From NCBI GenBank assembly GCA_032768795.1, contig CP136490.1, positions 5,890,001 to 5,954,000 of the forward strand: a stretch of 64,000 nucleotides of DNA. The letters run 5' to 3'. This document shows, one piece after another, positions 1-64,000 of this stretch. The DNA comes from Tremella fuciformis (lineage: Eukaryota; Basidiomycota; Tremellomycetes; Tremellales; Tremellaceae). The notes under the pieces were generated by a model that saw only the letters and a program-made list of their open reading frames with translations, had not been told where the DNA came from and searched no databases. How positions within the stretch are numbered: the first letter of the stretch is position 1; the number at the start of each line of letters is the position of its first letter. Both the position numbers and the translations under genes were made by a program.

Positions 1-3000
1 ATTGATGGGGAGAAATGGACATCTGCCAACTGTATGGATCCAGGTCAGTGTCCAGGATTGTATGTGCTTCTCATGACTGACTTCACAGGTCCTTCTCTGC
101 AGGAACTGTGCCGTGCAGCTGGCAGAGCAGTCCCTGACTTGCCCTCACAGGTGGAAGAGATGCTCCTCTCTCCCTACCATGTGCTGCTTCAAACATGGCG
201 CGTTGGTGGTGGACAAACCAAATACGGAGGCCACACCTGTCTCTATGCCCATGACAGTGGCAGATTCCTCTCTCGACTTCCCCTCACCGTCACCGACCTT
301 GATGTTCTCATCATCAAGCCGACAAATGCCCAAGCCCCCGCCAACGCTGCCAATCCCTCAGAGGATTTTGCACGCCGACCAGAGTTCCAAGTCCAGCGGT
401 CACGCATTCTCGCAAACCTGCAAGCACTACAACACTTCCATCCAGCCTTTCAGAATGTCGAGATCAACTGGGAAGCAATCAATTCCCTTCCTGAAAACGG
501 TTCTGTCTTCCATCAGCTGCGGTCTGTCAACTTGGAGGAGGTGCAGTACAGCGCACCTGAGCCTGACACTGGGCCAGTTGAGCAGGAGTCAGCAGAGGAG
601 ACAAGCTTGCCAGAGCTGGCTATACCAAACCTTGGAGAAGGCAACAATATTGTGGAGGAGATCCGGGAAGCACTGGAACAGGTGGTGGATGGAGGACCAC
701 CAGCACCCCTGCTCCTCACTGGACCTGTGCTGCATTCCACTCCAATCAATGAGCACGACATCAGCAACCCATTCCTCACCAAGGCCTTCCCCTTCCTCTT
801 CCCCACCGGCCAGGGGGATCTGCATCAACAACGGCCTACCACAATACGTGATTCAGACTACTTCCGTCACCTGCTCTACTATCAGGATGGAAGGTTTGCA
901 AAACACCCTCGATTCCGGTGAGTGCATCTCTCAGCATTAAGCCAAGCTGACAGTCAGCTATTATGCCTTCAACTGCATCATGAGGTGGCGAGCAAAACGG
1001 CTCTCCTGCTTCTATGTCAGCCGGAATGAAGAGGACCGAGCCCTCTCTGCTGCAGACATTGCTGCCATGGTGTCCGACCCAGCCAAGCAGCTGGCATCTC
1101 GAGTGCGACGATCAGCAGCCACCTTAACCGGAACACCACCCTACTGGGCACAGCAGAGTCGCAATCTTGCTGCAATGATCCGTCAACTGGGCACTCCACA
1201 TGCTTTCATCACATTCTCAGCTGCGGATCTTCAGTGGCCAGATCTCCACGTCCACATGCCGGACCAAGCGCTACCAACTATGAGCGAACCTGATCGACAA
1301 CGCATCAATGCCAAGAACGTCAATGAGAACCCAGCAATTGCAGCTTGCTGGTTCTATCGAAGATTTGAGCTGTTCTTGGCCAAGGTCCTCAAACCCCTGC
1401 TTGGAATAGAGGACTGGTGGTATCGCTTTGAATGGCAAAATCGAGGCTCCAGCCATGTCCATGGACTGGTTTGGCTCAAGGGGGCGCCATCCCCAGACAC
1501 CCTTGATATCAACAATCCGGACAGTGTCCAGGAATTCCTTGACTTCTGGTCCACCAGAGTGTCAACCATCAATCCTGGAGAGGACATTCCGCCTCATCCA
1601 AAGCACCCCTCTGCCCACAGTAGCGACGAAATCATCTTTCGCTTCAAAGATCTGGCACAGATGCTCAACCGTGTCCAGAGGCACACGAGGTGCACTGCCT
1701 ATTGTCTTCGCCGCCCAAAAGGATCTCCTCCCAACAGTCCGCTTGTCTGTCGCTTCAAGTTCCCCAAGGAGCTGGAGACAGAACTCCGACTGGTTGTCAA
1801 TCCCAACAGAAACAAGCAACTCATCACACCACGCAACGACACCCACCTCAACAGTTACAATGCAGTCACTGCACTGGGATGGCGAGCCAACTCCGACATC
1901 AGTCCATGCACAGATCCCCGTGCAGTTGCCTCCTACATCTCCAAGTATGCTTCAAAATGCGAAAAACCATCCAACAACTTTGGCGAGATAATGCAGGCTA
2001 TCTCAACCCGCCTGGAGCAAGAAACATCTTCACGAATTGTCTTCCAGAAGATGCTCAGCCGCATTGTCACCGAGAGGGATTACAGTGCTCAGGAAGTCTG
2101 TCATCAGCTCTTTGGTCGACATATGATGTCTGCATCACGAGAGTTTGGCACACTCTGCATACTGGAAAAGAGACAGAGACGCCTGAGGCAGAGGCAGGAA
2201 GATGAGGGACTGGACCAAGGTGTGGAGGAGCAAGACTGGCACGATGCCTACTTGGCACGCCAGCCAGAGCATGAGGGCATCAGCCTGTACGAATGGTTTC
2301 AATTCTACCGGAAACAAGGTCGCAACGCCACTCGAAGGAAGCACCCAAAGATCATCATTCTCTGGCCGCTGTATTATCCATCAGACCCTCAGTCTGAGGA
2401 TCACCAAAACTGGTGCCGGGCAAAGTTACTACTCCACCATCCTCATCGACACCCTTCAGAGCTCAAGCTTGATGACGAATCCTGGACAGAAGCTTTTTCT
2501 CGCTGTACTGAGGACCACCCAGAGGGGCACCAAGACACATTGCCCAAGCGACCCATCCGTCAACAACAGGGTGACAATGAAAACGACAGTGACTCAGAGT
2601 TTTCTGAGGGTGAAGAAGTCAATGACCACGAGCTTGATGACTGGCAAGTTCTGGCTGGAATGGGCCCTCAGTTTGATGAAGATGGGTGGAATGGGCCACT
2701 GCTTGGAGCACGTGATATTGATACTTCCCACGATTGGGAAGCAGTGGGGAGGGAGTGGGGATCAGATGGTATAGGAGAGAGGGCAAGCTACTTAGAAACC
2801 GAACGCAAGAAGGTGAGCAGTGGCCTACAATCCACTGCATACTGTGAGCTGACCAAGCAGTCTCAGCCTTCTGTAGCTCGCAACACTGTCGATCCCCAAC
2901 TACTCAACACCACACAGCGCCTCATCTTTGACAAGGTCTTGCGCCATGCCAACCGTCTGCTCTCTGGAGAGTCAGTCCCTCAAATACTCCTCAACATCGA

Positions 3001-4399
3001 TGGGACAGCAGGAACAGGCAAATCCTTCCTCATTGACGCCATATCCCAAGCTCTTCAAGGGCTCCAATCTGGGCAGCACAACAATCTCGACTTCAGCACA
3101 AATCCCATTGTCCGCCGGCTTGCCCCCACGGGTGTGGCGGCATTCAACATTGCTGGTTCAACATACCATGCTGCCCTTGGTCTTGGAGGCTCAATAGAGG
3201 AAAGTCATGACAAGCTTGGAGAGGGAAAGCTTGCCAGCCTCCAGGAAGAGTGGCATGGGACACGATACCTCATCATTGATGAGAAAAGCATGGTTGGAAG
3301 GGCGGCCTTGGGGAGAATCAACCTTGCTCTTGGTCAAATCTTTCCGTCGACAGCGTACTTGCCCTTTGCCGGTCTGTCTGTCCTGCTCATTGGCGACTTT
3401 GGTCAACTGCCCCCTGTGGGAGACACTCCACTGTACAACACTGCACGCTCGACAAAAACCTCCTATCTAGGCAGGCTCAGCAACATTGGCCGAGATATCT
3501 ACCTTGCTTTCACTGAGAGCGTTCAGCTTGATGCTGTTATGAGGCAGGAAGGCTCCGACCCTACCACCACTGCCTTCAAAGCAACCCTTGCTCGCCTGCA
3601 CACCGGGACACCTCAACAGGAGGACTACACCCTTCTGTCCTCTCGCTTCTGGGGGAACCTTTCCCCGGCATCTCAGCAGGCCTTTCAAGATGCTGTATGT
3701 CTTTGTGCAACAAAGCAGAGTGTCTCCGAGATCAACCTACACACTTTGGCTCGCTCTGGACAGCCTGTACTGCGCTCTCTGGCTCAGCACACAGGGGTAG
3801 GAGCAGCCCAGGCTTCAGAGGAACAGGCACAGGGGCTTGCTCCTGCTGTCTTCCTCATGATTGGTGCTCAAGTCATGCTTTCTCGCAACCTCTGGATCGA
3901 GCAGGGATTGGTCAATGGCACCAGGGGCACAGTATATCAGATTGGGCTCTCACCATCTGAGCCTCCTCATCAATCTGTTCCTTCTGTGGTCATGGTCGCC
4001 TTCCCATCCTACACTGGACCAACACCCTGGCACACCACAGACAACATACCACTGGTTCCCATTGTGCCCCATACAGCCAGATGGGAGACAACAAACGGGC
4101 AGCGGTGCTCTCGACGCCAGCTGCCACTGCAGCTTGCATTTGCTATCACCATACACAAATCACAGGGTATGACGCTGGACAAGGCAGTGATTGATCTTGG
4201 TTCAGCCGACTTCTCAACGGGATTGACATTTGTGGCAATCTCAAGAGCAAGATCTCTGGAGGGCCTTGCTTTCAAGCCAGGCTTTGATTGGGCAAGATTG
4301 AACAGCTTGAACACAGAGAGTAGAAGGGGGGGAGTATCAGGACGTGTATTGGCAGCAAGGGATGCGTCTAGACGTCAGATGCTTCAGATGACAGAATAA
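1..4399 (+). CDS. Helitron Rep/PIF1-like helicase (5' partial)
   Basis: Replication initiator and helicase of the Helitron. The frame is open from base 1. One intron (918-957) joins the two parts into at least 1,441 codons after the ATG at 34. Order: Helitron-like N region; HUH nuclease with an HVHGL motif (about 1454-1468) and a two-tyrosine motif YISKYASK (about 1934-1957); then an SF1B helicase with Walker A GTAGTGKS (about 3004-3027), Walker B IIDEKS, the GDFGQLPP motif, and a C-terminal HKSQG and AISRARS pair. A 45-base segment at 44-88 has intron-like ends (GT..CTGAC..CAG) but is a multiple of three without stops, so it may be coding or an intron. Stop at 4397-4399. All catalytic motifs look intact. 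Confidence 0.9.
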
Positions 4400-4530
4400 A
4401 TGTATAGAGAAAAAGATGAATGACAATGCATAGGTAGACTGAATAAAAGTTGATCAAGCATGACTCTGAGTGTTTGATGCATCAGCTGAATCTCAAGTTC
4501 ATGGGGTGTATGCATGTCATTGTGCTCTCT

Positions 4531-5066
4531 CTAGCTACTAACACTACCTCTATCTGCCTCCATCTCCTGTCTGTAATCATCCCACACAGGATCATCAGCA
4601 GCAGGAGTTGGGGGATCTGACCAGGTAGGAGGCTCAGGGGTGGGGGGAGGAGTGAAGAGAGGAGTTCCAGGTGGGCTTTCTCCTCCTCTGAGTGTTCTCA
4701 TCTTCCTCAGCCAATCCAGCATCCTACTTTTCCACAAGGGCAATCTGAAGGTCTGGGGATTGGTGACTGGACCATTGAAGCTACAAGTCAGCTTTGTGTC
4801 ATGCCAAGAGAGAGCCTGACTCACAAGGACTTCACAACAGGTCTTTTGGGCACCCATGGCTTCTTCTCTCCATTGACTTTGCCTGACCCAGGAGGCAGGT
4901 AGGATTGTTGCTGGGGTGGGTGATAGGGAGAGTGTCTGACTGGCTGTGGGCGGCTTTGTTGAGAGCAGGAATGCTTGTGCTCATCATGAGGGTTGGGATG
5001 TCGCTTTTTTTGCTCTCTCTGGTGCTGCCTGAGTGCTTTTTTGAACAAAGCTGACTGGAAAGCCAT
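4531..5066 (-). CDS. small basic Pro-rich protein encoded antisense in the Helitron
   Basis: Not recognised. Two exons (4825-5066, 4531-4780) joined by a 44-bp intron with a GTGAGT donor and a TTGTAG acceptor give 163 aa. The N-terminus is very basic with Gln/His runs; the middle is Pro/Gln-rich; the C-terminus is acidic with a PPPTPEPP tract. The clean splice across a frame change suggests it is real. It lies convergent to the helicase and inside the predicted Helitron 3' boundary, so it is probably carried by the element. An upstream in-frame ATG at 5147 would extend it through the 3' hairpin and is less likely. Confidence 0.5.
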
Positions 5067-5131
5067 TCTGATGTAGATGTACAGATGAGAGATGAAAAGT
5101 CCAAAATTTTCCGGAGTCAGAGCTACGCCCC

Positions 5132-5162
5132 ATCGGCGACGCGCCACCGCCGATTTACCTAG
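5132..5162 (+). other. Helitron 3' terminus (hairpin plus CTAG)
   Basis: An inverted repeat ATCGGCG / CGCCGAT (5132-5138 and 5148-5154) with a 9-nt loop is followed by TTTAC-CTAG ending at 5162, then T. Helitrons typically end in a short GC-rich hairpin a few bases before CTRR and insert between A and T. Confidence 0.7.
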
Positions 5163-5223
5163 TTTCGAGATGTACGAACTGTTCAGCGGCGACCAGCATG
5201 TAGCATTGAACAGGTGGCCGCCG

Positions 5224-8200
5224 ATGAGCGCCCCGTCATTCAGCTCCTTCCCGGAGCTTCCGAATACGACGGAGAAGAAGCGGGGCGAATCATCGAAAGC
5301 CCGGCAGAATGGCGATGACCGAGCAAGACGGGGTCACCAACACCGTCGTTCGCGGTCGCCCTCAAACGAGCGACGCAGGAAGGAGAGGAGACGTGAAGGT
5401 CACTCTTTCCGAGACACAGAGGAGAGTCAGAGGGAAGATAGAAGCCGACGGTACGATGAAGATGGGAGGAAGAGGGATAGACACAAAGAGGAACGTCGGA
5501 CAGCGCGCGACGAGGAGACATCCCAGGAGAAGGAGCGACGCCGCGAGAAGGAGCGAGCTAAGGCTTTGGCTCTGGTCAGAGGGAACGAACCGCATCGTAC
5601 CGCTAGCGACGTCAGACCAATCAAGAAAGAAGTGGACGATGGCGTCCCGTGGTACGAGACCAACAAGGTGGCGAGACGCCGTTCGCCTTCCGGCTCCTCG
5701 TTCAATGAAAGCACTGTTCCAACCTGGTTCACTGACACCTCGGGCGACCGAGATGCCCTTCGCTACAGCGCCGCTTCATCGCACAATCCGCCCAAATACT
5801 ACCGGGATGGTCGTGGGTATCTCTGCAGGCTCGGCAGGCTTGACTGATGGGCAGGCGGACAAATATTGGGCTTGAACGAAGGCCTTCGCATCGTCCTATC
5901 GCGAGACCGGACTGAGAGAGGTGTCGAGATCGCGCCCAGCGGTCGCCCGTATATCCCTCGGTATTCTCATAAGACGATCGATGATCACTCGGAACGACGA
6001 GTCTTACTCCGACCCCCCGATGATACCCGACTGTTCGATTCCAATGCTGATTTCGTTGGCTTTCCGAGCCGGCCAGTCATTGCGAATGACGACACGCCGA
6101 CCTACCGAGACATATCGCGCGCTCCCATCATCGAGGACGAGGACACCGAAGTCGTCGACCAGGAGCTACAGGGCTTCACGACTGTGGAACAGGAGATGAG
6201 GGAGAAGATCATCGACACCGAGAGGCACCTCAAGAATGCCCCTCAAGACGTAGAAGCGTGGATTGCCTACTCCAGACTACGCCGCACGACACAAGAGCCC
6301 TATGCTGCCAGTGGCATTGATCAAGCCAAGTTGCCCTCGACAAGGGCGGAAGCAGAGGTCACACTGTCAATTCTGGACCGCGCGCTCAGTGCGCATCCTA
6401 GCAACATGTTCTCTGCCCAGCTTCACATGGCCTATCTTCAAGCCGCCGAGATCATCTGGCCCCCAGACAAAGTCACGGACAGATGGAAGAACGTCATCAG
6501 GGAACTTACCGAAGGGGGAAAGGCTTTGGGGTACGCCCATATAGAAATGATGCCTCTTTGGCTAGGATATCTGGACTGGCGAGAAGGACAAGGTTTTGGT
6601 CAAGCGGGCACGAGTACAGGCGGCGGCGTTGACGAGGTCGTTGAGGTCTTCGCGGACTGCCTGGATAAACTACGTGAAGCCTCCTGGAGTATGTCCTCGC
6701 CGCTTTGCTTGTGTTCAACGCTGATGAATGCAGCATCACGCGATCCGGCCATCGAGGAGTACGAGGTATACCTCCTTCTGAGGGCCGCCCTTTTCCTCAA
6801 GCAGGCTGGATATTCCGAGAGGGCGACTGCTATATTTCAGGCTATCATCGAAATGTGAGCTTGGCGACCCCGCGATAATAATACTGAGATTCAGTACATT
6901 TTTCAAACCTGACCGTCTCAGACCCCCTGCTGACGCCAATTCTACATGGTTCGATAGCCTACTCGACGAGTTCGAGGTGTTTTGGGAGGCTGAGGCGCCT
7001 CGCATTGGCGAGGAGGGAGCGCAAGGCTGGGGTCGTACACCGAATAGCGCGTCGCCGCCGCCGGAGTCATCCGTCAAAGAAGACAGCGACCCTGTAGCAG
7101 AACAGCCTTTCGAGCGCTGGCTTCGATCCGAACGTCAAGCCGAAACAGCGTCCGCCCTTCCCGGTCGCGCCTCCTACCTCAACGAGGACGACGATCCATA
7201 TCGTGTCATTCTTTTTGAAGATGTTCGCCCATTCATGTGCCCCATCCGCAATCCAGAGGCGCGTTTGCAGCTCGTCTATGCCTTCCTGACCTTTCTCGGC
7301 TTGCCTTTCGCGCCTCACGACATCCCTTCAAGCGCTCCGTCCAATACAGATCCGCGACTGCACTGGAGTGTCGCCTACAACGATTCTCAGAGATCCGCAT
7401 TTTGGCCGCCGCGGCAAGCTCGTCGTTTAGCGTGGCAAACAGTTGGCGGCGAGCCAATGGAGCCAGAACATCGCCCGGCCGTGCAACATCCGTTTGCATG
7501 TCCCGTCAAATGCTGGACACAGGATAACAGCTCAACAGCTGCGCGAAGCGGGGAATGGTTTAGGCAACTCGAATCAGGCGATCTCGACCACATAGATCTG
7601 GAATTCACCAAACGAGCTTTGAGCCCCTTTCGCCCTCTCATACCGGATCCGACCTTCACTCAACAAGCTTTAGCACTCGAAGCCGCCTCTTCCCCGAAAG
7701 CCGCCCTCAAGACCGCTAAGGCGATATTATCGATGGATCGAGATAATCTGCTGCTTTGGGATGCATATGCTCGGCTGGAGGCACAGCGTGGGAATGTCGA
7801 TGCCGCCAGGGGTGTCTACATCGCTTCTTTACGCTCAGCCCTTCAAGCAGGTCATGGTCAATCCGAGGACATAGTAGATCTGTGGACCGGCTGGGCCGAG
7901 CTCGAGCTCCTCAACGGATCTCGGGCGCGGTGCCTGCGCGTCATCTGCCTTTTGGTGGTCAACAGTGATTCGTCGATTGCTGAAATGGCATCATCTAGCC
8001 AACAAGGACCATCACCAATCAGCTTGCTCAAGACAAGACAGGTGAGTCTTCCGAGATCTCGGGATACTCGCTGACGTCTCAGCACCTTCTTACGCTTTCA
8101 AACTTGTCTCAAAGCCAAATGGTCCTGGCAGCACTTTTCCAATATTGCTCCGAGGGTGTCGACCAAGCCATTCATCTGGTCGAGCTGCACAGGAATGGGT

Positions 8201-9008
8201 TGTCGCCAGGTTCAGCTGAAATGGAGCAGACAGTCCAATTCGTCTGCAGGCTGTTGCACCTGCATCGATCGCAGCACCCGACTCCAGCAGCGACGATACG
8301 CGACATTCTGGAAGAAGCCATTTCCGTCTTCCCAAACAACACCCAATTCCTCTCGCTCTACCTGCATGGTGAGGCGACCGGCCGTATCCATGGCAGAGTC
8401 CAATCTTTGGTGTCTCACATAGTGTCGAGCAAAGCCTCGACAGTCGTAGGATATTTGTGGGCAGTATGGGCCGAAGCGATCCTCGCATCTCGAACATTTT
8501 GGGACGCAGGTGGCGGAGGGGCAGAGAGAGTCCGCATGGTCCTGGACAAGGGCATCAACTCAGAAGCGTAAGTCCTGCTTCATATAGTCAGTGTCATCAC
8601 TGAGGTCCCAGTGGCAAGCATTGCATCTCTCTCTGGCGTCTCTACATTGAGTTTGAAGCGCTGCATGGCAATACGCCAGCGGCAAAGTCCCTGTGTGCAC
8701 GCGCCGTGGCCGCCAACGGCGGATGCAAAGGTCGGTGAAATAGACTCGGGTGAATAGTGGACAATGCTGATGCTACAGAGCTGTATATGCTGCCGTTCAC
8801 TCCTCTGCTACGAGCAAGCTTCTCGTCGCAAGAGCTGAAGGGCTGGGCCGATCTGATGGTGGAGCGAGGGTTGCGCGTGCGCGTGGCATTTGAAGATTTC
8901 TGGCAGCCCGATGAGGAAGATCCGAGCTTGGTTCTACCAGACGACGAAGAGTTGGAGGATGACGAGTTGGCATTCTTACGAGAGCGGCAGGAGCTCAAGC
9001 CGTATTGA
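5224..9008 (+). CDS. NRDE2: NRDE2 family protein (nuclear exosome/RNAi cofactor)
   Basis: Conserved nuclear factor of the NRDE-2 family, which works with MTR4 and splicing or RNAi machinery in nuclear RNA surveillance. Six exons: 5224-5812, 5855-6854, 6895-8041, 8083-8567, 8612-8730, 8779-9008, giving 1,189 aa. The start at 5224 gives the family-typical SAPSFSSFPEL opening; the upstream in-frame ATG at 5092 lies inside the Helitron. The N-terminal ~200 residues are Arg/Ser/Glu-rich. Then comes the conserved YYRDGRGQILGLNEG block across intron 1. The rest is HAT/TPR-like helical repeats, including the conserved TFFKPD..EVFWE and GEEGAQGWG segments spanning intron 2. Acidic C-terminus. All introns are 40-48 bp and phase-consistent. 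Confidence 0.9.
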
Positions 9009-9298
9009 TCAAAGTAGAAGCCGCACATTGTTGTAAGCATGTCTTTATCCTGTGCACAGTATGGACATCGTGTTGGAAGGACGAGGGCTACGGGTAGCGG
9101 GTCGTGTAACGGCAATATCACGTCCATTTCCCACATACTGTGTTCCGCCAATCGAGCGCGTCGTTGCCTCACTCGCGGTGGCGAAGCGGCACAGTCGGGT
9201 AGGCGCCAGGACAGGTGAAGCGCTATAGTATCGTTACGACTAGGAATAAGAATAACATGCATCTGAGGAGGAAAGCCTCCCGGAAGAATCCATACCTC

Positions 9299-9946
9299 TC
9301 AGACTGTAGGCGTCACCAACAGGGAATAAATGTGTAATCCCTCCCAATGAATCGTGTCTCCGATCTCCATCGAGGACTCAAACGTTGTATAGCCAAGCGC
9401 ATTGTTCAGAGGACCATTCCCCACTGGCCCGATGAAGAGGATCTCTGAGTCGGCGGACGCTCCATCTTCCCTGCTGTACCTGAACACTCCGTGCTCACCG
9501 AATATTTTGCGTAGTTCCGGATAATATCCTGTGCTATGCTTCGAAAGATTCACGTAGCTATAATCAGATTTCCACGATGAGATGGGCCGACGATTAGCGT
9601 CAGTGACATTGAATGATGTGGGCCACCAATACCCAGGATCCCACTTGATATGATCAAGATAGACCGTCTCTCCCTTGCTGAGTGGCAGCGAGCCAGACAT
9701 ATCCGCTCTTACGACGAGATCAGCGACCGCCTTGCAGCCAGAAAGAGCCTACAGAGTATCAGAGCGTTCGGTTCTTAGGCAGTGACGGGAAGGTCCAAAA
9801 GATTGCACCTGGCTGCGAATTAGACGTAGTGGATCAGTAGCACGGTGTCGACTGCAAAAAGGGCATGGGCAGGGGTCTACATAATTCCTCGGTAGATAGT
9901 GAAGTCCCCTCTTGTATAAGCGCTGGACAAAGGTCGACAAAGCCAT
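9299..9946 (-). CDS. hypothetical protein, 195 aa
   Basis: Not recognised. Exons 9809-9946 and 9299-9748 with a 60-bp intron (GTGCAA..GTAG) give 195 aa. The N-terminal exon has a compact CPCPFC cysteine cluster; the second exon is rich in Trp/Tyr with an LFIGP motif followed by TFESS. No signal peptide or membrane span is evident. It lies head-to-tail with the next minus-strand gene, of almost equal length, which has a similar LWVGP...FES arrangement; they may be diverged tandem paralogues, but identity is low by eye. Confidence 0.55.
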
Positions 9947-10041
9947 TCATACATGTACGCCTAAAGGATTATGCACGGCGAATGGAGTGAATTCAAATAG
10001 CAGGCTCCTGTCTGCGTTTCACAGACGCATACTAGCTCATA

Positions 10042-10666
10042 TCACAGAAGGAGCCATGGGGAGAGGAGCTCGTTAGTAGTCTCCGACAGCTGAGGGTCCT
10101 GATCAGGTTTTCGAAAGTCTCGCCAAACCCAGATCTCACTGGTGTGGACTTCATTGTCCGTTACCGCGTGATGGGTTTTACTTTCGAAAACGCCGTTAGT
10201 TAGGAGTGAGGCCCACGTTGTTCGTTCGTCAGTCTTTGGGCCTACCCACAGTACTGCAGATCGGAATCTACAGTCTGTGTTGCGTCTGCACTCCAGGATC
10301 GCGCCTGCGCTCGACTGGAACGACCGGCGCATCTCCAACATGTAGTCAGCACCAAGGATTCCCATTCCTTCAAGGCGGGGATCATCGAGCAATCGGTACT
10401 CGCCCAGTGCCATCCATTTCGACGTCTTGTCGCCAATCTTACTCGAGAAGGTTCCATAACTCGACTCCTCAGAGCGGAGGGAAAACCCAATGATGCGCTC
10501 CTCGACTTGTTGTGGGTGACGGACAACAGCTCCTGCTTATATGAGACGATTGCCTCCATCGAAGATAACTCTTACCACTCGTCATATTCTTGCTCCATAT
10601 CGAATCAGCTGCTGACCCAGCTTCCACACCTGCCCGGACGGACTTCAACTCTGAGTCACTGGACAT
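10042..10666 (-). CDS. hypothetical protein, 193 aa
   Basis: Not recognised. Exons 10576-10666 and 10042-10532 with a 43-bp intron (GTAAGA..AGCAG) give 193 aa. The Arg/Ser-rich N-terminus is followed by WMALGEYRLLDD and a Trp-rich C-terminal half with LWVGP and SEIWVW. Nothing suggests secretion or catalysis. Possible paralogue of the 195-aa gene just downstream on the same strand. The exon 2 reading frame is continuous and supports a real gene. Confidence 0.55.
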
Positions 10667-11510
10667 TGATCATAGGCTGCTGGTCGCGTAAAGTCTGGTC
10701 AGTAGGGACGAGCACAAAAGTCTCTCCCGATGATTGCAGGGGGAAGTTTACCGAAAGTGGCGAAAGAACTGCACGCCCCGTGGCGTTGCCTTTATCCCTC
10801 GCGGTATACAGCAAGGAGGCTCAGATGAGATCACCGAGGCTAGTCTACGAAGCAAGCTGCTAGAAGAGCCCTGCGATATTGTCAGGAAGGCTTGTGGGGC
10901 GCTTCGAGCTCCTCTTACCAAGCAGGTCTTTGCACAAGGGGAGCGGTGGGAGGGCAAGACTTCCTCCAAGACCCCGTCTCGGAAGTCAGCGTGACATCAG
11001 AGAACACATTCAGAAGTCGGTCGCTCAGTGGGACTCTCGCGTCTACAATCGCCACAAAGGCGAACGGGAGCGAGAAGTATTTACAAGAACCCCGGCTCAG
11101 CCGAGCATGGATCAGTTGTGATGGTACCTGATCGAGCAATTTGCTGGCGCTCTGCTCGGATCCCGAACGCGCACGCATTGTCGCACTGCTGCCATGTGTG
11201 CATCTCTGCTCGCCGCTCTGACCTATGGTTGGAAATACAGGATGCGAGTGCCACGCCACTTCTGGTTTCATCCACCCGGCCAAAAGGTGACGAGGTCGGG
11301 GAAATGTTCGCCGTACGGAAAGCACTTCGGCGCCCCTTCGCCGAGGCAAGCGAAGCAAAAGATCCCAATGCCATTGACGGACCGATGCTGGTTCGCGCGA
11401 GTGAGCACGCATGCCAACCATCAAGTCTGCTCGGTGTCATACCTTCAAGGTAGAGTGATAGAGTAGACGCACTCTCCAACTGTCGGGCTGCTAAAGTCGG
11501 CGTCGACATC
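10667..11510. other. intergenic, no gene called
   Basis: Between a minus-strand orphan gene and the plus-strand GH51 gene. Several frames are open for 80-170 codons on both strands, but none shows family motifs or a coherent spliced model. It probably holds the two divergent promoters. Confidence 0.4.
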
Positions 11511-13746
11511 ATGTCCCTCCCAACACCGCACGAGTCGATGCTGCAGGCATGGGCGCATCGACGAGCCGGCGCTCAGTTCACGGACATGCCCAACCACCCG
11601 GCTTACCTATCGCACGCGCGCTTCCGGCTCGACCCAGAGCGCCTGGTACATCCCAACGAGCCTCCGATATCGGACAAGATCTACTCTGGGTTCCTCGAAC
11701 ATCTCGGGCGGTGCATCTATGGCGGGATCGTGGACGACCCGAAACGTCCTAGCCCGGCAAAACTGCTCGACAAGCAAGATAAGGGCGGGCACACGCAGGG
11801 ACGCCTTGGACACAGGAAAGACGTTGCAGCGTGTATCGGTCGTGATGGGGACCTCGAGGTACCGCTCCTAAGGTGGCCGGGGGGCAACTTCGTGTCCAAC
11901 TATCATTGGCAAGATGGGATCGGGCCGATGTCGCAGAGGCGGAAACGGATAGAATTGGCATGGTTGAGTGATGAGTCCAATATGTGAGATGACCTGCGCT
12001 CTAAAAGGTGCTGAGAGCTCATTGTCAGGTTTGGCACAGACGAGTTCATCGACTACTGCCGGGCAACGGGATGCGAGCCATATATTTGCTTGAACAGTCA
12101 GTGCCACCTCTATGCCCCCGGACCGGGCTGACACTTCAGTGGGCACAGGGACGTATGAGGAAGCTCTGGCTTGGCTAGAGTACTGCAACGGCACGGGTGA
12201 CACCCAGTGAGCCAAGCAATCGTGGGTCTGCTCGGTGTCCGCTAATGTCCGCAGCTGGGCCAACCTCAGGCGGAAACATACCGGTCGAGACGAGCCGCAT
12301 AATGTCAAATACTGGGGCTTGGGCAATGAAAGTATGTCAACAGACTGGTACACTTCTCCCGGTCTGACAATCAGTGTGGGGTCCATGGCAAGTTGGCAAT
12401 ATGACACAGACCGAGTACGCAACGGTAGCCAAACGCTGGGCGCACGGGCTTCGCCTGGTAGACCCCTCGATCTGCCTGATATCATGCGGCAACACTGTAT
12501 ATCCTTACCCACTTGGCGTCCAACATGAGCTGACTGCAGGGGGCGAGCGATTGGGACCGAGAAGTGATTCAGGCCCTCCTACCATGGGCAGACATGCACT
12601 CGATCCACTTCTAGTGGGTTTGCTGTACATGACCAAGGTGTGGCTAATGGCTTAGTACCATGCTCAACTACGATCAGCACAGCTCGGTTCCTGGTCTGGC
12701 ATACGAGAAGAACGTCTTTGGGGCCGCCGCCGCAGAGAAACACATCGAAGTGTGCAAAGCGCTCATCGACATGGCCAATATCGATCGCAGCCTGCAGCAG
12801 ATCCCTGCACGGGACATGAAGATCGCTTTCGACGAGTGGAATGTGTATGTTCCTTCGTGCCCTAGGAGTGTTATGTCTGATAGCAGGTGGGACGAGCTCA
12901 AGGCGACTGGGGCAAGTGGCTTAGAGCAGCATTATGATTACACCGACATGCTTGGATTCTGCGCCTGGCTGAATGTTCTCGTGCGCAAGCACAAAGATTT
13001 AGGCATGGCATGCCTTGCTCAAAGTGTCAATGTCGTGAGTCAACCTTGATCGAGGCTGTCCCGCTCTGACAGCAGATATCGCCCCTCATGACCAGTCCGG
13101 ATGGGATCCTCAAGCAGACCACCTACTATCCTCTTCGGTTCTTCAGCAGGTATATGAAGAATGGCCACCTCCTGCAACTACCCAACATGCCGGACGCATA
13201 GTACGTGCTCGGCTCACTCATCCAGCCTCGAGCTGATGCGCCAGCGAAGGACCCACATATCCCATGTATATCCAGCAGGGTTCATACCGCCCAGCATATA
13301 TCGACATGGTGGCGGTCCTGGTGAAAGAAGGTGGCCGTGCGAGCATCCGACTTAGTGTCCTGAATCGTCATCCCGAAGCCGACTGGGAGCTCGAGTGCCA
13401 GCTGGACGGCCTCAGTGAGCTCGCAATCTGCTGGCTACGGTCGTGTATTACATCTTCTTGACACTGACTCGCAGAATTAAAGGAGGTCGAGGTGCACGAG
13501 ATATACTCGGACGATCTTGACGCAATCGTGCACTGCTTTCACACTCATGAAGGTTAAGCTGATGTACAGAATACGTTCGAGAAACCCGAAACAGTTGTAC
13601 CTTCAACCCAAACAGTTTCTGGCAAAGAGTGGTCAGGGTGGACAGTCAGAAAACACTCTTGGGCGTTCTTCATCTTCGACGGTGAGCTGGCGTTCACAAA
13701 CGGGACGACCAATGGCCACTCGCACCGTTTGAACGGGTACCACTAG
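11511..13746 (+). CDS. GH51 alpha-L-arabinofuranosidase
   Basis: Removes terminal alpha-L-arabinofuranosyl residues from arabinan/arabinoxylan. Twelve exons: 11511-11983, 12029-12096, 12140-12206, 12255-12331, 12375-12496, 12540-12613, 12656-12844, 12887-13034, 13076-13200, 13245-13414, 13475-13527, 13570-13746; 580 aa, all phases consistent. The (beta/alpha)8 catalytic domain shows [19 protein letters not shown], the acid/base Glu in GLGNEMWGPWQ (split by intron 4) and the nucleophile Glu in IAFDEWNV; a C-terminal beta-sandwich follows. There is no signal peptide, so it resembles the intracellular bacterial-type enzymes that act on imported oligosaccharides. The start codon is the first ATG upstream of the conserved domain; an extra 5' exon cannot be excluded. 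Confidence 0.9.
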
Positions 13747-13827
13747 GCTGTCCTCGTTTAGATATGTACTGTATGTGGGCCTGCTGTACAAACATGCATT
13801 TGATCCGCATCACGTCCACAAACGCCA

Positions 13828-15072
13828 CTAGGCATGCCATGGCTGCAAGGCATCTTTGCCCAGGCGGGAAGTAATCATGCGCTCACTGAGCTCCCAGAGC
13901 GCTGTGGCGAGATTGGTGTCGCATGCCTGCGACGTCTCCTTGCCCGGCTTGCCCTTCACGTCAGTATCACTAACTCGAAAGAGAGAATAGGCTGACTGGA
14001 TCGCTAAAGTAGTATCCGTTCCAGTCTTTCTCAATCACCTCGTCGCTGAGCCCAGCGTAGAGTGCCGAGTACGCCCCCTGCTCGGGACTTCTCCCCGTGG
14101 CATACGAGAAGGTCTTCATGATCTTGCCTTTGATACCGGGGTAGGCGGCCTCCCACTGGTCTTGCATCTTGGTGGCGACCGCGCCAGGATGCACAGACGT
14201 CCTGCTCGTCAGTCCTACCCAGAGCTGGATTGTAGAAGCGGGAAGCCTCACACCCAAATATCGTCGCCGTTCTTCTTGATCACCTTGTCGCGCAGCGCCT
14301 TGCCATACAGGATCATGGCGAGCTTCGTGCGGCCATACAGCTCGACCGGTCCCAGCTCCCTCCCACCTTCGGTGATCTCCTCCTCGCTGCCGAAATGCAG
14401 ACCCCGCGCGCCCCCGCTCTCGCGATTGCTAGGCGAGTCGTCGCTGCCCGGTGCGAAGCGGTGCATCTCGCTCGACTCGAAGACGATGCGGGTGCTGCCC
14501 TTCGGCTTGTTTGGCAGGCTCGACGAGCTCGCCGTGCGCGCCATAAGCGGATAGAGGAGGTTGATGACGTAGTAGTGGCCGAGGGCGTTGACGCCAAAGT
14601 GGCGATCGATGCCGTCTGCATCGAGCCCGAACTGGTTGGAGTTGATTCCGGAGGAGAGGATGAGCTGAGATCAGCTTGCGAGTGACAGAGAGGGAAAGCC
14701 ACGCACGAGGTCGAGCCGATCCAGCTTATCTGCCAGCTTGGTGAATACCTCCTGCACCATCTTCAGCGAACCCAGGTCACTCTGCTCCCATTCGACCTGG
14801 ACTTCTTTGCCCTCCTCCTTGCCGGCGGCGGTGATGCGCTCAATCGCCTCGGCCCCTTGGTCCTCTTTCCGGTTGACCATGATGACCCGCGCACCCATGA
14901 GGGCGAAGAACTGGGACACCTCCTCACCTGCGATCAGCTCATCTTTACGGCTGTAGGAGCGAGGGAACATACCTATACCCTCGGCGCCACCTGTGACTAT
15001 CGCCACTCGACCCGTCAGATCAGCCTTCTCCGGCCCCGCCGGTCCAATGATCGAGTGAAGCGCTGCTTGCAT
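13828..15072 (-). CDS. short-chain dehydrogenase/reductase (retinol dehydrogenase-like)
   Basis: NAD(P)-dependent oxidoreductase of the SDR family, substrate unknown. Five exons: 14973-15072, 14707-14927, 14252-14664, 13997-14201, 13830-13953 plus stop at 13828; 354 aa. The dinucleotide-binding GGAEGIG motif spans intron 1; further conserved features are the NALGHYY segment, a catalytic Ser in FESSEMH, the YxxxK pair in ELYGRTKLA, and SVHPGAVATKM after the active site. These fit the WWOX/retinol-dehydrogenase-like branch with a C-terminal extension. It ends 81 bp from the convergent GH51 gene. Confidence 0.88.
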
Positions 15073-15289
15073 TGTGCTGGAAAGCTTGATGTGAGTGTGG
15101 GCTGAGCCTGGCGTTTTGCATCGCTACTTGAATGCATGCCCCCCATCGATGACAGATGATGTCAGCTGAATATGGGTACGCGTCATGGTGGTCGTCGATC
15201 TGCCAGCAGAGTGGGGTAGAGTGGGGCAGCCGGAAGCAAGTCGCTGCATATGATCATTTGTTTTTCTATACATTTCTCGCCAAGTGAGT

Positions 15290-17579
15290 CTACTTGATGA
15301 GCTGCTTGGCGCGGAGGAAGATTGATCCGGGGTCCAAGCCCTGGTACGGAATCTGCTCGCCGAGACCACCACATCCCTCCTTGTTGGTACCCCTGTCTTG
15401 TCAACACGATCAAATGAGCATTCGCGAGGCTTACATGTACGCGAAGCGGGGGTGCAGGTCGCGCTCGAGGAGCCAAGTCCCGAACTAATGGTCAGTGCTG
15501 AGCGGGAAGAAAGAAGCGGACCCGCCTTGCTGCCAAGACCGGTGCGCTGGTTCAAGCTCTCCACAACGAGGACGAAGTCGGTCGAGCCAATGTCCTTGAT
15601 GGCCTGCTCATCCACCACGTTCAGAGTGGCCTTGTTGATCAATCCAACATCGACGCCCTCTTCGCGGAAGCGCTCGACAGCATCAAGGGCACGGTAAAGG
15701 GTGTCTCCATAGGCAACAATGTAGCCCTTTGTGCCCTTGCGGATGTACTCGTCCTTGCCGGGCACAAACTTGTAATCGCTGTCGAAGAAGCGCGAGCCAT
15801 CCTCTTTCAGGATCCAAGGGACCTTGGCTCGAGTGGAGAACACGAATCGGATACCCTTGTCGTAGAATACTTTGTCGATGACCGCGTCCATCTGAGCGTT
15901 GTCCGCCGGGAAGTAGAGCTTGGTCTCATAACCGTCCTCGAGGCCGTTGTCGAGGAAGAACGAGTTGATACCAAAGTGGCAGGTGTTGTCGGCCATCTCG
16001 TCGACACCGGAGTGCGAGAAGTGGGAGAGCACGTTGCAGAAGTTTAGACGAGCCATTGTCAGCTCAGAGATGATCATCTCCGAGAAAGCGGAGAAGGTCG
16101 AGAAGACACCGACACGGTCAGCTTTGAAGGCACCGAAGCCGGCTGCGGCCGAAAAGTTGCCTCGCTCCATGATACCGCTGGAGAGGAAGACCCTGGATTT
16201 CAGTCAGATCCTATCGACAGGTAAGCGTCACAGACTCTGGGTGCTTCTTGTGAATGACGTTCAAACCAGTCGAGCCCTCCAAATCGGAGTCGACAACGAG
16301 GACACGGGCCTTGTTCTCCTCTTTGCTGGTCTTGTCAAGCACAGCGGCAACGGCCTCACCGAACTGGACACGGTTGGCGCCACGCTCCTTGGAACTGCCT
16401 CGAAGGATGGTGGAGTCAACCGCCGGCTGGATGGCTCGGAGGATGTTGGCGCACTTGGGGTGGCGCTCGTCGAGGTATGCAATAGCTGGCTCGCTGACTC
16501 TTAGTCTATGCTGGAGAAGAGGAGGTAACGACATACACTTTGATGGCATCGTGGGCATGAGAGCTACCCTCCAAACCCTTGATCTTGGGAGCCATGGGCC
16601 GCTTCGAGATGACAGCAGCGGGGCCGGGAGTGTTAATCACCTCGACGATGGCACCGTACAGGGATTCAACGTCCTCTCCGTTGGCGTGGACGACGTGGAG
16701 GCCGTGACCCTTGAGGGTGTTCTCGACGGTGTAGCCCTTGAGGTACTCCGAGGGGTGGCCTCTGCAAGGTCAGCACCGTCTGTATGGGTGACAAGTACGC
16801 ACGCGATGGTGACATCGTTGTCATCGATAAACAGCTTGACGTTCAGGCCCTGAGCGACGGCAAGTCGGGCCGCCTCGGCATCATCACCCTCCTGCTGCGA
16901 GCCGTCGGAGCCGAGCATGAAAAGGGTCTTGTCCTTGTTGGCGAGGGCGACACCGTTGACCAAGGGCCACATGTGGCCCAAGCGGCCCGAAGAGAATCGC
17001 ACGCCAGGGGTGAGACCAAGCTCAGGGTGTCCAGGCAGCTTCGAGTTGGCTTCACGGTAGTGGAGCAGGTGGTCGGCTGGAATGTGACCATCGAGAACGG
17101 CCAGGAGATACTGGGTCGCTACCCGGTGACCAGCCTCGTCGAACAGGATGTCGATGAACTTGCCCGACTTGTCCCCAAGAATGAACGAGAGAAGAATGAC
17201 GACTTCGGGGATGGTGTCAAAGGCACCACTACGATATTAGCATTGGGACGAAAGCTTCCTTCCGTATCAGCAGCTCACCCGGTGTGGCCGGCGAGACCAC
17301 GGGCCGCACCGGTTGCCGTGAAGAAGACAATCACATCACGCAACAGGGAGATGTTGTGAATCTTCCATGAGCTGACGTCCGAAAGCCACTAGAAGCAACG
17401 CACGAGAGCCTCCTTCTGCTCGCTGGAGAGGGTTTTGTCCTTGAAAGGGTCGAGCGGGATGGGCTTGTACTGCTTGAGGTCGATGGGGAACTTCTCAAAG
17501 TCGTACTCTTGTACTTTCTTCGCCCGTCAGCGGGCCCCTCTCGAATTTTCACGCTGGAGACACTCACGTTGGAGCTCAT
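15290..17579 (-). CDS. transketolase family enzyme
   Basis: Thiamine-diphosphate enzyme that transfers two-carbon units. Nine exons: 17568-17579, 17404-17517, 17279-17361, 16803-17228, 16537-16761, 16236-16493, 15526-16192, 15435-15484, 15290-15392; about 645 aa. The N-terminal TPP domain shows FFTATGAARGLAGHTGG and GSDGSQQEGDDAEAARLA with DDNDVTIAGHPSEYL; the central Pyr domain shows VDSDLEGSTGLNVIHKKHPE and GIMERGNFSAAAGFGAF; a C-terminal domain follows. It belongs to the divergent fungal transketolase branch rather than the TKL1 type (inference). The intron at 15485-15525 fits only as GC-AG. The exon 6 acceptor could also lie 6 nt earlier. Divergent from the sugar transporter, with a shared 610-bp upstream region. 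Confidence 0.87.
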
Positions 17580-18189
17580 ATTGGGCAATTCACTCTAGAA
17601 CCTTTTGAGACTAGAACAGTCAAGAGATGAGAGAGATCAAGTCCATTCCCCCGTTTCCCATGGCGACAAAGCCGCTGACGGGGATGACGTCTCCAACGGC
17701 GACCGCCGCTTCTGCTCTTACCTCCACATCCCACGTGTCTCAACTTCGAAGGACGGTATCAATTCAATCCGCCCGGCCCGAAAGAGCCGACGACCGTCCC
17801 ACCGCACGTCAAGTCTGGTCTGGAGAGATGCGGAGTCAACAACACCTCGTACAGTTGGCCGTGCACAGTCGACAGGCTCTATCGGCCGTGAGCATCGACA
17901 GCCCACTCTCCGCTCTGAGCCAAGCTTTCCGCGATCCCAGGAGAGATCGCGTGCGCTCCCCATGGCGCTCCCGGGCGTGGCGTCATTTTCGGCTCTTTGA
18001 CCCCAAGGCGAACTTCGCCGAAAATCAGTCGCCTGGGTTTGCTCATGTGTTTCTCCCGTCGCCTCTTCCCTCTTTCTTCTCCATCCCAGCGACATATAAC
18101 AGGCCCTTCCCGTGTCATGGACGGGAGTTCGTCATCCAACCCAACTACCGTTCCTTGACTATTGATAGCTCGATTGAGCACTCGCCAAG
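17580..18189. promoter_or_regulatory. shared divergent promoter region
   Basis: A 610-bp region between transketolase (minus) and sugar transporter (plus) starts. Open frames here lack motifs. A TATA-like ACATATAAC lies about 95 bp before the transporter ATG. Co-regulation of the two carbohydrate genes is possible but not shown. Confidence 0.4.
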
Positions 18190-20003
18190 ATGGCAATCCC
18201 ACCTCACCTATACACCTTCCTCTGTGCTTGCTTCGTAGCGTGAGTGACCCCATATGCAGAAGCAAGCTGTTCTGACCACTCCAGAAACGGAGCCGCCATC
18301 TTCGGATATGACCTCGGTGTCATCGCCTATGTCCTTGTGGCTCCCGACTTCCTCACGACCATTAACATGGCCACCCCTGAGACATACAATGACAATTACA
18401 TCGGTTTCATCACCTCGTCCATGCTTCTCGGTGCCGCTGTCGCCTCGATGCCTGCAGGTCTGTTTGCCGACAGGTTCAGTCGACGAGCCGCCATCACCGG
18501 TGCTGCCCTCATTTTCATCATGGGAGGTATCATGCAGACCGCATGTCAGAACAAGGAGACCATGCTGGCCGGCCGGTTCTTCGCGGGCATGGGTATCGGT
18601 TCTTTGGGTGTACTCGTGCCACTCTACCAGTCTGAAATTGGCCACCCCGCATATCGAGGTCGCCTGACCGCGACCTTCCAGTTCTTCCTTGTGAGACCTC
18701 TCCCTTTCTGCTCAAAAAGATGCCAGCTAATTCGAGTAGGGTATCGGGGCTCTCATCGCTGGCTGGATCGCCTACGGTACATCCAAGACTCAGGCCGGCA
18801 AGCCAATCGAGTGGCGTCTTCCTCTCGGCCTTCAGATGTTCCCCGCTGTCCCGCTCGTCTTCCTCACCTTCCTTTTGCCAGAGTCTCCTCGATGGCTCAT
18901 CCTGAAGGGCCGTCACGAGGAAGCTCTCACGACACTTGCCAGGCTGCACGCTCGAGGCGACACTAGCGACCCTTTTGTCCGCGGCGAATATGACGAGATG
19001 ATGCTCAAGGTGGACCAAGAAGCGTCCCTTGACCAGTCTTGGAGCCTTATCTTCCACGACAAGGTCAACCTCCGAAAGGTTCTGTACGGTATTGCCCTCC
19101 AGTTTTCGGTACAGATGACCGGTGTCTCCGCCATTCAATACTACGCCGGCCAGGTCTACTCGGCTGTCGGCTTTGAGAAGAACGCCCTTCTCATCAACAG
19201 TATCAACAATGTTGTTGCTCTGATCGGCGAGGCACTGTGCATCCTCTTTGTCGATATGGTCGGGCGTCGTCCGCCTCTTATCGTGGGCAACACCATTGCA
19301 GGTATCTGTTTCGCGGTTGCAACGTAAGTTGGGAGTGGGGTCATTCATGTACACGACCGCTGACCAGCAGCGCCATGGCTCGCAAGTTTGCCGGTGCCAT
19401 CCCCACTGGCACGCGCAGCAACGGTATTACTTTTGTCGCCATGATCTACATCTACAACCTGACATTCTCCACCTGCATCGGTCCTCTGTCTTGGATCTAG
19501 TAAGCAATCGACTTGTCACTCCGTGCTATAACTGACAGTCAGCCCTGTCGAGACCTTCAACACAGCCATTCGTGCCAAAGCCAGCTCGATTACCACCATG
19601 TTCTCCTGGCTCGCCAACTTCATGATCGGCCAGGTCTCGCCTCACGCCTTCAACAGCGTGGGCTGGAAGTACTACATTGTTTTCACGGTCTGCTCTTTCA
19701 CCAACGCTATTTTCTTCTATACCTTCTTCCCGGGTGAGCACACCTTCATAAGTCAACTCGGGGGATCGCGCTGAGTAGACAGAGACCAAGGGAAGGACGC
19801 TCGAGGAGATGGACACATATTTCCGCGAAACTGGGTGGATCGTGCCCCTTGCCAAGGTAGAGCAGGTCGGCCAGAAGACGCGTACATTGCAGCTTGCCCA
19901 TGGCGAGCGTGCGCCCGAGCTGGAGACCGCGGCTGCCAACGACAAGAACGAGTACGCGCACACCGAAAAGCGCGCTTCTGCTTCGGCTCACGATAGCGTG
20001 TGA
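18190..20003 (+). CDS. MFS sugar transporter
   Basis: Plasma-membrane sugar/H+ symporter of the major facilitator family (Sugar_tr), 526 aa. Six exons: 18190-18239, 18285-18690, 18740-19323, 19371-19499, 19543-19733, 19783-20003. Signatures: the first membrane segment carrying FGYDLGVIA, the loop motif ADRFSRR, PLYQSEIGHPAYRGR, PESPRWLILKGR after TM6, the QMTGVSAIQYY segment in TM7, VDMVGRRPP, and FFPETKGRTLEEMD after TM12. About twelve hydrophobic segments are visible. The closest familiar group is lactose/hexose permease-like fungal transporters; substrate not deducible. The start gives a short cytosolic N-terminus. Confidence 0.9.
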
Positions 20004-20530
20004 GCCTGACCTGTGCGGGGACGCAGTGTGCGACGCGAGGTGGATGAGGAGTGGAGTGAGGCGTCGAGCTTCTGAGTAGTACCGACCAATCTTTAGGGCA
20101 GCTCAGTCTTCAGCGGACCGGCGTGTATAAGACTACATATGCAGCATGCTTGTAAAGAGTAATTCAGGGCGGGTCCTGTGCACGGACGCTGTTTGATGGA
20201 GCCTTTGATGGTACCTGTCCCTTGAACTTCCCATCACTCGCCACCCAGATGATGCGATCAAATCTGCCAGAGTAGACAAGGGTCCGCCACCCTGCCACTC
20301 TCACGACCTCTGCTTTGCATGCTTCTTCTCCATGTTGCCCGTCTGTCGCTCGAGGAGAAGCATCGCAACCGTCTGGCTGCGCACATTGCCGCCAGCGGCC
20401 AATAAAAGCCATTTCGCCGAGAGGCCGGCCCGCCCCGCAAGACTTTCCCCGCGGTCCCCCGACTCCGGCTCGCCCGCAATCGCATCTTTCACTCAACATC
20501 CTGTTTGTTCGCCGGGGTCGCGAGGTGCTC
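20004..20530. other. intergenic, no gene called
   Basis: Holds the 3' region of the sugar transporter and the promoter of the following regulator. Open frames on the minus strand (20164-20532) are GC-driven and motif-free. Confidence 0.4.
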
Positions 20531-23073
20531 ATGGACCAGGAGACAGATCACGAGCAGGACAAGCCGAAGATCAGGCGCCTAGCGTGGGTATCCCACCGCC
20601 GCTTCGCGTGGCCGCTGACACCCTGTAGCTGCACGGCATGCCGGTCGGTCAAGGTTGGCCTGCCCCCGTGGATGTGCAGCGCATGCTCGGCTGACTTGAC
20701 AGGGCCGTTGTCTGCCGTCAGACCCCTTGCTGCCCTACGAGACGTGCCAGCGGTGTAGTGAGCCGAGCTTAGCTGGTGGCAGACGGCGACTGACGGCTAG
20801 AACAAGTGGGATTGACCTGTGTTTTCGAGCAGAGGAAGTACGGGTGCGCCCGTCCATGACGCCTCTGGAGGTGGTGAGGCTGAGAAGCAGCGCGGCGAAG
20901 CGCCGCCCGTCAGGCTCGGACGACAGTGCTCGCCGCGTCACCCCTCGCCTCTCGATTGATGCGGGTCTGTCGGTGCAGGCGCCTCTGGGCTTGAGCCCGT
21001 ACATCACACCTGCCCAGCTCACAGCGCTTCCGACACCCTCGCATCCCCTTCACCTTCCTCCTCCTCCTCCGCCTATCTCCTCCATTCGGCATGATACGAC
21101 CTTCACCACAATGCGCCCACCAGATATGTTTGACCGCCTTGATCCCGTCAACCCGCCCACCACGTCGACAGACGCATCCGCAACGTCTAGCCATGCTGCT
21201 GATTTCCGCCATCCCCAAAGTGTAGACGTGTCGGAGCATCTTGACCCGGAAATACCAGATCCGATAGGTATAGTGAACGGCCAGGATGCTTTCACGCATC
21301 ACGAGCACCAGCCTCAGGCGTCGACCGATTGGACGACAGACGACCCAGGTCGGTCTGACCGGTCTGCGAGGACCAGCGCTGACGATCAGTACTGTTGCAG
21401 CTTCTCAATCCCCAAGAGGCGCAGCGTCTCTTCAGCTTGTGAGGGTGCACAAAGGGAAGCAAAGAGTGAACTGACTGTAGATTCCACGAGTACCTCAACC
21501 CAATGATCGCCCTTTTCGACCCTGCATGTATGTTCATACGACTTTAAGACAAACATTAGGCTCATCGGCAGTCCACACCTTTAGCTACGTTCGCCAATCA
21601 CCAATATTGCTATCGTCTATCCTCTCGGCCTCAGCCAAATTCTTTCGTCCCACGTTGCAGCGCGCGCTCTATGCCCACGCCCAGATGCTGCTCAATCGAG
21701 CCATTCATGCCGGCGCATGTGACGTTGCCATCATCCAGGCTCTCATGATTCAGGTCTTTTGGAAAGACCCGGTCGATCGCAGTGCATGGGTCAAGATTGG
21801 TATCGGTATTCGTCTAGGGTACCAACTTCGTCTCCATCTTCCCTTAGCGCCAGAAGCGAGTGCTACATCGCAAGGCCGAGATGCCAAGAGAACGTGGTAC
21901 TGCTTGACGTGTGAGTCGGGCGACAGTCGGCTCACTTCTGGCTCATACGATCAGTCCTCGACAAGCGATATTCAGACATGTTCAGGCTACCCATCACCAT
22001 CTCGCTCGAGGACCTGACAGGCGCATATACGGGGACTCAGCATGCTTTGAGCGCGGACGCCCATCTCGCGTGCTCCATGGCGTATGTTTATAGCTGGACC
22101 ACTCCCCAGCTGATCGTCAGTCTGCAACCAGCGCACGCGATGTGGATCAAGTTCAAGCAACAGCCTCAAGCGGGCAACGCCGAATGGCAGAAAGGGTTTC
22201 TCAAGGAGATCTTCGCTCAGCACGAACAACACTTGCATACCTGGTTCTCTGACGAGAGTGAGCTATCACTGCCCTACCGTCTAGCAGCTCTCTCACTTTA
22301 CAGCTAAAACATGTCTCAGTGTTGTGGAGCATCGCTTCTTGAAGTGGTACGACCTCAATCTCATGCTCCAACAGAAATTCGAGATCATGCTAGTCGCACC
22401 GCTGGATGAGAGGGCCGAGCTGCTGCATGATTGTCTGTCCTTGGCACATTCGGTAGTAGATCAGCTGGACCTAGTCGCGGACTCGGGCAGTCTGTTGTAC
22501 CTGCAAGACACCTCGGCATCACACCTCTCGACATTTGGGATCATCCTTTACAAAGTGAGCCTTAATGTCACACGCTGAACAGTGATTGATGAGCAGCTCT
22601 TTTGGAGACTAGGCTCAGCAGAGCAGAAGACAATCATCACAATGATCAAACGGGTCTATCGTCGCTGTAACGAGGTCGCCAAGAGCGAGCTCGGCACGAT
22701 CATGGCCATCGTTACGCGGTTCCTCCAACGCACACTCAAGAACATCGCACATGAGTCACGCGCACCGAGCCGTATGCCTTCGCCACCAGCAGGCGATGTG
22801 AACGGGAGGAACGTCGAGATGGAGCGGCAGCATATTGACGAGGTGACATTTGACATTGTGAGCTGATCGTCATTGGAGATTGAGAAAGTCAGCTGATGGA
22901 ATAGGATCGATTCTTGCAGACCGAGTTCAACCCGAACGACAGTAGTCATATCGTCACCGGGCTAGACGATCAGTATTGGTGTGTCTTCTCGTCGCTGACG
23001 TAGATGGTTTGCTGACTTGTGCAGGGCCACGCTGTTCAGTACGCCGCAGCTGAATTTTGGGCTTGGGACATAA
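20531..23073 (+). CDS. Zn2Cys6 fungal transcription factor
   Basis: Nuclear DNA-binding regulator, 672 aa in 13 exons: 20531-20583, 20629-20653, 20703-20757, 20801-20843, 20891-21348, 21390-21438, 21481-21527, 21560-21910, 21955-22257, 22304-22554, 22597-22857, 22905-22978, 23025-23073. Four short exons rebuild a perfect binuclear cluster: CTACRSVKGRC, then CQRCKQVGLTC, then a basic KYG linker. After a Pro/Ser-rich stretch comes LLNPQEAQRLFSFHEYL, typical of the fungal regulatory middle homology region, which continues to the C-terminus. The 22258-22303 intron is canonical, yet its unspliced reading gives the family-like LPYRLAALSLY. Lies downstream of the sugar transporter on the same strand; a regulatory link is only suggestive. 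Confidence 0.85.
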
Positions 23074-23105
23074 TGCGGAGTAGGCAGCACCGTATGCAGA
23101 CCATA

Positions 23106-23972
23106 TCATGAGGCTCCTAATGGCTCTTCCGAGTTCTTGCCCCGTACAACCCATAGCGGGTCCACCCGCCGCCCAAACGTCCGTTCCAGCACCGTCGCAC
23201 CCGCCGTCTCTTCCGGTTTCAAGAAGCCATCGCTCAGCGTGACAATCTCCACCTCTCTAAAACCAGCAAACCACAGATAATCACCGACCATCTGCAGCCG
23301 CTCGTCCTCCCTCACCCCCAGCCAGCGCGACATGGCCTTGGTCGGGAAACACCGATTCGACACGACCAGGTGCACGACCGAGCCGGCGCTCATACGCCCC
23401 CGCAGGGACTGCAGCACATCCACCGGCCGCGTGAGGTAGTCGATCGATACCACGCACATGGCCGCGTCGAGCTTCTCCCCGTTGCCCGTCACAGCTCCCG
23501 GGAGGGCCGGATCGGCATTGAGATCATGCACGACGCGCGTGCGCAGGACCTCGTTGGCGTCCAGCTCGGCGCGGTTCATCCCGAGCCCCACGACGTGCAG
23601 TGCCCCACCCGCCGCTGCGCCCTCTAGCTCGGGCGGCAGGTGCGAGATCCAGCTGGAGCACAGGTCGAGTATGCGCCCCGTGCGCGGCAGGCACCCTGCG
23701 TAGTACGTGCGCAGGGTGGAGATGGCGTGCTCGTCGATGTGTGTCACGAAGCGGGTGGGCACGTAGAAGGCGTCGTCGGGCGAGGCGTCGAGCCGCTCGA
23801 AATCGGCAGCTGTGTAGGGCCAGCTGGTGTGTCGCGGCACATACGCCTCGGTCGGGAACGAGCGCGGGGCGCTGGGTGAAACGGCGGCCGTGGTAGTGGA
23901 GGTGGACATGGTGCGTGTGGCGAAGAGGGCAGAGGCGAGGATCTGAACCGAGGCGATGGGCCGCCGGAGCAT
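23106..23972 (-). CDS. methyltransferase-like protein, 288 aa
   Basis: Intronless. The N-terminal ~30 residues are basic/Ser-Thr-rich without acids, compatible with a mitochondrial presequence (inference). Residues ~95-200 look like a Rossmann SAM-binding fold: ILDLCSSWISHLP in the motif I position, VVGLGMN as strand 2, and MCVVSIDYLTRP before a segment resembling methyltransferase type 11. The glycine-rich loop is replaced by CSSW, so activity is uncertain. Substrate unknown. First of three adjacent intronless, GC-rich genes on this strand. Confidence 0.65.
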   Translation of the reverse strand: MLRRPIASVQILASALFATRTMSTSTTTAAVSPSAPRSFPTEAYVPRHTSWPYTAADFERLDASPDDAFYVPTRFVTHIDEHAISTLRTYYAGCLPRTGRILDLCSSWISHLPPELEGAAAGGALHVVGLGMNRAELDANEVLRTRVVHDLNADPALPGAVTGNGEKLDAAMCVVSIDYLTRPVDVLQSLRGRMSAGSVVHLVVSNRCFPTKAMSRWLGVREDERLQMVGDYLWFAGFREVEIVTLSDGFLKPEETAGATVLERTFGRRVDPLWVVRGKNSEEPLGAS

Positions 23973-24136
23973 GTCAATGGCAAGTGAGGCAGATGCGCGG
24001 GGCAGGATGGATCGATGGGTGGACCATCAAAGTGGAGGTGGTCCATCCTGATCGTCTTCATCCCCGAGCTGCCCGAGGCTCATTCACGGGATGGTTGCGA
24101 GACCTGCTGGTAGTCTTTGCTCATACCGTATGCATG

Positions 24137-25135
24137 TCATGAGGGGTCGTGATCGTGATGAGGATACCGGTACGGCAGATCAAAGGCCGGAGTCCTATCT
24201 TCCAGCTCACAAGTCGGCTCGTCGCCCCACTTGGCATAATGGTACAACCGCCCTCCCTCGCCCTCCGCCTGCGCGGCCTTGCGATCCATCTCATCCTCGA
24301 CATCCGCCGCGCCGGCCGCGTGGCGCCACGCATACTTCTCTCTGCCGGCGTCCATCTCGCGCACCCGCGCCGCGCGCTCCTCCACCGTGCCTGCCCCGTC
24401 GTACAGCTCGTCAAACTCGGCGTCGCTGAGCATCGAGTGGAGGTGGACGGCCTCGCCCAGCGGGACGCGCTTGTCGATGACGTCCAGGCCGGCGAGCCGC
24501 AGGCGGCGGTAGCGGTCGCAGTCCGAGCCGTACTGCGGCATGGCCGGGTCCCACGGCGCCGCGTCGCCCGCCGAAGCCGTGACGGCGGACAGGAGGTCGT
24601 ACGCGAAGAACATGACGCCGAGCGTGCGCTCCGAGTCGGCCGCCTCGACCTGCTGCCGCGCGAGATCGTATGTGCCCCTCCCGCCCCCGCTGGAGGACGG
24701 CACGAGCAGCACGTCCGTGTGGCTCCAGAAGTAATAGCGCCCACCGTCTGCGCGCAGCAGGTGGTCGAGGAACGCCTGCAGCTGGCTGAAGCGCAGCCGC
24801 ACTGGCGGCGCGATGACATCGCGCACGCCGTACGTTGCCTGCAGCTCGGCTCGCGCTTGTACGGCGCTGCCGCTCCAGCTGTTGTCGACGATGACGATGT
24901 CGCGCCACCCTGCGCGCTGGTAGCCCTTCAGCGTCTGTAGTAGCATGGGCCATCCGAATGTGTAGGGGATGTAGGTGATCGGGCCGGGTGGCGGCCTGGC
25001 GGACCAGTAGGGCTGCAGATCGAGGAGGGCAGAGTAGTGTGGCACCACCGCAAAGTACAGCAACGAGGTGGATAGCAGGATCAAACCGCCGATGAGGACC
25101 GCGAGCGTCCGCCGGCGGTCAGACTGGACGAGCAT
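24137..25135 (-). CDS. type II membrane glycosyltransferase-like protein
   Basis: 332 aa, intronless. Residues ~10-30 form one hydrophobic signal anchor, implying a Golgi/ER lumenal enzyme. The lumenal part has IVIVDNSWSG (nucleotide-binding strand region), YFWSHTDVLLV where a glycosyltransferase-2-like DxD-type site would lie, and a C-terminal YHYAKWGDEP segment. This resembles fungal GT2-like proteins of unknown acceptor. The antisense 263-codon open frame over it is a GC-rich shadow. Confidence 0.65.
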   Translation of the reverse strand: MLVQSDRRRTLAVLIGGLILLSTSLLYFAVVPHYSALLDLQPYWSARPPPGPITYIPYTFGWPMLLQTLKGYQRAGWRDIVIVDNSWSGSAVQARAELQATYGVRDVIAPPVRLRFSQLQAFLDHLLRADGGRYYFWSHTDVLLVPSSSGGGRGTYDLARQQVEAADSERTLGVMFFAYDLLSAVTASAGDAAPWDPAMPQYGSDCDRYRRLRLAGLDVIDKRVPLGEAVHLHSMLSDAEFDELYDGAGTVEERAARVREMDAGREKYAWRHAAGAADVEDEMDRKAAQAEGEGGRLYHYAKWGDEPTCELEDRTPAFDLPYRYPHHDHDPS

Positions 25136-25380
25136 GGCGCTCGCACCCAGACAGAGCGTAGAGAGCAGTTAAGTTTCATACATTTTGCTCTCCTCTCTGA
25201 GTTGAGGGCTACGTGTGAACAAAGGAACGGCGGTGAGGTCAGACAAAAGTAACTGACGACGTCATACCATCAATAACTATCCTTATCTCTCAACATCCGC
25301 AATATGTAGGCTGCCGATCCAGTGTTCTTTCACCGAATCCAGATGCATATGCATGACCAGCTCAACCTGTCGGGCTTGGA

Positions 25381-26910
25381 CTACGAATGCATCGGCTGCA
25401 GCTCAATGGGGCGCATCTTGACGCCCTTCTCCCAGAGGTAGCCTGCGGCAGAGACGTTCCCACCCACATACAGACCCGCCATGAGAGTGTTGGCCCAGCC
25501 ATACCCCAGCGAGGCATACATCTTGGACCCAGCAAGCGGAAGGGCAAACGCTCCCAGGCTGCGGAAAAGTTGGACGGCGGCCGAGGTAGAGGCCCTCGAG
25601 TCGGGGTACGAGTCCATATTGTACGCCTGCAGGCCCATGCCCGTCATCTGCAGGCCGACAGACAAGACAAGGCCGCCAATATCGACGACGATCCACGGCA
25701 GGCGCTTATCCGCCGCCCAGCCGTAAAGCAGGAAGCCCACGCCCGAGAGCAGCGCGCCGGGGACGATGATGGGGAGGTGGAACTCGGGCTCAAACTTGTC
25801 GCCCCCGCGCAGCTTCTTTGCTTTCCGCGCGAGGTAGTCCATGAGCCTGCCGCCGATCTGGGAGCCGATGATCTCGCCGAGGCAGAGGGAGATGTAGTGC
25901 AGGCCGCTGATGGCGATCGACTCGTTGTACTGCGAGGTGTAGAGCGACGAGAAGGTCGACAGCACTAGGTAGAGGATGCCGTACCCCATGGCCGACAGCG
26001 CCGCCTGCAGCTGCACGGAGCGGTGCGTGGCGAGCTGGCGCGGCGGCAGGGACACGCTCTTCCACAGCAGGCTCTTGGGAATGGGCGGGAGGTAGACGGA
26101 TGTGAAGCGCACCCAGCGGCGCTGCATCGGCGACGCGACCGCGTCTGCGGGCACGGCGGACAATTGGGCGCGCTGCTCGCGCTCCGCCCGGCGCCGCAGC
26201 AAGGTCGGCAGGTGCGTCTCCTTGTAGCACACAAAGCACAGCAGGACCAGCACGCCCTGCAGCGCCGAGGTCGACCAGAAGATCCAGCGCCACGTCGTGT
26301 ACTGCTCCACGAACCCGCCGACGATGGGCCCCACCGCCGCGCCGCACAGCGGCACGAGGATGTACAGCGCGTTGGTCTTGCCGCGCTTCTCCGGCGGCCA
26401 CAGGTCGCCCAGCACGCCCGACGCGAGGGCGTAGATCGAGCCGGCGCCGAAACCAGCGAGGAGCCGGCACGCGATGAGCCCCGGGCCCGTGTCGACGAAC
26501 CCGCAGGCAAAGTTGAACACGAGGAACCAGAGGTTCGTGATGTGGATGATGGGCGCGCGGCCGTACACCTCGCTGAGCGGCCCGAAGAGCAGCGGCGAGA
26601 ATGCCGTGGCGAGCACGAAGGCGCTCAGCGCCGCGGTGGACCCGATGTTGGACAGCCCGAGCTCGGACGAGATGACGGGCAGCGCGGGCGCCATGATGGT
26701 CGAGACCATGATTCTGTTGAAGCCCGTCGCGGAGAGCGCGGCGGTGACTATCCATTTGCGCGACGCTGGCCATTCGAGCGGATCCTCGGACGCGTCGGGC
26801 CGGAGGGGTGGTGAAGGCAGGGTGGACATGGTGTTGGTGACTGCCTCGGCGTCGCCGCCGGTGGGTGTAGGCGGGTGAGACGTCTTGGACGCGATGCTGG
26901 CTGAAGACAT
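25381..26910 (-). CDS. DHA1-type MFS drug/polyamine transporter
   Basis: 509 aa, intronless, about twelve membrane segments. Typical DHA1 (12-TM drug:H+ antiporter) signatures: LSNIGSTAALSAFVLATAFSP, GPLSEVYGRAPI (motif A-like), GFGAGSIYALASGVLGDLWPPEKRGK, GPIVGGFVEQYTTWRWIFW (motif C region). A charged loop separates the two halves. It probably exports toxic small molecules or polyamines at the plasma membrane; substrate unknown. Its start codon is only ~180 bp from the left end of the large transposon, so its promoter may be affected. Confidence 0.88.
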   Translation of the reverse strand: MSSASIASKTSHPPTPTGGDAEAVTNTMSTLPSPPLRPDASEDPLEWPASRKWIVTAALSATGFNRIMVSTIMAPALPVISSELGLSNIGSTAALSAFVLATAFSPLLFGPLSEVYGRAPIIHITNLWFLVFNFACGFVDTGPGLIACRLLAGFGAGSIYALASGVLGDLWPPEKRGKTNALYILVPLCGAAVGPIVGGFVEQYTTWRWIFWSTSALQGVLVLLCFVCYKETHLPTLLRRRAEREQRAQLSAVPADAVASPMQRRWVRFTSVYLPPIPKSLLWKSVSLPPRQLATHRSVQLQAALSAMGYGILYLVLSTFSSLYTSQYNESIAISGLHYISLCLGEIIGSQIGGRLMDYLARKAKKLRGGDKFEPEFHLPIIVPGALLSGVGFLLYGWAADKRLPWIVVDIGGLVLSVGLQMTGMGLQAYNMDSYPDSRASTSAAVQLFRSLGAFALPLAGSKMYASLGYGWANTLMAGLYVGGNVSAAGYLWEKGVKMRPIELQPMHS

Positions 26911-27086
26911 GGTGATATGCCAGAGTGGGATGGGGCAGCAGGAGTATACAAAGAGTCAAGAGGGACTACACAAGAGTCGATTCATCGCTCCATGTCGGGG
27001 TGAGTCACGCGATGCCAGTCAAAGTGGAAAAGTGGACCATGTGCTCCACCGTCGACTCGCGCAATCTGATAAGCTCTTCATCCTCC

Positions 27087-27092
27087 GATTCG
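27087..27092 (+). repeat. target-site duplication, left (GATTCG)
   Basis: GATTCG immediately precedes the left terminal inverted repeat and is repeated exactly at 46831-46836 after the right one. Confidence 0.85.
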
Positions 27093-27113
27093 TATGGAAC
27101 GCCAAACCGGACA
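27093..27113 (+). repeat. left terminal inverted repeat
   Basis: Begins TATGGAACGCCAAACC and ends GGACA. It matches the inverse of 46810-46830 at 18 of 21 positions. Confidence 0.85.
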
Positions 27114-27124
27114 TTACTTTTCTA

Positions 27125-27189
27125 CATCGTTTTCTTACCACCGTTTTCTGCCCATCGCATAAGCATACATCGCTCATTACCCGTCGTTC
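27125..27189 (+). repeat. left subterminal motif array (5 x CATCGTTY-like)
   Basis: Five copies start at 27125, 27139, 27153, 27168 and 27182, spaced 14-15 bp: CATCGTTT, CACCGTTT, CATCGCAT, CATCGCTC, CGTCGTTC. The inverse motif recurs five times at the right end. Likely transposase-binding sites (inference). Confidence 0.6.
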
Positions 27190-27303
27190 TCGGTCGCGAG
27201 CCCTGACTTGACATACCCTGCGGGAAAGGCTGGCGGCCCGTTGTTGATTCCCACACTAACCACCATTCTATCTTGATCTTGACATTGTCTCTCATCATTC
27301 ACC

Positions 27304-29559
27304 ATGGACCGATTCAAGAACCAAGACGAAGCTCTTCGATTCTGGGTACAGCAGTCGGGCATATCGTCGGGGCCGCTGCTGATGCTGTAGCGTTGGCAGA
27401 AGGGCTACGCTCAGGACGTCTTTGCAAACGAGGAGGAGGCGCTCGAGTTCTTTGTGGGTGTTCACACCTGCAACTACAAGCGGCTCACTGCAGCGGTGGA
27501 CGGATGCTCCAGCATCGAAAGAGTCTCCCGCTGTCATATCTGTGACATCCTCTCCGTTGGAGACCACCTCAACATCAGCCACGCCGTCCTTCTCGCAGAT
27601 CAAGTCTCTCCCTCATTCAACATTGCCCTCCATCCAGTCAATCGCCTCTTCCTCTTTCAATTCTTCCAATCTCAGTCTCAGGACGCCCAAGAATCAGCGG
27701 GACTCTGGATTGACAACTGCCTCGGCTATCATTCCCCATTTCAACGTCACCACGCAGGCGGTCTCGCAACACGGTAAAGCGTCGGCAATCACAGGCCAAG
27801 CTGCCGCCCGTTTTGGTGAATCATCTGCCTCAGTCGGTCAACATTTTATGAATGCGATGCTTGAATCCAGGAGCCATGCGGAGAAGGGGAAGGGGAAAAG
27901 GAGCAGGGACCGGTCGTTTAAGCGCGGGAAGGCCATCAAGTTTGGAACAGACAAGAGGGTAGGTCGCCTTATATCACCTGATCAGGTCTGCTTCAGGTCA
28001 GACCTGGTTGAATTCGGACTGACGGGCCTAGGTTTTATACATTCCCAGCCAGTTCCTCACTTCCTCCGATATCGTCATCAACAAAAGAGTGGCAGCGCTT
28101 CTCTGCAGCATGTGCGAGCAGAGGCAGTTTGTGGCTTATCCGTCAATCAGCGAGGGCGCTCCCCCAATGGAGATCCAAACGGAAATCGTCAATGCGTTCT
28201 TGGCGAAGAACCCGCCAATTGACTTGCGGAAATACTTCTTCACGTACGTCTTCTCACTCTTCCATGAGCTTACAGGAGCAGGTGGTGTTCAGTCGACGAA
28301 TACTCGCATCGTTTGAAGGCACAACTGAACTCAGCATTGGCCGACGGGAACGCTCTATCGTCATGGTATCTGCGAGGCACTCAAGCATACATTGTTCCGT
28401 CTTCCGACGTCGTTCTTGATGATACCTTCGAATCAGAGTTCCTATCACAATTTCATTCCAAGCAACTCTCCAAACGGGTACGGAATTGGCCCGACACGTC
28501 CGACGATGAACTCGACGTTCAAGAAGAACATGCAGAGTGCCCAAAATGTCAGAGAAAGATGACCGCAACCAAGCTGACTGGCCATCAACCTCTCTGCAGC
28601 GGGAGAGTACGTCTTCGACCTTGTTGCGGTGGCAAGGCTAAGTCTCTTAGGCCCCTCGGATTGCTCGACGTCTGGGGACGACATCACCACCTCCTGGGAA
28701 ACGCAAGGCAACTGGAGCAAAGGCCCGTAGAAAGCCGCCAGTGAAGAAGAGCAGTGTATCCTTGAAAGATGTCTCTCTCTCGCCTGACTCCGCGACCGAC
28801 ATACAGCACATCGAAGGCACTGCAGTGCACCACGGCCCTTCTCAGGAAGCTCAGGCAGACCCAGCAAGTCCTCCTTCAACGGCTGAAGGCAACAGGTCAA
28901 GCCCAATGCCCGCTCCCGTTCTCTCTTCCGAGACCTTCGTGAATTCGTACGATGACTCTTGGAGGCTACGCTTGGCCTATCCTAGTCCGCCAATGTTTGG
29001 GCAGTCATCGCCTGAGACGCCGTTACCGTCAGTGCCCCCGCCCGTTCTGTCCCTACTTCCCGAGGACATCTTCGACATGACTCGTTACGGCACGGTGTCA
29101 CCTCCTAGCAGGGTTCCAGAGGTTTCCTCGGTCGTACGTGAACGATTAGCCCATGCTGTCGATAGCAATTGGGCGAACATATCTCCACCTGTGCGACAGG
29201 CCCCGTTATCTGTGGTTCAGGATGCACTTCAGCCCAGCTCGGACACCAATGAGGTGGCGTCCAACACAGAAGCGGCACATGAGAGCGCGGACCCCATGGC
29301 CTTGTTGCCACCGATATCTACCCCTCTGACCGTCCATAGAGCTCAAGGCGCGACAAGTGCGGAGCAACGACAGATCCTGCGGCTTCAACACGATGCTCCT
29401 CAACGGAAAGCGAGAGCTCCTGATCCCGGTAGGCGCCCACCCTCCCTGAGGCCGAGGACCCGATCAACCAGGACCATGGACCAAGGCGGTGAGACCGGTC
29501 CTGCTCGGATTCCTGGTCCTGTGTCGTCAGCTGGTAGAAGGACGACCAAGCTTGCTTGA
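27304..29559 (+). CDS. transposon gene A: unrecognised Cys-containing basic protein, 672 aa
   Basis: No family recognised. Six exons: 27304-27345, 27391-27555, 27599-27958, 28032-28243, 28276-28606, 28651-29559. The ATG sits in ACCATGG. The N-terminus has ALRFWRWQKGYAQDVFA then EEEALEFFVGVHTC; a Ser/Thr-rich stretch and a strongly basic KGKGKRSRDRSFKRGK tract (possible nuclear signal) follow. The middle has VAALLCSMCEQ and a charged region; residues ~345-365 contain CPKCQRKMTATKLTGHQPLC, a likely C2HC zinc site. The C-terminal ~300 residues are Pro/Ser-rich and probably disordered. Intron 3 (73 bp) contains the palindromic repeat; intron 4 is only 32 nt. It starts ~210 bp from the left terminus and is convergent with gene B. 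Confidence 0.7.
27975..27998 (+). repeat. palindromic repeat copy 1 (inside gene A intron 3)
   Basis: Palindrome ACCTGATCAGGT at 27976-27987, followed by TTCAGGTC. Same unit and orientation as the copy in the gene B intron. Confidence 0.65.
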
Positions 29560-29619
29560 TCCTGCAATATACTGGAGCATGTAGTATGATTCCTGAATAT
29601 GCGACCATCCATTTCGAGC

Positions 29620-29670
29620 TGACCTGATGTTGACCTGATCAGGTCAAGATCAGGTCATCTTCAGGTCAGC
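29620..29670 (+). repeat. palindromic repeat copy 2 (between genes A and B)
   Basis: A compound copy with the palindrome at 29633-29644 flanked by several GACCTGAT / ATCAGGTC half-sites. It lies in the 3' region shared by the convergent genes A and B. Confidence 0.65.
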
Positions 29671-29806
29671 TCGTACTGCCCTGCTGGCTCACAAGCCCTG
29701 GCTTTTTGAGTTGCGACCAGATGGCTCCCGCAGACTGGAGCCCAAGATATTAAAGTTGCAGACATCTATGTATTATCACGCTAACAACATACAACTGATC
29801 TAATGC

Positions 29807-31857
29807 TCAACGTCTCCTACGAACAGGCGGCAAGGGCAGCGGGACCTCACTTGGTGTCTCGCTCTCCTCTGATGGGTCGTTAATGGACCCAGCTACACCA
29901 GCAGACTCAGCAGAGGGTTCACGCTGCGAGCGCCGGCGACGGCTAGATCGAGGCGTGGCTAGGGTGGGACTGCTGAATGGCGGCAGCGGTGCGTCGGGGT
30001 TGAGAGAGGACGATAGACGCTCTAGAACTGCCCGCTCGCCAGCGCCTTCTACTGTCGGCACCATCTCCTCCCTTGCCTTTACTGATGCAAGAAGATCGCG
30101 TACACGATCTGCGAAACGTTGACGCTCCGCTTGCACCCCTTCGATGAACGCCTATCCTTGATCAGCAGTGTTCTAGAAGTATCACCTGATCAGGTCTGAT
30201 TCAGGTCGACTGATCACCTTGCGCAACTCCTCTTCAGCTTTCTCCGACGTGTTGGAGCAGTCCGTGGCCCTTATCCCGCACTCAGCACACTTCATCTTCC
30301 CTGTTCCATTAGTCGGTGACCGTGCAGCTCCTCGTGCCACTTACTTGATCCAACACACCCCGCTGCGAATACAAAGGGTGTCTTGCCCTTCCTCAGCTCA
30401 AAAGCTCGGCGCCGACACTGTTCACACAGATGAGACTGGTCCGTGGCGCGCAGTGCCACCTCCCTTGCGTTGAACTGTGAACGCAGGATTGTAAGCTGCC
30501 ACATTAGATCCATCTTAGAGACCTCATGCCTGGACTGTGACTCGCCCGTCTCTGCAGTCCCTTCTGCTTCTCAGTCGGACCAGCCGCCTGGACGATCCAC
30601 TCTCCCGAGGCCGGATTTTGAAGAACCTCGCCACCTAAAGCCATGACGCCCTCAAAGAAGGATAAGCTCCGCCAATTGGCATGCCATTGCCCAACTGTCC
30701 ACCGCGCCCGGCGCGGTGTTTGGGTATGTGGAGGTAGCGGGACCTCATATGGCGAGAAACCGACGAGAGCATCTCCCTTGTCCCGTATGTTCGGCAAGTG
30801 GGACGATATCTGATGCTGGGGGGTCTCAAGCTCGATGGGGGGGTCGAGGTGTGGCACAGGAGGGTCGTTTGGGGCCGGGAGACTCTGGGGTGGGAGGATC
30901 TCAGGCCCTGGCGATGTCTGCATAGGTGCTGGACTCAGAGAGGCTGGCAGACTATGAGAAAGCTCTGCCTCATCGTCGAGGCCGCCTCCCAACGCCTCCT
31001 GGTATTTAGCAACGTCATGGGCAATAGGCTGAAGTATCACTTGAAGACGTCGGGCTATCTGAGCATCGCTGGTCACCCGCTGGCTCTCGTGGGCAGCTCT
31101 CATGGCGCGCGATGCCATTGTCGAAGGCCCTGGACCAGCACCTTGGGCGTCCTCTATGGACTCAAACATCGCTGCGGGCTCATGCTGTTGAAGCAGACAG
31201 GGGGAACTCGGCTCCTGGTTGGCGATCTCTTCGCCCATCACCTCATCTTCGTCCATGCCAATTGACTGCCTCAGAACAGCTGTGGTTGGCTGACGTTGAC
31301 CTCTAGGCGGGTGTCTCCTCTTCGAACGGAGATCTAGAACCCGGCCCTTCCCTCTCATGACAACAGGTGCGACAGGCTCTGCCAGAGTTCTTAGCGTTGT
31401 CTTCACGCTGTTGAGAGAGACCGTCGATCCCGAGTCTGATTCCTCGCTCTTGAACGGGCTCACGTCGGTGAAGAGACTCCTGGGCGCCGCTGGTACTGAT
31501 GTCAACGCCGTGAGCGCAGCAGACGGCGCTTGTTTCACGGATACCGGTCGCGGTTGCGGTGTGGGGGATGCCGTAGAAGGCAATCGAATGCCGCTGACCA
31601 CCCTGGGCTTCTTCCCTGCTTCCACAAGCTTGTGCCATTTGCGGGCTCGGTCACCGCTCTTCCCATAAGTCTGCCATGGGTGCACACGCCTTGGTTGCTC
31701 CTGGACAACCAAAGTTGCCACAGACGGGGCCGAAGCAGGAGTGGGGTCTGCGATTTGCTATAGTGCTCAGTATCCACTCTTCTGCCTCTTGCAGCAGCCC
31801 ACCGTGGCTGCAGTCGCTGTGGAGACCTGCGCCCGCGTCCGGGGGCGCTGTGCTCAT
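29807..31857 (-). CDS. transposon gene B: unrecognised Cys-containing protein, 604 aa
   Basis: No family recognised. Five exons: 31803-31857, 30635-31747, 30345-30563, 30218-30300, 29807-30151; total length divisible by three and phases consistent, though the 30564-30637 intron and the start are less certain. Exon 2 has HPWQTYGKSGDRARKWHKL then a long Pro/Ser-rich region, presumably disordered. Exons 3-4 carry a cysteine module, HLCEQCRRRAFEL ... CAECGIRATDC, resembling a zinc-binding fold. The last exon is a charged, probably coiled-coil segment followed by an Arg/Ser-rich tail. Intron 4 (30152-30217) contains the palindromic repeat. Possible partner of gene A or of the transposase. Confidence 0.6.
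30182..30208 (+). repeat. palindromic repeat copy 3 (inside gene B intron 4)
   Basis: Palindrome at 30184-30195 with the TTCAGGTC side arm; nearly identical over ~25 bp to copy 1, though it is in a different gene and intron. Confidence 0.65.
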
Positions 31858-32347
31858 CAGCCAACGCCATACACTTGCTGAGTGAGCAGACCTTCGCTGA
31901 GACGTCTGGTGTAGTGGTTGTGGCTCGCTTGGACATTCTGCTGAGTTTACGGTTGACGATGTAGCAGTATACGAGAGCTCAGGCTGAGAAAGGTGTTAGC
32001 AACTCATGGGCGAGCAAGTTGTGCATATTAGTGGTCATGGCGCACGCACACACCCGCCCTGTCATGTCGTTTGGCGTTTCAAGACCAAGCTTATTATGTT
32101 CCAGAGCACTCAAAGGATGGCTGCTGACATGACGTATGTCACCGAAGCTGACCTGAAGCTGACCTGATCAGGTGAGCTTGCCCTTTGTTCACTCGTACAT
32201 CGATGAGTCATGGTTATACAGGACAAAGCTCGCGCACATGATTCCAAACAATGGTGAGGACCAGGAGGGAATTCTCCTTTACCGAAGCTGACCTGAATAT
32301 GGCCTGATCAGGTGAGGTTGTCCTTTGTCCACTCGTGCATTGGTGAG
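31858..32347. other. gene B upstream / transposase downstream region
   Basis: About 490 bp without a confident gene. It holds two palindromic repeats and a degenerate extra copy of the transposase 3' end. A short frame beginning MSKRATTTTP at 31936 could not be spliced into gene B in phase. Confidence 0.4.
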
Positions 32348-32420
32348 TCATTGTTCTACTAGACAAAGATCGCGCACATGATTCCAAACAATGGCGTGCA
32401 CCAGGAGGTATTGTCCTACT
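32141..32420 (-). repeat. ~140-bp tandem duplication with palindromic repeats 4 and 5
   Basis: Two diverged direct units, ~32141-32280 and ~32281-32420, each starting ACCGAAGCTGACCTGA, each with the palindrome (32162-32173; 32302-32313 with one mismatch) and each encoding a version of the transposase tail (IVWNHVRDLC / IVWNHVRELC). The repeats are in inverse orientation to copies 1 and 3. Confidence 0.7.
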
Positions 32421-32822
32421 CCAATGTCTGTAGAGTGATGGTCTGGTGGACCGGTAAGATCTCTCAGCCATCGTACGAAAGCACCGTTTGTCAGAAGATC
32501 TATCACTGATGCCGGTGCCCCAGCAAGCACGGGTGGGACGACGACCATTGGGTCTTCGGGACGAGGTCCAATCTCAAAGCGTCCGGCGAGATTATCGATA
32601 CCATAGGAAGAGAGATCAATGCGCTCTACCTCTGGAGGCGGTGGAAGAGACTGCAGACTGCCGAACAATATGTCGATTTGCTGACCATGTGCCGATCGTA
32701 TGCCTGTAGGTTCAGCCTCGAGCCATGCCATGATCTGTGAGACATACTGCGAGCGCGAAGTTGGAGTGGCGACCGACCGTTCTCCGTACGCAGACCATGA
32801 TGATTCCACATTGTTTGGAAGA
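32348..32822 (-). pseudogene. transposase gene, 3' part (split by element 1)
   Basis: Continuation of the transposase reading frame after the retrotransposon insertion: 32748-32817 (exon remnant with MWNHHGLRTENGRSPLQL, the conserved block after the integrase core), intron 32704-32747, and last exon 32348-32703. Removing the insertion and one 5-bp duplication keeps the frame exactly, so the gene was intact when hit. Confidence 0.8.
32818..32822 (+). repeat. target-site duplication of element 1, left (GAAGA)
   Basis: GAAGA immediately outside the left LTR; repeated at 45341-45345. Confidence 0.9.
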
Positions 32823-33384
32823 TGTCACGCTCGAAGGGGTAGCCCAAGGTAAAGGGCACGAGGGGGTCTAGTCTCTGGCTCGTAAAGCAAGGGGACTGAG
32901 GGATCGAGGACAAGAGTGCTGGGTTCAGACCAGCTGTGTGACTTTTGTGACGGGACACAAGAGATCCATTGCTGAAGAAACTATCTTGGCCGGAAAGTGG
33001 CCTCCTTATATAGACAAGAGGGCTATGTACGCCGAAGGGATTTGCCACCCGTTTTGCCACCCATTCCATGAGAAAAGTTTTCCTACTGCCGATATTTCTC
33101 GAGTGCAAGCGATTCTCCTCGCTGCAGATCTGTCTATAATTACTGGGAGTGGAAAGGTGGCTGAAGGCCGCCGAGTAGGATCACCGGAAAAAGTACTGAC
33201 TTCAGGAAAGATCACCGATAAAAGTATTGACTTCAGGGAAGATCACCGACAAAAGTACTGACTTAAATCGGCGATGTACCAGAAGAGGTAATGTTTGAGC
33301 AGTTCGGTGGAAAAAGTACTGTGTTTTGTAGGCGAATGGCGTAAAAAGCGGTGACTTGTGTTTGAGATGAGGTCGGTCATGACA
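32823..33384 (-). repeat. element 1 LTR (3' LTR)
   Basis: 562 bp; same length as 44779-45340 and apparently identical. Minus-strand TATATAA at 33006-33012 is a candidate promoter. Contains three 31-bp tandem units at 33179-33264. Confidence 0.92.
33179..33264 (+). repeat. 31-bp tandem repeats in the element 1 LTR
   Basis: GATCACCG starts at 33179, 33210 and 33241, each followed by AAAGTAnTGACTT: an exact 31-bp period, about 2.8 units. Also in the other LTR (from ~45135). Confidence 0.75.
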
Positions 33385-33396
33385 GGAGCTCCCCCT

Positions 33397-36300
33397 CTAA
33401 GGGCGAAGTCCTCTGAGCCGGTTTGATCTGGACTTAGATCTTTTGTCGAGTGCTGTAGTGCGCTTTGAGTTTGTTGAACTGGAAGGGAAATGGTGGTTTG
33501 GGTCCTGAGCATGTTGTCGATGGAATTTTTGATAGGCGGTGGTGTCGTGGACGTTTTCCCATGGTTCCCATGAGTTGTGGGCGCTTGAGTAGTCTTTCCA
33601 GCTGACAAGGTAATCGTAACCGTTATCTGAGCTGATTCGAGAGTCAAGGATTCTGTCGATGATGTATTCTTCTTGTCCATTGACTTCAATGCGTGGTGGT
33701 GGATCTTGTGGTTGCTGAGGGAGTCCATGGCGCATTGGTTCGAGAAGGTTGACGTGGAAGACTGGGTGTATGTTCATTGATGGCGGGAGGTCCAATTTGA
33801 ATGCGAGTGGAGAGGATGTAGCCTCAATGATCTTGAACGGTCCGAGCATCCTTTGGTCGAGCTTGAGCGAGGGTCGAAGTGTTTGTATGTTCCTTCGATT
33901 CAGGAAGACTTGATCTCCTACTTTGAAGAGTGGTTGGTCTTTGGCATTGATCTCCTTGATTTTTCGGTTGTAGAACTTGGTGTAATGCTCTTGGGCGGTC
34001 TTGATATTGTTGGAGAGCTGTTCGTGCAAGGAGCGTAATTTTTCGAGGTGTGTCTGTGCTGCGGGGACGGTTGATGTTGGCGGAGTTGTTGGATCATTTG
34101 GATGATACCCGTAGTTGGCTTCAAAAGGAGTGAACTTGGTTGACGAGTGGACTGAGTTGTTGTAGCTGTATTCTGCCAAGTCCAAAAGTGAGGACCAGTT
34201 GGCTTGGTCGTAGTCGCAGAATGATCGAAGGTAATGTTCCAGAACTTGATTGACTCGTTCTGTTTGTCCATCGGATTGTGGGTGAAAGGCTGTCGAGAAG
34301 TTTGGTGTGATACCAAGGCCTTTGACAAATGATCTCCAGAATTGCGAGTTGAAGATTGATCCGCGGTCTGAGACAATGTCGTGTGGAAGTCCATGAAGTC
34401 TCCAGATGTTTTGTCGGAACATTGTTGCTAAGTTGGGCGCGTCAAAGCCATCTTCTTTGAATGGGACAAAGTGGGCTTGTTTGGTGAAGCGGTCAACAAA
34501 AACCATGATTGAGTCGTAACCTTTTGATACCGGGAGTTTGACAATAGCGTCCATGGAAATTGAGTGCCAAGGTTTGCTGGGTACCGGAAGCGGTTGAAGA
34601 GGTCCGTAGGGTTTGTGTCGAGGTATTTTATTCCGTGCGCATGTGTGACATCCGTCCACATAGGTATTGGTAAATTGTCGCATGCCAGGAAAGTAGTAGT
34701 GTCGAGCTAGAAGTTGGAATGTCTTCTGTTGTCCAAAGTGTCCTGCGGTAGGGGTGTTGTGACACTGGTGCAGTAGGTCGATTTTGAGATCCTGATTGTT
34801 TGGGACGTAGACCCTTTGTTGATATCGGATAATGTTCTTGTCGAGGGTGAAATCTTTCAATTTGTCTTGTAATTCCATGGGTATTGGTCGATTTGTATTG
34901 CGCAGATTAGGCAGTAGCTCTTGTAGGATTGGATCCTCAGGCTGGAGTTGCTCTATTCTGGCCATGATGTCGGAAGTTGTCGAGTTATCAGAGTTGCTGT
35001 GTAAAGCACCAATGATGAATTGTCCGGGTTTGAGGAGTGTGTGTGGAGGTGCTTCTGCAGCTCTACTCCCTCCTTGAAGGTCTGACCTCCTGGTCAGGGC
35101 ATCTGGTTTGCCCATCTTTTCTCCAGGTCGGTAGTGTATCTTGAAATCGAAGTTGGCTAAGAGTTCTGCCCAACGAGCTTGTCGTCTGTTGAGCACCTTG
35201 GATGTCGTGAAATATTCGAGGTTCTTGTGGTCGGTGTAGACTGTGATTTCTTTTGCTCCTTCTAGGTATGGCCGCCAGTGTTTGAATGCTTCCACAATTG
35301 CAAGCATTTCCTTGTCGTAGATCTCGTAGTTGAGTTCGGCCGGTTGGAGTTTTCGAGAGTAGTATGCAATTGGGTGAAGTTGCTTCCCATCTATGTCGGA
35401 ATGTGAGAGGACACCTGCGATAGCAAAGTCTGAGGCGTCTGTCTCCATGGTGATTGGCTTTCCAGGTTGAAAGTGTTGAAGTATCGGAGCACTGGTGAAA
35501 GAGTGCTTGAGTGTATCAAAGGCGGATTGTTGCTTGTCTCCCCACACAAATTCGACTCCCTTGCGTAGGAGGTGTGTGAGCGGTGATGTGACCTTGGAGT
35601 ATGCTTTGATGAAGCGTCGATAGAAATTTGCAAAGCCAAGGAAGACTTGAACATCGTGTACCGATTTGGGTGGTGGCCAGTTTGTGACAGCTTCAACTTT
35701 GTGAGGGTCCATTCGGATTCCTTTGTCGGAGACAAGGTAACCAAGGAAATCAACCTCGTGCTTGAAGAAGGTGCACTTTTCTGCTTTTGCCCAAAGGTGG
35801 TGTTCTTGTAGTCGTTCCAAGACTTGCTTGACATGCGTGATGTGGTCGTCCTTTGATTTGCTGAAGATGAGGATGTCGTCCAGGTAGACAATGACAAAGA
35901 CATCCAAAAAGTCTCTGAGGACATCGTTGATGAGGTTCTGGAATGATGCGGGCGCATTTGTAAGCCCAAAAGGCATCACAAGGTATTCGTAGTGTCCATA
36001 GCGGGTGCGGAATGCCGTCTTCCATTCATCGCCTTTGGCAATGCGGACAAGGTTGTATGCGGCACGTAAGTCGATCTTGCTGAACCATGAGGCTCCTTGA
36101 AGGCGATCGAGAGATTCTTGAATTAGCGGGAGCGGATATCGGTTTTTCCGAGTAATGCTATTGAGTTGCCGGTAGTCGACACATAATCTGAGGGATCCGT
36201 CTGGTTTCTTGACAAAGAGGATGGGTGAACCAGCGGGGCTTGAACTTGGTCGTATAAATCCTTTCTTGAGGTTCTCTTTGAGGTATTCGTCCAAGGCTTT

Positions 36301-37148
36301 GAGCTCGACCTCTGACAGACTGTAAATTGGGCCAAACTTGGGTTGGGCATTGCCCTCAAGTGTTATGGCATGATCGTAAGGTCCGTGGTCTGGTAGCTTG
36401 TCGGAGTTGGATTTGTTGAATACTTCAAGGTGGTCATGGAATTCTGAGGGAATGATCTCCTTGAGTTGCTGGAAGTTGAGATCCGAGGTGTCGTCATCGT
36501 CCTGTGCTGGTGATGGATCGATGAGACCTGAAACTTGAGTTGTTGTGGTGATGCCATAGATTTGTGCGTTCCTCATGGCGATTCTGAAGGCTGCCGCGCT
36601 GACCAAGGCTATGTGTGGCGGAGCGTATGTCGAGGTTTGTTGATCTTGTGATGGCGTACCTGAAGCTTTCTTGCTAGGCAGGTTACCGGCGCGCTTTCTT
36701 GTATTTCGATGTGACTGAGGAGCAGAATCTGCCTCCACAGGTTTATCAGACCTGCTGCACTGCTCCAGGCAGAGCGGAGAGGAGAACTTGATAGTCTGAT
36801 GGGACCAATCAATGCTTGGGTTGTGTCGAGAGAGCCATGGAAGGCCAAGGATGACTGGATAGGTGCCGAGTGATGTGATGTCAAGAGAGATTGTCTCTTC
36901 ATGACCATGAAGGCACAGTGACATGGGTGCTGTGTGGTGTGTGATGGCGCCAGAAGCAATAGGTCGCCCATCAATGACTGAAACCTCCAGGGGCGTGACC
37001 TTGGAGATACGAGGGATGTTGGTCGTGTCGAGGAAGCTTGAGTTGATGAAACTGGCTGTGGCACCAGAGTCAATCATTGCAAGAGTGTCGTAGCTTGAGT
37101 TCCCATGTTTGATGACGATGGGAAGGCAGAGGTGGTCCTTAGGTGTAC
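33397..37148 (-). pseudogene. element 1 pol, main part (protease, RT, RNase H, integrase, chromodomain)
   Basis: About 1,250 codons without stops. Order: aspartic protease (AMIDSGATASFIN), reverse transcriptase (MPFGLTNAPASFQ, YLDDILIFS), RNase H (ITMETDASD, VYTDHKNLEYF), integrase with HHCC zinc finger and DDE core (SMDAIVKLP, SDRGSIFNSQFW), and a C-terminal chromodomain (YLVSWKDYSSAHNSWEPWE). Cut off from its gag and frameshift site by element 2 at 37149. The open frame reads on into the element 2 LTR and finds an ATG at 37251, giving a chimeric 1,284-codon frame. Confidence 0.9.
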
Positions 37149-37716
37149 TGTCACGCCTGGGCTCCCTTGGGTAGTGACGAAGGAGGAACGGAGCAAGAAT
37201 GTTGGGGCTGTAACCCAACAAAGTCGTCACTGGCTCGTCGAGCAAGGACACGGACTAGGAGGTTCGACTCCGACGAGGTCGAACTTGACCGAATGGGATC
37301 GGGCTGGGATGAGAGACTGGGACTGGAGGGGAAGTCACTGGGAGATGTGAAACTGATCCATCGCTGGGGCATCTACGAGAGAGTCGCGGGTTTATATATA
37401 CAATAGGCGTTCAGGTGAACGCCACAGGTGTTCGGGTGATCGTTCGGATGAACAGTCAAATACTACTTCTTCTGGAAGGCGTTCATGTGACCAAAGGGGG
37501 TCGGGTGAACGCTGCTTGCGTTCAGGTGAACGTGGCAGGCATGTCGTCCAAGGCTAGGGTTTGTTCGGGTGAATGGGACCTGTGTTCAAGTGAACACTTG
37601 GGTGAACGGTGATGTCATGGGTAGATGTCCCAAGGATGTGGAGACGGAGCGGAGCGAAGATTACTTGAAGTTGAGTCGGAGGTCGGAGCAAAGTCGGAGT
37701 TTGGTCGTTCATGACA
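37149..37716 (-). repeat. element 2 LTR (3' LTR)
   Basis: 568 bp, TGTCA..TGACA ends. TATATA-rich segment at 37391-37400 is a probable promoter. Carries a cluster of GTTCANGTGAAC-type dyads at 37404-37612. Confidence 0.92.
37404..37612 (+). repeat. array of GTTCRNGTGAAC-type imperfect palindromes in the element 2 LTR
   Basis: Eight or nine dispersed copies, e.g. GTTCAGGTGAACG (twice), GTTCGGGTGA, GTTCGGATGAAC, GTTCATGTGA, GTTCAAGTGAAC. Duplicated in the other LTR. Possibly binding sites for a host regulator. Confidence 0.6.
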
Positions 37717-37757
37717 GGAGCTCCCCCTCTAAAGGCGAAGTCCTCTGAGCCTGGAGC

Positions 37758-40700
37758 TCAAGTCTTTTGGTGTGCCGAGTTTGGCGGGAAGTGGTGTCGA
37801 GGGTTGCGGAGATGTTGTCGACGGAATGCTTTGTAGGCCGTGGTGTCGAAGATGTTTTCCCATGGTTCCCATGAATCGTGGGCATCGGAGTAGTCTTTCC
37901 AGTGGACAAGGTAGTCATAACCATTGTCTTCACTGATGCGAGAGTCGATGATCCGGTCGATGATGTATTCTTCTTGACCTAGAATCTCGATTTTGGGCGG
38001 AGGGTCCTGCTGTTGATGTTGATGTCCCGGTCGGACAGGCTCAAGCAGGTTGACATGGAAGACGGGATGGATTGGAAGTGTCGGAGGAAGATCGAGTTTG
38101 AATGCAAGTGGCGAAGATGTTGTGCCAATGATGGTGTAGGGACCCAACATGCGTTGGTCCAACTTGAGAGAAGGTCGGAGCGAAGTGATGTTTCGTCTGT
38201 TGAGGAAGACTGAGTCACCAATTTTGAATGTCGGAGTGGAGTCCGAGTTGGTGATTGCTTTGGCTCGCTTGTTGAAGTGGCGGACATAGCTGGCCTGTGC
38301 CTTCTCGAGATTGGAGTGTAGCTCCTTGTGGATTTTCTCGAGTGATTGGAGGTGCGAAGTTGCCGCTGGAACCAAGGAAGGTGGTGGAGATGCCGGAGAG
38401 AGCGGGTGGTAACCGTAATTTGCTTCGAAGGGACTGTGTTGGGTGGCGGAGTGTGTCGAATTGTTATAGGCAAATTCGGCAATGTCGAGGATTGTTGACC
38501 AATCGTCCTGGTTGTGGTTGCAATAGGTGCGAAGATATGTTTCCAAGACTTGGTTGACTCGTTCGGTCTGGCCGTCGGATTGCGGGTGGAAGGCGGTCGA
38601 GAAGTTTGGTGTGATGCCAAGACCGTTGACAAATGCTCGCCAGAATTGGGAGTTGAAGATCGCTCCTCGGTCGGAGACAATGTCGGAGGGTATGCCGTGA
38701 AGTCGAACAATGTTTTGGCGGAAGAGTGAAGCAAGGTGCGGAGAATCGAATCCTTGTTCTTGATAAGGGACAAAGTGGGCTTGTTTTGTGAATCGGTCAA
38801 CGAAGACCATGATTGAGTCGAAGTTATTCGATTTTGGGAGTTTGACAATGGCGTCCATGGAGATCGACTGCCAAGGTCGGGTCGGAATTGGAAGTGGCTG
38901 GAGTGGTCCATACGGTTTGTGTCGAGGTGTTTTGTTTCGTGCACAGGTATGACAACCGTTGACGTAGGTGTTGACAAATGATCGAAGACCAGGGAAGTAG
39001 AAGTGTCGGGAAGCGAGGTCATAGGTTTTTGCCTGTCCTAGGTGACCTGCAGTCGGAGCATTGTGAACTTGATGAAGAATGTCGAGGCGGAGTTGGTGAT
39101 TATCGGGAATATAGACTAGATTGGCGAAGTGGATAACTCCGTTGTCGATGGAGTATGACGGAAGTTCGGTCGCAATTGAAGTTGGCGGAGTAAGATGGGG
39201 ATTTCCCAGATAGGGTCGGATTTGGCGGAGATGAGGGTCGACAAGTTGAAGTTGGCGGATGCGATCGATGATGGTCGAAGTGATTGTTGAAGATTCTGAA
39301 GTTTGACGTTTGCGGTTGGTGGCTCCAATGACAAGTTGACCTGGTTTCAGGAGAGTGTGTGGCGGTGCTTCAGCAGCTCTACTCCCCCCCTGAAGGTCTT
39401 GACGTCTCGTCAAGGCATCGGGCTTGCCCATTTTGGTGCCAGGCCGGTAGTGAATCTTGAAGTCGAAGTTGGCGAGAAGTTCTGCCCACCGTGCTTGTCG
39501 GCGATTAAGCACTCGAGAGGTGGTGAAGTATTCGAGATTTTTGTGATCGGTGAAAACCGTGATTTCGCTTGATCCTTCGAGGTAGGATCGCCAATGTTTG
39601 AACGCTTCGACGATTGCAAGCATTTCTTTGTCGTATATTTCGTAGTTGAGTTCGGCTGGTTGGAGTTTCCTGGAGTAGAAGGCAATCGGATGAAGGTTGT
39701 TGCAATTGTTGGCAGCTGGATGGGATAGGACACCCGCTATGGCGTAGTCGGAGGCGTCGGTTTCAAGAATGAGAGATTTGCCGGGCTCGAAGTGTTGTAG
39801 GATTGGTGCCGAAGTGAAGGCGGACTTGAGTGATTCAAAAGCTTCGGTTTCCTTCTCTCCCCATTCAAACTTCACTTCCTTTCGGAGGAGTCGGGTGAGC
39901 GGAGCGGTGACCTTTGAATATGACTTGATGAATCGCCGGTAGAAGTTGGCAAAGCCGAGGAAAACTTGAATGTCGTGGACCGAAGTTGGTTTTGGCCAAG
40001 AAGTGACTGCTTCGACTTTGCTTGGGTCCATCCTGATTCCCTTGTCCGAGACAAGATAACCAAGGAAGTCCACTTCGTGTCGGAAGAAGGTGCACTTCTC
40101 TGCCTTTGCCCAGAGTTGATGTTTTCGGAGGCGATCCAGGACTTGTCGGACGTGTCGAACATGATCTTCGCGGGTTTTGCTGAAGATCAAAATGTCGTCC
40201 AGATAGACAATGACGAAGATATCGAGGAAGTCGCGAAGAGTGTCGTTGATAAGATTTTGGAACGATGCCGGGGCATTTGTAAGGCCGAAGGGCATGACCA
40301 AGTATTCGAAGAGGCCGTAGCGTGTGCGGAAAGCGGTTTTCCACTCATCGCCAGGTTTGATCCGGATGAGGTTGTAGGCGGCTCGAAGATCGATTTTGGT
40401 GAACCAGGATGCGCCAGAGAGGCGGTCGAGTGACTCTTGAATGAGCGGGAGTGGGTATCGATTCTTTCGAGTGATCGAGTTGAGTGAGCGGTAGTCGACA
40501 CAGAGTCGGAGGCTGCCGTCGGATTTCTTGACAAAGAGGATCGGAGAGCCAGCTGGGCTGGTGCTGGGTCGGATAAATCCTTTCTTGAGGTTCTCCTTGA
40601 GGTATTCGTCCAGAGCTCGGAGCTCGACTGCAGACAAGGAGTAGATCGGTCCAAATTTTGGTTGGGCGTCCCCTTCCAAAGGGATTGCGTGATCGTATGG

Positions 40701-41720
40701 TCCGTGGTCTGGGAGCTTGTCGGAGTTGGATTTGTTGAAGACGTCGAAGTAGGAGTGAAACTCGGTTGGGATTTGGGTTCGGAGTGAAGCAAGGTCGGGA
40801 ATGGTATTGTCGTCATCGTCGCCTGTCGATGGGGTTGGATCGATGAGACCTGAGACTTGATTGGCAGATGTAATGCCGAAGATGCTAGCGGTTTTGATCG
40901 CTTGGCGGAAGGCTTTCCCGCTGATTAGGGATACCTGAATCGGTCGACTTGATGATTGATCGTAGTGCCGAGTGACTGGATGGGGCGGACTTGAAGCGGA
41001 GTTGCTTGGCAAGTTGCGGACTGGAGTTGTCGAACATGTCGGAGATGTCGAAGATGTGTTTTGCGTACCCGAAGTGTCGATACTTGGCGGGTTGCGGACT
41101 CGGAGAGGCGATGTTGCCTGTGACTGGAATGGCGTATCTGCAGCTTTGCTGGACAGATTACCGGAACTAGGACTGGAATCTCGACCCTCAGGCTTGCCTT
41201 GCCTGATGCACTGTGCCAGACAGTACTGGGAGGAGAAGACGATGGTCTGGCGGGACCAATCGACGACTGGATTGTGCTGGGATAGCCATGGAAGGCCAAG
41301 GATGACTGGATAATCGCCAAGTGAAGTGATGTCGAAGGAAATCACTTCGGAGTGATCAAGAATGGCGAGTCGGACTGGAGTTGTGTGATGGGTGATGGCG
41401 CCGGATTTGATCGGTCGACCATCGATAACTTCGATTGGAACGGCTTGTTCCTTTTGGACTTGTTGAATGTTTGTGGCGGAGAGGAACGACTTGTTGATGA
41501 AGCTGCCGGTAGCTCCAGAGTCGATCATAGCATAGGTGTCGAAGGAGGTGTTGTTGATCGAGAGTGTGATCGGAACACACAGGTGCGGGATAGAGTGGTT
41601 GGAGGTAGTGGACAGAAGCGTTGTAGCCGATATTTGATGACCAGATTGGATTGAACCGGAGGTATGGTGCCCAAGTGTGAGCCCCAGAGGTGGGGGCACA
41701 TCTAGGCCTGGGGCTTGGTG
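37758..41720 (-). CDS. element 2 pol (protease, RT, RNase H, integrase, chromodomain)
   Basis: Continuous frame, about 1,320 codons, read in the -1 frame relative to gag from the slippery site at 41720-41726. Protease AMIDSGATGSFIN; RT MPFGLTNAPASFQ and YLDDILIFS; RNase H ILETDASDYAI and FTDHKNLEYF; integrase finger GHLGQAKTYD..CHTCARNK and core SMDAIVKLP / SDRGAIFNSQFW; chromodomain YLVHWKDYSDAHDSWEPWEN. No disabling mutation seen, so potentially autonomous. Confidence 0.92.
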   Translation of the reverse strand, partial: HQAPGLDVPPPLGLTLGHHTSGSIQSGHQISATTLLSTTSNHSIPHLCVPITLSINNTSFDTYAMIDSGATGSFINKSFLSATNIQQVQKEQAVPIEVIDGRPIKSGAITHHTTPVRLAILDHSEVISFDITSLGDYPVILGLPWLSQHNPVVDWSRQTIVFSSQYCLAQCIRQGKPEGRDSSPSSGNLSSKAADTPFQSQATSPLRVRNPPSIDTSGTQNTSSTSPTCSTTPVRNLPSNSASSPPHPVTRHYDQSSSRPIQVSLISGKAFRQAIKTASIFGITSANQVSGLIDPTPSTGDDDDNTIPDLASLRTQIPTEFHSYFDVFNKSNSDKLPDHGPYDHAIPLEGDAQPKFGPIYSLSAVELRALDEYLKENLKKGFIRPSTSPAGSPILFVKKSDGSLRLCVDYRSLNSITRKNRYPLPLIQESLDRLSGASWFTKIDLRAAYNLIRIKPGDEWKTAFRTRYGLFEYLVMPFGLTNAPASFQNLINDTLRDFLDIFVIVYLDDILIFSKTREDHVRHVRQVLDRLRKHQLWAKAEKCTFFRHEVDFLGYLVSDKGIRMDPSKVEAVTSWPKPTSVHDIQVFLGFANFYRRFIKSYSKVTAPLTRLLRKEVKFEWGEKETEAFESLKSAFTSAPILQHFEPGKSLILETDASDYAIAGVLSHPAANNCNNLHPIAFYSRKLQPAELNYEIYDKEMLAIVEAFKHWRSYLEGSSEITVFTDHKNLEYFTTSRVLNRRQARWAELLANFDFKIHYRPGTKMGKPDALTRRQDLQGGSRAAEAPPHTLLKPGQLVIGATNRKRQTSESSTITSTIIDRIRQLQLVDPHLRQIRPYLGNPHLTPPTSIATELPSYSIDNGVIHFANLVYIPDNHQLRLDILHQVHNAPTAGHLGQAKTYDLASRHFYFPGLRSFVNTYVNGCHTCARNKTPRHKPYGPLQPLPIPTRPWQSISMDAIVKLPKSNNFDSIMVFVDRFTKQAHFVPYQEQGFDSPHLASLFRQNIVRLHGIPSDIVSDRGAIFNSQFWRAFVNGLGITPNFSTAFHPQSDGQTERVNQVLETYLRTYCNHNQDDWSTILDIAEFAYNNSTHSATQHSPFEANYGYHPLSPASPPPSLVPAATSHLQSLEKIHKELHSNLEKAQASYVRHFNKRAKAITNSDSTPTFKIGDSVFLNRRNITSLRPSLKLDQRMLGPYTIIGTTSSPLAFKLDLPPTLPIHPVFHVNLLEPVRPGHQHQQQDPPPKIEILGQEEYIIDRIIDSRISEDNGYDYLVHWKDYSDAHDSWEPWENIFDTTAYKAFRRQHLRNPRHHFPPNSAHQKT

Positions 41721-41726
41721 TTTTTT
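41680..41726 (-). promoter_or_regulatory. element 2 gag-pol -1 frameshift signal
   Basis: On the minus strand the heptamer A-AAA-AAC (41720-41726, in gag frame) is followed after 4 nt by an 8-bp stem AGCCCCAG / CTGGGGCT (41708-41715 with 41680-41687). The gag stop lies in the loop. Pol is in the -1 frame, as this signal predicts. Confidence 0.85.
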
Positions 41727-42727
41727 GCCGGTTCGGAGGTGGATCGTGCGTTGATCGCACTGACTTGAGTAGATCGATTGTTGCCTCGGTTTGGTCGGAT
41801 TGGACATTGGCCTGCGCTGTGACCAGGTTTGCCACAGTAGAGGCAAAGATTGTTCTTGAATCGATGTTCCCTTTCCTGAGGAGTGAGGGGCGTGAATCGT
41901 GGTCGAACAGCATCGATTTCCATTGGAGTTGGAGTGAAGGTCAATGTGTTTTGGGTCGAAGATGTTGGAGTGCGGACGAAGTTGTTGGTCCGTGGCGTTG
42001 GATTGGTGTTGGTGATCCGTGCGTGCGTGGTTCGGATGGCGGAGTTGGTGAATCCTCTTCTTCGCTGGAACAGGAGATCATCCCATTTGATGGCACTGTC
42101 GATCAAGTCGGTGATGGTGTCAAAGCCATTGGGAGTAAGGAGTTTGTCCTTGACATCCTCCTTGAGTCCATCGAAGAAGGAGTGTCGCATTGCTTCGTCA
42201 CCCCAGTGGAGGTGAGCAGCATGGCGCTGGAATTCGGTTGCGTAGTGAGTCGCTGAACCGGTTTGTCGAAGGACCTTGAGTTTTTGGCGAGAGGTTTCGA
42301 TGATGTTTGAGTCGCCAAAGATTTTCTTGAATTCGACCTTGAAGTTGTTCCATTGTTGGACCCACATAGGTTGTTCGCTCTCTGCAAGGAGCAGATGCGG
42401 CATGACCCACTGATAGGCCTGGTCCTTCAATAGGTTCGTGACAAATGCAAGCTTCGCTTTGTCGGTCGAGTAGGTTCGGGGTTGAACAGAGAATACCATG
42501 TCACACTTCAGGATGAACTCCGCTGCCTCATCCTTGCGGCCAGTGAAGGCGGTTGGATGTGAGACTTTGGGCTCCTTGCTGAAGGCAACAGGTTGAGGAG
42601 TGGGGGTGGCCATGACCTGGGCTTGGGTGTTGGTCAAGGCCTGCTCGAGTTGGACGATCCGGGCTTGCATAGCCTCAAGGATGTCGTTGTAGTCTTGAGT
42701 GTTGGTGGGAAGGTCGAGGTCGGACAT
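41702..42727 (-). CDS. element 2 gag
   Basis: 341 aa capsid/nucleocapsid polyprotein. Coiled N-terminus, retrotransposon Gag core (LAFVTNLLKDQAYQWV ... FKKIFGD), and a CCHC knuckle CLYCGKPGHSAGQC near the C-terminus. The last codons overlap the frameshift heptamer and the gag stop is at 41702-41704. Confidence 0.9.
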   Translation of the reverse strand: MSDLDLPTNTQDYNDILEAMQARIVQLEQALTNTQAQVMATPTPQPVAFSKEPKVSHPTAFTGRKDEAAEFILKCDMVFSVQPRTYSTDKAKLAFVTNLLKDQAYQWVMPHLLLAESEQPMWVQQWNNFKVEFKKIFGDSNIIETSRQKLKVLRQTGSATHYATEFQRHAAHLHWGDEAMRHSFFDGLKEDVKDKLLTPNGFDTITDLIDSAIKWDDLLFQRRRGFTNSAIRTTHARITNTNPTPRTNNFVRTPTSSTQNTLTFTPTPMEIDAVRPRFTPLTPQEREHRFKNNLCLYCGKPGHSAGQCPIRPNRGNNRSTQVSAINARSTSEPAKNTKPQA

Positions 42728-42904
42728 GGTGAAGGTGGTCGGATTGTCCTAGAGTATGATCGAAGATGGCGAAGTTTGTCGAAGTGTCCTTGTATATTAT
42801 CGAAGAGGGTGAAGATATGTCGAATTGTCAAAATAAAGAGTGTAGTCAAGTCTATGTAAAGAGCGAAGAAAAACGAGCGAGGACGAAGGGGTAGCGATGG
42901 ATAC

Positions 42905-43472
42905 TGTCACGCCTGGGCTCCCTTGGGTAGTGACGAAGGAGGAACGGAGCAAGAATGTTGGGGCTGTAACCCAACAAAGTCGTCACTGGCTCGTCGAGCA
43001 AGGACACGGACTAGGAGGTTCGACTCCGACGAGGTCGAACTTGACCGAATGGGATCGGGCTGGGATGAGAGACTGGGACTGGAGGGGAAGTCACTGGGAG
43101 ATGTGAAACTGATCCATCGCTGGGGCATCTACGAGAGAGTCGCGGGTTTATATATACAATAGGCGTTCAGGTGAACGCCACAGGTGTTCGGGTGATCGTT
43201 CGGATGAACAGTCAAATACTACTTCTTCTGGAAGGCGTTCATGTGACCAAAGGGGGTCGGGTGAACGCTGCTTGCGTTCAGGTGAACGTGGCAGGCATGT
43301 CGTCCAAGGCTAGGGTTTGTTCGGGTGAATGGGACCTGTGTTCAAGTGAACACTTGGGTGAACGGTGATGTCATGGGTAGATGTCCCAAGGATGTGGAGA
43401 CGGAGCGGAGCGAAGATTACTTGAAGTTGAGTCGGAGGTCGGAGCAAAGTCGGAGTTTGGTCGTTCATGACA
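42905..43472 (-). repeat. element 2 LTR (5' LTR)
   Basis: 568 bp, same length as the other LTR. On the minus strand it is followed by GTATCCATCGC, the presumed primer-binding region; element 1 has GTATCCATTGC in the same place. Confidence 0.92.
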
Positions 43473-43595
43473 TGTTGATGGTAGTATTGTTGACGATAGC
43501 GATGTTGCCGTGATATGTAGACGTTTTTGCTGTACCGTGTTGTGCCCTGTTGAGAGCCCCAGAGGTGGGGACACGCCTAGGCCTGGGGCTGCATG
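43473..43595 (-). pseudogene. element 1 pol, 5' fragment
   Basis: Start of element 1 pol in the -1 frame after its frameshift site, reading PPLGLSTGHNTVQQK and onward until element 2 interrupts it; homologous to the PPLGLTLGHHT segment of element 2. Confidence 0.8.
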
Positions 43596-43601
43596 TTTTT
43601 T
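43555..43601 (-). promoter_or_regulatory. element 1 gag-pol -1 frameshift signal
   Basis: Heptamer A-AAA-AAC at 43595-43601 in gag frame, 4-nt spacer, then stem AGCCCCAG / CTGGGGCT (43583-43590 with 43555-43562). Loop bases differ from element 2 while heptamer and stem are kept. Confidence 0.85.
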
Positions 43602-44605
43602 GCCTTATTGTCGGAGGCAATGACACTGTTGGATGCAGTCGTGGTGGCGCTGACCTGGGCTTTCTGCTGCTGGTTGCGCTGGCCTGTACGGCATTCCCTA
43701 GCCTTGTGACCAGGCTTGCCGCAGTACATGCAGAGGTTTTCCTTGATGCGTCGTTCACGCTCAGCTGGAGTGAGCGGTCCAAAGGTTCTGGCTTGAGTTG
43801 CATCGATTTCCATTGGGGTTGGAGTGAAAGTAGTCGAGGTAGTTGTCCGAGGTGCAAAGGTGTTGGTAGGCCGGATGGAAGGGCTAAAACGAGTTGTCAT
43901 AGTGTTGCTGGGTGCAAAGCGTGTTGCTGGTCGAGGATTGTTGTTGGTACGATGTCGTTGGTAGAGAAGGTCATCGTACTCGATTGCTGCAGTGACCAAA
44001 GCTTCATAATCCTTGAATTTGCCAGGAGCAAGAAGTCGATCCTTGACGTCATCCTTGAGTCCATCAAAGAAGTTTTGCTTCTTGGTCTCGTTGTTCCAGT
44101 GGACATATGCTGCGTGGCGCTGGAACTCTGTGGCATAGAGACTTGCTGAACCGGTTTGTCGGAGGTTGCGGAGCTTGAAGCGGGATGTTTCTGCCATGTT
44201 GGCATCGCCAAAATACTTCTTGAATTCAATTTGGAAGTCGTCCCAGGCATGGAGCCAGGTTGGTTGATCCTCTGCGTCCATGCCAAGGTAAGGTAAGACC
44301 CATCGATAGGCTTCCTCCTTAAGTAGATTGGTTGCAAAAGCGATGCGAGTGACGTCCGTAGAGTAGGTGCGAGGTTGAACAGCAAAGACCATATTGCACT
44401 TAGCCAAGAATTCCAGAGTCTGATCCTTACGGCCACTGAAAGGCGGTGGATGAGAAATCTTCGGTTCCTTGGTATGCTCAGGCCTGCTGGTAGCGGAGTT
44501 GACTTGAAGAGCATTGATCTGAGCTTGAAGTTGAAGAATCATGTCGTGTTGGGCTTGAAGAGCTTGCTCAGGAGTGAGCTGAGTGGTCGTGTTCTCGGAT
44601 TCCAT
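43577..44605 (-). CDS. element 1 gag
   Basis: 342 aa. Gln-rich N-terminus, Gag core (IAFATNLLKEEAYRWV ... FKKYFGDANMAETSRFKLR), CCHC knuckle CMYCGKPGHKAREC. Still intact and next to its own 5' LTR, so gag could be made although pol is cut off by element 2. Confidence 0.9.
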   Translation of the reverse strand: MESENTTTQLTPEQALQAQHDMILQLQAQINALQVNSATSRPEHTKEPKISHPPPFSGRKDQTLEFLAKCNMVFAVQPRTYSTDVTRIAFATNLLKEEAYRWVLPYLGMDAEDQPTWLHAWDDFQIEFKKYFGDANMAETSRFKLRNLRQTGSASLYATEFQRHAAYVHWNNETKKQNFFDGLKDDVKDRLLAPGKFKDYEALVTAAIEYDDLLYQRHRTNNNPRPATRFAPSNTMTTRFSPSIRPTNTFAPRTTTSTTFTPTPMEIDATQARTFGPLTPAERERRIKENLCMYCGKPGHKARECRTGQRNQQQKAQVSATTTASNSVIASDNKAKNMQPQA

Positions 44606-44778
44606 GGTGCAAGAGGTGACCTGTAAGTCAGCTAAGTTCTGAGGATGAATCTGAGGAAGGGATGAAAGTGAAATGGCTTAGGCTAGAGGTAGGCAAGGCA
44701 AAGTAAAGCCAAGCTGGGAACAAGGTGAACCAAAGTAAAGGATCACGAGCAAGGACTAGGGGGGTTGGCAATGGATAC

Positions 44779-45340
44779 TGTCACGCTCGAAGGGGTAGCC
44801 CAAGGTAAAGGGCACGAGGGGGTCTAGTCTCTGGCTCGTAAAGCAAGGGGACTGAGGGATCGAGGACAAGAGTGCTGGGTTCAGACCAGCTGTGTGACTT
44901 TTGTGACGGGACACAAGAGATCCATTGCTGAAGAAACTATCTTGGCCGGAAAGTGGCCTCCTTATATAGACAAGAGGGCTATGTACGCCGAAGGGATTTG
45001 CCACCCGTTTTGCCACCCATTCCATGAGAAAAGTTTTCCTACTGCCGATATTTCTCGAGTGCAAGCGATTCTCCTCGCTGCAGATCTGTCTATAATTACT
45101 GGGAGTGGAAAGGTGGCTGAAGGCCGCCGAGTAGGATCACCGGAAAAAGTACTGACTTCAGGAAAGATCACCGATAAAAGTATTGACTTCAGGGAAGATC
45201 ACCGACAAAAGTACTGACTTAAATCGGCGATGTACCAGAAGAGGTAATGTTTGAGCAGTTCGGTGGAAAAAGTACTGTGTTTTGTAGGCGAATGGCGTAA
45301 AAAGCGGTGACTTGTGTTTGAGATGAGGTCGGTCATGACA
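44779..45340 (-). repeat. element 1 LTR (5' LTR)
   Basis: 562 bp partner of 32823-33384. On the minus strand it is followed by GTATCCATTGCC as the probable primer-binding region. Confidence 0.92.
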
Positions 45341-45345
45341 GAAGA
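45341..45345 (+). repeat. target-site duplication of element 1, right (GAAGA)
   Basis: Exact copy of 32818-32822. Confidence 0.9.
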
Positions 45346-46598
45346 ATGAGAGGTCCGCATTGATCATAGGGAGGTAAACGAAGTGCAAGCACCACATCTG
45401 AATGGGATTGTCGACGTCCAATGCCCCGCCTTGCCCCAGCAGCTCAAACACCTCGCGATATTTGCCAGTGCAATCTGCTTGCAAGTCGACCCACAACCTC
45501 TCGATGCGCTGGTTGTGCGTTGAGCGCCCTTGAATGAAAGAGCCGCGACCCTCACCTGACGTCAAGTCACGTCTGTTCAAGCAGTCAGACCTACCTCTAA
45601 CGACATGCATGAATTCCCTCACGCCAAGGTTTTCTCCTCCATAGTCAGCCCGCACACGACTTGGCACGCCATGCTCCTCTGTCGCCCGGACAAACAGTGC
45701 ATGGACGGTATCCGCGCGGTTGTTGTCTGAAGCGCCCATGTAGGTGATGAGTCTGCTGTAGCCGTCGATGCCACCGTGGATGACGATCTTCCATTTGATG
45801 AGCTTGTGATGCCCGTCGATGTGCCACAACGAGTTGTAGAATGGCACAGAGTAAGCTCGTCGAGTAATGAGCTTGGCAAATCGTCGCTCAATTTCTTCCG
45901 GGAACATGGTCCTAAGTTGAACCCGCAGTCGATCACGACTGATGTATATACCCAAGGCGTTGAGGCCTGCCATGAGCATCTTCTCCCCGAGGTGACGGGA
46001 ACCCCTCTGCCGGATTTGATTGATCATCTGCAGTCAGGAATTGGATGACCAGCGCACATGACATACCTACCGTAGCCAGCTGAGCATCGGAAATCTCGGT
46101 TCGGATGACCTTCTTAATTCCTGCTTCGGCTCTCCGACGACGAAGAGTGCGGGTGCTGCAGCCAAAAGAGAGGGCAATGGTGTCGTCTGTGTAGCCTTCA
46201 ACGTGTAGTTGAAAAAGTAGATTGACGTTGACAACCTGTCGTGGTCGGAAGGTAGCCCGCTCGTACGTCTTTACCTGCAAGACAAGTCTTGAGGTGTCTG
46301 CCAGAGCGGTTTCTAGCTGTTCGAGCGCATTTCTCCTATCTTGACAGGCTACGGCAGTGGCCCACCAGCCCTCGGCATCAATCCCTGGCTCTACCAACCC
46401 AAGAAGGTCAAGAAGTCGCTGTACCGCAATCAGGTGTCCCGGGATGTCGACGGCGGATCGCTGAGCGGTAGGGAGCTCAAGGAAGCTGTCGACGGGTCGT
46501 AGAGCTGCCTGTATGTAGTTTTGCAACTCGTGCCAAGTCGGTGACAGTGCTTCCAGCGGTTGCGGCCTGAAGTGGGCAACTGGCTGGGGCTGGGTCAT
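45341..46598 (-). pseudogene. transposase gene, 5' part (HTH + IS3-like integrase core)
   Basis: Exons 46071-46598, 45595-46027 and 45341-45555; with the 3' part (32348-32817) the gene would encode 533 aa. The N-terminal ~180 residues are helical and end in a helix-turn-helix FGCSTRTLRRRRAEAGI. The integrase core has catalytic Asp in LWHIDGHHKL, Asp in SRVRADYGGEN and Glu in NQRIERLW, the DDE arrangement of the rve-like core domain found in metazoan and fungal IS3-type transposases. It starts ~230 bp inside the right terminus, as expected for the element's own transposase. Now inactivated by element 1, although the frame is otherwise clean. Confidence 0.85.
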
Positions 46599-46685
46599 GT
46601 CGTGAGCGCGTGGAGTGATGAGTAGGAGTCAACACCGGTCAGTCCCTGATGAGAAAGCCGAGCAGCTGCGCGAAACGGCGCGCGG

Positions 46686-46769
46686 GAACGATGCGATTGT
46701 GAACGACGTCAAGGGGAACGATGTCATAATGACTGTCAAAACGATGATGAAAGACTGACCAGAACGATG
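46686..46769 (-). repeat. right subterminal motif array (5 x GAACGATG-like)
   Basis: GAACGATG, GAACGACG, GAACGATG, AAACGATG, GAACGATG starting at 46686, 46701, 46716, 46739 and 46762: spacings 15, 15, 23, 23. Inverse of the left array. Confidence 0.65.
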
Positions 46770-46809
46770 TAGAGAAGACGAGGTGATAAGATCGTCGCTA
46801 AATAACACG

Positions 46810-46830
46810 TGTCCACTTTGGCGTACCATA
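46810..46830 (-). repeat. right terminal inverted repeat
   Basis: On the minus strand begins TATGGTACGCCAAAGT and ends GGACA; pairs with 27093-27113. Confidence 0.85.
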
Positions 46831-46836
46831 GATTCG
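46831..46836 (+). repeat. target-site duplication, right (GATTCG)
   Basis: Exact copy of 27087-27092, directly outside the right inverted repeat. Confidence 0.85.
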
Positions 46837-46892
46837 GGGGTTTTCCGAAGCTCTCAGTCTGCACAACATGCATAGTCACGCTCGGACAAAGA

Positions 46893-49597
46893 TCATCGAT
46901 ACCACTCGCCCTGCTGCTGCGGGCCGCCGTCCACCAGACCCTGCGCCTCTCTACGTCGATCATTGCCCCTGCTGCTCCAACGCGGGAACCGGCCGCGCGT
47001 GTCGCCCGTCATCAAGCCCTTGAGGAACCCCCGCCGGCCCTCCTCGCTCCCGTTCTGCGGCATGTTCATCCATCCCTCACCTGCCATCTGCGTATTGGCG
47101 CCGGAGATGAGCGTCGACGAGTCATGCGGTCGACTTTGCGGCACGGCCGAGTATGTCGGTTGCAATGACGATCGAGAGGTGGGACGATACCATTTCTTCT
47201 CGGCATGTGGTGTCTGCACCCATCCCGGTGCGGGCGGAGCAGTCTCGGCGTACTGCATGTCACCTTGCAAGTGTGCCGCGGGCCGAGGTGGTGACCGATC
47301 GGGTGGGCTCTGAGACTGTTGCTGCGCCCACTCGTTGTATGCCTTGACATCGCCGATGCTGTCCTGCCGCATGTGGGCTCGCGACGCCCGGCGAGGCACG
47401 CCCATAGAATCAACAGATGCAGATGGGCGCCTTGTGTGCGAGGCGATCGGATCTTTGATCACCGGTGGCGGAGTCTGATTCGCCCCGTCCTCAGGAAGAA
47501 TCGGCATGACTGGGTTCGAGGACTGTCGTCTACTCCTCTTGATGCCAGGTGTAGGCTGAGGAGCAGTCACGACAGGCATCGAATGCCTCCTGCCCCGATC
47601 CCGCTCATTCCCGGCAGCTACTCCGAGTCCGCCTTGGTAGGCTTGTCTGGCAGGATCGAGGCTCTCAGTGCCTTCTGTACTTGTGCGAGGCAGCGGGAGT
47701 CCGCGGGAATATGATGGACCAGCTTGCGGACCAAGTTGTGGGCCTTGAGAGAAGAACGGAGCCTGGTATGGCGGCGGCTGATAGCCATAGCCAGGGTACC
47801 CAAAGCCGGGGCGGTAAGCTTGTCCCATGGACTGCGGATGAGGATAAGGCATCGGTCCCATTGGACCCATAGGGCCTACGAACCCCATCGGACCGGGCGC
47901 AACCGGCCCCATGGGTCCCATGGGACCACCTGGGACAGGTGCATATCCTTGAGGTATCGGGAAGACCGAAGGAGGTGTGGCAAATGGCGGCGGTAGGGTG
48001 GCGGCACGGACCACCGCATTCATTTGGGCGCGATGCTGGCGTCGGATGGCGCGGTACCATATCGACTGGAAAGAGTTGCGGTTCCTTGAGTAGCATATCA
48101 AGAACAGCAGAACGAGCACGGCGAGCAAGGAGCCAATGAGGATACCGGCGAGCTTGGAGTTGCGATGCCCGTCGCTCTTGTGGGGTACTTTGAGCGCGTT
48201 GACCGAGTTGGGCTTGCCTGCAATACCAACATATCGCTCGTCCGTCGAATAGTACAGCGCGACATAGACGCCAGCGAGGAAGGGGGTGCCAAGGCGGACT
48301 TCACCAATTTGCTCAGCCGTACTTCCGTTCTGCCAAGCGATGACCGAGGACCAGCACCCCGCACCGCCATTCGTTCGGGGCTGCACAAGCTCGGTGGAAC
48401 CGACCTTGTACTGGTAGCCACCGATGTCGACGATCATGGAGAGGTTTGTGTCGCACGGGACAACCCAGCGTGTAGGGTCTTGCGTATCACGACGGGAGTC
48501 CGCGACTGCCGCCATCAACTTCTCGGCAGCGTGGGTGGGCATGTAGATGCCGTCGAAACCAGGATCGACGGTCGCATACAGGCTCGAGTTGCTCTCGACA
48601 GCGCTGTCGAGCTGAATGCTGTTCAGGTCAAAGGCCCAGCCCGCTGCCTTGGTAGTATCGACGTCAAGCCAGTTACTGCTCGATCAGTTCACATACACTA
48701 CTTGATAGATCTGCCTCACAAGCTGCCACTGTAGCTGGCTTGCGGTGCGCCTCCCCAGTGAACACTCCCTGCATCAACCGACAGGTCGGAGGACCGATTG
48801 GCAATATCGAAGCCGACAGTGAAGCTGGTCGCCTGGGATGGGGCACCGTCACCCTGAGAAGCGAGCATGGCGCCAATGAGGGAGTAGCTGGGATGCGGCT
48901 GCGAGTCAACGCTGTCTCTCAGACCACTTCTGCCGCGGCTCACCTCGTAGATTCCGATCCCCCAAAAGCCGGAAGTGCCATCGCTGAAGCTGGTCGGACT
49001 ACTTCCGGCGAGATTCTGGCTGACGTCCTCCACACTCGAGGTAAGGGCAATGACTCGGCCTTTATCGGTACCTCTTTCATCGGTCAGAGTGTCCCGGATG
49101 AGTGTGCCGGAGACACGAAGCAAGTCGCTGCTTCCTCCAGGATAGATCGCTGTGTATGATAGCGCCTGAGCAGAGCCCTGCCTGGTCAGCTGGTGGTCCC
49201 GGCTCCGAAAGATCAGCTGACGGTGAACGAAGTCGAATCATCTGCGTCATACCTACCCGTCTCAGCTATTTCCGCCAGTAGATTGTGGAAGGCTTACAGA
49301 TCTGAGTCCGAGATACACTCGGTGCACACATCGCTCCCGACAATCATGAATTCCACGTTCGTGGCTAGTCCTTGTCAGCTCGCCAAGGCCAAAACAGTTG
49401 GACTGACACAATGTGAGGTTGAAGTCCTGAGCTGGAGTGCCGATACCGAGGGTCAGGACGTTCGTGCCCCCCTCTCCTCGATACAGAGGCATGAGGGTGT
49501 ACTCTGTGCCCAATCGCGACAGATCCGTTTTGGAGTCGGCCCATGTCACTTGCACCAGGCTTGGCAAGAGCCAAAGGCAACTCGTCCATCCACGCAT
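46893..49597 (-). CDS. membrane-anchored pepsin-like (A1) protein, probably catalytically dead
   Basis: 838 aa, five exons: 49408-49597, 49298-49364, 49222-49252, 48720-49165, 46893-48675. A signal peptide (WTSCLWLLPSLVQVTWA) is followed by an A1 aspartic-peptidase-like fold: LTLGIGTPAQDFNLTL, VGSDVCTEC, a flap-like middle, and second lobe ATVDPGFDGIYMP. The first lobe has STN where DTG is expected; the second has DPG. After the domain comes one membrane span (LAGILIGSLLAVLVLLFLICY) and a long cytosolic tail rich in Gly-Pro-Met repeats, Pro and Ser. Likely a cell-surface or sensor-type protein. The start at 49597 gives the best signal peptide. Its 3' end is 57 bp from the transposon duplication. 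Confidence 0.8.
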
Positions 49598-50271
49598 CGA
49601 GACTTTGTGGAGTGCTTGGGGCCCTTGCACGAGGGAGAGAGAGGACGAGGCAAGAGGAGATGTGAATTATGTGTGAAGGAGAAGACAAGTGACTTGCGAA
49701 GTCATGGTGATGCTGGATTTTCAGCTACGATGGCTATTTCGATGAAGGACCCACCGATGCGACCAATGGCTAGAGGCGCTTGCGGTCGGGCTCAGTTGAC
49801 CGCTTGCGGCTTCTGCGTTGTCGGATCGCCTTTGCACTCTCTCCGCTGCACGTCTCCGGATCGCTCTGAAGGGTCGAGGGTATGCCTTTGGGTTCCGAGT
49901 GCGGAAGATGGTCGTGTCGAATTGAAGGCGTGCGAGCTGTTCACAATTATAAAGGCGAAGCAGTGGGAAGTCTTGACAAGAAGTAGAGAATGTGAGTGAA
50001 GAGAGGAGACGGTGGGTAATGAGGAGACGAGAAGAAGGGTTTGCCGCCGAGAAGGAAAGAGGGTTGAGTGACGGTCATCAAGGCCAAAGGACCCCTCCCT
50101 CACCCCACGACTTGCCCCGCACATCCCGGACCTTCCATAGCGCACCGACGAGCATGCACAATGCGCTCACAGTGATCACGTAGCAGCGCGCAGAGAAAGG
50201 GTAGAAACTGCATAAGCACTGACTGACGAATGGAAGCTGACTAGACTGAAGAGACCTGACCGCCATCCCGA
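49598..50271. other. intergenic, no gene called
   Basis: Upstream region of the pepsin-like gene and 3' region of the zinc-ribbon gene. Open frames on both strands lack motifs and splice consistency. Confidence 0.4.
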
Positions 50272-50651
50272 TCATCGTTGGGGCCGGGGCTGTTGCTGAT
50301 TTGGCGGTGGTGGTCGATTCTGAAACCCGTACGCCGAGGGTGGTTGAGGATCCGGGCCTTTCCCTTGATCCATCTGCCATTCTGCTCGTCAGGCTCTGTC
50401 CGTCGTAGCACTGAGAGAGCGACTCACGACATATACCGCACACCCATATACGGCTCTTGGGAAACGGTATCAACGGTACCCAGAAGAACTCGAACCACAT
50501 GCGCGAGTGCGCTCCTACGACTGAAGCTGCATGGTCAGCTATGCATGGCTGCGACTGTGACCTAGGGGGACATACCGTTGTTACACCGCGGACACATCCG
50601 ACCTTGCTCCGGCGCATCTTGGGTGATCTGTGTGTGAGCTCCAAAGTCCAT
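50272..50651 (-). CDS. small zinc-ribbon protein
   Basis: 94 aa from three exons (50576-50651, 50428-50526, 50272-50381). Pattern CPRC near residue 20 and CGIC near residue 55 flank SRMWFEFFWVPLIPFPKS, matching the widespread eukaryotic zinc-ribbon-15 domain (two Cys pairs around an aromatic hydrophobic hairpin). The C-terminus is Pro/Gln-rich. Function of this family is unknown; some members are membrane-associated. Confidence 0.8.
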
Positions 50652-51121
50652 TGTCCTGCCAGCTCACCTTAATAGGACACCCGACTGGCCGTCAGCATAT
50701 AGGGCTCCTACATTGCCGTTCCACTTACAGATAATAGGTATACACACTGTTCATGTTAGCATCTACTCGATGACCGCCACTGGCGGAGTGTTCACCAAGC
50801 GAAGGCGCCGCGCAAGGAGGTTTGCCACTCACTTTCGATATATGATCCGTTAAGATGACTTCACCGCACGAGTGTAGTGCTTGCCAATCTCCCCGTCGAA
50901 CAATGCGCAGTGGCAAGAATATCGTAGAGACAACTGCGATGCACAGCTTGATCAGAGCCAAGTCTGCCAAGCGGCGAACGGATGAAACCCGGCGGGGCTC
51001 CAATCCTCACGTGCATTGTAACGGAGATCGCCACGCTCTCCGAGCTGCGTCAAAGGTCCAGCAGGATTTTTGGGACATCCTGCAACTCTGTATGCGACGA
51101 ACAGCTTGATCAGTCGGCAAG
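50652..51121. other. intergenic, weak open frame only
   Basis: Between the divergent zinc-ribbon and DBP9 genes. A minus-strand frame at 50725-51003 (92 codons) has one hydrophobic stretch, but no homology signal or splice support, so it is not called. Confidence 0.4.
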
Positions 51122-53112
51122 ATGGCACCGACAAGCACGCTGCTCGAGTGAGGCGGCGTCAGCTGATCATATTGATCTCGTGGAAGCTGACTGTCAGGTC
51201 TGAGCAGCTCTTCTCCCAACCCCCATTCTCCACCCTCCTCGACCCCCGCATCCTTCGCGCTTTGGCCGACTTGTCGTTTGCTCATCCGACATTGGTCCAA
51301 GCTACCGCTATACCCCTCTTGCTCGAGGGAAAGGATGTACTGGCCAGAGCTAGGACAGGCAGTGGCAAGACCGGCGCGTATGCCATTCCTGCCTTACAGA
51401 GGCTACTTGATGCCAAAGCTGTGAGCTGGGCGGCCAAGCACACAGGAAGTGGAGAGCTGAAGGAGGAGAGCACTTCTGTATCTTCGCCCGAATACCAGGT
51501 CACGCGATGTCTGATCCTCGTACCTACCCGCGAGCTCGCAATGCAAGTCACCAAATTTCTTGCGTCTCTCTCCACCTACCTAGAGGAGAACATCACCACC
51601 TTCAACGCATCTTCCACTTCCTCCCTGCGCACCGAATCCCCCGACATCATCGTCTCAACTCCATCTCGACTCCTAACCCTGCTAGAAGGAGGCTCGGTCG
51701 ATCTGAAGCACCTCTCTATGCTCATCATTGACGAAGCGGATCTCGTCCTGTCGTACGGCCACAAAGAGGACATTGCGAGGTTGTGCGATGCGAACAGTGG
51801 CTATATACCACGGCTTGGCGTGCAGGGATGTCTCATGTCTGCTACACTAGGAGAGGAGATACAGTCCATCAAAGGCTTGGTTCTGCGTAACCCGGTGGGT
51901 TGCCTTTGTGGACTCGCTTCTTTGTCGCTGACGCCCAGGCAATCCTCACTTTGTCCGAGCCGACCGGATCGCTTCTGAGCCAGTATTACACCCACACTTC
52001 CGAGCGAGACAAGTTCCTCCTGCTTTACGTCCTGCTCAAGCTCAAGATCATACGCGGCAAGTCGATCGTCTTTGTCAACACTGTCGACCGCGGGTACCGC
52101 GTCAAGCTCTTCCTCGAGCAATTCGGAGTCAAGAGCTGCGTGGTCAACGCCGAATTGCCCCTTGGAAGTCGGTATCACGTCGTTGAAGAGTTCAACAGGG
52201 GAGTCTACGACGTCGTGGTGGCCACGGACGAGGCCACGGGAGATGTGGAGGAACCGGCGGAAGAGGAAGATGTCGCGGACGCAACGAATGGAGACGCAGA
52301 AGTAGAGCAGCCGGAAGCAGGACCGTCCAAACGCAAAGCACCTCCGTCACCTCCAGCCGTCAACCGGAAGAAACGGAAAAACCAGAAAGACTCGGCTTCT
52401 TCTCTTGCGCGCGGTATAGACTTTACCTCAGCGTCCAGCGTGATCAACTTCGACCTGCCCACGACCTCGACCGCATACATGCACCGCGTCGGCCGGACTG
52501 CCCGAGCGGGTCACTCCGGCTTGTCGCTGTCATTCGTCGTACCAAAGTCGAAATGGGGCAAGGACAAGCAGGTCTCACTGCCGACTGCGGCCGCGGATGA
52601 GCAGGTTTGGGAAAAGATAGTGGGAAGAGTACGAAAAGAAGGCGGCGGCGAGATGAAGGAATGGGATTGGGGTGGGAGGAAGAACGAGATCGAGGGGTTC
52701 CGATACCGCATGGAGGACGGATTGAGGGCTGTAACCGTCAAGCGGGTGACAGATGCGAGAAGAGAAGAGGTCCGACGCGAGCTGCTCAACAGCGAGAAGC
52801 TCAAGGTGATACTTTGCAGCTCTTTCGTGAGTGCGACGAGCTGACGTACAGGCCCACTTCGCTGCCAACCCGCTCGACCTCAGCTATCTGCGTCATGACG
52901 CGCCGCTGCACCCGACACGCGTGCAAACCCATCTCAAGCACGTGCCGGGGTACCTGATGCCCAAAATCGCTCAGCCCTTCAAGGGGGACGTGACAGACGG
53001 AGCTCATATTCCATTCCGAGGAGGTAGTGGCGGCGGCCGTGGTCGTGGAGCCGGGGGCCGTGGACGAGGAGGAGGAAGGAAGAAGGTAGACCCATTGCGG
53101 TTCAAAGGATAG
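51122..53112 (+). CDS. DBP9: ATP-dependent DEAD-box RNA helicase DBP9 (60S ribosome assembly)
   Basis: Nucleolar helicase for early large-subunit pre-rRNA processing. Four exons: 51122-51147, 51198-51894, 51939-52805, 52852-53112; 616 aa. Motifs in order: Q-motif (FAHPTLVQATAIPLLL), ARTGSGKT, PTRELA, STPSRL, DEAD within IIDEADLVLSYGHKED (the following LSYGHKED is typical of DBP9/DDX56), SAT, IVFVNT, and HRVGRTARAG. An acidic then Lys-rich insertion splits the second RecA domain before ARGIDF, as in other DBP9 proteins. The C-terminus is a Gly/Arg-rich RGG-type tail plus DPLRFKG. Confidence 0.93.
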
Positions 53113-53586
53113 TCGGTGGGTGAGGAGGTACACGTGGTATTTCTACCCGAAGCGGTAATGGCCCATCTCCTTTCGATCTCGATGGATGGCCGACGGGCAT
53201 GGCATGTTCCGTGTTCTGGGCAGTTTCTCTAGCCTCGGCGTGGCGACACTAGTTACACCATGCATCCCATCGCCGCGCTTCCTATGGAACTCCCTGGCGT
53301 CTCACTGTGTAGTGCTTGGCTCTCCGGGTGACTGCCGCGCGCTGACGAGTCTTTGTAAACCACAAAGAAATCTTCAACTTTTGATATTGTGTCGTTTATC
53401 CATGTTCATTCTGTAAAAGTCGTTCGCTACACTCGAGACGAGAGAGAGGGATTGCGGACTCGGCGACGGCCCAGCGCTTCTCGGCCATCCATCGCCTCCA
53501 GGTCTTCCGTTCTCCTCCGCTCCGCTTACTCATTCGCCTCTTTCATCCACCCCTGCTGCCGTTAGGCCGCCTACCCTCCAGCCAAC
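53113..53586. other. intergenic, promoter of the next regulator
   Basis: 474 bp, with pyrimidine-rich sequence directly before the ATG at 53587. No gene seen. Confidence 0.4.
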
Positions 53587-56500
53587 ATGTCGGGCTCGAT
53601 CCAGCCCTACGACGACTTGCTGGAAGACGAGGCCCTCGCCCCGCTCAAGCGCAACCACGCGTGTCTCCAATGCAAGAAACGCAAAGTCAAATGCGACGGC
53701 GTGAGTCTTCTTCCAGATCGTCGACGTGGAAGTGGCATTGGCGCTGACTTTGTTGCAGGTCCGACCGACGTGCGCGCCGTGTCTCCGTAGTCATGCGCAC
53801 GCACTGCGCTCGGCGCAGAGGAACGGCACGTCGCCGCCGGCGCTCATATGTACGTACACCGAGACGGATGGCGATGGGAACGAGGACTCTTCGCTGGACG
53901 AGCCGATCCGGCGGCCGGGAGGAGACGCCGAGGTGCTCAAGAAGCGCAAGGCGCCCAAGCGGCCTTTACCCACCGAATCGACCAGCGAGGAGAAGGCCAT
54001 CCTCCTCGCGAAGATCGGTGCGTCCTCGATTGCGATCGCCTCGGAAGGGTCAAGCTGATGCTCCAGCGGAGCTAGAGTCGCAGTTGGCAGAGTTACGCCC
54101 GCTCAAGAGCATAAGCCCCGATCGCGCGGCATTCGCACCGCAGTCTCAGCTCACTGGCAATTCCACCACAGTCTATTCGAACGGTGACTCCTGGGGCACA
54201 GGCCAGCAGACCCTCTTCGATCCCCTACCCGCCAATACCTGGGACACTAATGTCTTTGGTCAGCCGGCACAACCACTGTTGGCCCTGCCGTCAACGGAAG
54301 AGACGACCGGCTTCGAGAACATGTTCATGGTGCCGACCGGCTGGCCTCGCAATCTTCCTTCACCATGTGAGTCACACCTCTGCTCTTCTGACTATGACTC
54401 ACTCGCAGTCCTGCTTGAACATCTTGTTGAAACCTTCTTCGCGTCGGTGCCTCAAACTCCCCGCATGATCCACCGAGCATCCTTCCTCCCCCGTATACAC
54501 CTCCCCCCGACTCACCCCAACTTCCCGAATGCCGCATTGCTGCATGGCATAAGCGCAATGGCCGCATTACATACCGCCTGGGTCAACTCGGTCCCGCCGG
54601 AGCATATCGAATCTGTCGTCGAGCGACACAAGCAGTTCAACAACGACCTGGAAGGCGTGGACGACTTTGCTCTCAGCCAAGCAGAGGCGGCTAGGCGTGT
54701 CATACATTTGACATTCACATCGTGCGCGATGGCGGATGGGCAGGTCATGTTCGAGCAGTGCATCGCAGGGGTGAGTCGTCTTACCCACCGCGCGCGTGGT
54801 AGCTGACTTGCAGCAACTCATCACCGACGTGTACTTTGCCAAGGGCTTGCCGATGCTTGGCTGGGAAGCTGCCGGCATCCCCGGTCGAATGGTCAAATCG
54901 CTTGAATTGGGGAATCGCAATTCTCCCAAGGGTCGTGTCAAGGAACCGCTGCTCCCCCCCGCGAGCAACGACGCGGTCCGAGAAGAGCGTCTTGGCGTGG
55001 TCTGGGGCGCATTTATGACCGATGCTGGGTTCAATCTGAATGGTGGTTGGGGCCAGTCTATCCACATTGAGGATGTCCGAGTGCCGTTACCAGCCTCGAC
55101 ACAAGAGTTCAATACTGGTATCTACATCAAGGAGAACCCGCAACATGCTTTGAGCCCGGATTTGTACAGCAAGTGCATTGCTCGAACTTATCCGAGACCT
55201 CATGCTCATGATCAGCCATCCTGTACCGGATACAGCTGTGCTCGCCATCAAGGCGACAATATTGGGAAGCAGAGCCGCCCGGTTGGTTCATCGTCCGCAC
55301 CGCTTGGCAGAAGCTCATGACCAGTTGGCTTCAGAGTTGGCATCAGCGCGAAGTTAAACCAGGAGACGACTTCGTTGGGCTCAGAAGTCCAGATTTGCTC
55401 ACCCTTTTGCACGACATACACGAATACAAGTGAGTTTGCCTCTGGAAGCATTGAGAAGAGGCTAACGCATCAGGCGCACGGTTCCTGAAGCTGTCAAGAA
55501 TGTCCCTCGGACCATGGACTCATTCGGCAGTCTTGCTGTCGATGCGAACCTTCTGGTGAGCTGCATGGCCTGATTTCAGTTCCTGTGCTGATCAGATAGA
55601 CCATCCACGCCATCCCCAATGTCGCCCTCGCCATTGTGCACGAGCCTTTCGTCGACTACAAGAAGGGCGAGCAGACCGAGGCGTTGACCAAGATTCAGAA
55701 GGCGTACGAGTCGATCATTGGGTTGCTGCATGTCATTCCGTCCAACTTCGACCTGGCGACTGTCATTACCCCAGTCATCGCTTTGTGCGTTTTACTCGCT
55801 CGTATATGAGTGTTGCTGATATTCAGCTCTTTGTATACTACCGGCCGGATCATTGCCTGTTTCTACCAACGCGCCCTGGAGTTGTCTCAATACGACAAGA
55901 TTGGTAAATACCGCAGCGATATGGCCGCTTTGCAAGCTGTGTTGGGCCGATACGGACAACAGTGAGTCCAAAGCAAAATCTGCGTTGTTTCAGGAGCTGA
56001 CGGCAGCCACGCACTCGGTCTCGCTCTGGCAGATTATCTCGCCCATTTCCTTGAGCTGAACGCTGCGACATTCAAGGATTACGACCTCAAGCTTGTCTGC
56101 TCCGAGGCGAATCGAATGAAGAACAAGCCCGCCACTATCGAAAGCACACAGGACGAGTTCATGTTGGACTTCGCGGCCTTGGCGAGCGGGAGTCACGCCC
56201 GTGCCGGTCTCAGCAGCGGGTCCTCCGGTGCCGCCTCGACTTCGGCTGGACAGCCTTCCGTCTCGCCGAGGCCGACCACGTTCGATACGGTCCGATCGCA
56301 GAGGAAGCCATTCGGCGTCAGCCCAGACGAGTTTGCCTTTGACTTCAATGCCATGGCCAGCGGTAGTCACGCCCGCGCAGACTCCCGGGCAGACTTTGGC
56401 AACCCCTCATCTGGTGCTGCCTCGATAAGCACAGACCCGCCGTCTGTCTCACCACAGCCTACAAGCTCGATCTCTTCCGCTCAGAGGCAGAATAGCATCA

Positions 56501-57180
56501 GCACAAGCAGCAACAGCAACAACAACAACAACGGCCGGTCCAACGTCCCGACACAGAGCGGGTCCTCCAGCACAGGCCGATCCCCGCCCTTCTTGTCGTC
56601 CAATTCTGAGAGCGGCCCGTCGAGCGTGACGACCCCCGACTCGGCCGGCGCTTTCGCCGATCCGACCCTCAGCTGGCTCAACGGATCTGGCGAGGAGAAG
56701 ACGCCCATCGTGCCAAACGTCGGTTCGCGCACCATCGCAGGCTACGTCCTCCCGAACCACGGTTCGACCGGCCAGATGCCCCAATTCGAGACGTACGCCC
56801 TGCAGCGGCATTCAGACATGGCTTTTCCCATGTTCAGCGCGCCCACCGTCCCAGCTCCATCGTCGCAGCAGCCTTCGCCCACGGGTGTGCAGAACCAGAG
56901 TGCGAACACGAACACGACCACGAACGATACCCCGCCCGGCGCCGGAATCGGCATGTTCGACCTCCTTGGCGCGCCGATGCCCGCGGATGGGGGATGGGAG
57001 GTCGCGGCGGACAACAGGGCCATGAATGATCTCGGGATGTGGCAGAAGGGCGGCAACGTCGTCACGTCCAGTACTACGAGCCCGGGGGGCGTCAATGGTC
57101 AGCCGCAGATCTCCGAGCTCGACATGGCCTCGCAGTCGATCAAGTTTAATCTCTGGGCGGGGACGACACCCCCCACATAG
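53587..57180 (+). CDS. Zn2Cys6 fungal transcription factor, 1,044 aa
   Basis: Eleven exons: 53587-53700, 53759-54017, 54067-54366, 54409-54770, 54814-55172, 55216-55285, 55335-55429, 55474-55555, 55600-55784, 55827-55961, 56007-57180. The N-terminal cluster CLQCKKRKVKCDGVRPTCAPC is split by intron 1, with an unusually distant last Cys. A coiled-coil (AELESQLAEL) follows, then the fungal regulatory middle homology region (HRASFLPR ... LLHGISAMAA ... SPDLYSNHPVPDTAVLAIKATIL). The long last exon is Ser/Asn-rich and contains an internal duplication: DEFMLDFAALASGSHARA and DEFAFDFNAMASGSHARA, each followed by SGAAS and PSVSP. Intron 55286-55334 uses the weaker donor GTTCAT. Targets unknown. Confidence 0.85.
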
Positions 57181-57432
57181 TCAGGCCACAGCTGCACAAG
57201 TTGCGGCATATCTAGATCGAGAATTGGGAAAGGGCACGACGCGATCGTCATTTCTTTCGTCTTTATATCTGTTGTGACACATATATGTACGAGTAGCTTG
57301 CTTTGGCAATCGGACTGTACTGCTACGCCCTTCGCACTAGATGACATTGATACTGTCTCGATGCACACGCCTCCCAGTGACAAACAACGCCAATACAGTC
57401 TGGTCTAGTCTAGACACGATGCAAGAAGATCC

Positions 57433-60400
57433 TCAATTCTGCGCACCCGCCTGCGCCTGGGCCTGAGCCTGAGCCACCTGGGACGACAGGTCCTGCTGCA
57501 AGCTCGCCAAGAGCGTCTCGAAACTCTGCAGCTCGTCCTGCCCAAATGCCGTCGTGCTGAAATCCACATTCATCCCGCCGGCATTCGCACCACCTCCAAC
57601 AGGATTCTGGCCAGGCGCGTCGGTGGAGAATCCGGCCCCGGGGACAAAGAACGGACTGAGGCCCGTGCTGCCCGCTCCTGTAGAAGAGCCGTTGGTCGAT
57701 TGCACACCGGACCCAGCACTCGAGCCATGCGCCGGTTCGTCCACTGTGAAGATGCTCGCGCCGAGGATATCACTGCCTTGCTCGCCGGATATCGTTGGCT
57801 TCATTGACCCTCTTGGGAGAGCCTGGCCCGGCGGAGGAAGGTGTTTGTGCTGCGGCCAGTGGGCGGGCCGCTCCGACGCCTCGGGCAGGTTGTATACGTA
57901 TCCCGACATCCAGCCTTGGATATCTTGGTGTCCCACCTGGTGCCTCTCGCCTGGTGCGCGACGCGGTTCTGTACGAGCGGCTGCTGTGCCCGACGGAGGA
58001 CGCTGCAGCGCCTCGAAAGGGTCGATGCCACTGCTGGCCAGAGGTCCGTTCTGCACGCCGGGCATGACACCACCCGACCGTAGAGGATGGCGGAAGAGGT
58101 TGGGCTCCCCGTTTGGTCCGGGCGTGGGCGTACGGCTCGTGGTGCTGGATAAGGATCCACGTTGGCCCGCTGCGGTGGAGAGAGGCGGGACGCGCGAGTG
58201 AGCCGGCGCATGTGCTTGCGTGCCATCGGCCTTGCGGGGAACAGTATTGTAGTCCCATGCCTCGCTTCCGCTCACACTTACCCACGTCTGATCATTGAGT
58301 ATACGTAGGACAATGTCGCTGTCGTCTACATCTCGGTCGGAACCGCCCGTCCGCATCAAAGCCACGTCTGCCAAGATAGCCGGGTCGTCCTCGATTTTCT
58401 TTCTCGACAATGCCGCTTCCAGCAACACGGGAATAGACTTTGGCGGCCAGTATTGGAGCGCGGATCGCATGATGGCGGCTTCCTGTGCGACTTCGAGAGC
58501 TTTTTGCGCTGAGATGACTGGGTTGATCTCCGGTGGATTTCGCTGATATGCCTGAAGTACAGAAGGGGGCGGTTCGAGACGTTCCATGGCTAGCATGATG
58601 GCCCCCAGCACATCGCCAACATCGCTCCACGCTGAGAGCATCGTCAGCAGGGGGTTAACTAGAGAGCGAATAGCTTACCCCAGCCGACCTGGTAGAGAGC
58701 CTCTACACATTGGCCAACCTCCTGTTGCTTCGCTTCCCATGTCCAGCCACATCCCCCAAGTGTATCGCTTGGATAGCCTTGCTCGTTGGTGGGCACCTCT
58801 GCCAGGAATTGAGCAGTAGCAACGAGGACCCGGATCATGACTGCAGCAGCTGGACAGTCAGCCGCAATCAGAAGTCTCGCAGACTTGCTCACTCTGAATC
58901 AGTCCGGTAGGCATCAGAGCTTTGAACATCCCCATATGTGACCGGCAGGAGTGTAGCAAGACGTCGACGGCCTGCATATGTACCCTCTCCAGCATAGCGA
59001 CGTTCTCGCCGTGCCTTGACTCGTCATAGATGAAAGCGCCATCGAGCGGACGACTGGTCTGCGAGAAGAGTGATTTGTGGAAGCGGACCATGTCACGGGA
59101 TTGTTCGCGCAAGATGAGTAAGAGAAACGGACATGATAGTCTGATATTGGCGATGTACTGTATGTCAGCGGGGAGTGAATAGAGCGAGATGCCTGACGTT
59201 GATAGGCGAAAAGCCTAACAGATCGTGGTCGCAGCTGTCCAGCAAATCCGCGGCCCCAAGCATGGCGGAGGCAACGCCTTGCTGGGTTGTTAGCTATTCT
59301 TTAACGACCACTGTGTGCTCACGATCTTCTCCATGAGTTCGCGAACAGATCGGCAAAATGTCGGAACATCGACCATGCCCTTCTTGGAGGTGATGCCACT
59401 GATTTCCGCTTGCATGCGACGACCAACTTCCGTCAAGGTGAACCATTGCCTATTATGTCAGCTTGCACAATCCCAAATGCATAGCGTGAGCCAACTTCAT
59501 GAAAAACTGTCATATCAGCAAGTGGACCCGATGGCATGTGAGCCAGCACTTACAACCAAGACTCGGAAAGTAGCCGTCGGCAGATCGTCCGAGATGGCAT
59601 GCAGCCACTCGCCAGCCGAATCGACCTCGCTTTGCGCGCTGCCGCTCAGTCTCTCTCAACGGATTGTGGTGTCCCACTGACATGCGTGGAGGTATGCCAG
59701 AGGCGCCTGCCCAGAAAGCATCCGATACCACGGAGGTCCAAAACAAGCGTCTCTGCTTCATCTTCATGTGTGGCAGGCTGACTGGAAGTTCGTCTGAATT
59801 GGAGATGATTGGCTGTTGCGAATTCCACATGAGACCCAGGACCTTCATCTGCTCCATGATGGTGCCCTGTATGAGCATGTCTGCGGTTAGTGTTACCCCA
59901 TCAGAAGAAAAAAATGGCCAACTCTGCAAGAAATGCTCCTCCTCCTTGCCCTTGACCTCGGACATGTGCATGAGCTGGCTGAACAGGGTGAGCGCTTGCA
60001 CGCCGGTAACGCTTGGTTTCCGGTATATGCCGTGGATATCCATCAAGCGATACACGCGATCCACTAGCGCACTGCAGACGTTTTCTCGCGAGCGTCCCCA
60101 ATGTAATCGTGCTTGCGTCCCCGGTAGAAACTGCACATTAGTGCTGCCCGTACGTGCAAAACGTGCGTCTGACTCGTCCATCCGCTGTGATGACTGCTTG
60201 TAAGCGCCAGTCTCGCCCAATCTGTTGCGTACCTTTTGGGGCAGAGGCAGCTTCCTGGCGTCGCAGACCCAGTACCACGGGTGAATCCGAGTACCTTGCT
60301 CCCCATGCTTCTATGACCGCGCACAGCACCTCTTGTGCCGGGGTCATATAGTCGGAACGTTGGCCTGCACGATCCCATTCCAGGTAGAAAGATTCGGGAG

Positions 60401-61640
60401 AGACGACCTTGCAGTGAGCCAAGCCCGGTTCATGAGGAGGATCGAGCATACAGGCATTGATAGATGTATTGATTGGAAGAAAGTCCGGACAAGATGTCGA
60501 CTCAACTCGATGCCCAGAGCTCTGTCCGCCAAGGTCTCCTGGACTAATTCCCTCCTACCCCACCTGACCACCTGACGGTCCTGACCATAAAGATGCCAAG
60601 GATCTTCATCGTCCATTTCATTCATCGGCGAGACAGAATCCATAGCCATTCTCGCCCGTTTTCGAGATATGATCGGTTCGTAGTCGTTATCTATAGCGTC
60701 TAGATTGATTTGTTCAGATCGGAAGGGACTCCTGGTCTGCGTGGGCCGAGAGACGCCGTTGGCATGGCGTGGTCGGGGAGGTTGCCCACTTTGACTTGAG
60801 CGAGGCGAGGGGTCGGGCGGATCATCTTGTCCGTTGAATCCCTCCGGCTCGAAACGATCTTTGAAGGGGTTGTATTTGCCGAAGAATGTCGGCAACGCCG
60901 GATCTACATTGGACGACGTGTGCGGATCGAGATGAGTATCGGCGGGCGAGCTGTCTTGCGAGGACACTGGTTCCTGTGCCGTCCATCGCGTCCAGAAATC
61001 CGCCATTGGGTCGAACTGACCCGGTGTCGCGCCAGATGGAGGCTGAGTGGGAAGTGGACCGGTTCCGTTAGATGGTGGGACAGGGGTCTGTGATGGCATC
61101 CAAAGGAAAGGGTTGGGGAAGGGAGTCGAAGATGTGTTGCTGTTTTGCGCCGAGGGATCGACCTGGCTCGATGATCCCGCACCATAGTTCAAGTTGAACT
61201 GGTTGAGCAGACCATTCTGCGCAAAGTCCGTGGCATCTCTCTGCTGCCCATCGCCAGTGAAGTGCGGGTCATCCGTTCCAAACGCCTTGCGGGCCTCTTC
61301 TATCCGCTTGCCCCCCTTGTTGGGCCTCGTCGGGTTGATGATCTGCTGAGTCGTACATTTCAGGCCCTTGTTGCGGCAGTTGGTACATGCGACATCGGGA
61401 TTCTCCCTCACGAGCACATGAAGCGGAGGGGCGGTGCTGGACGATGGGTCGGTCTCGTTTGGTGTCAGCAGCTCCAGAAGGTCACACTTGATGCGCCGGA
61501 GCTTGCACGAGTCGCACGCGACGTTCTGGCCTTGACGGCGTTTAGCTCTGAGCATCTCGAGTGCGCATGCGGGAAGCGTGCTGCGACCGGTACTCACGAC
61601 GTTTCTTCCTCGGCTCCTCGGTGTTGTTGGTGGAGGCCAT
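57433..61640 (-). CDS. Zn2Cys6 fungal transcription factor, 1,226 aa, expanded zinc cluster
   Basis: Thirteen exons: 61598-61640, 60452-61545, 60233-60407, 60174-60193, 59923-60130, 59682-59880, 59554-59638, 59496-59506, 59323-59449, 59198-59281, 58893-59157, 58679-58849, 57433-58631. The cluster reads CDSCKLRRIKC, then ~31 inserted residues, then CTNCRNKGLKC. The middle homology region includes HLVRTFFQSIHLSMP, ESFYLEWDRAGQ, WGARYSDSPVVLGL and RKPSVTGVQALTLF. Exons 4 and 8 are microexons of 20 and 11 nt needed to keep frame and family sequence. Ser/Pro/Gln-rich C-terminus ending in an Ala-Gln repeat. Convergent with the previous regulator (252 bp between stops). Confidence 0.83.
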
Positions 61641-62503
61641 GGCGACGAGCACCTGATCTAGAGCGGCTACCGAGGTAGCAAGCGCGTTGAGGACCGACGC
61701 AGCCTATGCGACGACCTCTTGCTTGCTGGATTGCCCCCCTTCCAATCTGCTGTTCAAGATAGAAATAGTTGCTGGCGGGGGTAATGACCGTGTGTCGAGC
61801 GGCGACGGAGTGCTCTAAAGATGATGTGGTGGTACCGGGAGCAAAACCCTGAACCGGATGTACTCGAGTACGTTATCGACGATGGTAGTTGTAACTATTC
61901 CTGTGCACCACGTGTAACCACTTCGACGCTGTCCGATTCTCTCTTGTCGTTCTCTCTACCACGAACAGTCACTCGCAGAGTAGCCTCGTCAGCGTCGAAC
62001 CAACAGCGTGCACAGTTCCTTTGACTTTACAATGGAATCCTTTCATCGGGCCTCGGCACTGCCCGAATGCCCGACTTTTCGTGATGGCCTCATCGCGACA
62101 GAGGTGTCTGCGCTCTGGACGTACCTTATGAAACGCACCAAGTGGACGTGGACTACTCAAGGCGCTTCCCATACGCCGGAATCGTTCTAATCGCCAATCG
62201 CACCAAACGTGCCTCGCATAAGCGGCATGACTCACGCTGACCGAGCTTCTGATGCCGCGTATGTCCTCCTTTTCCGACAGGGACCCGTGCTTCTTGTTGG
62301 GATCACGATGCGTGTCACATACACGCCAGGGTGGCTCTCTCGGCCTCTGACGTCTTTCGCCTCCTATGTGCTCTCATTGGCACTCATGAGCAGAAGGACC
62401 AGGCTGAAGAAGCAGGCTGAAGAAGCTTCATGACAGACGAGGCTACAAAAACGCAGATTCAGCTGCATCGAAACCTTACGACACCGCTAATTCCTGCCCT
62501 GCA
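61641..62503. other. intergenic, no gene called
   Basis: 863 bp upstream of the minus-strand regulator. Short plus-strand frames (62008-62190, 62209-62433) have no recognisable motif. Confidence 0.35.
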
Positions 62504-63040
62504 ATGGCTGACAAGAACACCGGATCCAGCACACCGCGCCGAGCGCATGTGAAAGATTTAGGTCGGCGAGACTCTCCAGACGAAGGCGAGGATTTATCGG
62601 GCGAAAGCTCCACCGAAGACGCAGAGCCCGCCAACAACAAGTCTGTCACTATCACTCATCGCGCCCGACTGCAAGTAGCGACTGAAGCTGGCAAATCGGA
62701 CACTTCTGCATCGCTTCTCGGCGCCATGGACTACAAATCTCCTGAAGGTTCGCCAACAGACAGGTCTGACGGCAAGAACCGACACTCGCTGAGCGATTTC
62801 AATCCATCAGGCATGGCAGGGTATAACGTGCACTCGAACGATGCCGCGAAGGAGACTGAACCAGTGCCGTGGCGCTCGCCGCGCACCTCGTCGACTGCCA
62901 AACCTTGTACTTCAAAGGCATTGAATACTGACTCCCCACGCTCTGCACCGACGTCCTCCCAGAATACGGGCCATCACGCGCCTACACCGGAGACGACTGA
63001 TGGCTCCAGCAGTCAGAACAATCCTGAGGACAATTCCTAA
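62504..63040 (+). CDS. hypothetical Ser-rich protein, 178 aa
   Basis: Single exon, ATG to stop. Composition is polar and low-complexity (Ser, Thr, Asp, Asn, Pro) with no membrane span, signal or domain; probably disordered. The open frame and composition differ from random frames nearby, but there is no homology evidence. Confidence 0.45.
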   Translation: MADKNTGSSTPRRAHVKDLGRRDSPDEGEDLSGESSTEDAEPANNKSVTITHRARLQVATEAGKSDTSASLLGAMDYKSPEGSPTDRSDGKNRHSLSDFNPSGMAGYNVHSNDAAKETEPVPWRSPRTSSTAKPCTSKALNTDSPRSAPTSSQNTGHHAPTPETTDGSSSQNNPEDNS

Positions 63041-63709
63041 GCCCAAGCCCGTATCGCCTGGACATCGAGTGCTTTGCACTAGGAAGATGACGGCTTTCCT
63101 TCTTTTTCCCCTCCTTCTGTACTCATTTGTGTGGTACATTTTTATGACATGTTGATCTTGTGACTGTCTTTGAGAATGTCTTCTGGCTCCAAGCTGCCCC
63201 GGGATACTGAGAATTTCTGAGGCCGAGCGCGCGACCCCGGCCTTGACCCCGAGGTGCGCCGCAAAGACCTGATTGCGGCTTCGTTCGATGATCTCACCTC
63301 GTCGCTCCTTTCACAGCGCCTCCTGAAAAGAAGGTTGCGTTCTTGTCATCGCATGTGGGCCCACACCGTGTTCATCACCGAGCCGCCATGCCGGGCCGCT
63401 GCCGATCCAAGGGAGCAATCCGAGCTGGGATCCACCGAGATGAACCCCGACATTGCGCTCAAGCTCGGTCTTGGCATTCCCACCGCTCGCGATGACTCGG
63501 TGAATGGTGTGGAGCTTGCGTCTCATTCGGAAACGCTCAGCTGCTTATACCCTGATGTCCTTTCTCTTCCCGAAGCCCGACACCACGCATGAACATCGTA
63601 GCGAGCATGATAGGGGAAGGTAGGGGCGAAAAACGCCTATAAGACTGTTCCGGGCCCAAGAATCAATCTCTCTATCTTCGCAGAAACTCTTCCGTGTGCA
63701 GTTTGCGTC
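63041..63709. other. intergenic, no confident gene
   Basis: Plus-strand frame 63254-63592 (112 codons) lacks motifs and does not splice obviously into the following gene. Probably 3' and promoter sequence. Confidence 0.35.
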
Positions 63710-64000
63710 ATGGTCCCTCGAACTGTCTCCAACGGCAATAGCACTCACACTTCGCGGCGCATTGTCTCCGTGAGGTATGTCAGACGCAAGTCTAGCTGGG
63801 CGTTCGAGATCAATTCCCCCGTGAGTAGAAGCCGTGTGAATGTAGGCTTATGAGGTCCAGTCCACGCCCGCTGTGCAAGAAGCCGTGGAGCGCGCGCAAC
63901 AGGCTTCTTCTATGGTGCGGCACGGCTGTTCGAAGAGGCACAACCTTATTGAATATCTATATCCGGATGAGATCGACCCCGATGCGGACCCCACGCACGG
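63710..64000 (+). CDS. unidentified gene, 5' part (runs off window)
   Basis: ATG at 63710 opens a 37-codon exon (63710-63820), rich in Arg/Ser and ending WAFEINSP. A 34-nt intron (63821-63854, GTGAGT..TGAG) leads in phase to an exon open to the window end, with EAVERAQQASSMV and an acidic DEIDPDADP segment. Product not recognised. Confidence 0.5.

Follow-up and report, generated by a model that had tools for sequence, protein, structure and literature searches.

A recently mobile IS3EU-type DNA transposon of Tremella fuciformis with two further genes and its own palindrome arrays

Introduction

DNA transposons of the IS3EU/GingerRoot superfamily, which has 17 autonomous entries in Repbase, are characterized, in the available part of their description, by TA..TA tips, usually 6-bp duplications, and no HHCC domain before the transposase core (PMC10045372). 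Styx of Zymoseptoria, according to the accessible portion of its report, is an IS3EU-derived fungal element of ~8 kb with four coding sequences and a 36-bp terminal repeat (PMC10853768). The second genes of IS3EU elements have received little attention in print, in the literature searched.

We analysed a 64-kb stretch of the Tremella fuciformis genome (contig CP136490.1; hereafter, the window). The original prediction, made from the letters of this DNA, proposed a large nested fungal IS3EU member carrying two accessory genes.

Results

Boundaries and copies of the element

Window positions 27093–46830 hold a complete IS3EU-type DNA transposon of ~7.2 kb, interrupted by a nested 12.5-kb Ty3 retrotransposon (Table 1). 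Its ends, TATGGAACGCCAAACCGGACA (left) and TATGGTACGCCAAAGTGGACA (right), are identical at 18 of 21 positions, and clear similarity between the printed ends stops after 21 bp. Elsewhere in the 64-kb window, on both strands, agreement with the left 21-mer never exceeded 15 of 21 positions. The predicted ~21-bp inverted termini and exact flanking GATTCG duplication (at 27087 and 46831) were thus confirmed.

The same genome holds two further copies, making three in all, each with its own exact and different 6-bp duplication (GATTCG, GAACCT, and AGGCTG); the check for other copies with such duplications, which the prediction had suggested, was therefore positive in all three. All have TATGG..CCATA tips. 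The copy designated C4, which lacks the retroelement, is 7201 bp long, in agreement with the predicted length of ~7.2 kb before nesting. A chance origin of the inverted termini and paired GATTCG around three unrelated genes is refuted by the two additional copies, which have the same ends and other duplications; this reading has nothing in its favour except the imperfect 18/21 match, and its probability is negligible. The window element is a real, recently mobile fungal DNA transposon with a transposase, two further genes, and its own repeated DNA signals.

Genome-wide, the exact terminal pattern occurred at six places only, the six ends of the three copies, and with it confined to these ends no short non-autonomous derivatives were seen. 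With two mismatches, the pattern was detected at five places in the genome. The word CATCGTT, picked post hoc by listing the commonest words in the ends, occurs five times over the 443 bp of the two ends combined, versus 0.04 expected. The two LTRs of the nested retroelement, which is flanked by a 5-bp duplication, differ by zero mismatches.

Table 1. Features of the window element (positions in the window; ".", strand not applicable)
Feature	Position	Strand	Remarks
Left target-site duplication GATTCG	27087..27092	.	directly outside left end
Left terminal inverted repeat	27093..27113	+	18/21 match to right end
Left subterminal repeats	27126..27188	+	ATCGTT at 27126, GTCGTT at 27183
Gene A	27304..29559	+	six exons, 670 aa; domain common to gene C; by eye, a C2HC-like zinc motif; tail looks disordered
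Palindrome array 1	27974..28001	.	in intron 3 of gene A
Palindrome array 2	29617..29671	.	between 3' ends of genes A and B
Gene B	29807..31936	-	~five exons, ~607 aa; six cysteines then coil-like stretch (by eye)
Palindrome array 3	30180..30207	.	in gene B intron
Palindrome array 4	32146..32175	.	between gene B and transposase 3' end
Array 5	32286..32315	.	not exact ACCTGATCAGGT; second copy of 140-bp-step tandem duplication
Transposase gene, 3' part	32348..32822	-	beyond retrotransposon
Nested Ty3-type LTR retrotransposon	32823..45340	-	LTRs ~562 bp; TSD GAAGA
Second Ty3 element	~37146-43472		nested inside the first
Transposase gene, 5' part	45341..46598	-	with D, D, E catalytic residues
Right subterminal repeats	46687..46768	-	ATCGTT/GTCGTT x5 at 23, 23, 15, 15 bp steps
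Right terminal inverted repeat	46810..46830	-	18/21 match to left end
Right target-site duplication GATTCG	46831..46836	.	directly outside right end

Transposase and superfamily assignment

The transposase ATG (46598) lies 232 bp from the right end, where a start at ~230 bp had been predicted. The frame matches Pfam PF24764 (rva_4; E 1.5e-61), which we take to be the IS3EU transposase family, and has an integrase core with D, D, and E intact. These residues (D247, D304, and E339) were present in 120 of the 120 homologues among the matches listed. Pfam detected no zinc-binding integrase domain (HHCC) before the core in the N-terminal frame, where only weak HTH matches appeared (E 0.051 and 0.086). 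Transposases of this type were found in fungi and fish, the tree having taken in homologues from these two sources only.

The element thus combines a DDD/E integrase-type transposase, TA..TA termini, and 6-bp duplications with the lack of an HHCC domain. Related IS3EU loci in the same genome have the same tips, and a 6-bp duplication was identified at three of the eight loci checked, the only three with both ends found. We assign the element to IS3EU because of the tips and 6-bp duplications of its three copies, its rva_4 transposase, and these relatives; on the same grounds the prediction of a large, nested fungal member is supported. A retrotransposon has inserted into this fungal IS3EU-type element.

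Genes A, B, and C

The gene A ATG (27304) is separated from the left end by 211 bp, matching the gene predicted to start ~210 bp from that end. The start of its exon 4 was set at 28032 (acceptor 28031), not 28053 (28052), following the comparison with gene C, and one intron of the gene B model was chosen by judgement. The genes have retained open frames in both the window and C4 copies, and comparison of the two gave dN/dS of 0.097 for the transposase (378 of 533 codons), 0.193 for gene A, and 0.274 for gene B, on gene models that were built while consulting the C4 alignment. All three genes are under purifying selection between these copies.

Other IS3EU loci of the genome carry a second gene, which we call gene C; its exons were found at 12 loci, convergent to the transposase in every one. 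Comparison of genes A and C by hhalign gave E 1.8e-5 for a single comparison (probability 78), and none of 2000 shuffles reached the score in each of three comparisons. By reading, the two genes also have two matching intron positions, which flank the shared domain on both sides. Direct searches did not join them: querying the genome with gene C gave 24 matches at E<=10, gene A not among them, and querying with gene A gave no gene C locus at E<=1. The small search that first showed the link (E 0.14) ranked two matches from outside the gene C frame above it (E 0.009 and 0.014). Gene A is probably a distant, divergent homologue of gene C.

One may ask whether genes A and B are instead captured host genes, passengers without a role in transposition. 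There are precedents, in the parts of the reports available: Styx is portrayed as an IS3EU element into which two additional coding sequences were co-opted (PMC10853768), and TET/JBP genes were captured by rust IS3EU elements (PMC12730594). The failure of direct searches to join A to C points the same way, as does the fact that the other IS3EU elements examined in this genome showed no gene B. No clear copy of either gene was found outside the element, however: all 16 gene B matches in the genome and 15 of 17 gene A matches fell within the three copies, the other two being weak (E 0.035 and 0.087). Purifying selection on both genes and the profile and shuffle tests linking A to C also argue against capture, which we regard as unlikely. 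Because of its apparent homology to the second gene at 12 other IS3EU loci, gene A seems to have long been part of the element. The description "two accessory genes" was thus probably half right: it fits gene B, which by its distribution in these sequence comparisons is particular to the window-type element family, and not gene A.

Searches for named relatives yielded little. Against 5.8 billion proteins, a short-word search that distant relatives may escape gave no match for gene A (663-aa model) at E<=1 or for gene B residues 380-607 at E<=10. Genes A, B, and C had no Pfam match above cut-off; the gene A zinc motif weakly resembled YacG (E 0.045) and DUF7129 (E 0.1). NCBIfam, applied to the domain pieces of genes A and C only, gave a single weak match (E 0.078), and the gene C domain profile matched two PDB entries, both at E 1.7. 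The predicted structure of gene A exon 4 alone had a pLDDT of 46.7 and no reliable fold. Neither a TET/JBP dioxygenase nor an alpha-kinase was matched above the Pfam cut-off in genes A and B, leaving gene A as an alpha-kinase unsupported. The 'PWT' start of gene C seems to us reminiscent of Myb/SANT-type domains; Pfam matched no such domain in gene A or gene C. The A/C family is without a name in Pfam and in the literature searched.

Palindrome arrays

The window element contains five arrays of the palindrome ACCTGATCAGGT, four exact and one near, all of them non-coding. These TGACCTGATCAGGTCA arrays carry TCAGGTC half-sites, mostly at 11-bp steps with varying spacers; none of the 12 half-sites lies in coding sequence. 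In array 1, none of 28 positions differs between the window and C4 copies, compared with 41 of 200 in the rest of the intron. Arrays 2–5, where the surrounding tracts hardly differ from copy to copy, are uninformative on constraint.

From their sequence distribution, we infer that the arrays are read by a DNA-binding protein encoded by the element. Gene B would be the candidate, the one basis being that gene and arrays are particular to the same element family. Within the genome, 12 of 13 exact 12-bp palindromes lie in the three copies (control, 0), and none occurred at the 20 other IS3EU transposase loci. The thirteenth, at C1:965772, extends to a perfect 16 bp, which leaves room for a host factor as the reader of these sites. 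That the arrays serve such a factor, activator or silencer, rather than an element protein is a real possibility, if short of an even chance: when up to two mismatches to the 16-mer are allowed, 13 of 28 sites fall outside the copies, although with six sites in the reversed-pattern control about half of these 13 may be chance, and the concentration of exact 12-mers in the element speaks against it.

The location of two arrays in introns and two in a tandem duplication could also suggest functionless remnants of small inserted repeats or introns that spread within the element. We consider this improbable, since the half-sites mostly hold their 11-bp step despite differing spacers, array 1 shows no change although the tract around it has diverged, and gene C has an intron at the same place without an exact palindrome, so that the intron probably predates the array. 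This gene C intron also led us to discard an introner origin of the arrays.

Discussion

Taken as a whole, the locus is very probably best explained as an IS3EU-superfamily DNA transposon with three genes, in which gene A would encode a transposase partner and gene B an array-binding protein. The transposase would bind the terminal and subterminal repeats, excise the element, and join the excised DNA to a 6-bp staggered target. Gene A would be a divergent form of the second protein needed by IS3EU elements of this genome, with a product that most likely binds DNA as a partner of the transposase, by analogy with the Myb-like protein of Harbinger. The gene B product has six cysteines and a coil-like stretch; most likely it is a dimer that recognizes the palindrome arrays and either controls the element's own genes or helps to build the transposition complex. 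In phage Mu, an internal enhancer works together with the repressor and the transposase. More tentatively, the window element may be a self-regulating eukaryotic DNA transposon of a Mu-like kind, consisting of a transposase, a conserved partner of the A/C family, and a gene B protein that reads five internal arrays in introns and gene gaps.

This genome gives a matched set: a second gene beside the transposase at 12 other loci, an apparent far-diverged version here, and a signal array in one family. It makes testable whether the second protein is needed for IS3EU transposition, and whether a eukaryotic DNA transposon has its own regulator and its own operators.

Any likeness to PIF/Harbinger would be in the working only, a second, DNA-binding protein being needed there alongside the transposase in the available part of the account (PMC9710019); unlike in Harbinger, the window transposase matches rva_4, and genes A and C have no Myb domain by Pfam. 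Closer are the rust TET+ IS3EU elements which, as far as the accessible description goes, share TAYGG..CCRTA tips, 6-bp duplications, the transposase, a second gene in the opposite orientation, and one more gene lying between these two; besides the transposase, however, they encode an alpha-kinase and a TET/JBP dioxygenase, and their repeats exceed 30 bp, compared with 21 bp here (PMC12730594). Styx, in the portion of its report available, is likewise about 8 kb long with 6-bp duplications, an IS3EU-type DDD/E transposase, and recent activity, and an ancestor with two proteins is inferred for it, to which coding sequences were added; compared by description only, the window element differs from this ascomycete element in its 21-bp repeat and three genes (PMC10853768). 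IS3EU elements with extra genes are thus already known from the available parts of these reports, and the window element is a variant among them.

Element ends, copies and nested insertions

The element is a genuine IS3EU transposon. The genome searched comprised 28.14 Mb in 11 contigs, the window being part of contig C1. Searching at the DNA level with the left 5.7 kb yielded three copies, located on C1 (the window copy), C4 (94% identity) and C5 (two pieces, at an identity that the tool rounds to 100%); the remaining matches were internal palindromes. The right 1.46 kb recovered the same three copies, its 15 further matches being short stretches within the transposases of relatives. The 6-bp duplications were exact in all three copies and different in each (GATTCG, GAACCT, and AGGCTG). 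The terminal pattern occurred without mismatch at six places in the genome, exactly the ends of the three copies, and with two mismatches at five more. Elsewhere in the 64-kb window, no site agreed with the left repeat at over 15 of its 21 positions. The C4 copy measured 7201 bp and contained no retroelement.

Coordinates and flanking duplications of the element, its insertions and related loci
Feature	Position or length	Details
Terminal inverted repeats	27093–27113 and 46810–46830	18/21 matching; exact GATTCG flanking both
Ty3-type element interrupting the transposase of the window copy	32823–45340	duplication GAAGA
Palindrome array 1		intron of gene A
Palindrome array 2		gap between genes A and B
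Palindrome array 3		intron of gene B
Palindrome arrays 4 and 5		gap between gene B and transposase
Tandem duplication	32141–32408	140-bp step; 128 bp matched at 87%; carries arrays 4 and 5
Related locus with both ends	4098 bp	duplication GTCACC
Related locus with both ends	4107 bp	duplication CCTGAC
Related locus with both ends	4070 bp	duplication CGCGAC

About 7180 bases were compared between the window and C5 copies, with only 7 differences, from which we infer a recent movement of the element. Between window 27093–32822 and C4:1181112–1186830, divergence was patchy: per 250 bp, it was 5–13% up to about 29340, 0–1.2% at 29843–30592, and 2–6% thereafter, a pattern suggestive of recombination or gene conversion among the copies of the element. 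The LTR stretches of the outer Ty3-type element were free of differences over 563 positions, as were those of the inner nested Ty3 element over 571; with neither LTR pair showing a mismatch, both insertions look young and retrotransposition recent. Gene B of the C5 copy contains about 5 kb of inserted DNA bounded by direct terminal repeats, by eye an LTR element.

The word CATCGTT, chosen post hoc as the commonest near the ends, was present five times in the outermost 211 bp on the left and 232 bp on the right (0.04 expected), and ATCGTT/GTCGTT sites at the right end were spaced at 23- and 15-bp steps. Such subterminal repeats are plausible candidates for transposase binding sites.

Transposase

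The transposase, spliced from the C5 copy, comprised 533 aa and matched rva_4 (E 1.5e-61); nothing beyond weak helix-turn-helix matches came from its N-terminal frame (HTH_23, E 0.051). Its best protein matches came from Tremella mesenterica (46% identity) and Tremellales sp. Uapishka_1 (44% and 43%), which points to a probable tremellomycete host. Residues D247, D304, and E339 were present in all 120 homologues listed of the 858 found. Of 121 rows, 72 had a D-to-E gap of 34 residues, this transposase among them, and 46 had one of 36. A quick tree was built from 33 rows, namely 23 of the 120 homologues picked by name, eight other transposases of the same genome, the query, and its counterpart in the C4 copy. 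The transposase grouped with two Uapishka_1 proteins (SH-aLRT 90) within a tremellomycete group; the rows from fish, Tilletia, and glomeromycetes lay apart from it. A single tremellomycete row, Naganishia, was placed outside that group, on a long branch. A separate clade held seven of the eight other transposases from this genome.

Other IS3EU loci and their second gene

The transposase core had 36 listed matches in the genome, which we read as the three element copies and 20 other loci. Eight of these 20 loci, several short or with stops, were located on the small contig C10 (827,785 bp), perhaps a repeat-rich or accessory chromosome. A TATGGCG start was seen at nine of 12 inspected loci. Both ends and exact 6-bp duplications were found at three of eight checked loci, and the other five showed the 5' tip only (n = 4) or the 3' tip only (n = 1).

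The two loci read in detail (C3a and C1b) carried a second gene, gene C, convergent to the transposase. Gene C exons were detected at 12 loci. At each of them they lay on the far side of the transposase in convergent orientation, so IS3EU elements of this genome regularly include a second gene. The distance between the two genes was <3 kb at seven loci and 7 to 17 kb at five, where we assume later inserts. The remaining eight of the 20 other loci had no gene C match; seven of them were on C10. At locus L066 on C8, a plus-strand frame with, by eye, the cysteine spacing of a fungal zinc cluster lay about 3 kb past the IS3EU transposase; on the opposite strand of that stretch there was a weak match to the C-terminus of gene B (E 0.84).

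Genes A and B

Gene A was modelled with six exons (663 aa at first, 670 aa once one acceptor was changed) and gene B as about 607 aa, with one intron set by judgement. The spliced frames of the transposase, A, and B were open over the stretch compared between the window and C4 copies. In that comparison, dN/dS was 0.097 for the transposase (378 codons, as far as the retroelement), 0.193 for gene A (first model, 662 codons), and 0.274 for gene B (601 codons). The gene models are not fully independent of it, as the C4 alignment was consulted when they were made. The stops counted inside some genome matches are, as we read them, places where the match crosses an intron.

Gene A is most likely a diverged form of the IS3EU second gene, and probably not cargo. 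A profile comparison of A with C gave E 1.8e-5 (probability 78), and none of 2000 shuffles reached their alignment score, whichever of three gene C sequences was used. In our own reading of the sequences, the introns flanking gene A exon 4 and the gene C exon fall at matching places. In a small search, one gene C exon aligned to exon 4 at E 0.14, with two better matches outside the gene C frame (E 0.009 and 0.014). Direct genome searches, which made no link between the two, speak against this reading: gene A was absent from the 24 genome matches listed for gene C (E ≤ 10), and no gene C locus was listed for gene A (E ≤ 1). Domain searches with A and C recognised no domain. We infer that the gene A protein works alongside the transposase, either in binding DNA or in assembly.

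Palindrome arrays

The window holds four occurrences of the palindrome ACCTGATCAGGT, where 0.01 are expected, and the whole genome holds 13 (control 0), with four per element copy and one elsewhere; the exact palindrome was found at no other IS3EU locus of the genome. The 16-mer TGACCTGATCAGGTCA had 28 genome sites at up to two mismatches, versus six for the reversed pattern; 15 of the 28 fall within the copies and 13 elsewhere. The only exact one outside the copies was C1:965772–965787 (locus L085). TCAGGTC half-sites adjoin the palindromes, mostly at 11-bp steps. Twelve were located in 27093–32822, none of them in the 4269 bases called coding; there were none in the right part of the element and six in the 44,262 bases outside it. 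Array 1 lies in the tract of greatest divergence between the window and C4 copies. None of its 28 positions had changed, as against 41 of 200 other intron positions there (Fisher 0.0035); arrays 2–5 lie in tracts too similar to judge.

In our reading of its sequence, to which database searches lent no support, six cysteines and a coil-like stretch suggest that gene B may encode a dimeric DNA binder. As gene B and the arrays are both particular to this element family, its product would be the best candidate for their reader, the main rival explanation being that a host factor reads them.

Comparison with known systems

IS3EU elements are described with TA..TA tips, usually 6-bp duplications, and no HHCC domain (PMC10045372), and the element agrees in all three respects. 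Rust TET+ IS3EU elements have TAYGG..CCRTA ends and 6-bp duplications; their alpha-kinase gene runs opposite to the transposase, and a TET/JBP gene lies between the two (PMC12730594). The present element shares their tips and layout but not their genes. Among known systems, Styx comes closest in design. It derives from IS3EU, measures about 7.9 kb, makes 6-bp duplications and has a terminal repeat of 36 bp; its four coding sequences have been modelled as those of a two-protein ancestor to which two co-opted genes were added (PMC10853768). No work naming Tremella and IS3EU together was found in the open-licence PMC literature. New here are a second-gene family that apparently reaches gene A and palindrome arrays specific to the element.
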